Notes under the pieces: model-generated
The model's database searches: none
Told to the model about the DNA's origin: nothing
The model's input: only the letters and a program-made list of their open reading frames with translations
Program-made: the position numbers and the translations under genes
Shown: piece by piece, positions 1-64,000 of the stretch
Position numbering within the stretch: the first letter of the stretch is position 1
How the letters are laid out: each line of letters opens with the position of its first letter
DNA from: Entrophospora sp. SA101
Lineage: Eukaryota; Glomeromycota; Glomeromycetes; Entrophosporales; Entrophosporaceae
Direction: 5' to 3'
Assembly: GCA_958430865.1 (NCBI GenBank)
Contig: CAUDNR010004101.1
Coordinates: 31,027 to 95,026, forward strand
Length of the DNA: 64,000 nt

Positions 1-1452
1 AAAATTCCGTGTTGATCAAAAATTTTTTATTAGTGAGTGACACTTGACCCCCTGTAGATCCGCAATGTCCTGCGACTGTTAATCCATTTTCTTTCCATTG
101 TTGCAATAAACCATAGTTTCCGATACCATCTCCATGATAACCAGTTTTATCATTCTTAAGGCTACGTATCTTGTCCATTGCCATAGCAGGAGCAGAAGCA
201 GCATTTGCATCGTAATTAAAACCCCATATGTTATTACTGCTACCCAACAAGTTAGAGTATTTTTGCTTACTAATAAACTATTATTAGGAAGTTTTTCTCC
301 AAATTCAACTCCTCCCCACCAGGATCCATGTCAGTAATATTAAGGACTCCCTTTTCAATATACCATTGTGCTGGAATGGTTTGCACATCTGTTACATTAA
401 ATGCTCCTGTTGTGCTAGATTGCAATTTGATAGTCTTTACACTTGCTTCAACTGCGCTAGCACAGCTGTAAAAAGTTTGTTCAGTACCTTGTGTAGTTTG
501 TATGAGAAATCCAAGTAATGTCCAGCAGTTAACACCAACTATATTTTCTGAAATATTGTCAATTCCAGTATATCCTTCACACCAAATTTCAGCATCCAAG
601 CTAAGTGTATCATTAAATTCAACACCTATATTGAAATATCCACGAAAATTGCTTTTTGAATCAACAGTTTTTGGTCAAAAAAATTATTAAACAGAACTGG
701 TGACTTAAAAAAGGTCCCATTTGCTGTCATATTTAATCCTTCCATAAGAAGAACTTGTATCATCCGACCATACATGATGCTTCTTGTTGGAAGATCAGTT
801 GATTGGCCTTGATCACCAATTGGATTTATACCCAATGAATTTATATCAGTGTTGTTGATAACTACATAGCCTATCCAATCACTCTGAAAGTCAGTACCAT
901 TTTTCCATGAAATCATCATAAGATTTGTTGAATGAAAACTGATGTGTGGTTGCAGCCACATGCCTTGAATTGACCAGCTAAGACTCCCGTTGGCTTTTAA
1001 ATTGAGTTGGATTACATTATTTACTAAAAATCCACCATTATCATGATCTACAACCATTGTGTCAATAATTCCATAACCCTCTTTCCGTACACTTGTTGTT
1101 GCACTCAGCATCATAAAATCATGGGAAGGATACGAAATATTATCATTGCTACCAGTTTTCAACAGACAATGTCTCATTGCATTGTTACTGTATGTTTTAT
1201 TAAAGTCAATTGCATATTCTTCATCAACATGCAACCCATCATTTGTTCCTGGACATGGGTGGTAGCCAACTACACCACACACCCTAATGCTTGTTAGCTC
1301 CTTCAAAGAAATGTGTTATTAACTACACTACTCAATAATGGATCAGCCTTGATGACATCAGCCTCAACAGACATTATGTCATTTGTCACTACACACGTAG
1401 AAATACCAAGGGGTGCAATGGCCGATACTCCAAATAATGCTATTAAAGATAT
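1..1452 (-). pseudogene. decayed secreted-protein gene, unrecognised family
   Basis: Read on the minus strand, a hydrophobic leader (ISLIALFGVSAIAPLG, about 1452-1400) is followed by a Cys/Asn-rich extracellular-looking sequence (1306-626), then further blocks at 599-270 and about 265-1. The blocks lie in different frames, with breaks near 1306, near 660-690 (an A/T homopolymer) and near 270-300. The leader has no ATG: its first codon after an in-frame stop is ATA where a start would be expected. The last block contains GDGIGNYGLLQQW and runs off the window start. Repeated NxT/NxS sequons and the leader suggest a once-secreted protein. I do not recognise the family. Multiple frame breaks plus a missing start favour a pseudogene; unseen introns or homopolymer errors could explain some of the breaks. 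Confidence 0.5.
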
Positions 1453-1841
1453 TCCTTTTTATACCTCTTGAGGTATTACAAGTAACATGACCTTTACAAT
1501 ATTTCATCCAATAAAATATGCTTATTAATCCTATTTTGTGTATTACTAGCTTACTAATTGTTAATTACTAATGCTCTGACTCATAATTACTAATCCTATG
1601 AGTCATTATTACAAATAATTTGATTAATAATTCGAAGTAAATAATTATGTCATAAAATAAGTTAAAAATAGAAATGATGTAATGATCTACATGTGTAACA
1701 TGACGTGCAACCGTTGCAATAAATATAGAAAGATGATTGTTAATCGTGATGTAATATTTAGCGCATCACATGACTTCCGTAGTAAGTTCGTTCTAATTGG
1801 TCGATATTAACGGCCAATTTGTTGGTCCACGGTTTACAATC

Positions 1842-2040
1842 TCACACTATTTATTTTCTGATTTTTAAATATTATTGATTATTATTGTTATAATTAAATA
1901 TTTTATTTATTATTTAGTTCAAAAATTATATGAACTTTCATGATAAATAAAATTTATGGATTAACACAAGATCCAGCTACAAAAGAATATATTTTTGTAA
2001 TGGAATACATGGAAAATAGAAGTCTTCAAGATTATGAAAA
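1842..2040 (+). repeat. partial tandem duplicate of kinase intron 1 plus start of exon 2
   Basis: This stretch closely repeats 2450-2640: the same intron tail (TTTATTTATTATTTAG), then the same exon start coding for a FHDK and IYGLTQDP-type segment. In this upstream copy the exon has an in-frame TAA just after 'CATGATAAA', so it cannot be read through as in the downstream copy. It ends where kinase N-terminal sequence begins, so it looks like the stump of a second kinase gene joined to the next one. Confidence 0.75.
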
Positions 2041-3536
2041 TCAATATTCAAAGGGAAGAAATGAAAAATATGGAGAATGTCAAACATGCAATAGATATAA
2101 TACCTATAAGGCATGGTGTCAGTCATGTGATCCAAAGCTATTAACTGAAGGATGGACTAGTGGCAATGAAACATTAGATGAGTTGATTAAAAGTTTACAA
2201 CTTAAAGCAACTACATATAACTATAGTGATTATCTTCAATGGATTCCTTATAATGATTTAACAAATATCAAAAAGATAGGTGAAGGTGGGTTTGCAACTA
2301 TATCCAAAGCCACTTGGTTAAATGGTAAGAGAATTATAAATTATAAAAATAATGAAAGATATAATGAAGATATGCCTGTGGCATTAAAAAAACTACATGG
2401 TTCACAGAATATTTCAGATGAATTTCTTAATGAGGTAAATTATTTTATTTTCTATTTATTTTCTGATTTTTAAGTACTATTGATTATTATTGTTGTAATT
2501 AAATATTTTATTTATTATTTAGTTCAAAAATTATATGAACTTTCATGATAAAGGATCTATAATTCATATTTATGGATTAACACAGGATCCAATTACCAAA
2601 GAATATATATTTGTAATGAAATATATGGAAGATGGAATCTTCAAAATTATTTAACTAAAGATTTTAAAAATTTAAAATGGGAAAACAAAATTGAAATTCT
2701 TAAACAAATTATTAAAGGTTTAAAAAGTATTCATGAAAACAAAATTATTCATCATGATCTTCATAGTGGTAATATTCTTCAAAATAATTGGGTTACACAT
2801 ATTGCAGATTTAGGATTATCATGTCTAGTTAGTCAAACATCATCATCAAACAAAAATAATATATGTGGAGTACTAACATATATTGCACCAGAAGTTTTAA
2901 AAGAGAAACCATATATAATGGCATCAGATATATACAGTTTTGGAGTTCTGATGTCTTTAGTATCAACTGGCCAACAACCATTTAATAATTTGGCACATGA
3001 TGAATATCTTGCAATGGAAATATGTAAAGGTTCAAGACCCAAATTCTCAAACAATACACCAAAATTTTATATTGAACTAGCATTCAAATGCATGGATGCT
3101 AATCCAGATAAACGTCCAACTGCTGGAGAAATTAAAAAGATTATCAAAATTTGGGATGATTCACTTAATGACTATGTAATGAATAATGATCTTGAAAAAT
3201 ATTCAAAAGAAATGCAAGATGAATTAAAATCAATAAGAAAAGGGTTTGAGAAAATGGATGAAATAAAGTTTAATCCTTCAACAATTACTGCAGTAATTCA
3301 TCCAAATGCAATTTATACTAGCAGATTATTAAATTTTACAAACCTTCCCCAACCTGTGAATTCCAATAAAGTAACAATTATTGGTAATAATAATGGTAAT
3401 TATTAATATTCAATTATTGATTATTTTCATTTTTATTAAAATTAACACAATATTTATTAATATCCACTCTTGTGATAAATATTTTATAGATTCTAAACAA
3501 ATTGATTTAGCTATACCAAATGACCTACCTGAATAA
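1940..3536 (+). pseudogene. Glomeromycotina-type protein kinase, chimeric and frameshifted
   Basis: Exons are read as 1940-2434, 2523-3395 and 3490-3536. Exon 1 carries a Cys-rich element (GECQTCN...WCQSCD), the family motif EGWTSGNETLDELI, the glycine loop IGEGGFATI and the VALKKL lysine. Exon 2 has IIHHDLHSGNIL (catalytic loop), IADLGL (DFG position), APEVL, and the subdomain IX-XI region ending in NPDKRPT. The tail has IYTSRLLNFTNLP, and the third exon ends SKQIDLAIPNDLPE, the usual tail of this kinase family. Two defects are visible. The first ~32 codons are a misplaced copy of the hinge region, and exon 2 changes frame at about 2634 (GGAATCTT where GGAAATCTT would keep frame). It is either a pseudogene or a homopolymer-type error on top of a chimeric 5' end. 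Confidence 0.75.
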
Positions 3537-4260
3537 GTTAAATCCTATTGCTTGTTATGTATTAAATTATTTATTATTTATTTTTATTTATCTGGCTACT
3601 GTAGTTTAAATATTTTTTTTTTTCATTTTGAAATTTGGGTGTCAAATATGTACATAAATAAAAAATAATGATTTTTGGCAAAAAAATAAATGTAATTTTT
3701 AATAATCATTGTTGTCATACATACATAACTGGAGTATTGTTTGTTTCTTATCTTTTCAAATCAATGGTTTCTTTTTTTATAGTATTAACAAATTGAAGTG
3801 ATGTACTTATCAATATATCATATAATATATACAAAATTTAATACATGTATCTGAATAATTTAAATATAATAAAATTATACCTAAATTATCAAATAAAAAG
3901 CCCACATCTAATCTTGCTTGTTGAACCACTATTGCAGTCAACTTCTAGAAGAGGTTCCCCATCCTCCAGATTTGGTTGTCCCAAATGATTCTTTCCCCAA
4001 AAATACATAACAGACACAAATTACAGTATACTGATTGTGGGTTTTGTTGAATCAAACAATGCCAAACTTCTGGTCTTATTTGGAATCCTGACCTGGAATC
4101 TTAGATGCTTCCCCCAAATAGAAAGATATACTATGATACATTAAAAAATACCACCTTCAATAGATAGCTAGGTCCTGCTTGTGTTGGTACTAGCCACATT
4201 GATGTTTGAGAAAAGAAGAAATTTTCAAAATTAGAACCAGATACTGGCCACCAAACATGC
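3537..4260. other. AT-rich intergenic stretch
   Basis: Downstream of the kinase, mostly poly-A/T and short TA repeats. No coding potential, RNA gene or transposon end that I can support. Confidence 0.5.
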
Positions 4261-4903
4261 AAACTATAAGAAATATTTATCAAAAACCACAACCTTGCCT
4301 TCGAATTTGTCTCCCTTTTTAAAAAGAAATAAGTGTGTAAGGCCCCTCTCAGATCTTCTACACCTTGATGATGACCAAAGACAAATGGGCTCACTTGCAT
4401 GTAATGGCAACACACCCATTGCACATCTACATGCACTACCACAATATACCAGGATAAGTTGTGGAAGGACCCTGGGATGGTGAATATTATCTAACCAGAA
4501 ATCAAATGTATCTTCATCTAGAAGTTTTCCCATTGCTTCATTATAATTGTTCTCTGCAATTATGTGTAATTCATCACAAATTTCCTTAAGCTTTTTATGA
4601 ACCTTAATGTATCATCTAACCTATCAAGATTTAGATATCTTATAAATCTATTCAATTTATTGATCCTTTTTAATCTTTAACCATTCTATTATCTTTATAT
4701 AATTGATGTTTTCCCTCTTTATACCATGTTTTGTTTACTAACATTATGTTTGTAATTTTTACTGGATCCTTGATTTGCTTTATAATTTTACCAATCAGTT
4801 CTGATGGTAATACAAACTCTGGTGTTTTCACCCCTACATACTTGATTTTTTCCCTGACCTCTACTATATAGATCACCAGCTTCAAATGGGTCCCTACTAT
4901 CAT
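4260..4903 (-). pseudogene. F-box-like gene remnant with decayed C-terminal part
   Basis: The minus-strand reading 4903-4670 contains FVLPSELIGKIIKQI, then a spacer and NIMLVNKTWYKEG. That matches the pattern of F-box proteins abundant in these fungi (LPPEL...I...LVNKxW). Downstream on the same strand, 4533-4264 and 4442-4131 are overlapping readings in other frames with no clear domain. F-box proteins recruit substrates to SCF ubiquitin ligases. Here the box is followed by frame breaks within 100 codons, so it is probably a relic. No clear start codon context is seen. Confidence 0.45.
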
Positions 4904-5045
4904 TGAGGGATTTTAATGCATTGCCAATATAGCTGAAAATTTGAGTAATATATTCAAACATTTTTGGTTTATTTTTATATAGATTGCAGAAATGTTTAAT
5001 TTGAAAATGTTATTAATTTATTAGTTTTATTGTTTTGGTATCAAC

Positions 5046-5591
5046 CATACATGATGGTGAAAGTCATTTGATAAAATTCGAAACTTTCAAAAAAATCACA
5101 TTTTCGAAATCGAAATACCCTTGGCGAAATTAAAATCAAAATCTAAAATTCAAAATCAAAATCAAAAATCAAAATCAAAATCAAAATTCAAAATTGAAAT
5201 CTAAATTCAAAATCAAAATCGAAATTCAAAAAATTGAAATAAAAACACTTTAAAGACATTAATGCAAATATTACAATTTTCGAATTTTGATTACAAATTT
5301 CGATTTTGATTTTGATTTTTGATTTTGATTTCGAATTTTGATTTTTTCGAAACCTGTTAGGGTATATTCAAAATGTTTGAACCTTAATCGTCGAAATTAT
5401 TGTCGAAACAAAACTATTTCGCCATCATGTATGATTAATGCAAAAATGAAAAAAAGTTATTTATTAATTTTGAATTTCGATTTTGATTTCGAATTCGTTT
5501 TTTTCGAAACCTGTTAGGGTATATTCGAAATGTTTGAACCCTAATCGTCGAAATTATTGTCGAAACAAAACTATTTCACCATCATGTATGG
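5046..5591. mobile_element. fold-back MITE with CATACATGATGG termini
   Basis: The left end at 5046 reads CATACATGATGGTGAAA. Its reverse complement occurs at 5417-5433 (TTTCGCCATCATGTATG) and again at 5573-5590 (TTTCACCATCATGTATG). The interior is low-complexity AAATCAAAATC repeats on the left and the complementary TTTTGATTTTG repeats on the right, so the whole unit can fold into one long hairpin. The last ~115 bp (about 5475-5590) duplicates the preceding right half, giving a second right terminus. Confidence 0.7.
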
Positions 5592-5699
5592 CATCAACTG
5601 CTCCACTTTGCTATGCAGATTGTTTTCACTTTGTTCTCTACCTATTTGTGTACTGAATGTTGTTTTCTTGATATGTCTATCTGCCTTGTGTACTTCTTT

Positions 5700-5890
5700 T
5701 ATTTTCTACTTTGTTCTCTATACCTTGTTTTCCATAGCTTCATTTCATTCCACTTACTTCTTGCTATGCTTGAATAATGAAAACTACTTTGTTCTCTGTG
5801 CCTTGTTTTCATTAAGCTCCACTTCATTCTGCTTACTTCTTGCTATGCTTTAAATGATGAAAACTACTTTGATCTCTATACCTTGTTTAT
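5700..5890. repeat. tandem repeat of ~85 bp, two and a bit copies
   Basis: The units share CTTCTTGCTATGCTT, ATGAAAACTACTTTG and CTCTRTRCCTTGTTT in the same order. They begin near 5715 and 5800, with a degenerate unit upstream near 5600-5700. Confidence 0.6.
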
Positions 5891-5998
5891 AAATACTATG
5901 ACAAATTTTTGTTTCTTTGATGCAGCCTGGAACATGTTTCACACCATATTTTCTATGTGACCTAGAAAAAAATTAGTATACTATGATATAAAACTTAA

Positions 5999-6274
5999 TT
6001 ATGTTGAAATTGGTGTGAAATTAGCCTCTGGAACACTTTGTGAATATAAATGATATAAAAAATCTAGTAATAAATATGATCCCTGTCCAGAACCAGTAAA
6101 AGTACACAACAAGACAATGATCTGCTCACCTTCATCAGAAATACCTTCACAATAATAACTCAACACATATAACACCCTTGATCTTTTTCTTTTTGGTATT
6201 GGTATGTTGACATTAATGTGGCTCACATCAACCAATCCTTTTTTTCTAGAACTTGCTTTCAATAGCAGAATCAC
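5999..6274 (-). other. unrecognised 91-codon open frame
   Basis: An open frame with a KRKRS cluster followed by a mixed hydrophobic sequence (VLYVLSYYCEG). No domain is recognised and no neighbouring exon could be joined. It may be a gene fragment or chance. Confidence 0.2.
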
Positions 6275-7141
6275 TATGTTAAAAAAAAATCATTTGGATT
6301 GATTTATAAGAATCTAATTTTTATTTTTATTAAATAATTTTTTACCATATTGAAGCATCATTGTTTTCTCAAGTTGTATTTGTAATTGAATTTTCATCAT
6401 TGTGGAAAAAATCTATTTCCCGAGTATCTTGTTTGATTTTTTTCAAAAATAATTAAAATGCTAATTCTTATTCAAATTATTCATAATTTGTTTTATTTCA
6501 AATTTCGAATTATTTCAAATTATTCATTTTATTTGAATAGAAACCCTAGTTCTGGCAAGTGCAAGGGTTTCTTTCTAGCTGCACATGTACTATTATTGCA
6601 GATAAGTTCTGGCCAAGTGTATCATTTTTCTTTCCAGCTTCATATGCTCTAAAAAAAAAAAATAGAAAGATACTACTTGAGGCATCACTCACTACAAGCA
6701 ATATAGTAAAATTAAAAGGGTTCCTAACTAATAGTTAAAGGTTGGCCAAACCATTAATCATCAGAAAGGATTATGAATCAACCAACTTTATTAATTAATT
6801 ACAGTTTTTATTATCAAATGTATGTTATTAAAAAATTGAAGTAAATTTTAAGTGTATGACTTTTTTACATGATTTTGTCCAATAGAATATAATAAATAGA
6901 ATGATTAATAATGAATGACTATTATTAATTACTAATATTAAATGCCAAAATGCGTCATTGATGTTGTCATGATATAAAATGCAACAATTGGAATCCAAGT
7001 TGGTCCTCAATTTACTATTACTATCTTGCATGGCATGTATATTATCATTTTGCATATTCTTCCAAGCAAGCTGTGTTAAATTCGGTTTTCTCTTTTGAAA
7101 TTTTCTCCAACATTAAGAAGTTTTTTCATACATAGGATTTA
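6275..7141. other. AT-rich non-coding stretch with a CGAATAGAAACC-type repeat end
   Basis: Around 6505-6550 the sequence (TTTGAATAGAAACCCTAG) resembles the fold-back repeat ends at 34,403-34,555 and near 42,520. Nothing else is supportable here. Confidence 0.35.
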
Positions 7142-7250
7142 CAGTCAAACCTCATCACAATGGACCTCGCCACAGAGGATTTCTTGTTACAATGGCATAA
7201 CGGATTTTATTAATAAATTTGTTCTTATTATTATTATAATAATAACGGAT
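7142..7250 (+). mobile_element. solo pogo/Tigger-like terminus
   Basis: After a TA dinucleotide, CAGTCAAACCTCATCACAAT matches in inverse orientation the pogo-like terminus at 10,902-10,924 (AACGAGGTTTGACTG then TA). A second related motif (TTACAATGGCATAACGGA) follows at about 7190, as subterminal repeats do. No matching partner end was found nearby. Confidence 0.5.
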
Positions 7251-7550
7251 TTTTGAAATTTTTGCTCTTCGAATTTCATTTCAAATATTCGAACAAATAC
7301 TTCTATGGTATTAGTTGTGGGCATGAAACTCATTAAATCATGCATTAATCATCTGAGTAACTTTTATTATATAATTAGACATTTTATTAAGCAACAAGTA
7401 ACTATACACTCCCTATATAAAAAGTCAGGCACATTTTTAAACAAAAAACAATACTTCACCAAATTATATATGCAAATATTCACATCTTTAACATTTTTGT
7501 TAAACTAATGATTAAAAAAAATGATCAATGAAAAACATACACAATAGTAA

Positions 7551-7856
7551 TCATACCAAAAAATTTAAAATTCGATAATCTTTCGTTGGCCATCCATTAT
7601 TTTCAATTACTCCTTCAGCTCTCCTTGGCATACTCTCAATCAATTTAATTAGGACATTGATTAATTTGGCCACATTGATTTTTGTGACAAGGTCTTTTCC
7701 ATCAATGTAATTTTGAATAGTACAAGCCACTGTTTTTCTAGGGACACCAACAATTTTAGTCATTTTGTGGTTTGGTACATTCTTTTTATATAGACCAATG
7801 ATTTCACTACGTTGACTTTTATTTAAGGATGACATTTTGAGTTCAAAATTTTTCAA
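7551..7856 (-). pseudogene. internally deleted Tc1/mariner transposase
   Basis: The 101-codon frame starts with a helix-turn-helix of the Tc1 N-terminal type (SQRSEIIGLYKKN...TKIVGVPRKTV). It then jumps directly to a C-terminal Tc1 signature (SMPRRAEGVIENNGWPTKD). The second HTH and the whole DDE catalytic core, normally about 200 residues, are missing. Reading remains open across the junction, which points to an internal-deletion derivative. A residual DNA-binding product is conceivable but unproven. Terminal inverted repeats could not be defined with confidence. Confidence 0.65.
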
Positions 7857-8838
7857 AGGAATTGTCCAAACATTTATTAAAAATGATGTTTGTTTACAAA
7901 AAATTCAAACAAAATAGGTATTTATTGAAGACGCTTGTTATCACGTGTCAAAGAACTCAAGTTGCTTTAAATTTTTTTTTGTCAGAAATATATTTTTGGA
8001 AAAAAATTTTGGTCAGAGTTTTTATTTTTTTTAATTGTTATTTTACAAACAGCTATTTCAAAGACTATTACCAAAACATACACTTGCCATCTCCAACCTA
8101 GTGCCAAAAATATATTTCATACATTGCTAATCTCAAAATTTTATTTTAGATAACAAATGGTACCAACTGTCTTGCATTGATCAATAAATGTGCAAATGAT
8201 GTAATTATTAATATAATAGGCCATTTTTGTGGTCAATTAGTCTAATTTATTATATGTAAAACATATAAATAGTCTACTTGACACCAAAATGAAAGTTCGC
8301 CGCCTTGTATAATCGGAGTGATACATGTGCGTTTCTATTATATACTAATGTCAATTTATTTTAGAAGATAAGGTAAGTTACATGTCTTCTTTTTAATTGA
8401 AACACTAACTCTCCACCAGAAAAACTTTTTAATGGAGCTATAAACCATTCTTTAAGTCAAATTAAAACGTTTTTTCGGAAATAATTGACAAAATCCTAGA
8501 AAACCTGGAAACATGAAATTTATGTGCATAATATTCAAAGGCACAATGTGGTAGTTTATTTAGAAAAAGAAGAAATAATTTTAAAAAAGAAAAAAATATT
8601 CATTGACCAATGCCAAATGATTTTTTTTTAAAATAAGGAAGAGGAAATGAATTCCACTTTCAAAAAAGAAAAAAGTGATTATTGAAAGTGAGTGTGTGTT
8701 CAAGAGTGTGAGAGTTGTTGTTGTTGTTGTTGTTAATTATTATTATTAGTTGTAGTTATTAATTATTCTTATTATTAGTTGTAGTGATTTGAAATAAAAT
8801 ATCTGAATCAATAAATCCTTGTCTGAACGGAATTGAGC
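7857..8838. other. AT-rich non-coding with GTT and ATT microsatellites
   Basis: A (GTT)n run lies at about 8715-8735 and ATT-rich repeats follow to about 8780. No gene-like reading is supported. Confidence 0.4.
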
Positions 8839-9050
8839 TTAAAATTTTGAACGAGTACTATCATTATTAAGCCAACATGTGTGCCAATTTCCATGATAGC
8901 TGTGTAAAAGATTTGGGCATTCATAATGATAGTGCCCATAGTAGCAGCACAATAAACAAGCATTTTTAAAATTAGCTGTCAGTCTTATCCAGTTTGTTTC
9001 ATTATTGAGTGGGACATCATCAGTGGTACAAATAATTTTCTCTGGCTCCT
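8839..9050 (-). pseudogene. CCHC zinc-knuckle fragment, retroelement-like
   Basis: The minus strand reads through about 65 codons to a TAA at 8841-8839. It includes CLLCCYYGHYHYEC, which fits the C-X2-C-X4-H-X4-C zinc knuckle of gag/ORF1 proteins of retroelements. No start codon or flanking reverse transcriptase is visible, so this is a fragment. Confidence 0.45.
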
Positions 9051-9130
9051 TGCTTGCTGTTATTATTATTTAATAATATTTTTGAAAGTTTCCCACAACT
9101 TTAGCATGAAATAATCATGATTTTTTGTGT

Positions 9131-9335
9131 CATCATTAAGGCTTCTGGTCCAAACTATTTTTGAAAAAAGTAGCTTTGGCAATAGTTTGCGCTTCTCGAT
9201 ATTTTTTATATGAACATGAAAAACTATATATTAATAAAAAATAGTTGGACATATAAAAAATTAATTTTTGCCCAAAATGTTTCTGCAACTTCAGCTACTA
9301 AATGAGGTAGTTTCGACCAAAAACCTGCATCATTA
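9131..9335. mobile_element. hAT-type MITE with 8-bp CATCATTA flanks
   Basis: CATCATTA occurs at 9131-9138 and 9328-9335. Between them, the left end AGGCTTCTGGTCCAAACTA pairs with the reverse complement of the right end CAGGTTTTTGGTCGAAACTA. The interior is 189 bp with no coding capacity. An 8-bp target duplication is the hAT superfamily hallmark. Confidence 0.7.
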
Positions 9336-9804
9336 TTGTGATTATAGTAGTGATATTTGTACTAAAAAAAATTATATATTTATAATCCCGAAATTTAATT
9401 AAATCAAGTAAATTATTCACCTAATTTAACTACCAAAGATTTGGGTTGTCAATATTAGATGATGAAAGCTTTAATGATAGAGAACAGCACAGAAAAAACG
9501 CGTTAAAAAATTTTTGATCAATTTTGATCTACCATCTAATTTTATAAAATGGTAGTGCAAATCACGTGACAATTTAATAGAAAATTTAGAGCTCGTTTTT
9601 TTTATTAGCAATTGTTCTAAAGGTAAAATTACACGAGACGCATACAAACAACAAAGTAGAGGTTATATCCGTCAGATATTAGTATCCGTGAATATCTGCG
9701 ACTATATAAAAAAAATTTTTAAATAGATAAATTCTTTTAAACTAAAATTTAGTTATCATGGGATTTATAACCAAAGAAAGATTTTCCTACTTTAACTAAA
9801 ATTA

Positions 9805-9945
9805 CAAAAAAATATTTATGTGTATCTGCTACTTTTACACCAAGTGAGCGATTTTTCAGTGATGCTGGTAACACATTGACAGCTAAAAGAACAAAGCTCA
9901 TTCAATTCTTTGAACGAAAATTTTTTTTTTAAAAAAAAAACATGA
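9805..9945 (+). pseudogene. hAT transposase C-terminal dimerisation fragment
   Basis: Plus strand: SATFTPSERFFSDAGNTLT followed by AKRTKL. This is the hATC signature (PSERxFSxAGxxxxxxRxxL) of hAT transposases. Upstream frames are broken and the catalytic domain is gone; it sits inside the 9657-11054 element and is a non-functional remnant. Confidence 0.8.
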
Positions 9946-10034
9946 TTGATGTAGAAAAATTCTTGACTAATAAATAAATAAAATAAAGTAGAAATTATCT
10001 TTTATTGTTGTTATAAAATGTTGGATAAGTAATA

Positions 10035-10924
10035 TAGTCGAACTTTCGTTTCAACAGATTTTTGTCTTGGCCCTTGCACTTGTTTTTATTAAAAACTCCC
10101 GTTTCAACGGAAAATGAATTTTTTGGTAGGATTTAGCAATAAATACTAATCTCGTTACAATGGATTCACGTGATATGCAAAGTTATTCCTTAAAAAAATT
10201 AAAATTCCTACACGAACAATTCTCAAATTTCCAAAAAAAAATATATTAAACAATATTAATCATATTTCTAATAATGATTTTACGCTAATAATTCTTCAAA
10301 TAAAATTATCTAAAAAGCAACCTTACTATTGTTTTAATTAAAGATTCAACTCTCTTCTAAATGTATATGTATTCTTTATTGATTGATAATAAATAAATGA
10401 TTCTGTACAATTAATAGTTTCTTTGATTCCTTTAAATTCTATAAATTATAAATGTCTCAACAACTATCATCTTTTTCTTCCTATATATTACCGCTGAACA
10501 AAAATGCGAATTATATTTACTGAAACAAGCTAAACCTTAACCAAAGGATATTAAGTTGACACAAAAATACAACATTAGCATAAGCCAAGTTAATGATTGA
10601 AAGAGTCTAATGGATAGCTTGAAATTGATCCAAATTCTTATCAAGCGAAATTAAAAAAAGCACGTAAAAAAATATTATGCCTGTGTCGATCATTATCTCA
10701 GTCCCTTAGATCCGTTGAAACGAGGTTTGACTGTGATAATTTTTCTATCTGACTATAGTCAATGAATCACCCATGGGGACACATAAGAAAATTGCATCTA
10801 AAATTCGTTATACCAAAATTACTAATCGCGTTTAAACGAATTTTATGTTTTTATGTGTAAAGCGAAAATTTTAAAAATCCTCCGCAAGAATTTGATTGTA
10901 ATTCGTTGAAACGAGGTTTGACTG
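10035..10924. mobile_element. pogo/Tigger-like non-autonomous element nested in the hAT element
   Basis: The left end TAGTCGAACTTTCGTTTCAA follows TA at 10,033. The right end ACGAGGTTTGACTG at 10,911-10,924 precedes TA. An additional right-type end lies at 10,714-10,733. Internal copies of the CGTTTCAACGG motif occur near 10,110 and 10,153. No transposase is encoded. Confidence 0.65.
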
Positions 10925-11054
10925 TATATTAATATTAATATCGACGGATATTCGGATATCAAACTGATGAACTGACTGAATATTCGGATATTGGTATTGG
11001 AATTATTTGACGATTGAGTATTCGGATCCGAATATTCGACGGATATAACCACTA

Positions 11055-11781
11055 TTACTATTACTATGACAAAGGATCACTAAAAAGTGATCTTAGGACA
11101 TGTAATTGATGAAGTTATAACATGTTTCATTTCTGTGATAACAACAACAAAGTTTATAATATTTTATTAGTATTTAATAGTAATAATTCTTGTAATTTTT
11201 ATAATTGTGATTTAGTTACTATTAGATAAGTATCATTCCTGGATTTAATTTTCCTTCATCTCTTCACTATATAATCAACCTGATTTTTCTTCCACTATCA
11301 TTATCGATAATATTATCTTTGGGTAAAATATTTGGAGAGGGAATTACTTTTTCAATTATATTTCAATTGGAAATTAAATGTTTTAATTATTTGACTAGTT
11401 TGATAGGATTAGAAATGTAATATTCGAGAATTATGAATATTATGAATTTAATTTTTATAAAAAAAATTATAATAATTAATATCAATATGATTTAAGACAC
11501 CGTTTTACAGAAGGATTTGTTTTATCTTTAGCTAATCTATCTCATGCAAAGATTGTATTTCTTACACCTTTTATTTTTAGTTAATTATTTTCAATTAATT
11601 AATGAGGATATCTTATATTCTTTTCAAGAGTTCCATATTTGTTGACAAGTGAATTATATATTCAAGAAACTTGGTATTTTTTAGTCCAAAATGAAATTGC
11701 TGCTTGAAAAGGAATTAGTATCACATAAAAATTACACAGCAATTTTGCAAAGATTAGTATTAATATTTATTTTCTACAAAA
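11055..11781. other. intergenic region upstream of ARPC1
   Basis: AT-rich, with no repeats or ORFs that I can support. It must contain the ARPC1 promoter; no defined element stands out. Confidence 0.4.
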
Positions 11782-13657
11782 ATGACTCGACCAAATGAAA
11801 TCCATCAATTCAATTTTGGACCTATTACAGCTTACTCTTTTAATAAAGATAGAACTCGTAGGTTTACTAAAAATTAAATCAACCTCATGTATAATATGCA
11901 ATATAAGAATTTGTTGTAATGCCACACATTTAACATGAAATTAATTTTTTTGAAAATAGAGGTTGCCATCTGTCCAAATAACAACGAAGTACAAATTTAT
12001 CAAAAGTCTAGTGGAAATTGGGATTTAATTCATACATTGGTTGAGGTTTGTAGAATATCAAAAGAAATATTTTTTTTAAATCATTTTTTAAAAAAATTTA
12101 AAAAATCAATATTATTTAGCATGATAAACTTATTACAAGTATCGATTGGGCACCTGAAACTAATCAATTAGGTTTTTATCATGTTTTTAAATTAAAATTT
12201 ATATGAATATATTGTCAATTAACTAATCGATTAATAATTAAATTGTTTTTTTTTAAAGTTACATGTTCTCAAGATCGTAATGCATATGTATGGAAACTTG
12301 ATGCAGCCACAAACAAATGGAAACCAACTTTAGTTCTGTTAAGAATTAATCGAGCAGCTACATTTGTTCGATGGTCACCCAAAGAAGACAAATTTGCTGT
12401 TGCATCTGGAGCACGTTCAATATCCATTTGTTATTTTGATGAAGAATATGATTGGTGGACTGCTAAACTTCTCAAGAGACCAATAAGGAGTACTGTTTTG
12501 AGTCTTGACTGGCATCCAAATAATGTTATTATAGCAGCTGGTTGTGCTGACTTCAAGGTAAGTTAAGAAAGAATATTGTTTATATGATTATATAAGATTA
12601 TGTGTTATAATATTTTTATTGATGAGGCATCAAAAAAATTTTTTTAGGCATATGTTTTATCTGCATTTATTAAGGGTGTTGATCAAAAGTAATTTATCCA
12701 AACATCATTTTAGATATGTATAATTTTGATACAAGTAAAATTTAATATAAATGTGTTTAAATATGATTTTATTTATAAATTTGATTAGGCCAGCCTCTAC
12801 AGCTTGGGGTAATAAATTTCCATTTAACACAGTTTGCGGAGAATATTCAAATGGTGGTGGAGGTTGGATTCACAGTGTTTCATTTTCACCTAGTGGTGAT
12901 GCATTAGCATTTACTGGTTAGTTGGCAATTTAATTGAGAAATATATTGTTTGAAATTTTTTTTATTTAATAATTCACTAAATAATTTATTAATAAAAACT
13001 TTAATATTATGGAAATTAAATTACAATAATAATGAATGCATTAAAATCAGGTCATGATTCACAACTTAGTATTGTTTATCCAGGTGTTGGTGTTCAAAAA
13101 ATTAGGGTTACAAATTTACCATATTTAAGTTTAGTTTGGCTTTCTGAAGATAAATTATTGGCAGCAGGTTATGATTGTGCACCAGCATTATTTGAAAGAC
13201 AAGATAATCAAGAATGGTTTGTGCAAAAAAAGATTAATTTGATAATTTTCAAAATAAAAATTTATTATTTGGTGTTGGTTAATTCTAAATCTATTATTTT
13301 AGGAAATTTTCCAAAGTGATTGATGTTGGAAAGAAAAAAGTTGTAGGTGAATCTACAGCCTTTAATAGATTTCGTGATATGGATACACGTGGAACTTCAA
13401 GCCATTCTGATGATTCAAAATTTACAATTCATCAAAACACCATCACGTAATTTTAAAATTTATTTGTTTCTTTATTTCTTTATATATTTATTTGAAATAG
13501 ATCTAATGATTATTTTTATTTTTATTATAGATCAATTCGTGTTCATAGTGGGCCCAATGATAATGTTGAAAGTGTATCAACTAGTGGATTAGATGGAAGA
13601 ATAGTTATTTGGGATTTACAAAACCTTGAAAGTCAATTTAAAAGACTTCATGTATAA
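11782..13657 (+). CDS. ARPC1: Arp2/3 complex subunit 1 (ARPC1/p40, WD40 protein)
   Basis: Nine exons: 11782-11857, 11960-12045, 12120-12171, 12259-12557, 12648-12688, 12789-12916, 13051-13216, 13303-13446, 13531-13657. They sum to 372 codons, the usual ARPC1 length. Hallmarks are KDRT-Q-VAICPNN across intron 1, [14 protein letters not shown]-like [45 protein letters not shown] and the C-terminal [10 protein letters not shown]. Each matches the animal and yeast protein in order, forming a seven-bladed propeller. ARPC1 helps anchor the Arp2/3 complex, which nucleates branched actin at cortical patches and in endocytosis. Introns 2 and 7 use GTTTGT donors, and both joins keep frame and homology. 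The gene is convergent with COX10, with 147 bp between stop codons and a (TA)n run at about 13,668-13,694. It looks intact. Confidence 0.95.
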
Positions 13658-13804
13658 AATAATAATAATATATATATATATATATATATATATGATAACA
13701 ATAATAGTATACACATATAAATCTATTAATAATATAAAAAAAATTCTTTAATAATCAAACAAATTACAATAATATTTATTTTTACAAACAAAAAGAAAAA
13801 ATTT

Positions 13805-15148
13805 TCATTCTTTATTTTTTTGTGTTTCTTCTAATTCCATTAAAGCTTTCTCAATCTCTTTTTTCAATTCTTCTTCATTAGCACTTCTCCAATCTTTTTT
13901 ATGAGCCATCATCAAAGCTAACAATACAGGCAGATGTACCAAACTTTTAAAAAACAAGTCTCTTGCAGTTTTATCATTTGAGTTTCTCCAAAATTTATAG
14001 GATGCTGAAAGTAATAAGGAATTTATTAAAGTTGAATCTAAAGCAAACCACCAAGTAGTTAGTCCGATATATGAGAACATATAGCTCAATGGAAACAACA
14101 AGATGCTATATCTCAGCGAGACTCTACTATTCAATTTTGGATTGTTTATCACCATCATTTTATAATCAGCTTTGGCATAATCAAATCTCATATTCCATGC
14201 CAGTGAATTGAAATGTGGAAATTGCCAAGCAAAAAGTATTGAGCCCAGTAAAAGTGCACCAAAATCTAAACTGTCGGTACATGCAGTCCAACCCATCATA
14301 GGTGGTATAGCACCTACTATGGAACCTACCCAGGTATTGGTTATTGATAACCTTTTGCATGGTGTGTAAACACTTGTATATATAAAAATATTAGTTGCGC
14401 CTAATGCTGCTGTCAATGGATTCACCATAAAATATAAAATTCCTACGCCGGTTAAACCTGTTATTGTACCGAATGTTATAGCATGAAATGGTGAAATCAA
14501 TCTTCTAACTAGAACTCTGCCCTTGGTTCTGGACATCAAAGCATCATATGGTGCTTCCATTAACTGATTAACTGTGTTGGCTGATGACACGCATAATCCT
14601 GTACCGATCGTTGTGGCAAAAAGACAACTCAAATCAGTTGCCATTGGTGCCATTGCGTATCCACACATTGTAGTTAATATCACAAGAGCTGCTAGTCTGG
14701 CTTTTGTAAGGTCTTTGTAGACTTTGATAAGTTTAAACGCTGTTAACTTTGAAACTGCATTTGAACTAAAGAAATTATTATCTATAATTTTTGATGATGA
14801 TATTGAAGATGATTTTGATGCTTCAATTGTTGTTGTCGTTGGTGTTGTTGTGGGTGTTGTTAATGTAGTAGCTGATGTAGGTGCGGCAGAAATTACAATT
14901 TTATTATTATTAGGATTATTATTAGTAGTAGTATAATTGTTATTTATGATTGATTTGAATTTTTTCGAATTTTTTTTAAGAAATTTAATTTTTTTCAAAT
15001 TAATCATTGAATAAAAAAAAAGTCCATCATAATTATTATTATTAATGTTATTGTGAATTAAATATTTATTATGATTTTTTATAAATAAAAAATTATAAAT
15101 TTTTGAATTAAAATATTTTCTAAACATTTTTTTGGAGAGAAAAAACAT
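13805..15148 (-). CDS. COX10: protohaem IX farnesyltransferase (haem O synthase)
   Basis: A single-exon frame of 447 codons. Residues 1-130 are a long basic, Asn/Thr-rich mitochondrial presequence; a start at Met8 is also possible. The UbiA-type membrane core follows from about 137: DLTKARLAALVILTT, the first prenyl-diphosphate site NQLMEAPYDALMSRTKGR (about 194-210), LVRRLISP, YTPCKRLS, GAIPPMMGW (279-287) and WQFPHFNSLAW (308-318). COX10 farnesylates haem B to haem O, the first step of haem A synthesis for cytochrome c oxidase, in the inner mitochondrial membrane. It is divergent from TIM54 across 101 bp. No frame damage is seen. Confidence 0.96.
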   Translation of the reverse strand: MFFLSKKMFRKYFNSKIYNFLFIKNHNKYLIHNNINNNNYDGLFFYSMINLKKIKFLKKNSKKFKSIINNNYTTTNNNPNNNKIVISAAPTSATTLTTPTTTPTTTTIEASKSSSISSSKIIDNNFFSSNAVSKLTAFKLIKVYKDLTKARLAALVILTTMCGYAMAPMATDLSCLFATTIGTGLCVSSANTVNQLMEAPYDALMSRTKGRVLVRRLISPFHAITFGTITGLTGVGILYFMVNPLTAALGATNIFIYTSVYTPCKRLSITNTWVGSIVGAIPPMMGWTACTDSLDFGALLLGSILFAWQFPHFNSLAWNMRFDYAKADYKMMVINNPKLNSRVSLRYSILLFPLSYMFSYIGLTTWWFALDSTLINSLLLSASYKFWRNSNDKTARDLFFKSLVHLPVLLALMMAHKKDWRSANEEELKKEIEKALMELEETQKNKE

Positions 15149-15249
15149 TATTTATCTAATGTAATATATACATAAAATTGATTGGCTGGATAAAACTTTT
15201 TTAGATTATCTAATTCATAAAATTTGATTTTCAAAAAAAAACAAAAAAA
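15149..15249. promoter_or_regulatory. shared divergent promoter of COX10 and TIM54
   Basis: Only 101 bp separate the two start codons. The interval is A-rich on the TIM54 side and includes ATATATACATAAAA, a possible TATA-like element. Both products act in the mitochondrial inner membrane, so co-regulation is plausible but inferred from layout alone. Confidence 0.5.
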
Positions 15250-16322
15250 ATGTCGTTTAAATTAAAATCTTTTAAATTACCATCCAAAAAAGTAATGACA
15301 TTTTTTGGAACATGCATTGGAATTTCAGGTTTAATTTATCGTGATAATGTTTTATCAAAAGAAGCAAAAAAAAACGTTCAAGATAGAGTTTCTCACTTAG
15401 CTTTAGAACCATTGGGTGTGCATGAACTGCCTAGAAAAGTATTTATATATTTGGCACCACCAGTAGGTGATGGATTGTATAAAACAAGAGAATATTTCAG
15501 GGAATATGTAAAGGTGAAAATATAAAATAAAAAGACTTTTTAATTATTATTAACACATTTTTTTATTTATCTAATTATTTATAATAATGTCTTGTTATTT
15601 TTTTTTTTTTGTTGACAAGTCAGCCAATTCTTGTTGCTGCTGCATTAGATTATGAAGTAGTTGAAGGCGCACGACGCGGAGAATTAAAATCCAAAGTATG
15701 TGAAGAAATAATACAAAAACGTCGTGATCTTTCTTCAAATACCGACAACAAGGATCCATCATCATTAAATAGAGTTGGGGATGGTGGGATTATTGTTGTT
15801 GGTCGTGTTGGTTGGGTGGAATTTCTTGAAGGATTAAATCAAGGATGTTTTTCTTCACTGGAACAACCCGCTGATGATTCCACCAAACAGGAGAATCAAG
15901 AAAATTTGGTTACATCAAAAGATCAACCACAACAAAAAGAAGATGATAATAATGATAATAATAATAATAATAATCCAACTTCTTTAAAAAAGCAAATCAA
16001 TAAATCGACTCAAGAAATACAATTTAATGAAGAAGAATTTTCAATTCCAAAAGTTGATCAAGTTGGATATATTCATTTTTATAATAGAATAGGTTGGAAA
16101 AATTTTCCTTTAAGAGTTTATCATTTTTTTAATTCGTATAAAAATTTTGAAATTGCCGGCGAAGAGGCTGTCGGAATAGTATTGGGGAAAACAAGAGATT
16201 TTAAAAATGAAGATTTGGATTTTGGAAAAGACGAAGAAATGTTTTTTAAAGATGAACTTTCTGAACCAAAACTGGATAAAAGAATTGCTAATAATCTAAA
16301 AATTTATACTCTCGGCACTTAA
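15250..16322 (+). CDS. TIM54: mitochondrial inner-membrane translocase subunit Tim54 (left-arm copy)
   Basis: Exons 15250-15513 and 15624-16322 give about 320 codons. The intron has a GTGAAA donor and TCAG acceptor, and the splice makes EYVK-PILVAAALDYEVVEG, the most conserved Tim54 block. Other family marks are a short N-terminal membrane span (about residues 15-30, TFFGTCIGISGLIY), KVFIYLAPPVGDGLY, GGIIVVGRVGWVEFLEGL, and the C-terminal FPLRVYHFFN. An Asn/Asp-rich linker interrupts the middle. Tim54 is part of the TIM22 complex, which inserts carrier proteins in the inner membrane. From 15,829 on the gene lies in the inverted duplication. This copy has Gln (CAA, 16059-16061) where the mirror copy has Pro. 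Confidence 0.9.
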
Positions 16323-16425
16323 TATAATTTATTCATGCACATTTATATTTATGATAAATTATTTATTTAATTATTAATCTGCTAATTAATCTTTTTCCAT
16401 GAACAAAATAAAATTTTAACGTTTT

Positions 16426-17338
16426 TTATCTTCCATTTCTTTCATTATTAATATCATTATTATCGTTGTGATTAATTTGATTGATTATTCTCAATTTATC
16501 AAAAGTTTTAGTAAACATAGGTCTCATTGAATGAATTTCATTTGCTCCTATACTTTTCATCTATATAATTGTTCCCGATACATAGATAATATATACAGTA
16601 TATTAGTATCATCTCTCTCCTATCGTCTTTTAAAGAAAAGAAAAAAGCAAATATAAAATTTTACCTGACGAATTGAAGGATCCAACCCCAATAAACCCTG
16701 TCTTATTTTCATTTCACGTTTTTCTTTAAGTCCTTGTAGTAAATATCTTATTTGATTTGGATTTTCTAAATCATCTTCAGCTCTTTTGTATATAATAAAT
16801 TAATTAATTGATCATGTATGTATGTATATTATTATAAAAGAATACTTACTTTTTTAATAAAATACTTGAAATTTCATTATACCAGTATGGTAAATCAGCA
16901 AAAGCACTTTCTGGCTTTTCCTCTTTTGACCTTATGTCTAGATTCTCTAATAAAAATATATATTTATAATATACAATGTGAGTACATATTGAAATACATG
17001 AGAATCTGTTATTCATTAAACTAACCAACAGTTAACCAATCAGGTTGTATGATCTTACAAACTTTCTTTTCTTTCAACATTAAGGCTGCCCATAATGGCA
17101 CTTGAGCTTTTTTAGGTGGATTAAAAGGTCCAAACTCTTTCTAAAATCAATTATATATAATAAATATTATTAACTAATATTGGTGTATTGATTAAATAGA
17201 TTAATAAAATTGATAGTTATTTACTCCGGAAATTGTGAACTTTCTTGAATTAAAGAATGGTTCAATCGTAATTAACTCATCGCTAGCAAATTGAATTAAA
17301 TCCATTCGAGTAAAATTTGTTACATCTGTATTTTCCAT
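16426..17338 (-). CDS. PSF2: GINS complex subunit PSF2 (left-arm copy)
   Basis: Five exons on the minus strand: 17338-17225, 17140-17026, 16946-16850, 16782-16665, 16560-16426, giving 192 codons, close to the usual ~185-200. The family signature is KEFGPFNPPKKAQVPLWAAL, then KVCKIIQPDWLTVENL, ADLPYWYNEISSILL, and a C-terminal helix region with NEIHSMRPMFT. GINS (Sld5-Psf1-Psf2-Psf3) joins Cdc45 and Mcm2-7 to make the replicative helicase. All introns are GT-AG and short (68-104 bp). A poly-Asn/Asp tail (NHNDNNDINN) ends the protein. It lies tail to tail with TIM54, with 103 bp between their stop codons. Confidence 0.93.
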
Positions 17339-18394
17339 TATTTAACGTTGCGATTATTTTTTACGTGTTGATCGACATTATATTTTTGAAACACGAACTT
17401 TTAATCGTTTTTAAACAATATGATGATTGACGACCAATGGTTCATAATAAACATCTCCATTAGGGATTCATTAATTTTTATTAAATTTGCTGAAAAAAAT
17501 ATTTTCATTTATTTGTTTTGTTTTGTAGGTTTAGGGACAATGATGTCAATTATTGTGTCGATTACATTTAATATATTATTAATGAAATGAAAATGAACAG
17601 GATTAAATTCACAACTAGTTGTGATAATAGACATTTATCATGAAATTTTTTCAGGTTATAAATTTCTCCTTTTCTAAAGATTTGCCATCAACATCTTTAC
17701 CATTATTTTTTTATCTTTGGGCAATTTCCTCTTTTTCCTTTTCTCGCTTATCTTCTTTGTTTTTAATTGTGGTCATCATTGTATATATAAGATGATTGTA
17801 AAATGGATATTGTGGAATAATAATCCATATTAAATTAAATTAAATTTCTCAAATAATAAATAAAAATAACATTTACTTACAAATGATCAAATAATATATC
17901 ACAATCAAATAACATAAATGTCATCTTTAAATCATGCAATAACAATTATAGGAGAAAACCTAAAATCTATTTGACAACATCAATTATCCAAGGATTAATA
18001 GATATTTCAAGAAAGTTAAAAGAAAACCGAGAAAGAGAAGTGGTATAAAATTTTTTTTTGCTAATGGTAAATGAAATAGTTCCAGTTTGTAATATAAACT
18101 CTGCTAATTTTTATCCTTCAAAATCCTATTACTATATACAATTAAAACAAAAAAAAAAATCAAATTAATTATTCCACGAAATAAAAATAAAAGTAGGATT
18201 CTTTATAATTTTGTATTCAAGCATGTATAAAAACATTTTTGATTATTATAAACTATATATGAAAAGAAAGTTTAAATGAAATTATCATTATTAATTATAA
18301 TTGGATAATGAATCAATAATAATAATTTAATTTTTATTGTGAAATTATTACAAATATCATGTATATAATACATAATATAATTTTTCTAATTTAT
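17339..18394. other. intergenic region between PSF2 start and EED 3' end (left arm)
   Basis: About 1 kb, AT-rich. Short Met-initiated frames exist on both strands (e.g. plus 17,918, 18 codons; minus near 17,780, Lys/Glu-rich, 22 codons), but they break quickly and do not resemble a known protein. Nothing is supportable as a gene. Confidence 0.4.
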
Positions 18395-20417
18395 CTATGT
18401 TATCATTTCATTGTCATCATCATTATAGTCATTGTCGTCATCGTTATTGTCGTTATCATCATCATTATTGTCATTGTTGTCAATTTCCAAATTATCAGAT
18501 GACACTATTTGTTCCAATTTCCAGCAACAGATAGACGCGTCTTCACATACAGCAATCATCCATTGTTTGTTTTTTGAAAATGCAATTTGTCTGATTGTAG
18601 TATCACTATACTTACTATTATACTTGATGCATTCTAATAAATCAGAGTTTGCTACATCTTTACCTTTCTTTTTCTTGCCTTTGGCAGTTTTTTTCCCACA
18701 AATTTTAAATATCTTTTTCTTTGTATAATTAGCAATAACATTTGATATTTGATTCATGTCCCATAAAAATATATCCCCTGTTTGATTTCCGATGACAAGT
18801 TGCTCTTGATCAGGTGACAGTGTAAAACGTAGAAACCAAATATCACAATTTTCAAAATCTAATTCGCAATGAATATCATAACTTGTTGAGGGCTGTAATT
18901 TTAATTAATATATAGATAGATATATATGTAATAATGTAGTATAAGTATTACTCATATTTTCTCTAATTCATAAAGTTTAAACAATCACTTACCTTACTTG
19001 GACCCCCAACAACAACACTAGTTATTGTAGACTTGTCCTCGACTGGTGACAATTTAATTTTTGGTTTCCACATTATTATAGTAGTTGTCGCAGCACATCT
19101 AGACAATATATAATCGCCATACCACCTTACACAATCAACATAATTGTTGTGTATATCAATTGATGAGAATATTGGAAAATGCACAAAAAGTGGTGTTATA
19201 ATATAATCACCAGTGGTACAACACTGTCCGCTATATCTTTGTGGTTTACTGTTTTTAGATACATCGATTGCATTTTGAATAATTGGTGTGCACAAAGTCC
19301 ATATTTTTATTGCATGATCCATCCCAGCAGATGCTAAGAAATTACCAGATATGTGTATATCCTAACAATTATATATATCACATGAAAATTAATTAAATAC
19401 AAATTTCAATATGTATATAAAAGAGAATATAATTACAATGCTTAAAACCGGTTCACGATGTCCACACTCGCCACCAAATATCACGATTGGTTGACATGTT
19501 TTCAAATCCCATAGTCTTATTGAAAAATCTTTACTGCCTGAAAATAACAAATTTGTATCTCTTGGATGATTTTGTATTTCATTAATTTCCTTAGTGATCA
19601 AACAAAAATCCAAAGTTCAATATTTAGTGTGTATGTATGTAAAAAAATATTGATTGTGACAAACTACTTACATCTCCATGTCCAATAAGTTTCTTGTTCA
19701 TGCATTTGACAGATGATGGAATTAGCTTAAAGAAATTTAAAAAAGTTTTTATGACAATATAATAATAATAATAATCATTATTATCATTACCTTTATTAAA
19801 CGTCCTGTACAAACATCCAAGATTTTAATAATTCCTGTAGATCCACCAGCGGCAATCCATTGTGAATCAGTATCTTGATCATATATCCATGCACAACAAT
19901 AAAAATTTTCAGGATCCTTTAAAGGAACAATATCCTGAGAAAATAATTTTTTTTTTAATCAGATGAAAGATTTATCCTTATTAAAGTGAGAAAATTGACT
20001 TTATAAAAATTACATTAACCTGCTCATATTGATATAAATTCGGTTCTGAAGATTTCCTACCATCGATAGATACGACTATAATCTAAATAGGGTATCATCA
20101 TCATCATCATCATTATTATGTTTAATAAATTTAATAAAATGAATATATTAAATAATATAACAATAAATAACAAATATTCATACTGTAGAGCCACCAACTA
20201 TAGCAAAATTTGAGTCACCAGAATTGTCAAATTTATTGAAACTAACACCATAAAATGGGGCTTTAATTTGATCCTTTTTACCATGGTGAAAAAAGTTCCT
20301 TTTTAAGATAAAAATAATGACAGTCGTTTGAATTAAATAAATTGACTAGTTAATCGGTTAATTAATTACCTTACTACTATAAACATATTTCAACGAATAC
20401 TCTTCTGTTGGTGTCAT
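18395..20417 (-). CDS. EED: Polycomb protein EED/ESC, WD40 subunit of PRC2 (left-arm copy)
   Basis: Eight exons on the minus strand: 20417-20370, 20273-20184, 20082-20020, 19934-19791, 19725-19672, 19589-19437, 19361-18993, 18892-18395; 472 codons (human EED is 441). Diagnostic blocks match EED in order: PFYGVSFN, DPENFYCCAWIYD, GSTGIIKI, IGHGDEINEI, HPRDTNLLFSGSKD, RLWDL, IFGGECGHREPVLS, AGMDHAIKIW, HNNYVDCVRW, GDYILSR, CDIWFLRFTLS and AVCEDASICCW. EED binds trimethylated H3K27 and stimulates EZH2. Its aromatic cage appears kept as Tyr24, Tyr79, Trp326 and Phe327 (human F97, Y148, W364, Y365). Insertions are a Lys-rich loop (GKKTAKGKKKKGKD) in the last blade and a poly-Asn/Asp C-terminus. 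The exon 2 acceptor was chosen for frame and homology. Frames look intact. Confidence 0.94.
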
Positions 20418-21194
20418 TTTTCAAATGTTTTTATATTGTGAATATTATTACGTGTGATGATTTGTGTAACTGTATCATGTTATATTAACGAATCAGTTCG
20501 GTGCAACATTCAGGACTGGTTGTTGGATTTAATGTCTTTTTGGTAATTTTATCTATAAAAAAAAGGAATTTGCAGTTTCACGAAAATGGTTACTTTGTAT
20601 AATATAGTCTATTGATCATGTTGGTGTGTTGATATTGAGTTGAGGAGATGTTGAAAAAATCAATATCAAATTAGATTTTTTGAAAACCACTTGACGTAAG
20701 TAAAAACACTTGACATAAGTAAAAATGTTTGATAAAAGGTAAAAACGCTTGATACAAGCAAGCAATAATGATAATGATAATGATAAAATAGAATTATAAA
20801 AAGTTCCAAATCATGTAAAAATGTGTCCCGGGGATGAATAAAGAATTGTTAGATCATTGCATGTATATTTCAATGATGCAAGAAAAATAATTATCATGGA
20901 AGTTTACAAATGTTATAATTTGAATTAGAACTTTTACTATTTACTTTTGCCTTTTTCTTTTTTACAAATCTTTATTATTACATTTCATAAAATGTAAAAA
21001 ATCAAATTGTCTTTACATACATATTAAATTGATTTTTTTAGAATTTTTGACTTTTGAAGTTAACTATGTGTAATAGTAATACGTAATAATATTAATAATG
21101 TGCTTGAGCTGTCTTTGGTATCTGAGTTTGAAGTTGCATAGATTGATCAATGTTGGTAATTTTACATAGCACATACGACAGGTTTTGGTACATA
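20418..21194. other. intergenic region upstream of EED, with a short tandem repeat
   Basis: 20,688-20,760 contains four degenerate ~20-bp units of the form CTTGACRTAAGTAAAAAYA. A (TGATAA)n run follows at 20,767-20,785. Otherwise AT-rich, with no gene. Confidence 0.5.
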
Positions 21195-21340
21195 CATATG
21201 TAAACTCGATAAGTCGGTCTCGCGATAAGTCGGCCAAAATTTTTCTTAATATTTAAGTAATTTAATTCGATAAGTCGGTTTACTCGATAAGTCTGTCATA
21301 TGTGCTCATCCCCACATGACCGACTTATCGAATGTATTTG
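21195..21340. mobile_element. Tigger-like MITE with CGATAAGTCGG repeats (left arm)
   Basis: A 146-bp unit flanked by TA (21,193 and 21,341). The left end CTCGATAAGTCGGTC is mirrored by GACCGACTTATCGA at the right. Two further CGATAAGT motifs lie inside, so binding-site-like words appear on both strands. It has the same size and plan as the MITE at 42,372-42,514. Confidence 0.6.
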
Positions 21341-21546
21341 TAAGTTTTAATTTTGTTTTCTATTTTTATAAATTTTAAATCTTCAAAGATTTTTTTTTAT
21401 TGTTGAATCATGATAAATCGACTGGTGATTTTAAAGGCAATCAAATATACGAAAAAAATTGTTTGTTACACATCACACAAAAATCTCATATTCATTAATA
21501 TTAAAACAAACACCAAGTCGAATTTTATATTTTATATCTTTATATA

Positions 21547-23194
21547 ATGTCATACAATAAACTATTATCATCGTTATCACCAGAAAGAGAGAATTTTGTG
21601 CGTAAAATTAATAATGAAATGCGTAATAATGCCAGTATTAGTTGTGATAGAGAAAGTAGAAAAGATTTTTTTTTTTTATTGGTCAAAAAAAACAAGGAGC
21701 TTTCTGAAAATGAAAAAGAATATTGTAAAGAAAAGTTTATTTATGAGTTTGAATTAGAGAATGCAAGAGATAAAGTGGGAAAACCAAAAGAATGTAACAA
21801 GTGTAAATTGACAAGATACTCTGATAGGTTCTGTGAAGGCTGTATTAGTTTACAATTACAGAGTCTTTTCACCACTTGGACATCTGGAAATAACATAATT
21901 GATGATTTTATTCAACAATGTCAAATGAAACCATCTCTTCCAAACTATATTTTAGAATGGATACCTTTTGAACAATTTAAAAAAGTGACAAAATTGACAG
22001 AAGGTGGATTTAGTTCGATTTTTACTACCACATGGACAAGAGGAAGAATATTTGATTACGACGAAAACAAAAAGGAATTTAGTTATTTAGGAGGTAGTGG
22101 ACAGAGAGTAGTATTAAAAAGTTTAAACAATTCAAGTAATCCAGGAAAAGGCTTTTTTGATGAGGTTGGTAGTTGTCTTTTAAAACAATGTTGTATTATA
22201 TAATACTAATTTGTTTTATGTTCAATAGGCAGTGAATTATTGTAAAATTAAATCAGGGTTGATTGTTAATTGTCATGGCATAACTAAATTCCCAGATAAT
22301 GGAAATTATGCAATAGTTTTAAATTATTTATCAGAAGGAAATTTAAGGGGTTATTTACAAAAAAAAATTTAACATTAAAAGACAGAATTAGAATTTTTGG
22401 TTATTTATGTTGGGCATTAAATGATATACATCAGAAAGATTTAATCCATTGTGATTTACATAGTGGCAATATATTAATAAATGGAGGTTGTTGTTATATT
22501 ACAGATTTGGGATTATGTGGACCAGTTGATGATGAATCATCAAATAAAGTCTATGGGATTGTATCATATGTTGCACCCGAGCTACTTAGAGGTAAAATTG
22601 ATACAAAAAACACCAAAGAAACTGATATTTATAGTGTTGGGATGTTAATGTGGGAAATATTTGCAGGCCATACACCATTTGATGATAGAGCTCACAATCA
22701 TCGTTTGATTTTTGATATATGCGAAGGTTTAAGACCACCAATACTACCTGGAATGCCTGATTATTATGTGCAAATGATGCAGAGGTGTTGGGATGTGGAT
22801 CCATCAAAAAGACCAACTAGTAAAGAGCTGTTTGAATTTGCTAAAAATAAACATGATGAAATTATTAAAAATTATGATAGTAATAATACTACTAGTAGTA
22901 GCAGTGATAGTAGTACTTTGCAGCAAGCACACAAATCACATCCAGATGCATACCATACAAGTAGAATATTAGATGAAGAGATTGCTAAATCTAAAAGCTT
23001 TAAAAGTTATACAAGTAATAGTTCGTTAAATAATCTTGATTGTAACTCTTTTTTCTAAAATGTTAACAAAGGTGAATAAATTTTCATTATTAATTAATTT
23101 GAAATTACTAATCATTGATTATTACTAATGATATTAATTAATTAATTAATTAACATTAGATTCTAGTGACAATAGTAAAAGAATTGTTGAATGA
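21547..23194 (+). pseudogene. Glomeromycotina-type protein kinase with one frameshift (left-arm copy)
   Basis: Exon 1 is 21547-22164: a Cys-rich element CNKCKLTRYSDRFCEGC, then TTWTSGNNIIDDFIQQC, WIPFEQF, a glycine loop TEGGFSSIF and VVLKSL. Exon 2 starts at 22229 and reads in frame to a run of nine A at about 22,369-22,377. There one A is missing, and the frame then shifts to an open reading to 23,058: IHCDLHSGNIL, ITDLGL, APELL, SVGMLMWEI, CWDVDPSKRPT, AYHTSRILD. A further short exon (23160-23194, ending NSKRIVE) can be joined from a donor at 23,042, as in the kinase at 1.9-3.5 kb. The same A9 is in the mirror copy, so the lesion predates the duplication or is a shared homopolymer error. 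Without it the gene would be a complete, active-looking kinase. Confidence 0.8.
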
Positions 23195-23827
23195 CTAATT
23201 TAGTCTCTGCTATAAATTTATTATTTTCTTTTTATTTATTTTTATTTCATTCTTATTTTATTTCTTAATATTTTGAAATAATAAACTTTTCTTGTTGAAT
23301 GATGATATTGTGAGGTATCATTTTGGCTAATTAACAATTATGGCTCAACTTTTGGGTTACCCTTGTCGGTTAATAACTCACAATAACCAGATAGCTGAAT
23401 ATGGCCCTTTTGCAATGCTATTAAGTTCTTTTTATTCACTTGTGATTGATTTGTTTTAGTCGTTTGCTGACAGATTGCAAACTCGATTTGATTTACTTGC
23501 AAGACAACTTAAGTAGCTTGTTCAACGGCTTTACGTTTACGACTACAATAATATTACTTCATTAACACCCACTAGTTAACCAACGTTAGTCCTAACCTTG
23601 CTTGCTTCCTCACTAAAGTAAATAAACATGGCTTGTTACCAAAGTTCCACCAACTACACTTGTTGCTTTTATCAAAGCGCTTTAAACAAAGAAAATAAGA
23701 CAACGTTTTTATTTTTATTTTATTTTTAAAAGTTCATTGACAATTATTTTTATTTAATAAAAATAACGATTATATCACGGTTTATTTTATTAGAATGTAT
23801 TATTTTCCTCTGAGAGGACCCGAAGTT
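23195..23827. other. intergenic stretch (left arm)
   Basis: AT-rich, with (TTAA)n near 23,135-23,155 just upstream. No gene or transposon end recognised. Confidence 0.4.
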
Positions 23828-23935
23828 ATGCGAATACCAGAAGTTATCCTTAATGAAATTTTTATTGATCACTACAATAAGGATAAAGATAGAGCTGTGT
23901 TTATTATCGCAAGTAGCTTAATTAATCAATATTGA
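23828..23935 (+). pseudogene. F-box-like N-terminal fragment (left arm)
   Basis: ATG at 23,828 begins MRIPEVILNEIFIDHY, with DRAVFIIASSLINQY later. This is the spacing of an F-box (hydrophobic-Pro-hydrophobic, then xSxxxNxxW). A TGA at 23,933 sits where the family usually has Trp, and weak similarity continues after it (YYKNFHNYL). A nonsense mutation in a former F-box gene is the simplest reading. Confidence 0.35.
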
Positions 23936-25129
23936 TATTATAAAAACTTCCATAATTATTTACACAGTAATAATTATAAAAGGCTTTTGCGTAAATTTCA
24001 TTTGATACACTAAAATTAGTTGACCCTGGAACATAAATAAAGTGCCAAATCCCTAATCGATGATTTTACAATGTATCACGTTATTAATATAAGGAATGTT
24101 CGAGTTTAGTAGTAAATGAGTGTGTGGGAACTGAATTTGTATTCAGCAAAACTTGGCTCCTTGGGAACAATTAATGAAACAAGTTTCACAAGAAAATTGA
24201 AAAGAAAACCTTGAAATATATACAATATTTATATAGTTTTTTTTTTTTTTGTGAGCTTTTATATTTTATAGCGATTTTACTTACGTTATTTTGACTTTAT
24301 GGCAGCGAATTTGACGTTACAAATGTGGTAACATTTCGTCAAACAACATTAGTTCGGTGTATCAAAATTAGCACAGCATCCTATCATGTATTCGTATGAT
24401 AAATGATGTAATTTTTAATAAAATAAATTATTTCATGGCCAGATGGTGCATTGATCGAGTAGTCCATATGCGCTGATTTTGTTTGAACCCCAAAATCCAG
24501 TACGGTATGATCATAACGTTATGAATACTTTATGCTAGCAAAAACCCATTGGTTTTGAGGTGGAGGCCATTTGGTTTGACGGACTATCGAATAGTAAAAT
24601 AGTTTTTTTTGGCGGAGCAAATAAATTTTTTGGGGTTAATTATCATTCTATTGACCAGTTTACACATCATGTTTAACGTATTTAACGTAGAGACACAATA
24701 AGATGTAGGGTTTGAGAAAAGGATCCAAAAAACCAAATCGGCTGATGTGATTTGATCTAATAAAATCTACTGAAACAAATAAACAAAAGATAAATTTATT
24801 ATTTATCAAAGAAACTTTAAAGTATATAAATATGATTGATTTTGGACTGAGATTGATGTATCAAAAAAAAATTTTTTGCAACATTAAAAATCATTAACAT
24901 TATACATTTAAATATTATTTTGAATAATTCTTTAAAAAAAATGCTGTTTAAATTGACTACTACTACTTGTGTGATCGATCCAATCATTAACACCAAAAGA
25001 ACAAAATTAATGTTTTCGCAATAAAAGCTGTTTGTTTATTTGTTTGTTGTTGTTTTTGATTTTAATATTAATGCAGAAAGCAAGCGAATAAAAAACATTC
25101 GAGAGGCGAATCGGTTTGTTTTTTATTCA
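23936..25129. other. non-coding stretch with a dispersed-repeat segment (left arm)
   Basis: No gene is seen. The part from about 24,750 to 25,080 recurs, diverged and reverse-complemented, at about 42,540-42,810 (shared words include AGCTTTTATTGCGAAA and TACATCAATCTCAGTCCAAA as read in the 42-kb copy). Confidence 0.6.
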
Positions 25130-25600
25130 TTTATTTATCTATACATCCCAGATCAAAGGTCAATTTGATCGATTAAATGTTTTTTTCAAACCTACATCAC
25201 CATAGAAGAATAAGCTTTACAAATTTGATTGTTAAAAAAAAAAGATCTTTTGTCTTGATCTTTTCCTCGTGTTTATCCCAACTAAAGGTTAATTTGATCG
25301 ATCAGATGTTTTTTTCAAGTCTACTTCACCATAAAAGAATGAATTTCAATTGTTAAAAAAATCAACTAAGCTTTTTTTTTCTTTAATTAAAAGAAAAAAA
25401 GATCCTTCGCAAAGAAGAACCCTCGTGTGAATCAAAAGCCATTTGCGAATTTCGATTGTTAAAATCTTTTGTCCTGATCTTTTCCTCGTGTTTTTTTTTC
25501 ATCTATCGCTATAGAAGAATAAGCTTCATGCAAACATCAAATGTCATTTACAAATTTCGATTGTTTAAAAAAAATCAACTAAGCTTTGTTTTCTTAATCA
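25130..25600. repeat. degenerate tandem repeat, three long units (left arm)
   Basis: Three units share GATCTTTTCCTCGTGTTT, AAAGGTYAATTTGATCGAT, CACCATARAAGAAT and TTCRATTGTTAAAAAAATCA in the same order. They start near 25,135, 25,255 and 25,470; the third is rearranged. Confidence 0.65.
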
Positions 25601-26139
25601 ATCGGCATATTTTATTTGTTTTTCCCGAAAGGAAATTTTATTGATTTCTCCAAAAGGAAATCAGGTCATCCACTATCCTTCAAATGGTCAAAATCAAAGT
25701 TTTTTCTTATCCAGATCACCACCCACTATCTCTCTCAAATGGTCAAAATCCAAAAAAAATTTTTTAATTCAACAAAAAAAAAATTTTGCACATATTGTTT
25801 GTTTATCAATCATTTTTTTTTTAAATTGACAACGAATAAAACGTTTTTGAACCACGGTCTCGTGACCAGAAAATATTACTAACGCGTTGTGTGACGACAT
25901 GCCGAGGTAAAGGTTCCAAGACAAGACCATCAGTTTTTGGTCATTTTGAACGGTCCGAAACGTCGGTGTAAGACCTAACGGTAGACAGCGGTCGACACCA
26001 CGCAAAAAACATCTAAAGCGAAACACGATTTCCTTTCAGTCAAATATCTGTTTCGCTCAACCCTGACGTTTTTTCAGTTTCACAAATCATGACAAACAGT
26101 TAGCAATTGGGATTCGCACGGTACGGTGACCACAACCAT

Positions 26140-26900
26140 TTATCATTAACACAATTAATTAACACAAATAAGAAACGAAACATTTGCCGTGTCACGACCA
26201 CCTTTCAAAATCAGTAAGGCGAGCGACCTTCGTGCAGGTTTCTCGCTGATTGTCTCCTTTTGCGTTTAGCCGCACTTGGTTTTTTCGGCTTTTGGCGCGA
26301 TCAACGTTTTCACCATATTTGGCGAAAATTGTGTCGTGCGTAAAATGCTTCGTTTCTTAATAGATTCAATTGCAAGCGCTGCATGCAAATGCTTCGCAAG
26401 GTGAGGAGAGGCATGATCAATGAACCAGCAAAATTCTATATTTTTCAAACCTAATTTTTTGGAAAAGAATTTTTTGTTTTCGTTGGGTGGTAAATTTCAA
26501 AAAAAAAAATTTTTTATTTTTCTGAAATCGATCTGTGATTCTTTATTCTTTATTCTTTCTTTGATGATGTTGTACGTGAAAATGAAATTGTGTGAATTCG
26601 CAATTCACATATGTGAAATTCAAATTAGCCAATCAGAATTTCACCCACTCCATAATATTTCAATGTAAATACCTTTTTTCCACGTGATGAACGTTTATCG
26701 TGCAATAATAATAATTTTTTTTTCCAACCGAAGAGAACTATTTGGTAAGAATAAAAAGTTTTATTTATTTTACATTTACGAAGAGCTATTTAATTTCAAC
26801 AATCGAATTATTGTTTTTTGTTATTTTATTTTATACTAGAATAACTTTTTGGTGGTGGCGAAGCATCTTTCTTTTTTCGTTTAATATTTAGTCAGTGTGA
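26140..26900 (-). repeat. dispersed repeat A, copy 1 (left arm)
   Basis: The same block occurs at 29,018-29,810, 31,505-32,016 and in the mirror arm at 52,930-53,690. Shared words (as read on the opposite strand) include TCTATTAAGAAACGAA, GCGCCAAAAGCCGAAAAA, CGCAAAAGGAGACAATC and CACGGCAAATGTTTCG. One frame inside can be read as APKAEK...KRKRRQSARNL, a basic stretch, but it is short and broken between copies. Origin unknown. Arm copies carry about 118 bp (near 26,555-26,670) absent from the 29-kb and 31-kb copies. Confidence 0.75.
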
Positions 26901-27146
26901 AGAGGATCATACCATTGATTTGCTATTATTAAAAACATTCGTGTTTTTTGGATCGTACCATTGATTTTGTTTAAAGTGTTACAATTTACGAATTATCATT
27001 TGTCCATTGATTTAGAAAAGCATTATGCGTTTAATTATTTATTTATTTGTTTATTATGTTTATTACTAAAAACATTTTTTACTATTATTATCATATGTCC
27101 TGTTTTTTTGGATCATTGGTTTGTTTACTTTTAAGAAAAGCATTAT

Positions 27147-28450
27147 TATTATGCATTTACAATTGAATTTATTATTCGGTTACTTTTTAATTATTTGACA
27201 ATTAAATTGATTAATATTATTAAAAATAAAGCGCTGTGTGTTTAATTCAATCGACAATTGAATTGATTATTTGTTTATTACTCAAAATGCTTTGATCATG
27301 TCAATATGTTCATTTTGCAAAGCTGGATTGCAAGCTTCGTAAATCTTGACTTTAACACTTACTTTGATCAAACCCGCCCATATAATTATTGAATAATTAA
27401 TAAAACGTCCGTTTTGCAAACTCAATTTGCAAGTTCACAGACCTTGACTTTAACACTTACTTCGATCAAACCTGCTTATAATGATTATTTAATAATTGAT
27501 AAAGCGTTCGTTAATTATATTTTACAAACAGCTTTGTAGATCTCAACTTTAACACTTACTTCATCAAACCTGCCTATATAATTATTGAATAATAAAACGT
27601 TCATTTTGGAAAACTTGGATTGCAAATATATCTTGACTTTAGCACTTATTTTGATTGACCTGCCTATATTTGAATAATTCATTAAATATATTTTGCAAAC
27701 AACTTCGCAGATCTTGTCTTTAACACTTATTTCAATCACTCCTATACAAAATATTGAATAATTGATAAAACGTTCATTTGCAAACTTCTTGATCTTGTAT
27801 TTAACACTTACTTTGATTGCACCTATACAAACTATTGAATAATTGACAAACGTTCCATAATTTTTATTGTGTAATCCTGTGTAATTAAAAAAAAAAAAAT
27901 TCAATAGAATAAAATTTGTCCAATGAAATGTTGTAAACTGTATATATCCCATGCACAACTTGAAATATAAGGTTCATTTTTCTATTATTAGTACTTATCT
28001 CGGGGTAAGTCATGCAATGGCGAGCCTACGTGGCTCGCTTAAATGTGTTATTAAAGTCCAGCAAGTGAGAGAATGGAACTCTTGCTGGTGGCTCATGCTG
28101 GGTGTATTGACTATTCGTGACATGACCTCTCTCTTTTTATTTGTAAGATGTGAAATCCATCAATTATGAGAAGCATTATTATTATAGCAACAAGTAGCAA
28201 ACAACAATGAATCATCATTTTTTAAGGATGACGATAAAGATTAAGATCCGATTTTGTTTCATGAAAATACTCAAGTTTTTCAAAAAATGGCTGTCCTATT
28301 TATATGTTTTGGATTTACAAAATAGATTACTGTGTCTTGGCCCGAGTAATGTCATTTTTTTGCTCTTTGCGACGAAGAAGATGCAATCCCAAACCCACTT
28401 AAAATAAATGAATTTTTGTTCTCAAAAACCATAAGCTCGCATTGCGTTCC
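27147..28450. repeat. diverged inner inverted repeat, left side
   Basis: Homologous to about 51,090-52,682 in inverse orientation, but with frequent substitutions and indels, unlike the outer arm. It comprises a ~95-bp tandem repeat (27,290-27,880) and a segment with TCGGGGTAAGTCATGCAATGG, CACTCTTGCTGG-type words and the repeat-C block (28,200-28,450). Confidence 0.8.
27290..27880. repeat. minisatellite of ~95-bp units, about six copies
   Basis: Each unit contains TTGACTTTAACACTTACTT, GATCAAACCTGCCTATA and TTATTGAATAATTGATAAA, with internal drift. The same unit repeats at 31,085-31,330 and 52,040-52,560. In one minus-strand frame (27,958-27,515) the units encode a recurring motif like ISVKxKIxxxVCKIYL, so a protein-repeat origin is possible. 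Confidence 0.7.
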
Positions 28451-29017
28451 TAGTTGTGAGCTTGTTTTTTCGTATAACTTTATTATTATATATTTATTTA
28501 TTTAAATTTTTTTTTTTTTTGATTATTTTCGTTTTATATTTTTATATTTGAAGTATGTAAAAAACAATTTTTTTTGTTTAGATAATATTTATATGATTAT
28601 TTTCGATTTTCGATTTGACTATTTTCTATACTAATTATAATTAATGTGATAAATGATGTAAAAATAAAAAAATGATGACATTACAAAAGGATATCATCGT
28701 TTTTATTTTTATGGTATCATGCAAAAATTAGTTTTTTTTAGGCTTTTTTGAAAATGCTATATAAGCGATGTTAATTCTTGCAAAATTCTATATAATATAT
28801 ATATATACAAAGCATAAGGCATAATACATATATCATAAAATTGAAAAATTTTTTTTTGTGTGATCATCGTCTATAATATCAAAATGCATGTAATAGAAAT
28901 TCGATATATTTGGAATTATCATGCAGCAAATCATGGTCGACAAAAATACTTATACGTTAATAATAAAAAAAAAAAAATAAAATGAATTCAATATTCGAAA
29001 AATATTTTAATGAAAAT
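28451..29017. other. AT-rich non-coding stretch
   Basis: Poly-T and (AT)n runs (e.g. 28,793-28,806). No gene. Confidence 0.4.
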
Positions 29018-29810
29018 GAAAGATGTTTCGCCACCACCAAAAAGTTATTCTTAATAGCATATATGATAAAATAAAATAACAAAAAATAATAATTAATTCA
29101 ATTGTTGAAATCAGTGTTGTGACCCGGAACTCTGAGTTTAGGGAAGACCCGAAACAGAAACTAACAGTAACCACCGGAAACTAGTTTAGGTTAGTAGTTT
29201 ATGCCTAGGTTTAGTTTTAGTTTTAGTTTTCTGCTTAGTATTAGTGTAAGTTCATTTTCCGAAACGTTTCGGGAAGCCAAAAGAGTTTCTGGTCACAACA
29301 CTGGTTGAAATTAAATAGCTCTTCTTAAATGTAAAATAAATAAACTTTTTATTCTTACCAAATAGTTCTCTTCAGTTGGAAAAAAAAAAATATTATTGCA
29401 CGATAAACGTTCATAACGTGGAAAAAAGATCAAAGAAAGAATAAAGAATAAAGAATCACTTAGATCGATTTCAGAAAAATAAAAATTCTTTCCCAAAAAA
29501 TTAGGTTTGAAAAAGATAGAATTTTACTGGTTCATTGATCATGTCTCTCCTCACCTTGCAAAGCATCGCATGCAACGATTGCAATTGTTTTGTTTTGCAT
29601 CTATTAAGAAACGAAACATTTGCGTACGACACAAATATGGTGAAAACATTGATCGCGCCAAAAGCCGAAAAATCAAGCGCGGCTAAACGCAAAAGGAGAC
29701 AATCGGCGAGAAACCTGGACGAAGGTCGCTCGCCTTACTGATTTTGGAAGGTGGTCGTGACACGGCAAATGTTTTGTTTCTTACTTGTGTTAATTATTTA
29801 ATTAATAAGA
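29018..29810 (+). repeat. dispersed repeat A, copy 2, interrupted by a MITE
   Basis: Matches the right-arm copy from CGCCACCACCAAAAAGTTAT to CTTACTTGTGTTAATTA in the same orientation. It lacks the ~118-bp segment found in the arm copies and carries the insertion at 29,112-29,303. Confidence 0.8.
29104..29311. mobile_element. hAT-like MITE with exact 8-bp target duplication
   Basis: A 192-bp insert (29,112-29,303) starts CAGTGTTGTGACCCGGAACT and ends with the inverse of CAGTGTTGTGACCAGAAACT. GTTGAAAT flanks both sides (29,104-29,111 and 29,304-29,311). The paralogous repeat in the arms has a single GTTGAAAT at the same place, i.e. the empty site. This is direct evidence of a transposition event, and the 8-bp duplication points to a hAT transposase acting in trans. 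Confidence 0.9.
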
Positions 29811-29999
29811 ATTCCGCGCATCTTATTATTATCCCTTGACCTTCGAAATCCTCAACTACTCTATATATGTATTGAAATAATATTACGTATTACTTCCAAG
29901 CTGCAATGCAAACAGGTCTGTTTGTTGTGCATTACTTACTGAGGCCAAGTTTTTGATGTTGGCGTTGATGGCAATGAAAAATTAATCGTAGATTGTTGC

Positions 30000-30205
30000 T
30001 ATTATAACAAGCTTATAACTGAGAACGCAATGCGAACTTTTTGCTTTCGTATTACAAAACACACATACCGTGCTACGCGAGAATAAAAATTCAATTAAGT
30101 TGTCTTCTTCGTCGCAAAGAGCAATAAAATGACATCACTCGGGCCAAGACAATAATCTATTTTATTAAATTCGAAACATATAAATAGGACTTTTTTTTTG
30201 TTATT
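30000..30205 (-). repeat. dispersed repeat C, one copy
   Basis: Shares GAGAACGCAATGCGA, TCACTCGGGCCAAGACA and ACATATAAATAGGAC with 28,200-28,450 (inverse) and with two tandem copies at 51,090-51,640. Confidence 0.7.
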
Positions 30206-30442
30206 TTATTGTAGAGAAATTCCTCTCGGGCCATTTCAGCGCACGGAACTCAACCTTCTACATTCGGCCACATGAAATAATTGTTCGTTATTATTATATA
30301 TACAACGTTATTACAGGAGAGACCGTTCTGGTAACACAAAAATTTTAACCCACGCAATTGTTGATTGATTGACCAATTAAAATCGTGAATTTAAAAATAA
30401 ACCATTTAATGTGCGGTTTGATTCATTTTGTCAACAATCACT

Positions 30443-30990
30443 TCACGAACAATTGTTTCATTAACAAATGGTTCGAATTTAAGAAGTTGGAAGCAACCAT
30501 TTGAAATAGTCTAATAAATTAAATCGCACTACTCGAAAATGTATTTAAAGGGTTGGTTTCGACTTGGTTGAAGAATAACTCTTTCCTAACTCTTCTCTTG
30601 ACCATATCTCTCGATATAATCAAAATAACCTTAATATAAAGAACGTCAAAATGATTGTAACGCGACCAACTTAAGATATACGATCAAGAGAAACATGAAC
30701 GATGTATGAAAAAATCAAACAGTTGTTTCGTTAACAAATGGTTCGAATTTAAGAAGTTGGAAGCAACCATTTGAAATAGTCTAATAAATTAAATCGTACT
30801 ACTCGAAAATGTATTTAAAGGGTTGGTTTTCGACTTGGTTGAAGAATAACTCTCTTCCTAACTCTTCTCTTGACCATATCTCTTGATATAATCAAAATAA
30901 CCTTAATATAACGAATGACAAAATGATTGTAAACGCGACCAATTTAAGATATACGATCAAGGGGAAACATGAACGATGAATGAAAAAATC
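30443..30990. repeat. 270-bp tandem duplication (repeat D)
   Basis: Two direct copies offset by 270 bp share GTTCGAATTTAAGAAGTTGG, ACTCGAAAATGTATTTAAAG and TCTTCTCTTGACCATATCTC. A third, inverted copy lies at about 33,730-33,985. Copies differ by scattered substitutions and one-base indels. Confidence 0.85.
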
Positions 30991-31084
30991 AAACAAATTT
31001 ATTTAATAAAACAAAATCTACAACTCAAAAAATTTTTTTTTGCATGTAATAAAATTCCATTGTTGACCATTAACAATCTAATTA

Positions 31085-31330
31085 TATAGATCTTGACCAA
31101 TCAAACCCGCATATATAGTTATTGAATAGTTGATAATAATAAAACGTTAATTAAATATATTTTACAAACAGCTTCGTAGATCTCGACTTTAAGACTTACT
31201 TTGATCAAACCCGCATATAATAATAAACGTTCATTTTGGAAACTTGATTTGCAAATAGATCTTGACTTTAATACTTACTTCTACCAAGCCCGCCTATATA
31301 ATTATTTGAATAATTGATGAAGCGAAATCG
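31085..31330. repeat. third array of the ~95-bp minisatellite
   Basis: Two to three units with the same TTACTTTGATCAAACCCGC and TTGACTTTAA words as 27,290-27,880. Confidence 0.65.
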
Positions 31331-31504
31331 AGTGGATTTACCCGAGGGTCGAAAAGACCTTTGCTATCTGTTAAATAATGGAATTTGTGATTGGTCGATG
31401 ATGATTGACACATTTAAACAATTGTGTATATATAAAATTGTAAAAAATTCAATATTAATAAATAAAAGAGAGAATGATTATTAAAGAAATAACTTGTTAG
31501 TAGA
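31331..31504. other. short GC-richer segment, possible LTR remnant
   Basis: TTTACCCGAGGGTCGAAAAG followed by a TATATATAAAA-like box and an AATAAA signal resembles the layout of a small LTR. No second copy or target duplication was found, so this is speculative. Confidence 0.2.
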
Positions 31505-32016
31505 ACATATAATAAAATAACAAAGGTTCAATTGTTGAAAAAATTAAATATCTTAAAATGTAAAATAGCAAAATATATTCTTATTAAAACAATCCTCTTC
31601 GGTTGGAAAAAGATATTTATTTATTTGATCATCAAAGAAAGAAAAGAATAAATAATCATGTAGATCGATTTCAGAAAAATAAAAAAAATTTTTTTTTGAA
31701 ATTTACCACCCAACGAAAACAAAAAATTCCTTCCCAACAATTAGGTTTGAAAAACATGGTTCATTGATAATGCCTCTCTCCTCACCTTGCAAAGCATTGC
31801 ATGCACGCTTGCAATTGAATCTATTAAGAAACGAAACATTTGGTGTACGACACTATTTTTGCTAAATATGGTAAAAACGTTGATCGCTCCAAAAGCCGAA
31901 AAAACCAAACGCAAAAGGAGACAATCGGCCAGAAACCTGCACGAAGGTCGCTTGCCATACTGATTTTGGAAGGTGGTCATGACACGGCAAATGTTTCGTT
32001 TCTTACTTGTGTTAAT
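31505..32016 (+). repeat. dispersed repeat A, copy 3
   Basis: Same block and orientation as 29,018-29,810, with several internal deletions. It shares CAACGAAAACAAAAAATTC, CGCAAAAGGAGACAATCGG and CTTACTTGTGTTAA. Confidence 0.75.
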
Positions 32017-32937
32017 AAAAATAACAATAAAACCGGCCTAACTGAAGAATGTCCCAAAAAGTAAATCAGAGTTTCACGGGAATGAACTGATTTCTTTAAG
32101 TATAGTATTAAGAAATAGGACATGGACATGATATGACAATGACATGACAATGATATGATATAGACAATGATAATGAAATTATCATTAGGATAAAATAATT
32201 TTTTGGGAACAAATTTTTTACTTTTGTTGGGTGTTTGATTTAAAAAAAGAATCAAAAATTTTGATTGAAATTTGGTTCCTTTAATCACTTGTAAATCAAA
32301 TCAAATTGAAATTTTCTTCGTGATTGATTCAATTAAATAAATGTCAGTTACTTTTTGTTAATATATAAATCAAAAAAACTAAACCACATATTATATTTTT
32401 CGAATTTTCGTTCTTTGCTCATTTGTGCACGTGTTTCACGTATGCGTATGATAAAAACTTGAATATTGGGTTAATAATAATACTAAAGTGGTAGAATAAA
32501 GTGTTTATGTAATTAAAGCTAATCAAATTTGGTTGATCGTGGCTGCATTTAATTTGATTTCTCGTGTGATTGTAAATCTACTTTATTGTTGATTCAAGTT
32601 ATAAATACTAGCGCCAAATGACAACAATAAATGTAATATTATATTATTATATCACCTGCAATTTTTTTATCATCATCAAAAATGTCATCGATTCTGTTAA
32701 TGATCAGATTGGTAAAAATCACCACAAAAACTAATGAAACAGTATCTGGCAAGGTGGTGTTTTGGTTAAATGAGAGAATTTGGTTATTTAGAATTTAATT
32801 TCATGATATAATTAAAGGTTTGCGTATATTCGTACGTGGATCTTTTTTCTGATGCCAAAATTAAAGTAGGTTTTTGGCTGCAAGTAGTCAATCATTAATG
32901 ATGAATTAATTATATCCTCTCTCATATTATCATATGG
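32017..32937. other. AT-rich non-coding stretch
   Basis: Contains a short GACATGATATGACAAT-type tandem run at 32,120-32,170. No gene is supported. Confidence 0.4.
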
Positions 32938-33190
32938 GTCGCGTTTACTTCGTCGAAAGTTTACGTCGAAAGTTCATTTTGTCAAAAATTATTTCATCCT
33001 TGAGCCAGAGACCAAACGAGTTAGATGTGAGGAGTATGGGAAGTTAGTTAAGAAAATTAGGAGTTTGTGGCAAGTGTGAGGAGGAATTTGTTTAATGAAG
33101 TTTTTTTTTCTGACGAAATAATTTTCGACGAAATGAACATTCGACGAAACAAACATTCGACGAAATGGGTGTCGACAAAATGAATAATAC
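32938..33190. mobile_element. fold-back MITE with TTTCGTCGAA motif
   Basis: The left part (TTCGTCGAAAGTTTACGTCG, then GTTCATTTTGTCAAAAATTA) is complementary over about 55 bp to the right part (TTTTCGACGAAATGAACATT, then CGACGAAACAAACATTCGAC). The centre is unique and non-coding. Confidence 0.65.
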
Positions 33191-33644
33191 AAAAATTAAC
33201 TCTTTTAAATTCGACCTTGCATTATGTTTAGGTTCGGTAGATACAAGTCTTGGAGCAACTACAACATCAAGAACAGTAGATTGTAAAAGAAGCAAGTTGC
33301 ATTCACGTCCAGAGACAATCTGATACTACCACTATATCAAGCACAAAATCAGTATCCTTTGATTACCAAAACTTCATCTAATGGTGTTACTTGCCTTCTT
33401 TAGTTTACGAAATAACCCATCGTTGCCTTCCAAGAGGCTTTATTACTTCTAGGAAACCATACACAAACATTTTTTGCAATTACGTATATTGTGATTACGC
33501 TAACTATGCTAATTTGAATAATTGTAGTGTATATACTCACGTGTGGACATGGTTATCACAATTATTGTCTACAAAGGTGCCAATCTAAATGTTTGATATC
33601 TTGGACTATCTTCAAGTTGAAATCAAAACGCACTAAAAAAAAGT

Positions 33645-34220
33645 ATGACGAAAAGATTAAACGAAAATGAGTTTATCGAAAATAACGAAAATACAGTTGA
33701 TGATGATGTATATCTTAAATTTGTTGTGTTTACAACCATTTCATTGACATTCATTATATTGATTATATCGAGAGATATGGTCAAGAGAAGAGTTAGGAAG
33801 AGAGTTATTCTTCAACCAAGTCGAAAACCAACCCTTTAAATACATTTTCGAGTAGTACAATTTAATTTATTAGATTATTTCAAAGGGTTGTCGCACGGTT
33901 GCTTCCAACTTCTTAAATTCGAACCATTTGTTAACGAAACAACTGTTAGTGAAGTGATTGTTGACAACATGAATCAAACCAACATTTATTTTTACGTTAT
34001 CAAATTCGTGCCTGTTCTTATTCCTCCACTCAAACAAATAATTGTTCACAACACAACGAACGCTATTTGGAATGTAATTATTTTTTATGTGTCAATTCTT
34101 AGTAAACGTTCTGGTCTTGGGGCAGTTCTTGTTTGTCTAATAAATTATTTGATCCAAGATCTTAGCCGGAAAAGGTTTTCTATCGGCGGAATCACTCATT
34201 CTAGTTGTAGATATTCATAA
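33645..34220 (+). other. two short hydrophobic open frames overlapping repeat D
   Basis: 33645-33839 (64 codons) has one predicted span (FVVFTTISLTFIILII) followed by a basic stretch. 33888-34220 (110 codons) is hydrophobic (FVPVLIPPLKQII, LGAVLVCLINYLI). The frames differ and are separated by a stop. They resemble a broken small membrane-protein gene, part of which was copied into repeat D. No family is recognised. Confidence 0.3.
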
Positions 34221-34402
34221 TCTTCATTCGATAAATGAAAATTTACTCGAACAATCGTTCAATGTGATTTGATTAACTCGGATAAAGCCTTAAATTATTC
34301 GAATAGAACCAGTTAGTAAAAATAGCAGTTTTCCAAAAAATGATTTTTTTTGGGTAAATGTGACCATTCAATGTGATTTTAATACTCAAATTGACTACGA
34401 AT

Positions 34403-34555
34403 CATTCGTTTTGATTCGAATAAACTTCATTTGAATAGAAATCCCTATTTCTGATCCCGTATATTTAAATTACTTGTACTTCATGACATCATTAGTATCC
34501 GTATAGTAATAGGGTTTCTATTCGTAATACAAATTCTTATTCGAACTAAAAATTC
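34403..34555. repeat. fold-back repeat with GAATAGAAACCCTAT ends
   Basis: The left TTGATTCGAATAAACTTC / GAATAGAAATCCCTAT is complementary to the right ATAGGGTTTCTATTCG / ATTCTTATTCGAA. Related ends occur near 6520 and 42,520. Confidence 0.55.
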
Positions 34556-35775
34556 GTTTTATTCGTTTATCCGTTTTTTTTCTTTAATCAAATTACAATG
34601 ATTATATTTATAATCTATATTACTATGACTTGTGAAAAAAAAAAGCCAGTTACTACTATTTTATTATTATACAAGGACTATGGAAAATTTTAATTGGTTT
34701 TATATTTTATTCGAATAAACAATATCCATGAATTATATATATTTTTGGATGTTGTGAAAATCTTTTCACAGCGGATTATGATCGCATATAAATTCGTTAT
34801 GATGAGATGGCATGTCGGTCGTGCAAATTATTGTGTATGGAATTTTTTATTTTTTATTTTTTTATTTTTGATTCCACTGAACTTTATTTATAATGTCATT
34901 GAAGCAAATTATCAGAAAATTCATAATTCATTTCATTCTCTTTTTCTCTTTCCAATATAAATTAGTTGTCTATTAAAATGTTCGTTATAAACAAAACGAG
35001 ATCAATTATAATGTTCCTTTTAAACAAGATGATATAAGACCAACACCAACGTTTTGTTACAATCCGTTATTAGTAAATTTTATTATATACTGCATATTGA
35101 TTTTAATATGGTTCATATATTGTGTGAAGGGTTAACATTATTATTGTCATTAGCAAAATAATTATTTCTAAAAGAACTATCTCTATTGTTCATATTTTAT
35201 AATTAAGAAGGAAGAGAGCATTCTCACTTGTGGACTACATTTATATTTTATTACTTCCATCAGTTATAATGCATAATCACACATTCTTTTCTTTACCATT
35301 TGATAATTTATCATGAATAATGCATTAATATTTTATTATCTCAGCAGTTGTATCATTGATTGTATCATTCAACTAGAATGCTAAATGCCAAAACTATTGT
35401 ATCATTATCATTACCTTTGACTTTTGACTTTGACTTTCGTCTCTTAAAATAGTTTTGGCAACCAACACCATTTAATATTAGTATATTAATAATATACAGT
35501 CGTTTTTTATTTTTTGTTAAGTGTAAGAATTACTTTTTTAAAAATGAATTTAAAATACTTTTACGAACAAATACTTTTATTTTGTGTGCGGAGATAATTA
35601 TTATTTTATTATTTTATAAAATGTTCATTATATATATTACTTAAGATTACACAGATTGATAAAATATAAGTAAGTTAGTCTATTTATTATCAATCGGTAA
35701 TCATTTAAATTGTTACATTAAGATAAAAAATTATCAATACAGTACAGATATTATTGATTGAACATTTACTAAATT
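34556..35775. other. AT-rich intergenic stretch with a small hairpin
   Basis: At 35,387-35,462 GCCAAAACTATT is mirrored by AATAGTTTTGGC, enclosing TTTGACTTTGACTTT repeats. An 88-codon hydrophobic frame at 34,694-34,960 has no support beyond being open. Confidence 0.4.
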
Positions 35776-37707
35776 TTAAACTATATCATCTTTAATATCA
35801 TCTTCAATATCTTCTTCAGGAGTAGGTTTGTTGTCAACCTTAGAAATAGGTTTATTTTTTTCAGAAACACGATGAGAGTAAAAAATATAATTAAGAAATC
35901 CTGTTTGAAGCACATTGACCAGCACGTAACCTTCGATTTTCCAATCTTTATTTTTGTCAATCATGTCATCATCTTCTTCCTCTTTTACAGGAATGTTATT
36001 TTTTTTTAGGACATCTGTAATAAGCCTACTCATTTCCTTTTTTTTTAGTTCCTGATCCACTTTTAGAATAAATGTATCTTCTTTTTGTTTGACTCCTTCA
36101 CAATAATGTTTCACGCAACTTTTGACTTTCTTGTCAACTTCCGTCTCCTTGTCTTCCTTTATAAGTTTACGTATCGCTTTCTTGACTTGCCTTTTAATGC
36201 GTTCTTCCTCCTTGTTTTTAAATAATAATAATAATGATTTCCAACTCCAACTGCCATTGTCCTCATCTTCCGATACCATTTTAAGCACACGAAAATATAC
36301 AGATTTATTATTAGTCAAAACATAATAGTATAAAGGTTCCTTGGAATCAGGTTTCTCGGAATCAGGTTCCTCCGTAACATAAACATATCCGTCTACAGAA
36401 TCGACTTTATACCTTTTCAACTCTCTCCCCTCCAAAGTGTCATCTTTGTCGTAGAAATCACTCTTATAAAAATGGTTGAAATGTTGAATATTTTCAGCGT
36501 TCATTTTTGCAAAAACTGCATGTCGATAATTTTTATAATAATGTTTATCAATATCTTCGACTTTGACTATTCCCTGGCTAGAAAAGAATGATGCAATTGA
36601 ACGAGTCAAAATGGTGACAAGTAAAGAATTGAAAATTGTGCTAATAATAGGACTGGTGCAAAAATAAGAATATTCAAAAAACAATTCGATCAAGGAAAAG
36701 AGAATCAGAAAAAAGAAAAACTTTTTATGAATAAAACGCTTGAAAAATCCATGTTTTCGATCCGATCCTGGAAAATGATAATTAAAAACTAAAACAACGG
36801 CTGTGATGAGATAAAGAAGATTTACTAAAAAGTGTATGAATTCTAAATTAAATAAAAACCCTGTCTTGGAATTATCATCCTCATAATTAGCATAATAAAG
36901 CTCAGTTCCATTTTCATTTGTATAAAGCTCATCATTTACATCAAATTGATCATAAAAGTATTTAGTTTCCGAATAAGTATAAAACAAGAGTACAATAGAG
37001 TGAATTAAATAAATCCAAATAATGACTGTTTTTAAACAAACAAACAAATTTTTGTTAGTCATCTTCCCGAAGATTATAACATTCGGTTTATTCCAACGCT
37101 TGTAAAAAACACATCCAATAATCAACAACAGAAGCGTAATTGCTACAAAACTCACTACTGTAATTATTAAAATATTAACCACCTCCTTATTAAAGTTTTC
37201 ATTAATATCATTAATCCTGTCAAGAAATTCAGCCTTGTTGATTGCACTTAGATTCTTTCCATAAATGTTTACAAAATCTTCCGTTATCTTATATAAATCA
37301 TCTGTATCCTTCTTAATTAGATTATACCAGAGTGGTTTACCGAAAATGTACCATGAAAGCATGGGCACCAAAGAAGACGTGAGAATAACAACATCATCAA
37401 TAAGGCAGGTTTTCATATAGCCAAACACAGATTTTGTACCGTAAACTGCTACAGTAAAAATAAGGAATGCAATAGGTATAAACGTCCCTAATTGAGAACC
37501 AAAGGTGCCAAATACTTTTTGTTCCTTGTATTCAGAAACACTACATTTCAATCCATTCACTGAGTCATAAACCGGAAAGTCAAACATCCTGTTAGTAATT
37601 GCTTCTGTTGCTGTAGGGATGAGACCAAATAAAAGATAAAATAAATAGAAGATAAAAGGTTTCCTAGAAAACTCAGGCCGAATAATTTTGGTTGTGAAAA
37701 ACATCAT
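35776..37707 (-). CDS. unrecognised multi-pass membrane protein, 643 aa
   Basis: A single uninterrupted frame, unusual amid the surrounding repeats. Residues 1-36 look like a signal or first span (FIFYLFYLLFGLIP). Further spans fall at about 74-95, 103-125, 176-202, 221-245, 287-310 and 329-370, so roughly seven to eight in all. An Asn/Thr-containing loop lies near 250-285. The C-terminal ~270 residues are soluble, highly charged (Lys/Glu-rich) and include a likely coiled coil around 500-570. It ends in an acidic tail. I do not recognise the family. The topology suggests an integral membrane protein with a large cytosolic tail; no catalytic motif is visible. It lies in the unique spacer, so it is single copy here. 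Confidence 0.75.
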   Translation of the reverse strand: MMFFTTKIIRPEFSRKPFIFYLFYLLFGLIPTATEAITNRMFDFPVYDSVNGLKCSVSEYKEQKVFGTFGSQLGTFIPIAFLIFTVAVYGTKSVFGYMKTCLIDDVVILTSSLVPMLSWYIFGKPLWYNLIKKDTDDLYKITEDFVNIYGKNLSAINKAEFLDRINDINENFNKEVVNILIITVVSFVAITLLLLIIGCVFYKRWNKPNVIIFGKMTNKNLFVCLKTVIIWIYLIHSIVLLFYTYSETKYFYDQFDVNDELYTNENGTELYYANYEDDNSKTGFLFNLEFIHFLVNLLYLITAVVLVFNYHFPGSDRKHGFFKRFIHKKFFFFLILFSLIELFFEYSYFCTSPIISTIFNSLLVTILTRSIASFFSSQGIVKVEDIDKHYYKNYRHAVFAKMNAENIQHFNHFYKSDFYDKDDTLEGRELKRYKVDSVDGYVYVTEEPDSEKPDSKEPLYYYVLTNNKSVYFRVLKMVSEDEDNGSWSWKSLLLLFKNKEEERIKRQVKKAIRKLIKEDKETEVDKKVKSCVKHYCEGVKQKEDTFILKVDQELKKKEMSRLITDVLKKNNIPVKEEEDDDMIDKNKDWKIEGYVLVNVLQTGFLNYIFYSHRVSEKNKPISKVDNKPTPEEDIEDDIKDDIV

Positions 37708-37842
37708 TAAATAAGTGGACGATTGATAAATAACAATCTATGAATAAATTATTCAAGAAATGAAGGAGGATTGAAGCTTAACTTTATAGGCATGCAAAGA
37801 TTCTGTTGAACGAAACATTTTTTTATTACGTGTCCCAAATCA

Positions 37843-38091
37843 ATGAAAAGCATCACACAAAAAAGCCTTCGCGTTAATATTTTCATAATAATAAACATTC
37901 CAAAGTGGGACAGTCTTTGTGTAATTTGCCTAACTTGTTTTATTTGCATTACCGGTTCATTGATGGTCCCATATTTAGTATTATTAATAATAATAAATCC
38001 TTATTTGAAATATTATGTGACGGACTCATTAAGAAACATGACAAAACAGACACCCCGCATTGCAGAAAAACCATGTAAGTGTGCGAAATGA
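37843..38091 (+). other. short hydrophobic open frame, uncertain
   Basis: 82 codons with one strong span (SLMVPYLVLLIIINPYL) and a Cys/Lys tail (EKPCKCAK). It is divergent from the 643-aa gene, starting 136 bp away. It could be a small membrane protein or an exon; no family is recognised. Confidence 0.3.
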
Positions 38092-38900
38092 CATGTATTG
38101 AGATAACGAAGAACTCTTACGGCGCTTTAGGGAAAATTAGGAAGAATTGAGCGGCAGAAGAACACACTGCTTTACAACATACCAACCAGAATCGGGTTTT
38201 ATACGATCAACAACACGACCGATTGCGAAAACATATTTAGTTTAATTTAATTAATTTAATAAAAAGAGCAACAAAAACATTAAAGAGTACAACAAAAAGC
38301 TTAATAAATCTGACCAAGATCCCAAAGATTGATAACTAAAAATAACGAAAGAAGAAAATTAATTAAACTACTCATGTATCGGAAAGAAGATGAGAAGAAT
38401 TTACGTTAACGGGACAAACAACAATCAACCAGAACTGACGATCTGGAATAAAAAAGGAAGAATCAAAAATACGCCAGAGTAAACAAAGAAATCAGAGGAT
38501 ATGAAATATTTATAGAAATTGAATAAAACCAGTACGACCAAGTCAATGCCAAAGTGAAAATAAGATTTTAAGCTTAGCATGAATTTATATCTTTGGGAAT
38601 AAAATAAGTTTATTTTGTATCAGTAAAATTTAGTCCCCTGAATTGATAGAGGGAGTATATATATAAATTGTAGTTTTCATAATCTAATTAATAATAATAA
38701 TAATATAGCTAATGATGATGATAATAAAAACTGAATCTAAATTATAAAAAAAATTTCTTATCATCACAAAAAAATATAACCTTCTGCTGGGCAGAGTTTA
38801 ATACCAAACAATGTACAAATTAGCAATCTTTAAATAGTGAAAGCAATGGTCAAATGAAAAATTATTGCACGATGGTTAAAATTCCTATAAAATAATAAGA
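38092..38900. other. A-rich stretch, possible decayed coding sequence
   Basis: 38,100-38,560 is purine-rich with fewer homopolymers than its surroundings, but every frame is interrupted. Nothing further can be said. Confidence 0.25.
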
Positions 38901-38913
38901 ATAATTTTAAGTC

Positions 38914-38990
38914 ATATGGTTGGCTCGGTCTAAAGACCTCCTATTTCTGCGCCACGTGGCCAAATTTCAAAAATAGCAATTTTGTAATTT
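38914..38990. repeat. dispersed repeat E, copy abutting the gap
   Basis: ATATGGTTGGCTCGGTCTAA, AGACC, GCGCCACGTG and AAATTTCAAAAA recur at 43,076-43,150. This copy is cut by the run of N. A tRNA-derived SINE head is possible (TGGCTCGGTC resembles a box A), but no box B is evident. Confidence 0.65.
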
Positions 38991-39000
38991 GNNNNNNNNN
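38991..39000. other. assembly gap (ten N)
   Basis: A run of N joins two contigs. It lies about 0.9 kb left of the symmetry centre of the inverted duplication (39,914.5) and interrupts repeat E. Confidence 0.99.
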
Positions 39001-39364
39001 NTGATGGTGACAATTTGTCAGATGTTCGCATTCTTTAAAGGACTAGATCAACCGGCTGGAAAAAATAATATCAACTAATATACCAAAGGGTTGCCACCCA
39101 ACGATTATAAAATTTACATTAGCCTGTCATAATGCCAGCTGCACAATGTGTTACTCCTCGAGATGATTAAAATAAAATGTCAAACTTGCACGCGTTTATC
39201 AGAGTAAATAATTCGTTTATTGCATAATTATCAAAATAATACTCAAAAATAAAAACCTCCTTTTATTTTTATATTATTTTCAATACTTTCATAATCCAGT
39301 AAAAACAATACAAATAAGTAAAACGTCCAATAATAAATCATTGAATCCATTTTGATGATGTCTC

Positions 39365-39640
39365 CTAAATGAAAACAGAAAAAGTCAATTATTTACCCAT
39401 GTCCTATGAACACCAATAACTCTAGTTATTTGTAATTCCTCCACGCTTGGAAATTCTTCATCATAATCAAGACTAGCTAATTCATCAAGAGATGATTTAT
39501 TAACATCCTTATCATTAGTAACGTATTGTTGTTGTTCTGGTGGTTTAACTTTGATATTTTTTTTTTCAAGCTTTTTCCTTCTTTTTTTGACATATTCCAT
39601 AATTCTCCCATGCTCGGAACTTCTTCTTTGACAAAACTGG
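39365..39640 (-). other. unrecognised basic/acidic open frame, possible gene fragment
   Basis: The minus-strand reading from about 39,640 to 39,385 begins in a frame without a clear start, includes SSEHGRIMEYVKKRRKKLEK, then an acidic section (LASLDYDEEFPSVEEL). A GTAAAT donor and TTTAG acceptor near its end would define a 32-bp intron, shorter than others here, so that join is doubtful. It resembles a nuclear protein fragment; no family is assigned. Confidence 0.35.
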
Positions 39641-40440
39641 GGGACGGGCTATTATTATTTGTTCTGATTATTATCTTCTTTAGAAGTTGGAATAATTTTT
39701 AATTGTTCTTTTCTTGATAACCGTTGTTGTTTTTGTTGTTTGTTATTTTAATTTTGTTTTGTGGTTTTATTGGTGTTGGTGTTGGTGGTGAATCCATTAT
39801 CCTTGTGAAAATTATGTGCTTAAATTTTCTTTGAATAATAATAATAATCAAAAAACAAATTTACTTTTATTATTCAGTGCCATAGTATATTTATTTATCT
39901 AGTTATTATTATTATTATAAATTATTTATAGTAATATCTTGTTGAATGGAAAAAAAGTTTGGATTCTTGTGGCACATCTAGCCAGTGTGTATTTCATTGG
40001 AAGATTTGGAAGTTGGTCTTCCAAATGCGCTCTCAATAACTAATACATTCCAGCCAATAAGGAGGATCATAATTTTTTTATTTATTTTTTTTCTACACTT
40101 GGTGTTGCACAAAGATTTGGTTTTTTTTTGTTGACGTGATTTTTTTTTTGGGAAGGAGGGACAGACGCGAATTGGGTTTTTTATTTCTTGGAAACAATTT
40201 ATTTTTTGACAGAGTCCAAGATGACAAAACGCGAATCTCCTAAAGAAGTTATGTTAATAACTAACTAGGTACTATTTTTTATTTGTATTGATATATATAT
40301 TTAGTTTATAAACATTTTAATTGAAATCAAAATGCGGAGCAGATCTTGCTGGGTATAAGAATCTCATCAAAATGTTTGGTATTTTGCTTTTCATAATCAT
40401 TATTAATAATAATATTATAATATTACAATCACAAGATGTA
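39641..40440. other. AT-rich intergenic stretch
   Basis: A minus-strand frame from 39,801 (MDSPPTPTPIKPQ, 32 codons) breaks quickly; it may be the 5' end of the preceding fragment. Otherwise nothing. Confidence 0.3.
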
Positions 40441-41440
40441 AAGGCAGCATAACTGACTGTTATAGAAGAGACATTTCAAATATGCAATGTTTGATTATTG
40501 GAAATTTTATAGATGTTGAAGCATGCATGCTACTTTTACAGTCATACTCACATATTCCTCATGTACATAAGGCTAATCTGACCGAGTCACCCTCGATGAT
40601 ACAATGATGCTGTTAAATTCCCGGGGAGGGATGTTTGGCCCTGGAGTTTATCAAGACTGCATCAATCATCAATGATGTTTTCACTAATCTTCCCAGACCA
40701 GAGAAGGCTGCTGGCACACTAGCTGAAAAGTCGCCTGCAATGATCCTACTCTAGGGTAAGGCTGACACTGTGTCCAAGTTGCAACTCTGCAGCATTTTGA
40801 AGAGTTGTGATATTAGGTGCACATAAACATCCAGATCATCAAAGAAATGAGAATCTGCAACTCATTCCAATTACAATTCAGAGCAGGGTTTATGGCTCTG
40901 AAATTGCATTTGGACTCTGATGTTAAGAGGAAAGTTGTAAAATAGGTTTGTATAATCATTTTCCCAAATGCTCTGTTTTTTTGATACTAATCAATTTATA
41001 ATTTTGGGTATGTATAGATTAAAATTATTGCATGATTATATATATCTTTGTCAGCAATATGGCCAACAAGAAAAATGGTTTGGATTTTGGTATGTTTTGT
41101 TTAAATTAAACATTCCCATAAATACTCTGTTTTTCTTTAATTTTTGTTTGACCAACTGAACTTGTTATTTAAATGGGGTAGGGTTGTTAACTCAGGACTC
41201 AAAACTCTGAATTCAGGGAAAATCCAAAACAACAACCCAAGTTGCAATCTCCTGAGTTGCAGACACCAACTTTGTTCTACAGGTTGGGATGTCACAAAGC
41301 AATCATCACACAAATGTCAACTCTTATCAGCAATCAATGCACATATGGTAACAACCAATCTGGTCTGAGAGGGAGATAGGGAATGTTTTGTCCAAAGCCT
41401 TCCAGCATGTGATGGACTTTACCCATAGGAAAAAATCCCA
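40441..41440. other. less AT-rich block, probable decayed mobile or coding sequence
   Basis: Base composition is visibly more balanced than the surroundings (e.g. 40,570-40,800) and homopolymers are rare, yet all six frames are broken. Around 41,187 GTTGTTAACTCAGGACTCAA resembles the terminus of the 29.1-kb hAT MITE. This suggests an old insertion of foreign or transposon origin. Confidence 0.35.
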
Positions 41441-42230
41441 TGGTTATAGAGGGTATTTGCATGTTTGTGATAGGAAATTTTAATTAAATCTGACACCTGA
41501 AATCAACATCAGATTTATTATTCATAAGGATCCATAATTGATAATCAGGAAAAATAATTTATTTTGCGAATCCCAGAGATCTGGGTAGACATTATTAAAA
41601 GTTTCATTTTTGCATAGCCTTGGTATTATTACTACTTGGGTGATGCAATTGTTTGTTATGTTAATGATGATATCAAATGTATTGAATAATAATCATGACT
41701 ATCATGAATATTTGATGGATGGAGGCATTCACATACAAGAAAATGAAGGAAATGATTAAATAGCTAAGTCATGTTTGTTTTATTAAAGACATATGATTAA
41801 TTGTATTTAAAATATGTAATAAAAAAATTGCAAGGCTGCACCACTGTGTCAATCAAGCTATCAAGCTGTTATGTTTGTGCATGATTTAAAATTCTTTTGT
41901 GCTAATTTAGAGTCCTTTGCTTATATATAATCTATTGGTTCTCTCTTTATTGGTTGAATGATGTCAAATTGGGTAATGGGATATCAGTAAATATCAGAAT
42001 ATGATTATTCTTTAAAGATATTGGCATACCAATAAGTTAATAATATTCTTAGTATTTTTATCATATATTCTAAAAGCCTATTAATAAATGTTGAAAGTGC
42101 CGATATTTATCAGATATTCTTCTAAAATTAATACTATTTTTTAATTAATTATTGGCTTAATTAAATGTAATTAAATTATTGGTTAAATATTTCTAAAGCT
42201 CTTTGTGCTAAAATAATATCATAATCTGAA
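41441..42230. other. AT-rich intergenic stretch
   Basis: No gene or repeat boundary recognised. Confidence 0.4.
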
Positions 42231-42366
42231 TAAAACGAATAATGCAAATAAAGCAATTAAAATGAATAAAAGCAAATAAAATGAATAAAAGCAAATAAAA
42301 CGAATAAAGCGAATAAAACGAATAATAATAATGAATAAACGAATAAAACGAATAAAATCGAATAAA
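42231..42366. repeat. AAAACGAATA short tandem array
   Basis: About a dozen degenerate copies of AATAAAACG / AATAAAGC run directly up to the MITE at 42,372. Confidence 0.8.
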
Positions 42367-42371
42367 ACGTA

Positions 42372-42514
42372 CATTTAGAACTCGTTAAGACAATGCTTTG
42401 ATAAACCGATGTTGTTTTATATTAAATTTACCTCAATAAGCCGATTTTATTAAGGTTTTTTAAATCGAAGTTTTTTTTCGAAAATATTGACTTCGGTTTA
42501 ACGAGTTCTGACCG
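42372..42514. mobile_element. Tigger-like MITE, AGAACTCGTTAA termini
   Basis: A 143-bp unit flanked by TA. The left end has TTTAGAACTCGTTAAGAC and the right end is the inverse of GGTCAGAACTCGTTAAACC. Internal AACCGAT / GCCGATTTTATTAAG words are subterminal-like. Same plan as 21,195-21,340. Confidence 0.65.
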
Positions 42515-42539
42515 TATTACGAATAGAAACCATGCATTA

Positions 42540-42810
42540 ATACTAAAATCAAAAAAACAACAATAAATAAACAAACAAATAGCTTTTATTGCGAAATAAT
42601 TGAATTTGTTCCTTTATGGAATTGATCACACAAGTAATAGTCAATTTAAATAGCATATTTAATGTATAAAGTTTAATGATTTTTAATGTTGCATTTTTTT
42701 GATACATCAATCTCAGTCCAAATCTTTTATTTCTTTTTTTTGATAAATAACAAATTTATCCTTTGTTTAATTGTTTTAGTAGATTCAAATAGATTTTATT
42801 AAATCAATGG
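42540..42810 (+). repeat. diverged copy of the arm segment 54,770-55,080
   Basis: Shares AGCTTTTATTGCGAAA, GATCACACAAGTA, TTTAATGATTTTTAATGTTG and ATACATCAATCTCAGTCCA in order with the right arm, and inverted with the left arm. It differs by indels and substitutions, so it is older than the arm duplication. Confidence 0.75.
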
Positions 42811-43075
42811 TACATTACAGCAAAATTTTCAGAGAACCCAAAGTGTATCAATTACACGAAAACATACTATTAAGTTAACTTATTACAAAGTCACTTTTAA
42901 AGTACAGCGAATTCTTGTTCCTTATATCATGTTTAATTAATTAATATCCCAGCCTGGGCGAATTATCCCATTTGGGATTATTTTCGTTAATACCTTCCAA
43001 ATATATAATAATAATACGAAATACCAAAATAAAATATACACGAATACAGATATTTTTAATGTTAATATATTATTA

Positions 43076-43150
43076 ATATGGTTGGCTCGGTCTAAAGACC
43101 CATATTGCTGCGCCACGTGCTTAAATTTCAAAAAATTGCGATTTCGTGAT
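43076..43150. repeat. dispersed repeat E, second copy
   Basis: Same words as 38,914-38,990, with ~10 differences. It ends near a CACGTG box. Confidence 0.65.
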
Positions 43151-43275
43151 TCGTTCAAAAATGCAATAATATTAATATCAAAGATTTTTTTAAGTTCCCG
43201 GATCATTATAAGAACATGCGTTAGTATTATCTTGTCTAATGCTAATGCAAGCAAGTTTTTACTTGTTTTTATAGA

Positions 43276-45330
43276 TTGCATGGCATACGTAACACAAATA
43301 ATGATTCAAAAATGCATAGATTTCAAAGAAAAAATATAAAGTTTTTCTCCCCTTTTAATCAATTTCGTCATTACCATAATAATAGAATCTGCGGCAACAA
43401 CATCAAACTATCTTTTTCTTTAAAAAACAAACAAAACATGACTAGTAATAGTAGTACTTCTGATGGAACTTCAATTAAAGTATCAGAAAAAGTTTCTCAT
43501 TTTAAACAAGATGGTGATTTTTTATTTTCTTTTAAAAAAATAAATTATTTTACTTAAATTGATTGATAAAATTTTTTTATTAACAAATCATTCATTATTG
43601 TAATTGCTATAATTACTGTGTGATGATAAGTATGGTCTATTTTCACACCCTTGGCTGCAAGACTTAATGCTGTAAACTTGGGACAAGGTTTTATGAAGTA
43701 AATGAAATTATATGCGCTATCAATTTGTTTTTAATTATCAAGTAATTTTATTTAAACACATATATATGTATATTTACAAGTTTTCCACCTCCAGATTTTG
43801 TAAAGGAAGCGGCTAAAGATGTTTTACTTTATCAAGATAGTAATCAATATAGGTTAATTTTTTCTAATACATTATCTATCTGAACATTATAATTATAATC
43901 ATATATATTCACAATTACATAATCATCAATTTTTCTTTTTAAAAAAAAGTCATCCTAAAGGTAGAATTCGTTTAAGGCAAGCATTAGCAAATACTTATGG
44001 GCCTTTATTAAACAACAGAACATTGGATCCCGAGACTGAAATTGTAATTTCTGCTGGCGCAAATGAAGGACTTTATTCTATTTTTGCAGGATTTTTGGAT
44101 GAAGGTGATGAAGTAATTTTGATTGAACCTTTTTTTGATCAATATATTGTAAGAATATATGTATTTATTTATTTTGTATTCGTATGTATACTGTATGCAT
44201 ATATTTTACTAAATGTAATCACATATATATATTATTATTAAGTCAAATATTACAATGAATGGTGGCGTACCAGTCTATGTGCCATTAAGACCGCAAGGTG
44301 ACATCATTAATAAGGTGATTTCTTCAGCAGATTGGAAATTGGATTTTAATGAATTGGAATCAAAAATCACAAAAAAAAGTAAAATGATTGTTTTTAATAC
44401 TCCTCATAATCCTGTTGGAAAAGTTTTTTCTATTGATGAAATGATGGAAATTGCTAAAATTGCTCAAAAACATAATTTGTTGGTTATTAGTGATGAAGTG
44501 GTAATTATTGAAATAAATAAATTTAATAATATGTACATTTACACACACACACACACACACATTATTAATAATGATAATTTATAAAAATTGACAATTTTAA
44601 TTTATAGTATGATAGACTTTATTTTAAACCAGATGTTCATGAACGCATTGCCAATCTTCCAGGAATGTGGGATCGCACAATAACTGTTGGAAGTGGAGGT
44701 AAAACTTTCGGTGTTACTGGTTGGCGTGTTGGATGGTCGATAGGACCAGAAAAATTGATAAAGACTGTATTATCTGCACATACTAGAATTGTATTTTGTG
44801 TAAATTCACCACTTCAGGTATATTATTGAATCTATTTTTTTAAAAAATAAAACTTATTTTATTAAATAAATAAGTAATTAATAATAACATTAACAATAAT
44901 ATCTTTTTTAAAAAAAAAGGAAGCACTGGCTATTTCTTTAGAAAAAGCTGACGAGTCAAATTATTATGAAGAAAATTGTGAACAATATAAATTACGTCGT
45001 GAAAAATTAATGAATGCACTATCTGATGCTGGATTACCATATACAATACCACAAGGAAGTTATTTCATACTAGCCAACACCTCAAAAATCAACATCCCAT
45101 CAGACTTTGAATACCCAGAAGTCATACAATCCAGGACAAAAGATTATAAAGTTTGTTATTGGATGGCAAAAGAAATCGGTGTTGTGACAATTCCGCCTAG
45201 CGAGTTTTATTGTGATGAGAATAAATGGATGGCTTACGATTATGCTAGATTTGCTTTTTGTAAAACTGATGAAACTTTAGATCAAGCTGCTACAGCATTG
45301 AAAAAATTAAAGAAATATATTAAAGAATAA
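43276..45330 (+). CDS. BNA3: kynurenine/glutamine-type aminotransferase (PLP class I)
   Basis: Seven exons: 43276-43513, 43631-43697, 43781-43852, 43950-44148, 44243-44500, 44608-44817, 44920-45330; 484 codons. Starts at 43,312 or 43,438 are also possible; the longer N-terminus is basic with HYHNN, like a mitochondrial presequence. Joins reconstruct VWSIFTPLAAR, AVNLGQGF, NQYSHPKGR, GANEGLYSIFAGFLDEGDE, EPFFDQY, FNTPHNPVGKVF, ISDEVYDRLYF and the PLP-lysine site GSGGKTFGVTGWRVGW. These match the KYAT/Bna3 family throughout. It converts kynurenine to kynurenic acid and transaminates related amino acids with a 2-oxo acid. All introns are GT-AG; a (CA)n run lies in intron 5. The gene looks intact and single copy in the spacer. 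Bna3 versus KYAT3 orthology is inferred from similarity. Confidence 0.92.
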
Positions 45331-46577
45331 ATTTGTTTTTTTTGCTTATGAATTGTTATTTTATTATATATGTAAAATATTTTAGGTGCAAAATTTTTGG
45401 GGGAATTGATTATATATAATTTTAGTATTTAGGATGAATCTGATTTATCCAAGGGAATTTGTAAAATCATTTGCCATTGAATGTAGATCAATATTATACA
45501 ATAAAAACAATCACGTGCCAACTAGCACTATATAGGTAAGATGACGATGATAAGCTTGGTTCTAAAAATTTTTTAAGAGTTGTATAATGTGAATTATTAC
45601 TATCCAAAATTTTTGTGGATAGGATATTTTCTCTATTTCAACTATTTATTTTTGACATTATTATTATTATCTGTTAGATTGATAGTTTCACAAACTTGTG
45701 AAAAAATTTTTTTTTCATCAAACTCATATTAATATATGTTGCATGAATTTTGTTTACCTAATGCCTTTAATATCTTGTTAGGCGGTAGTTTTTTTTTGAC
45801 TTCATGACTAGGACTTTAAAATAGTATACCAATAATAAGAATATCATTTTTTTAAAAAATAATGCCTCAAGAGACAAAAAGAAACCGGTTGTGACAAATA
45901 TTTTGGGTAAGTATTTTAAGGATGGTGGTGGTTATCACTTGCCACTTGCCGTCACTCTAGCTCAATATTTAATTTCTTGATGTAATTAGAAGCGATGCTC
46001 TTGAACCTAAACCTTCAAGAATTCCAATTCTGAATAAGGTGAATAATATCAATTAAGTAGTGGGGGAAAGTTTCGAAATCACATCATCCTACTTATTACC
46101 ACAATCATCCTCCTCACTGTTGCAACAACTCTTTCCTTCACCACCACTATCTATGCTCTTCGTTCCCTCCAAATATAATAGACAAGATTAAAAAAATTTT
46201 TTTATAATGAAAATTAATTATCTAATAAATTTTTTGTTGAATTTATTGCGGGTTAACTGGATCTTATTTTGATGATCAAGAAATTCTGAATGCTTCTGTA
46301 TTGGAAACAGATGAAACTGAAGCAGAAATCCATGCTAAAGAAACTCATAATTGGGATAAATGGATATGGCCTTCTGGCATTCTGGAAAAGAAGTTCTCTA
46401 TAAAGCCAGTTCCGAAGCAGAGCATTCACTAATGTTAGTCTAATTTAAACATTAGAGATATTTTTGTATTTTCTTTTGTAAATACTTAAAAAACTTTTAA
46501 TTTTAGGCCAGAAAAATTTAATACAATTGCATGTTTTTTTATCAGATCGAGTGAAATTTTTCTTTTCTTTAAAAAAA
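45331..46577. other. intergenic stretch with decayed coding fragments
   Basis: 46,255-46,432 on the plus strand reads SYFDDQEILNASVLETDET then KETHNWDKWIWPSG before a stop. It has a coding-like composition but no start or recognisable domain. Around 45,980-46,160 the sequence is less AT-rich but broken in all frames. Confidence 0.3.
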
Positions 46578-47431
46578 AAAATGGCAAATATAACATTTTC
46601 TAATCAAGATAAGAGAATAGCGAGGCCGAAAATGACAAATAATCCACTTCCACCAAAAGAATCAATCGAAACAATAGCTGTTCATACGAGAGATCCTTCA
46701 ACTGATTCAGAATCTCCTTTACTATTATTACCTTCACCTGTGATCTTGTCTACAATGTATCATCATAATCATTATGGCGGTAGTGGTGGTAGTAACGGCA
46801 AACTAAAATAGGTCATAAAAGACAATTGTCAACCTCAAATTTACAACAATCACAAAAACGTCGAGTTTATGTCAACATGCCATTACCAACAGAAGAAATT
46901 AATCAGTATGGTGAACCTAAAATATCTTTTGTACCAAACAAAATACGTACCTCAAAATATACCCTTTTAAATTTTCTACCAAAAAATATATTTGAACAAT
47001 TTCGTAGAGTGGCAAATATATATTTCCTTTTTTTGGTCATATTACAACTTTTTCCACTTATTGGTAATGGTGTTTCTCCTTCTCCATCACAATTATGACT
47101 GCAATTAAAGATGCTTTTGAAGACTGGAAACGTCACTCCCAAGATAATACACTTAACAAATCAAGAACAACCAAATTATACAATTGGCGTAATGTTAATG
47201 TACCTCGAAGTGATGGTAAACGTTTTAAATTTTTACGTGGTATATTGAATGGTTCACAGAAAAATAAAAATAATGAAAATAATAATAAGAATTATGCAAG
47301 TCAAATGGAAATATCCATCAATTTATGGTGCAAAATGGATAGATAGTCGTTGGCAAGATGTTAGAGTTGGTGATATTATACAATTGAGAAATAATAAAAG
47401 GATTCATTGGTTGTTTGTATATGTTAGGTGA
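46578..47431 (+). pseudogene. P4-ATPase (phospholipid flippase) N-terminal fragment
   Basis: An N-terminal segment from ATG 46,579 is followed, in a second frame, by [27 protein letters not shown] and [18 protein letters not shown], the flippase N-terminal signature. A third reading gives [18 protein letters not shown] and NWRNVNVPR, and a fourth gives WQDVRVGDIIQLRNN. At least three frame changes occur (near 46,811, 47,085 and 47,310). The second membrane helix is partly lost, and the catalytic P-domain (DKTGT) and everything after are absent. Intact P4-ATPases flip aminophospholipids at Golgi and plasma membranes; this copy cannot. Confidence 0.85.
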
Positions 47432-47795
47432 ATTAGCATATAAATATCCTAAAGCAAATCCTTCTCTTTTCTGTTCGATTAAAGTATTTTTTTTACATAC
47501 ATTTGGTAAGGCGTTGGCTAGTTATTATTATTATTTGACCTACATTAATTAACATAATATATTTATCTATAAAGAGGATCGTATGGAGCTATGATCAATG
47601 ATGATGGTTTCAGTTGGAATTTTCTTATTTGAACGCATGACGAAAGTCACCGTTCCAGTATTATTTAATGATCATGACAAATTATACGAGTATTTAAATT
47701 TGTTGTGGACATTTGCTTGTGCTGATCGGGTTCTTGGAGCATTGGAATGTATATCTTTATATCCAATTGTTTTAAATAAATCGGTTCGCAGTTAA
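47405..47795 (+). pseudogene. unrecognised gene fragments
   Basis: Two coding-like pieces in different frames: GFIGCLYMLGELAYKYPKAN (about 47,400-47,500) and, from 47,598, FLFERMTKVTVPVLFNDHDK then LLWTFACADRVLGALE. They may be exons of one decayed gene fused to the flippase fragment. No family is recognised. Confidence 0.35.
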
Positions 47796-49405
47796 ATTTA
47801 TTATAAATATGTATTTAAATTTATAATCAAATAAATTGGTTCACAGTTAAATTATTATTATAAATTGAAATAAATTTTATTACCTGAAAAAATTTTTATA
47901 AGTTACGAGCAACAATTTTCCAATGATGTAGTTGTGGTACAGGAAGTATTAAAGATTTTAATGTCTTGAAATAAAAATATTATACTGATGCATTGCATAA
48001 TACAATTTAATATGTATCAATCTTTATCACAGATTAAACTAGAAAAAAGTCAAGCAACTTCAGCTAGACCATATTTCCAATAAGTTCACCCATCATATAT
48101 GGATCTGACAGATTTAATACCACTCCAACCGCATATACCACAAAAAGACAAAGACAAAAGAAGGTGTTGGAGCCATAAGACCGACTGGCTTACCACATGG
48201 CGCTAAAAGTCCATTTATAATTGATCCATATTGAAACAAATATTTTGTTTTAAAAATTGAATTCCTATTTTCATATTTATATACTGCTTTTAAATCAAGA
48301 AATAATGCAAATTATAAAGAAAATACATATTGGAATTAAGATAATGGAAGCTTGATTCAGTTGATGCAATTACTCTTTTGATAATTAATTTATTAATTTA
48401 ATTAAAGAAGAAAAGGTTTCCGTGTTACTAAATGTTGTAGATTTTTATATTTTCTTATTTTTGTATGTTTCCCTAATCCAACGACTTTACCCAATTTTGA
48501 AATGTTTGGTTTCACGGGAAATAATTCATTTGTAAAGAATATTCAGTTCAGTTCAGTTACAATACGAATCAGCACGAATATTCTAAACTTCCTGTTTCTT
48601 AACTTTAGTAAACTGAATTTTTGGGGAAGGATGAGATCAAAATCAAAAGGTAAAACCTTGTGATGAGTCGTTTTTTTTTTTTTATTGCGCTGGCTTGAAA
48701 TTTGTTAAATAATAAAAAAATTGAAATTTGAACAGAAATATTTTGGTTTTCCATAAAAACAAGTAGACATTACATACAACCAACTTATTAAAAATTGGCA
48801 ATTGGGATAGACAAGTCATCGTTTGAAAAGGCAGAGGAGAACAAATAAATGATTCAATTAAAATCGAAAATATTTATTTTTAAATAAACTTTTTATTTTT
48901 ATTTTCATTTAAAACAAAGTACTTTGGTAAAAAGCAACAATTGTGGATCTTTGGTGTGCTAATACCACAAATGTTGATTCATCTAACATTAGTTTGATAG
49001 CTTTAAAAGCACACGATTTAAAAACTCAATGACTTGATTCTAGAAAAGGTAATAGTTAGTTATAAAGAGTAATACTGGTTCGTAAATAATCCAACGTTTG
49101 ATAGCATCAACAATAATGAAGATGGTTTAGTAAAATTTGTATATTATTAATGATAAATATCATCAACAGCAGCAAGAATCAAATTATTATTAGAAAATTT
49201 TGCAGTATGGATTCCTCGCAAGTTTTTATTTTTGATTAATCAGTTAATTATATACAAGTTTTTGAAATATTTATCATAAAATCAAAGTTGACGAAGAAGA
49301 AGAAGATTTAGATAGCAATTTATTTTTATTGTTTTTTATAACCGATTGTATTTAATATATCATATTGTGTAGTTAAAATAATAGCACTGATTAATTATTG
49401 CAAAT
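47796..49405. other. intergenic stretch with one possible permease fragment
   Basis: 48,040-48,235 on the minus strand can be read as LLAPCGKPVGLMAPTPSFVF before stops, a membrane-protein-like piece. Nothing else is supportable. Confidence 0.25.
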
Positions 49406-50173
49406 TTAAAAATAATATTCACAACTCGTTTTTTCACTAACTCTGCCATTTTTTTCTTTGCCACCTGTGAGAACTTCACTAGTTTTAGAAAGGATCTGTT
49501 GAGCATCAAAAGATAATGTTGCTGTATCATCGTCTACAATTAAGTCAAAAGTGTGTAATATATATCTAACAACTTTGTAAAAAGTCCAGCCAAAAATAGT
49601 GAAAAAAGCAGTAACAAATGATGCAAAAATCATTATAATGAATACAGGAATCAAGAAAAATGATCCAACACCAATGAAAAATCCTTCAGCCAAAAAGATT
49701 CCAGTGCCAGTAACTAACACAACAATACTTGTTGTAATAAAAAGAAAAATCAATAAGATTGTTAAAGGTATGGCATTTAATGCTATCACTCCATAAGTAA
49801 ACCAACTCAAAGGTGGAAATTTTTTCCAAAAGAAAAATGTTGATTTTTGCATATAATATATAGGATGTGTAGCAACCTCTTTGCCTTTTTGTGCCGCATA
49901 ACCAATAACTCCTTTAGTTTCACTAATTGTGTCTTCAGTAGTTTCAATAATTTTAGAGCCTGTTGAAGCAATTACGCCTATTGCTAATCCTGATGCTCCT
50001 GAAATAGCTTCTTTTCCATGTTTATAAGTTTCTATTATTTCTGATTCTACTTTTTTTCGTTGTTCTCCATATTCTTCATCTTCTCCTTGTTCTTGCTGTT
50101 CCTTTTCTCTTTGTTCTAGTAGTAGTCGTTCTTGATAATTATTAGTTCTATATTGATACATTTCTAATTTCAA
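49406..50173 (-). CDS. promethin/LDAF1-like lipid-droplet protein
   Basis: 255 codons without introns. Residues 1-50 are Glu/Gln-rich and probably helical, and 50-110 form an amphipathic Gly/Ala/Thr region. The membrane block runs 124-205: WFTYGVIALNAIPLTILLIF, then long hydrophobic hairpins with TGTGIFLAEGFFIGVGSFFL and a final FGWTFYKVVRYI. The A-x-N-x-I-P, G-x-x-x-AEG-x-F and R-Y spacing fits the promethin domain of LDAF1 and yeast Ldo proteins, which cooperate with seipin to form lipid droplets at the ER. A polar tail contains a predicted helix. The assignment rests on pattern recognition of the hairpin block. AMF store large amounts of lipid, so the role is plausible. Single copy in the spacer. 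Confidence 0.65.
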   Translation of the reverse strand: MKLEMYQYRTNNYQERLLLEQREKEQQEQGEDEEYGEQRKKVESEIIETYKHGKEAISGASGLAIGVIASTGSKIIETTEDTISETKGVIGYAAQKGKEVATHPIYYMQKSTFFFWKKFPPLSWFTYGVIALNAIPLTILLIFLFITTSIVVLVTGTGIFLAEGFFIGVGSFFLIPVFIIMIFASFVTAFFTIFGWTFYKVVRYILHTFDLIVDDDTATLSFDAQQILSKTSEVLTGGKEKNGRVSEKTSCEYYF

Positions 50174-50235
50174 TTTTATTATTGTTATAATTATATTTTT
50201 TTTAGTGAGAAAAAAATGTTATTTTTAAACAAATA

Positions 50236-50320
50236 GATTACATAATTAATTAATTAATTAATTTAATGATTTAATGATTTAATGATTTAATGATTTAATG
50301 ATTTAATCTTCAAAAAAAGA
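50236..50320. repeat. 8-bp tandem repeat (ATGATTTA)n
   Basis: Five to six consecutive units after a (TTAA)n run, 60-150 bp upstream of the promethin-like start codon. Confidence 0.85.
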
Positions 50321-51089
50321 CCTTCAAAATATTGTAACTAAGAAGTTAACTTACAAAAATTAGTTGATGCTAAATATCCCTTTATTTGTAATGGCAATTC
50401 TTATTGGATGTGTGTGTAATTTGTCAGTCCCACGGTATTAATTATTATTATTCTAATTTGATGCTTCAATGATAAAATCACATTACTTTACTGCTTTCTC
50501 TACAGTGCGTATTATATTGAGGGTTATTACTTCTGCAAAATGATATAAATCACATGATGACCTCGACAAAATATTAATCAAAAATAATTTAACTATAATA
50601 ATGATAAATTGAATTAATGATTTTAATTTTTGCACGAGTTATAAATTGAGACACGTCCAATTTATTTTGTAAAAAAAATTTTTTAAACTATATACCAGTA
50701 AAATTTTATAATCGAATGACTTCTATCCCCATTTGATACCCTTGTTGTTTAGCAACCACCACCAAATTTGAGATATAACTTCTTTATCACATGTACCTGC
50801 TTTAAGAAATTTTTAAGGTATGCTGTTAAATAATCTGGCACTCAAAGTCAAATTTTGCCTTTTTATTTCAGTATAATACCGGGCACACAGTCTTGTACAA
50901 TCCCTTTGTAGTTGATTGTTTTGAGCAAGATCACTAATTATGATTTATGATACTCCTAATTTAAATAAACATCAACTGACGAGAACACTCCTAATGACTC
51001 TAATGAAATGAAAAATATTGACAGCTTGATAACAGAGAGCAAAGAAAACAACCCAGTATTACCTAATTACACTTTACTCCAACTATCTT
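50321..51089. other. AT-rich intergenic stretch
   Basis: No gene or repeat boundary recognised until repeat C begins near 51,090. Confidence 0.4.
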
Positions 51090-51640
51090 ATGGGGATATT
51101 GAATAATGAGAACAAGCTCACAACTGAGAACGCAATGCGAGCTTATGATTTTCGTGTTACAAATCACACGCGAGAACAAAAATTCATTCATTTTAAGTCG
51201 GGTTTGGGATTGCATCTTCTTCATAGAAGGCGACATCACTCGGGCCAAGACAGTAGTCTATTTTATTAAATCCAAGACATATAAATAGGACGGCCGTCCC
51301 CACTTTTTTTTTTGAAAAATTTGAATATTTTCATGCAACAAAATCGGATCTTAATCTTTATTATCATGATGATTCATTGTTGTTAACAATTACAAGCTCA
51401 CAACTGAGAACGCAATGTGAGCTTTTGCTTTTCATGTTACAAATCACGCACACCATTCTACGCGAGAACAAAAATTCATTTATTTTAAGTCGGGTTTGGG
51501 ATTGCATCTTCTTTGCCGCAAAGAGCAAACAAATGACATCACTCGAGCCTATTTATTAAATCCAAGACATATAAATAGGACAGCCGTCCCCATTTTTTTT
51601 TTGAAAAACTTGAATATTTTCATGCAACAAAATCGGATCT
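51090..51640 (+). repeat. dispersed repeat C, two tandem copies
   Basis: Both copies (about 51,090-51,320 and 51,385-51,640) contain CACAACTGAGAACGCAATG, AGTCGGGTTTGGGATTGCA and GACATATAAATAGGACRGC in order. They are inverted relative to 28,200-28,450. Confidence 0.8.
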
Positions 51641-52682
51641 TAATTTTTATTATCATTCTCAAAAAATGATGATTCCTTCTCATAATTGATGGATCTTCAT
51701 ATATTACAAATGTAACTAATCAAATCAATTAACGAATTTTATCTTTTTTTTTTTGTTTCCTCCTAAATAAAATAAACAATTGACAAAAGAGAGGTATGTC
51801 ACGAAGGGTCAATACACCCAGCATGAGCCACAAGCAAGGGTTCCATTCTCTCACTTGCTGGACTTTGATAACACATTTAAGTGAGTCACATAGGTTCGCC
51901 ATTGCATGTCTTACCTCAAGACGAGTACTAGTAATGGAAAAATGAGCCTTGCATCAAGTTGTGCATGGGGTATATACAGTTTACAACATTTATTGGACAA
52001 ATTCTATTCTATTGAATTTTTATTTTTTTTTAATTACATAATAAAAATTACGGAACGTTTGTCAATTATTCAATAGTTTGTATAGGTGCAATCAAAGTAA
52101 GTGTTAAATACAAGATCGAGAAGTTTGTAAATCAAGTTTTTAAATAAACGTTTTATTAATTATTCAATATTTTGTATAGGAGTGATTGAAATAAGTGTTA
52201 AAGTCGAGATCTACGAAGCTGTTTGTAAAATATATTTAATGAATGCTTTATCAATTATTCAACAATCATATAGGCGGGTTTGATCGAATAAGTGTTAAAG
52301 TTGAGATCTACAAAGCTGTTTGTAAAATATATTTAACAAACTCTTTATCAATTATTCAATAATCATTATAAGCAGGTTTGATCGAAGTAATGTTAAAGTC
52401 AAGGTCTATGAACTTGCAAATTGAGTTTGCAAAACGGACGTTTTATCAATTATTCAATAATTATATGGGCGGATTTGATCAAGTAAGTGTTAAGGTCAAG
52501 ATTTACGAAGCTTGTATTCCAGCTTTGCAAAATGAACATATAGACATGATCAAAGCATTTTGAGTAATAGACAAATAATCAATTCAATTGTTGATTGAAT
52601 TAAACACACAGCACTTTATAATAATCAATTTAATTGTCAAATAATTAAAAAGTAACCAAATAATAAATTCAATTGTAAATGC
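51641..52682. repeat. diverged inner inverted repeat, right side
   Basis: Inverse homologue of 27,147-28,180 with numerous differences, including a ~10-bp indel near 52,628 and several substitutions per 60 bp. It contains the ~95-bp minisatellite (52,040-52,560, about five units). Confidence 0.8.
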
Positions 52683-52929
52683 ATAATGCTTTTCTTAAAA
52701 GTAAACAAACCAATGATCCAAAAAAACAGGACATATGATAATAATAGTAAAAAATGTTTTTAGTAATAAACATAATAAACAAATAAATAAATAATTAAAC
52801 GCATAATGCTTTTCTAAATCAATGGACAAATGATAATTCGTAAATTGTAACACTTTAAACAAAATCAATGGTACGATCCAAAAAACACGAATGTTTTTAA
52901 TAATAGCAAATCAATGGTATGATCCTCTT

Positions 52930-53690
52930 CACACTGACTAAATATTAAACGAAAAAAGAAAGATGCTTCGCCACCACCAAAAAGTTATTCTAGTATAAAA
53001 TAAAATAACAAAAAACAATAATTCGATTGTTGAAATTAAATAGCTCTTCGTAAATGTAAAATAAATAAAACTTTTTATTCTTACCAAATAGTTCTCTTCG
53101 GTTGGAAAAAAAAATTATTATTATTGCACGATAAACGTTCATCACGTGGAAAAAAGGTATTTACATTGAAATATTATGGAGTGGGTGAAATTCTGATTGG
53201 CTAATTTGAATTTCACATATGTGAATTGCGAATTCACACAATTTCATTTTCACGTACAACATCATCAAAGAAAGAATAAAGAATAAAGAATCACAGATCG
53301 ATTTCAGAAAAATAAAAAATTTTTTTTTTTGAAATTTACCACCCAACGAAAACAAAAAATTCTTTTCCAAAAAATTAGGTTTGAAAAATATAGAATTTTG
53401 CTGGTTCATTGATCATGCCTCTCCTCACCTTGCGAAGCATTTGCATGCAGCGCTTGCAATTGAATCTATTAAGAAACGAAGCATTTTACGCACGACACAA
53501 TTTTCGCCAAATATGGTGAAAACGTTGATCGCGCCAAAAGCCGAAAAAACCAAGTGCGGCTAAACGCAAAAGGAGACAATCAGCGAGAAACCTGCACGAA
53601 GGTCGCTCGCCTTACTGATTTTGAAAGGTGGTCGTGACACGGCAAATGTTTCGTTTCTTATTTGTGTTAATTAATTGTGTTAATGATAAA
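52930..53690 (+). repeat. dispersed repeat A, copy 4 (right arm)
   Basis: Mirror of the 26,140-26,900 copy. At 53,031-53,040 it preserves the single GTTGAAAT that is the empty site of the 29.1-kb MITE. Confidence 0.75.
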
Positions 53691-54228
53691 TGGTTGTGGT
53701 CACCGTACCGTGCGAATCCCAATTGCTAACTGTTTGTCATGATTTGTGAAACTGAAAAAACGTCAGGGTTGAGCGAAACAGATATTTGACTGAAAGGAAA
53801 TCGTGTTTCGCTTTAGATGTTTTTTGCGTGGTGTCGACCGCTGTCTACCGTTAGGTCTTACACCGACGTTTCGGACCGTTCAAAATGACCAAAAACTGAT
53901 GGTCTTGTCTTGGAACCTTTACCTCGGCATGTCGTCACACAACGCGTTAGTAATATTTTCTGGTCACGAGACCGTGGTTCAAAAACGTTTTATTCGTTGT
54001 CAATTTAAAAAAAAAATGATTGATAAACAAACAATATGTGCAAAATTTTTTTTTTGTTGAATTAAAAAATTTTTTTTGGATTTTGACCATTTGAGAGAGA
54101 TAGTGGGTGGTGATCTGGATAAGAAAAAACTTTGATTTTGACCATTTGAAGGATAGTGGATGACCTGATTTCCTTTTGGAGAAATCAATAAAATTTCCTT
54201 TCGGGAAAAACAAATAAAATATGCCGAT

Positions 54229-54699
54229 TGATTAAGAAAACAAAGCTTAGTTGATTTTTTTTAAACAATCGAAATTTGTAAATGACATTTGATGTTTGCA
54301 TGAAGCTTATTCTTCTATAGCGATAGATGAAAAAAAAACACGAGGAAAAGATCAGGACAAAAGATTTTAACAATCGAAATTCGCAAATGGCTTTTGATTC
54401 ACACGAGGGTTCTTCTTTGCGAAGGATCTTTTTTTCTTTTAATTAAAGAAAAAAAAAGCTTAGTTGATTTTTTTAACAATTGAAATTCATTCTTTTATGG
54501 TGAAGTAGACTTGAAAAAAACATCTGATCGATCAAATTAACCTTTAGTTGGGATAAACACGAGGAAAAGATCAAGACAAAAGATCTTTTTTTTTTAACAA
54601 TCAAATTTGTAAAGCTTATTCTTCTATGGTGATGTAGGTTTGAAAAAAACATTTAATCGATCAAATTGACCTTTGATCTGGGATGTATAGATAAATAAA
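54229..54699. repeat. degenerate tandem repeat, three long units (right arm)
   Basis: Mirror of 25,130-25,600. Confidence 0.65.
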
Positions 54700-55893
54700 T
54701 GAATAAAAAACAAACCGATTCGCCTCTCGAATGTTTTTTATTCGCTTGCTTTCTGCATTAATATTAAAATCAAAAACAACAACAAACAAATAAACAAACA
54801 GCTTTTATTGCGAAAACATTAATTTTGTTCTTTTGGTGTTAATGATTGGATCGATCACACAAGTAGTAGTAGTCAATTTAAACAGCATTTTTTTTAAAGA
54901 ATTATTCAAAATAATATTTAAATGTATAATGTTAATGATTTTTAATGTTGCAAAAAATTTTTTTTTGATACATCAATCTCAGTCCAAAATCAATCATATT
55001 TATATACTTTAAAGTTTCTTTGATAAATAATAAATTTATCTTTTGTTTATTTGTTTCAGTAGATTTTATTAGATCAAATCACATCAGCCGATTTGGTTTT
55101 TTGGATCCTTTTCTCAAACCCTACATCTTATTGTGTCTCTACGTTAAATACGTTAAACATGATGTGTAAACTGGTCAATAGAATGATAATTAACCCCAAA
55201 AAATTTATTTGCTCCGCCAAAAAAAACTATTTTACTATTCGATAGTCCGTCAAACCAAATGGCCTCCACCTCAAAACCAATGGGTTTTTGCTAGCATAAA
55301 GTATTCATAACGTTATGATCATACCGTACTGGATTTTGGGGTTCAAACAAAATCAGCGCATATGGACTACTCGATCAATGCACCATCTGGCCATGAAATA
55401 ATTTATTTTATTAAAAATTACATCATTTATCATACGAATACATGATAGGATGCTGTGCTAATTTTGATACACCGAACTAATGTTGTTTGACGAAATGTTA
55501 CCACATTTGTAACGTCAAATTCGCTGCCATAAAGTCAAAATAACGTAAGTAAAATCGCTATAAAATATAAAAGCTCACAAAAAAAAAAAAAACTATATAA
55601 ATATTGTATATATTTCAAGGTTTTCTTTTCAATTTTCTTGTGAAACTTGTTTCATTAATTGTTCCCAAGGAGCCAAGTTTTGCTGAATACAAATTCAGTT
55701 CCCACACACTCATTTACTACTAAACTCGAACATTCCTTATATTAATAACGTGATACATTGTAAAATCATCGATTAGGGATTTGGCACTTTATTTATGTTC
55801 CAGGGTCAACTAATTTTAGTGTATCAAATGAAATTTACGCAAAAGCCTTTTATAATTATTACTGTGTAAATAATTATGGAAGTTTTTATAATA

Positions 55894-56001
55894 TCAATAT
55901 TGATTAATTAAGCTACTTGCGATAATAAACACAGCTCTATCTTTATCCTTATTGTAGTGATCAATAAAAATTTCATTAAGGATAACTTCTGGTATTCGCA
56001 T
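55894..56001 (-). pseudogene. F-box-like N-terminal fragment (right arm)
   Basis: Mirror of 23,828-23,935 with the same premature TGA. Confidence 0.35.
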
Positions 56002-56634
56002 AACTTCGGGTCCTCTCAGAGGAAAATAATACATTCTAATAAAATAAACCGTGATATAATCGTTATTTTTATTAAATAAAAATAATTGTCAATGAACTTT
56101 TAAAAATAAAATAAAAATAAAAACGTTGTCTTATTTTCTTTGTTTAAAGCGCTTTGATAAAAGCAACAAGTGTAGTTGGTGGAACTTTGGTAACAAGCCA
56201 TGTTTATTTACTTTAGTGAGGAAGCAAGCAAGGTTAGGACTAACGTTGGTTAACTAGTGGGTGTTAATGAAGTAATATTATTGTAGTCGTAAACGTAAAG
56301 CCGTTGAACAAGCTACTTAAGTTGTCTTGCAAGTAAATCAAATCGAGTTTGCAATCTGTCAGCAAACGACTAAAACAAATCAATCACAAGTGAATAAAAA
56401 GAACTTAATAGCATTGCAAAAGGGCCATATTCAGCTATCTGGTTATTGTGAGTTATTAACCGACAAGGGTAACCCAAAAGTTGAGCCATAATTGTTAATT
56501 AGCCAAAATGATACCTCACAATATCATCATTCAACAAGAAAAGTTTATTATTTCAAAATATTAAGAAATAAAATAAGAATGAAATAAAAATAAATAAAAA
56601 GAAAATAATAAATTTATAGCAGAGACTAAATTAG

Positions 56635-58282
56635 TCATTCAACAATTCTTTTACTATTGTCACTAGAATCTAATGTTAATTAATTAATTAATTAATATCA
56701 TTAGTAATAATCAATGATTAGTAATTTCAAATTAATTAATAATGAAAATTTATTCACCTTTGTTAACATTTTAGAAAAAAGAGTTACAATCAAGATTATT
56801 TAACGAACTATTACTTGTATAACTTTTAAAGCTTTTAGATTTAGCAATCTCTTCATCTAATATTCTACTTGTATGGTATGCATCTGGATGTGATTTGTGT
56901 GCTTGCTGCAAAGTACTACTATCACTGCTACTACTAGTAGTATTATTACTATCATAATTTTTAATAATTTCATCATGTTTATTTTTAGCAAATTCAAACA
57001 GCTCTTTACTAGTTGGTCTTTTTGATGGATCCACATCCCAACACCTCTGCATCATTTGCACATAATAATCAGGCATTCCAGGTAGTATTGGTGGTCTTAA
57101 ACCTTCGCATATATCAAAAATCAAACGATGATTGTGAGCTCTATCATCAAATGGTGTATGGCCTGCAAATATTTCCCACATTAACATCCCAACACTATAA
57201 ATATCAGTTTCTTTGGTGTTTTTTGTATCAATTTTACCTCTAAGTAGCTCGGGTGCAACATATGATACAATCCCATAGACTTTATTTGATGATTCATCAT
57301 CAACTGGTCCACATAATCCCAAATCTGTAATATAACAACAACCTCCATTTATTAATATATTGCCACTATGTAAATCACAATGGATTAAATCTTTCTGATG
57401 TATATCATTTAATGCCCAACATAAATAACCAAAAATTCTAATTCTGTCTTTTAATGTTAAATTTTTTTTTGTAAATAACCCCTTAAATTTCCTTCTGATA
57501 AATAATTTAAAACTATTGCATAATTTCCATTATCTGGGAATTTAGTTATGCCATGACAATTAACAATCAACCCTGATTTAATTTTACAATAATTCACTGC
57601 CTATTGAACATAAAACAAATTAGTATTATATAATACAACATTGTTTTAAAAGACAACTACCAACCTCATCAAAAAAGCCTTTTCCTGGATTACTTGAATT
57701 GTTTAAACTTTTTAATACTACTCTCTGTCCACTACCTCCTAAATAACTAAATTCCTTTTTGTTTTCGTCGTAATCAAATATTCTTCCTCTTGTCCATGTG
57801 GTAGTAAAAATCGAACTAAATCCACCTTCTGTCAATTTTGTCACTTTTTTAAATTGTTCAAAAGGTATCCATTCTAAAATATAGTTTGGAAGAGATGGTT
57901 TCATTTGACATTGTTGAATAAAATCATCAATTATGTTATTTCCAGATGTCCAAGTGGTGAAAAGACTCTGTAATTGTAAACTAATACAGCCTTCACAGAA
58001 CCTATCAGAGTATCTTGTCAATTTACACTTGTTACATTCTTTTGGTTTTCCCACTTTATCTCTTGCATTCTCTAATTCAAACTCATAAATAAACTTTTCT
58101 TTACAATATTCTTTTTCATTTTCAGAAAGCTCCTTGTTTTTTTTGACCAATAAAAAAAAAAAATCTTTTCTACTTTCTCTATCACAACTAATACTGGCAT
58201 TATTACGCATTTCATTATTAATTTTACGCACAAAATTCTCTCTTTCTGGTGATAACGATGATAATAGTTTATTGTATGACAT
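56635..58282 (-). pseudogene. Glomeromycotina-type protein kinase with one frameshift (right-arm copy)
   Basis: Exon 1 is 58282-57665, and exon 2 runs from 57600 to 56788 or, unspliced, to the stop at 56771. The possible last exon is 56669-56635. Both main coding segments are identical to the left-arm kinase, including the nine-A run (here T9 at about 57,452-57,460) that breaks the frame after GNLRGYLQKK. The duplication therefore gives no independent evidence on whether the lesion is real. Confidence 0.8.
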
Positions 58283-58488
58283 TATATAAAGATATAAAAT
58301 ATAAAATTCGACTTGGTGTTTGTTTTAATATTAATGAATATGAGATTTTTGTGTGATGTGTAACAAACAATTTTTTTCGTATATTTGATTGCCTTTAAAA
58401 TCACCAGTCGATTTATCATGATTCAACAATAAAAAAAAATCTTTGAAGATTTAAAATTTATAAAAATAGAAAACAAAATTAAAACTTA

Positions 58489-58634
58489 CAAATACATTCG
58501 ATAAGTCGGTCATGTGGGGATGAGCACATATGACAGACTTATCGAGTAAACCGACTTATCGAATTAAATTACTTAAATATTAAGAAAAATTTTGGCCGAC
58601 TTATCGCGAGACCGACTTATCGAGTTTACATATG
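58489..58634. mobile_element. Tigger-like MITE with CGATAAGTCGG repeats (right arm)
   Basis: Mirror of 21,195-21,340. Confidence 0.6.
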
Positions 58635-59411
58635 TATGTACCAAAACCTGTCGTATGTGCTATGTAAAATTACCAACATTGATCAATCTATGCAACTTCA
58701 AACTCAGATACCAAAGACAGCTCAAGCACATTATTAATATTATTACGTATTACTATTACACATAGTTAACTTCAAAAGTCAAAAATTCTAAAAAAATCAA
58801 TTTAATATGTATGTAAAGACAATTTGATTTTTTACATTTTATGAAATGTAATAATAAAGATTTGTAAAAAAGAAAAAGGCAAAAGTAAATAGTAAAAGTT
58901 CTAATTCAAATTATAACATTTGTAAACTTCCATGATAATTATTTTTCTTGCATCATTGAAATATACATGCAATGATCTAACAATTCTTTATTCATCCCCG
59001 GGACACATTTTTACATGATTTGGAACTTTTTATAATTCTATTTTATCATTATCATTATCATTATTGCTTGCTTGTATCAAGCGTTTTTACCTTTTATCAA
59101 ACATTTTTACTTATGTCAAGTGTTTTTACTTACGTCAAGTGGTTTTCAAAAAATCTAATTTGATATTGATTTTTTCAACATCTCCTCAACTCAATATCAA
59201 CACACCAACATGATCAATAGACTATATTATACAAAGTAACCATTTTCGTGAAACTGCAAATTCCTTTTTTTTATAGATAAAATTACCAAAAAGACATTAA
59301 ATCCAACAACCAGTCCTGAATGTTGCACCGAACTGATTCGTTAATATAACATGATACAGTTACACAAATCATCACACGTAATAATATTCACAATATAAAA
59401 ACATTTGAAAA

Positions 59412-61434
59412 ATGACACCAACAGAAGAGTATTCGTTGAAATATGTTTATAGTAGTAAGGTAATTAATTAACCGATTAACTAGTCAATTTATTTAATTCA
59501 AACGACTGTCATTATTTTTATCTTAAAAAGGAACTTTTTTCACCATGGTAAAAAGGATCAAATTAAAGCCCCATTTTATGGTGTTAGTTTCAATAAATTT
59601 GACAATTCTGGTGACTCAAATTTTGCTATAGTTGGTGGCTCTACAGTATGAATATTTGTTATTTATTGTTATATTATTTAATATATTCATTTTATTAAAT
59701 TTATTAAACATAATAATGATGATGATGATGATGATACCCTATTTAGATTATAGTCGTATCTATCGATGGTAGGAAATCTTCAGAACCGAATTTATATCAA
59801 TATGAGCAGGTTAATGTAATTTTTATAAAGTCAATTTTCTCACTTTAATAAGGATAAATCTTTCATCTGATTAAAAAAAAAATTATTTTCTCAGGATATT
59901 GTTCCTTTAAAGGATCCTGAAAATTTTTATTGTTGTGCATGGATATATGATCAAGATACTGATTCACAATGGATTGCCGCTGGTGGATCTACAGGAATTA
60001 TTAAAATCTTGGATGTTTGTACAGGACGTTTAATAAAGGTAATGATAATAATGATTATTATTATTATTATATTGTCATAAAAACTTTTTTAAATTTCTTT
60101 AAGCTAATTCCATCATCTGTCAAATGCATGAACAAGAAACTTATTGGACATGGAGATGTAAGTAGTTTGTCACAATCAATATTTTTTTACATACATACAC
60201 ACTAAATATTGAACTTTGGATTTTTGTTTGATCACTAAGGAAATTAATGAAATACAAAATCATCCAAGAGATACAAATTTGTTATTTTCAGGCAGTAAAG
60301 ATTTTTCAATAAGACTATGGGATTTGAAAACATGTCAACCAATCGTGATATTTGGTGGCGAGTGTGGACATCGTGAACCGGTTTTAAGCATTGTAATTAT
60401 ATTCTCTTTTATATACATATTGAAATTTGTATTTAATTAATTTTCATGTGATATATATAATTGTTAGGATATACACATATCTGGTAATTTCTTAGCATCT
60501 GCTGGGATGGATCATGCAATAAAAATATGGACTTTGTGCACACCAATTATTCAAAATGCAATCGATGTATCTAAAAACAGTAAACCACAAAGATATAGCG
60601 GACAGTGTTGTACCACTGGTGATTATATTATAACACCACTTTTTGTGCATTTTCCAATATTCTCATCAATTGATATACACAACAATTATGTTGATTGTGT
60701 AAGGTGGTATGGCGATTATATATTGTCTAGATGTGCTGCGACAACTACTATAATAATGTGGAAACCAAAAATTAAATTGTCACCAGTCGAGGACAAGTCT
60801 ACAATAACTAGTGTTGTTGTTGGGGGTCCAAGTAAGGTAAGTGATTGTTTAAACTTTATGAATTAGAGAAAATATGAGTAATACTTATACTACATTATTA
60901 CATATATATCTATCTATATATTAATTAAAATTACAGCCCTCAACAAGTTATGATATTCATTGCGAATTAGATTTTGAAAATTGTGATATTTGGTTTCTAC
61001 GTTTTACACTGTCACCTGATCAAGAGCAACTTGTCATCGGAAATCAAACAGGGGATATATTTTTATGGGACATGAATCAAATATCAAATGTTATTGCTAA
61101 TTATACAAAGAAAAAGATATTTAAAATTTGTGGGAAAAAAACTGCCAAAGGCAAGAAAAAGAAAGGTAAAGATGTAGCAAACTCTGATTTATTAGAATGC
61201 ATCAAGTATAATAGTAAGTATAGTGATACTACAATCAGACAAATTGCATTTTCAAAAAACAAACAATGGATGATTGCTGTATGTGAAGACGCGTCTATCT
61301 GTTGCTGGAAATTGGAACAAATAGTGTCATCTGATAATTTGGAAATTGACAACAATGACAATAATGATGATGATAACGACAATAACGATGACGACAATGA
61401 CTATAATGATGATGACAATGAAATGATAACATAG
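59412..61434 (+). CDS. EED: Polycomb protein EED/ESC, WD40 subunit of PRC2 (right-arm copy)
   Basis: Exons 59412-59459, 59556-59645, 59747-59809, 59895-60038, 60104-60157, 60240-60392, 60468-60836 and 60937-61434. The translation is the same as the left copy, with all cage residues and WD40 blocks present and no frame damage. If both arms are real, the genome has two identical EED genes in opposite orientation, about 39 kb apart, and PRC2 dosage could change. Confidence 0.93.
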
Positions 61435-62490
61435 ATAAATTAGAAAAATTATATTATGTATTATATACATGATATTTGTAATAATTTCACAATAAAAATT
61501 AAATTATTATTATTGATTCATTATCCAATTATAATTAATAATGATAATTTCATTTAAACTTTCTTTTCATATATAGTTTATAATAATCAAAAATGTTTTT
61601 ATACATGCTTGAATACAAAATTATAAAGAATCCTACTTTTATTTTTATTTCGTGGAATAATTAATTTGATTTTTTTTTTTGTTTTAATTGTATATAGTAA
61701 TAGGATTTTGAAGGATAAAAATTAGCAGAGTTTATATTACAAACTGGAACTATTTCATTTACCATTAGCAAAAAAAAATTTTATACCACTTCTCTTTCTC
61801 GGTTTTCTTTTAACTTTCTTGAAATATCTATTAATCCTTGGATAATTGATGTTGTCAAATAGATTTTAGGTTTTCTCCTATAATTGTTATTGCATGATTT
61901 AAAGATGACATTTATGTTATTTGATTGTGATATATTATTTGATCATTTGTAAGTAAATGTTATTTTTATTTATTATTTGAGAAATTTAATTTAATTTAAT
62001 ATGGATTATTATTCCACAATATCCATTTTACAATCATCTTATATATACAATGATGACCACAATTAAAAACAAAGAAGATAAGCGAGAAAAGGAAAAAGAG
62101 GAAATTGCCCAAAGATAAAAAAATAATGGTAAAGATGTTGATGGCAAATCTTTAGAAAAGGAGAAATTTATAACCTGAAAAAATTTCATGATAAATGTCT
62201 ATTATCACAACTAGTTGTGAATTTAATCCTGTTCATTTTCATTTCATTAATAATATATTAAATGTAATCGACACAATAATTGACATCATTGTCCCTAAAC
62301 CTACAAAACAAAACAAATAAATGAAAATATTTTTTTCAGCAAATTTAATAAAAATTAATGAATCCCTAATGGAGATGTTTATTATGAACCATTGGTCGTC
62401 AATCATCATATTGTTTAAAAACGATTAAAAGTTCGTGTTTCAAAAATATAATGTCGATCAACACGTAAAAAATAATCGCAACGTTAAATA
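61435..62490. other. intergenic region between EED and PSF2 (right arm)
   Basis: Mirror of 17,339-18,394; nothing supportable as a gene. Confidence 0.4.
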
Positions 62491-63403
62491 ATGGAAAATA
62501 CAGATGTAACAAATTTTACTCGAATGGATTTAATTCAATTTGCTAGCGATGAGTTAATTACGATTGAACCATTCTTTAATTCAAGAAAGTTCACAATTTC
62601 CGGAGTAAATAACTATCAATTTTATTAATCTATTTAATCAATACACCAATATTAGTTAATAATATTTATTATATATAATTGATTTTAGAAAGAGTTTGGA
62701 CCTTTTAATCCACCTAAAAAAGCTCAAGTGCCATTATGGGCAGCCTTAATGTTGAAAGAAAAGAAAGTTTGTAAGATCATACAACCTGATTGGTTAACTG
62801 TTGGTTAGTTTAATGAATAACAGATTCTCATGTATTTCAATATGTACTCACATTGTATATTATAAATATATATTTTTATTAGAGAATCTAGACATAAGGT
62901 CAAAAGAGGAAAAGCCAGAAAGTGCTTTTGCTGATTTACCATACTGGTATAATGAAATTTCAAGTATTTTATTAAAAAAGTAAGTATTCTTTTATAATAA
63001 TATACATACATACATGATCAATTAATTAATTTATTATATACAAAAGAGCTGAAGATGATTTAGAAAATCCAAATCAAATAAGATATTTACTACAAGGACT
63101 TAAAGAAAAACGTGAAATGAAAATAAGACAGGGTTTATTGGGGTTGGATCCTTCAATTCGTCAGGTAAAATTTTATATTTGCTTTTTTCTTTTCTTTAAA
63201 AGACGATAGGAGAGAGATGATACTAATATACTGTATATATTATCTATGTATCGGGAACAATTATATAGATGAAAAGTATAGGAGCAAATGAAATTCATTC
63301 AATGAGACCTATGTTTACTAAAACTTTTGATAAATTGAGAATAATCAATCAAATTAATCACAACGATAATAATGATATTAATAATGAAAGAAATGGAAGA
63401 TAA
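62491..63403 (+). CDS. PSF2: GINS complex subunit PSF2 (right-arm copy)
   Basis: Exons 62491-62604, 62689-62803, 62883-62979, 63047-63164 and 63269-63403, 192 codons. Identical to the left copy where compared, with intact frames. Tail to tail with the partial TIM54 copy. Confidence 0.93.
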
Positions 63404-63506
63404 AAAACGTTAAAATTTTATTTTGTTCATGGAAAAAGATTAATTAGCAGATTAATAATTAAATAAATAATTTATCATAAATATAAATGTGCATGAATAA
63501 ATTATA

Positions 63507-64000
63507 TTAAGTGCCGAGAGTATAAATTTTTAGATTATTAGCAATTCTTTTATCCAGTTTTGGTTCAGAAAGTTCATCTTTAAAAAACATTTCTTCGTCT
63601 TTTCCAAAATCCAAATCTTCATTTTTAAAATCTCTTGTTTTCCCCAATACTATTCCGACAGCCTCTTCGCCGGCAATTTCAAAATTTTTATACGAATTAA
63701 AAAAATGATAAACTCTTAAAGGAAAATTTTTCCAACCTATTCTATTATAAAAATGAATATATCCAACTGGATCAACTTTTGGAATTGAAAATTCTTCTTC
63801 ATTAAATTGTATTTCTTGAGTCGATTTATTGATTTGCTTTTTTAAAGAAGTTGGATTATTATTATTATTATTATCATTATTATCATCTTCTTTTTGTTGT
63901 GGTTGATCTTTTGATGTAACCAAATTTTCTTGATTCTCCTGTTTGGTGGAATCATCAGCGGGTTGTTCCAGTGAAGAAAAACATCCTTGATTTAATCCTT
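63507..64000 (-). CDS. TIM54: Tim54, right-arm copy, partial at window end
   Basis: The C-terminal part of exon 2 only; the exon start (expected mirror position 64,205) and exon 1 lie outside. The sequence equals the left copy except CCA (Pro) for CAA (Gln) in the segment KVD(Q/P)VGYIHFYN, base 63,769. This region lies between the Asn-rich linker and the conserved FPLRVYHFFN block. Confidence 0.88.
   Translation of the reverse strand, partial: GLNQGCFSSLEQPADDSTKQENQENLVTSKDQPQQKEDDNNDNNNNNNPTSLKKQINKSTQEIQFNEEEFSIPKVDPVGYIHFYNRIGWKNFPLRVYHFFNSYKNFEIAGEEAVGIVLGKTRDFKNEDLDFGKDEEMFFKDELSEPKLDKRIANNLKIYTLGT

Follow-up and report, generated by a model that had tools for sequence, protein, structure and literature searches.

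Does a long, nearly identical inverted duplication in a genome assembly of Entrophospora sp. SA101 represent a real doubling of genes in the nuclei of this AM fungus, or did it arise while the assembly was being produced? We analyzed a window of 64,000 bp, which corresponds to bases 31,027-95,026 of contig C1596 (166,651 bp) in an assembly of 101.3 Mb and 2,123 contigs. A preliminary description of the window had reported two mirrored arms of at least 11,318 bp, separated by a unique 25.5-kb spacer, and had named three possible causes: that the event was very recent, that gene conversion is ongoing, or that two nuclear haplotypes were joined in the assembly. The mirror symmetry itself was confirmed. 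At a coordinate sum of 79,829 there was a single mismatch (window 16060) over window 15829-27146, and the register was unshifted throughout. The arms are therefore real as sequence, but the window end had truncated them, and their true length exceeds 11,318 bp.

Arm A (copy A of the repeated unit; window 3787..27146, C1596:34813-58172, forward strand) was identical to arm B over 12,273 and 11,086 bp on the two sides of one SNP. Arm B occupies window 52683..64000 on the reverse strand and goes on to C1596:107068. Furthermore, there are not two arms, as first described: C1596 carries four copies of the unit, in the order and orientation A+, B-, C+ and D+. A 1-kb arm probe gave four full-length matches in a genome search, every one of them on C1596, and both exons of the TIM54 gene were present four times, with all copies found on C1596. 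Copies B and C were base-identical across 21,683 bp and copies C and D across 26,200 bp. Copy A matched the others exactly on either side of one base, window 16060 on the forward strand, which is the sole core difference and lies in a TIM54 codon that reads Gln in A and Pro in B, C and D. Pro at this site was also found in the SA101 protein P0130 and in P0129, a protein named as Entrophospora candida, and the TIM54 tail from B, C and D was identical to the tail in P0130. The edges of the core were abrupt at both ends and ran into multi-copy kinase genes and a minisatellite-like stretch. One right flank was common to A and B, and a different one was common to C and D. On the left, the unit is flanked by kinase sequence with many genomic relatives; there D differed from A at many positions, the last at C1596:34152, and was exact from 34153 onward. 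Our genome sequence searches scored only the best candidates, and one returned no match on C1596 while another returned only short C1596 matches, so that the absence of a match from them is uninformative.

Most gene names proposed for the unit were supported, with Pfam matches for TIM54, PSF2, UbiA/COX10 and the kinase and phmmer matches for EED, whereas the gene named ARPC1 had only a generic WD40 match. TIM54 has two exons (window 15250..16322, +; PF11711). PSF2, a GINS gene (window 16623..17338, -), matched PF25005 and PF05916 when four exons chosen by eye were joined. COX10, a UbiA prenyltransferase (window 13808..15148, -), was identified by PF01040 and by named homologues; because it lies within the exactly copied unit, it is present again beyond window position 64,000, where a further copy had been suspected. 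For the EED-like WD40 gene (window 18398..19616, -), phmmer matched 18398-18904 to solved Polycomb EED chains (E 2.1e-12), and its remaining exons had generic WD40 or weaker matches only. Protein-kinase exons of a multi-copy family with many related genomic copies were found at window 1934..3403 (+; PF07714/PF00069), and copy A holds a further protein-kinase gene (window 21547..23058, +; Pfam match for 22300-23055) whose mirror image lies at 56771-58282 in B. In the other WD40 gene (window 12207..13316, +), the generic match covered 12207-12563 and a Pfam search gave no match for the exon at 13020-13316; its name, presumably ARPC1, is an assumption taken from the preliminary description.

The spacer between arms A and B (window 27147..52682), which retains weak residual similarity of 77% near both arms, proved not to be unique. 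It contains a run of 10 N (window 38992..39001, C1596:70018-70027), and its left part recurs on two other contigs: C1596:61744-69617 matched C1392 at 99.6%, and C1596:61744-69074 matched C731 at 99.9%. A 643-aa open reading frame within it (window 35776..37707, -) matched proteins of Entrophospora sp. SA101 at 100% identity across the aligned part, and a Pfam search with this frame returned zero matches. A second 10-N run, at C1596:136,887-136,896, separates C from D, and we infer that both 10-N runs are scaffold gaps. Because of the run at window 38992-39001, the A/B pair that had first been seen is linked only across N. Two long N runs on C1596, at 10,354-15,692 and 27,084-31,026, may also be gaps.

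A real palindrome should have unbroken sequence at both of its inner junctions. The A/B junction is interrupted by the 10-N run, whereas the turn from B into C is surrounded by 66,859 bp of sequence free of gaps, and this continuity counts against an artefact. The turning point is a 9-nt inverted pair, which copy A carries in its ordinary arrangement, with CAATTTGTT as the left member (window 1815..1823, +) and AACAAATTG as the right member (window 3787..3795, +). At the B/C turn the reverse strand of the unit exits at CAATTTGTT and the forward strand resumes at CAATTTGTT; in copy A these partners are 1,963 bp apart. The stretch between them (window 1824..3786), which includes a kinase-like gene, forms the loop in the B/C palindrome, where it measures 2,026 bp owing to an exact 63-bp tandem duplication in C that is absent from A. 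Another contig, C533, has the inverted pair in the ordinary arrangement without the turn; it matched A over C1596:32,739-36,616 with 1 mismatch and 3 small gaps and then departed from the unit. When random inverted junctions were drawn in this DNA, an overlap of at least 9 nt arose in 0.0175% of 200,000 draws.

Inverted joins of this kind are described for phi29 polymerase MDA. Among 475 MDA chimeras from a single E. coli cell, 85% were inverted, priming by 2-21 complementary nucleotides was reported at >70% of junctions, and inversions spanned <10 kb in 337 of 406 cases (PMC1855051). According to PMC5372508, overlaps in human data measured 3-13 nt in >95% of cases, with a peak at 7, and chimera partners lay mainly ≤5 kb apart, with a preference for 80-280 nt. 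After whole-genome amplification, two Arabidopsis samples had 43.6% and 47.8% palindrome-containing reads and a gorilla sample had 11.8%, compared to 0.5% in a non-amplified control, and inverted duplications in gorilla Y scaffolds were, according to the same report, undetected, following correction, in the contigs compared (PMC6218980). Palindromic reads with multiple inversions following MDA and Nanopore sequencing are also reported (PMC13265396). The B/C turn joins its segments in inverted orientation, its overlap of 9 nt (CAATTTGTT) lies within 3-13 nt, and its partners, at 1,963 bp, are within 5 kb. This distance is in range yet atypical, since it is beyond the preferred 80-280 nt, which also counts against an artefact. 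The locus thus resembles MDA chimeras and palindromic reads in its inverted join, its short complementary overlap and the closeness of its partners, and in that repeated fold-backs yield several copies and inverted duplications reach assemblies (PMC1855051, PMC5372508, PMC6218980). Unlike the reads in PMC6218980, which average about 5-9 kb, the arms here measure 21.7 kb and are known from a scaffold rather than from reads.

The published SA101 data were obtained by Illumina sequencing of MDA-amplified single nuclei and Nanopore sequencing of MDA-amplified pools of nuclei (PMC6987183). The protein identity to SA101 suggests that the present assembly derives from these data. The authors of PMC6987183 blamed duplications on their workflow 2, reported few duplicated core genes in assembly 3n and treated the Nanopore DNA with T7 endonuclease, and the word "chimera" is absent from the main text; the endonuclease step, the low duplication in 3n and the missing word all count against an artefact. 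The same holds for the assembly table of that paper, in which none of the entries is sized 101.3 Mb or 2,123 contigs, so that the production route assumed here is a putative one.

We also analyzed genes expected once elsewhere in the assembly, grouping exon matches by contig and equal score, a grouping of our own. Rpb1-type, Rpb2-type and MCM genes are each normally single-copy. Three eukaryotic Rpb2-type genes were seen: one was single (C1447), one was present three times on C1359 and one twice on C459. On C1359 the copies had equal scores, with a direct offset of 19,290 and a mirror sum of 82,828 in both exon matches; on C459, scores were again equal and the mirror sum was 39,111 in all four exon matches. 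For both contigs, mirroring was judged from exon coordinates and equal scores rather than from base-level comparison. Of three Rpb1-type genes, one was single (C275) and two formed equal-score pairs across different contigs, and the four MCM genes seen divided in the same way into two single genes and two such pairs. In total, 6 of 10 control genes were multi-copy and 2 of 10 were mirrored inside one contig, in counts that leave out bacterial-looking Rpb2-/Rpb1-type matches on C555, C1799 and C2074. The other four of the six multi-copy genes were unmirrored pairs on different contigs, while the TIM54 copies that were found all lie on C1596, a difference that counts against an artefact. A real palindrome should be specific to its locus; the mirrored genes on C1359 and C459 and the proportion of multi-copy controls instead indicate an assembly-wide pattern. 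Since unrelated core genes are copied too, faulty assembly fits better than biology at one locus. A genome-wide search for PF05916 gave zero matches, PSF2 itself included, and MCM searches yielded only four genes; family searches of this kind thus overlook intron-split genes.

Direct same-contig copies were also seen on C11, C1480, C1334 and C630, as constant offsets only. C1461 and C238 were considered as further exact palindromes and rejected: some match coordinates mirror exactly, but the similarity extends over 3.1-3.4 kb at 98.7-99.1%. These inverted duplications may be real paralogues, which likewise counts against an artefact.

P0130 provided a further comparison at the locus itself. 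In this protein, from a 4,039-bp public SA101 contig, exon 1 of PSF2 is fused directly and in a single direction to the tail of TIM54, whereas in every one of the four copies on C1596 the two are on opposite strands. The 4,039-bp contig should therefore hold an inversion of its own, and the protein implies a separate inverted join at the PSF2/TIM54 locus. COX10 was present on two contigs in the protein collection, the longer of 36,367 bp, and these possibly belong to one assembly or to separate ones.

Could the cell have made the duplication? ODIRA and breakage-fusion-bridge are models for amplification by replication-fork fold-back, and natural fold-back amplification gives the same type of junction as that seen at the B/C turn. 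A real and very recent palindromic amplification in the nuclei, starting with a fork folding back at the 9-nt inverted pair and followed by more copies, would account for the microhomology at the junction, the near-zero divergence and the alternating orientation A+ B- C+, features that the locus shares with natural palindromic amplification, as it shares long arms and near-perfect identity with gene-conversion palindromes of the Y-chromosome type. Unlike the former, however, A/B and C/D are joined across 10-N runs only, and unrelated housekeeping genes of this assembly have equal-score copies too, mirrored or direct; unlike the latter, the locus has a direct pair among its four copies, which end abruptly in multi-copy sequence. 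The MDA origin of the SA101 data (PMC6987183) also speaks against amplification in the cell, as does the protein of the 4-kb public contig, which implies a second inverted join of these genes, unlike the first. We consider this explanation very improbable, and the same applies to its consequence, a genuine recent fourfold amplification of a segment with COX10, TIM54, PSF2, EED and a kinase in the nuclei of an AM fungus. If it were true, such amplifications would strike RNA-polymerase genes too in this genome. The mirrored, unrelated RNA-polymerase genes likewise undermine the idea, raised in the preliminary description, that a replication factor, an import gene and a Polycomb gene have been doubled.

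An assembly-level cause, on the other hand, was among the readings first offered, and that part stands, although a haplotype join is not its best form. We rejected such a join as the main cause because about 21.7 kb are identical bar one base, the flanks switch abruptly at the edges and the gapless turn is a microhomology fold-back. In a related explanation, a 22-kb block, either collapsed or recently converted, is common to two haplotypes or paralogous loci that have alternative flanks on both of its sides, and the assembler traversed these loci in several combinations. The right flank shared by A and B and the other shared by C and D agree with this, as does the left flank of D, unlike that of A up to C1596:34152 and exact from 34153. 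However, a shared block leaves the fold-back turn with its 9-nt overlap unexplained, and misjoins would be expected at flanks like these, which are made up of multi-copy kinase genes and other repeats. We regard it as extremely improbable.

The mirror duplication is thus very probably an MDA fold-back chimera combined with redundant contigs in one scaffold, and not a real feature of the genome. This reading is based on the four copies with one singleton core difference and the 10-N runs at A/B and C/D, from a 9-nt inverted overlap and a distance of 1,963 bp that fall within published MDA chimera ranges, from control genes that are multi-copy and in some cases mirrored, from the sequencing of SA101 from MDA-amplified nuclei (PMC6987183), and from the second inverted join that P0130 implies. 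MDA with phi29 polymerase would have generated an inverted fold-back chimera at the 9-nt inverted microhomology, which would then have been assembled as the gapless B/C palindrome; assembly or scaffolding would have added further redundant versions of the locus, A and D, to the same scaffold across 10-N gaps. For the B/C turn itself, we infer that MDA rather than the cell made it.

Because even RNA-polymerase subunits show mirrored copies, copy numbers, gene-family expansions and duplications from this assembly should not be trusted at face value. A simple control, asking whether genes expected once have mirrored exon coordinates, would expose such assemblies.

Beyond copy C of the unit (the segment present four times on contig C1596), the sequence switches abruptly to a point midway within the kinase region that lies left of the unit; the two pieces do not overlap, and the new sequence matches that region exactly over 628 bp (C1596:134635-135262). 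This is a further junction, in direct orientation. A mobile-looking repeat was also observed at window 5471-5590 (C1596:36497-36616) and in a second piece of sequence (L025:4246-4347); judged by eye, its two ends are alike and in opposite orientation. Contig C533, which carries the ordinary arrangement left of the unit, departs from the unit at one end of this repeat, which is therefore likely a misjoin point.

Contig C1461 contains an exact tandem duplication of 385 bp (L027:834-1602), resembling the 63-bp tandem duplication in the C loop, the loop of the B/C palindrome on C1596; both look like unmerged overlaps. Part of the spacer between arms A and B is found on three contigs at 99.5-100% identity (C1596:61744-69617, C1392:23963-31854 and C731:11443-18774), which adds to the redundancy of the assembly.

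Three other contigs of the assembly carry Rpb2/rpoB-type and Rpb1/rpoC-type matches near each other (C555:21529-24653, C1799:20128-23246 and C2074:38673-41696), and their rpoB matches contain in-frame TGA codons. TGA encodes Trp in Mollicutes-related endobacteria. These contigs perhaps derive from such endobacteria of the fungus, retained in the assembly.

The spacer also holds a single-exon ORF of 643 aa (window 35776-37707), for which no Pfam match was found. A search with it found eight proteins, of which seven belong to Entrophospora sp. SA101 and the eighth to Rhizophagus clarus, and the ORF is perhaps a member of a protein family of AM fungi that is lineage-restricted.
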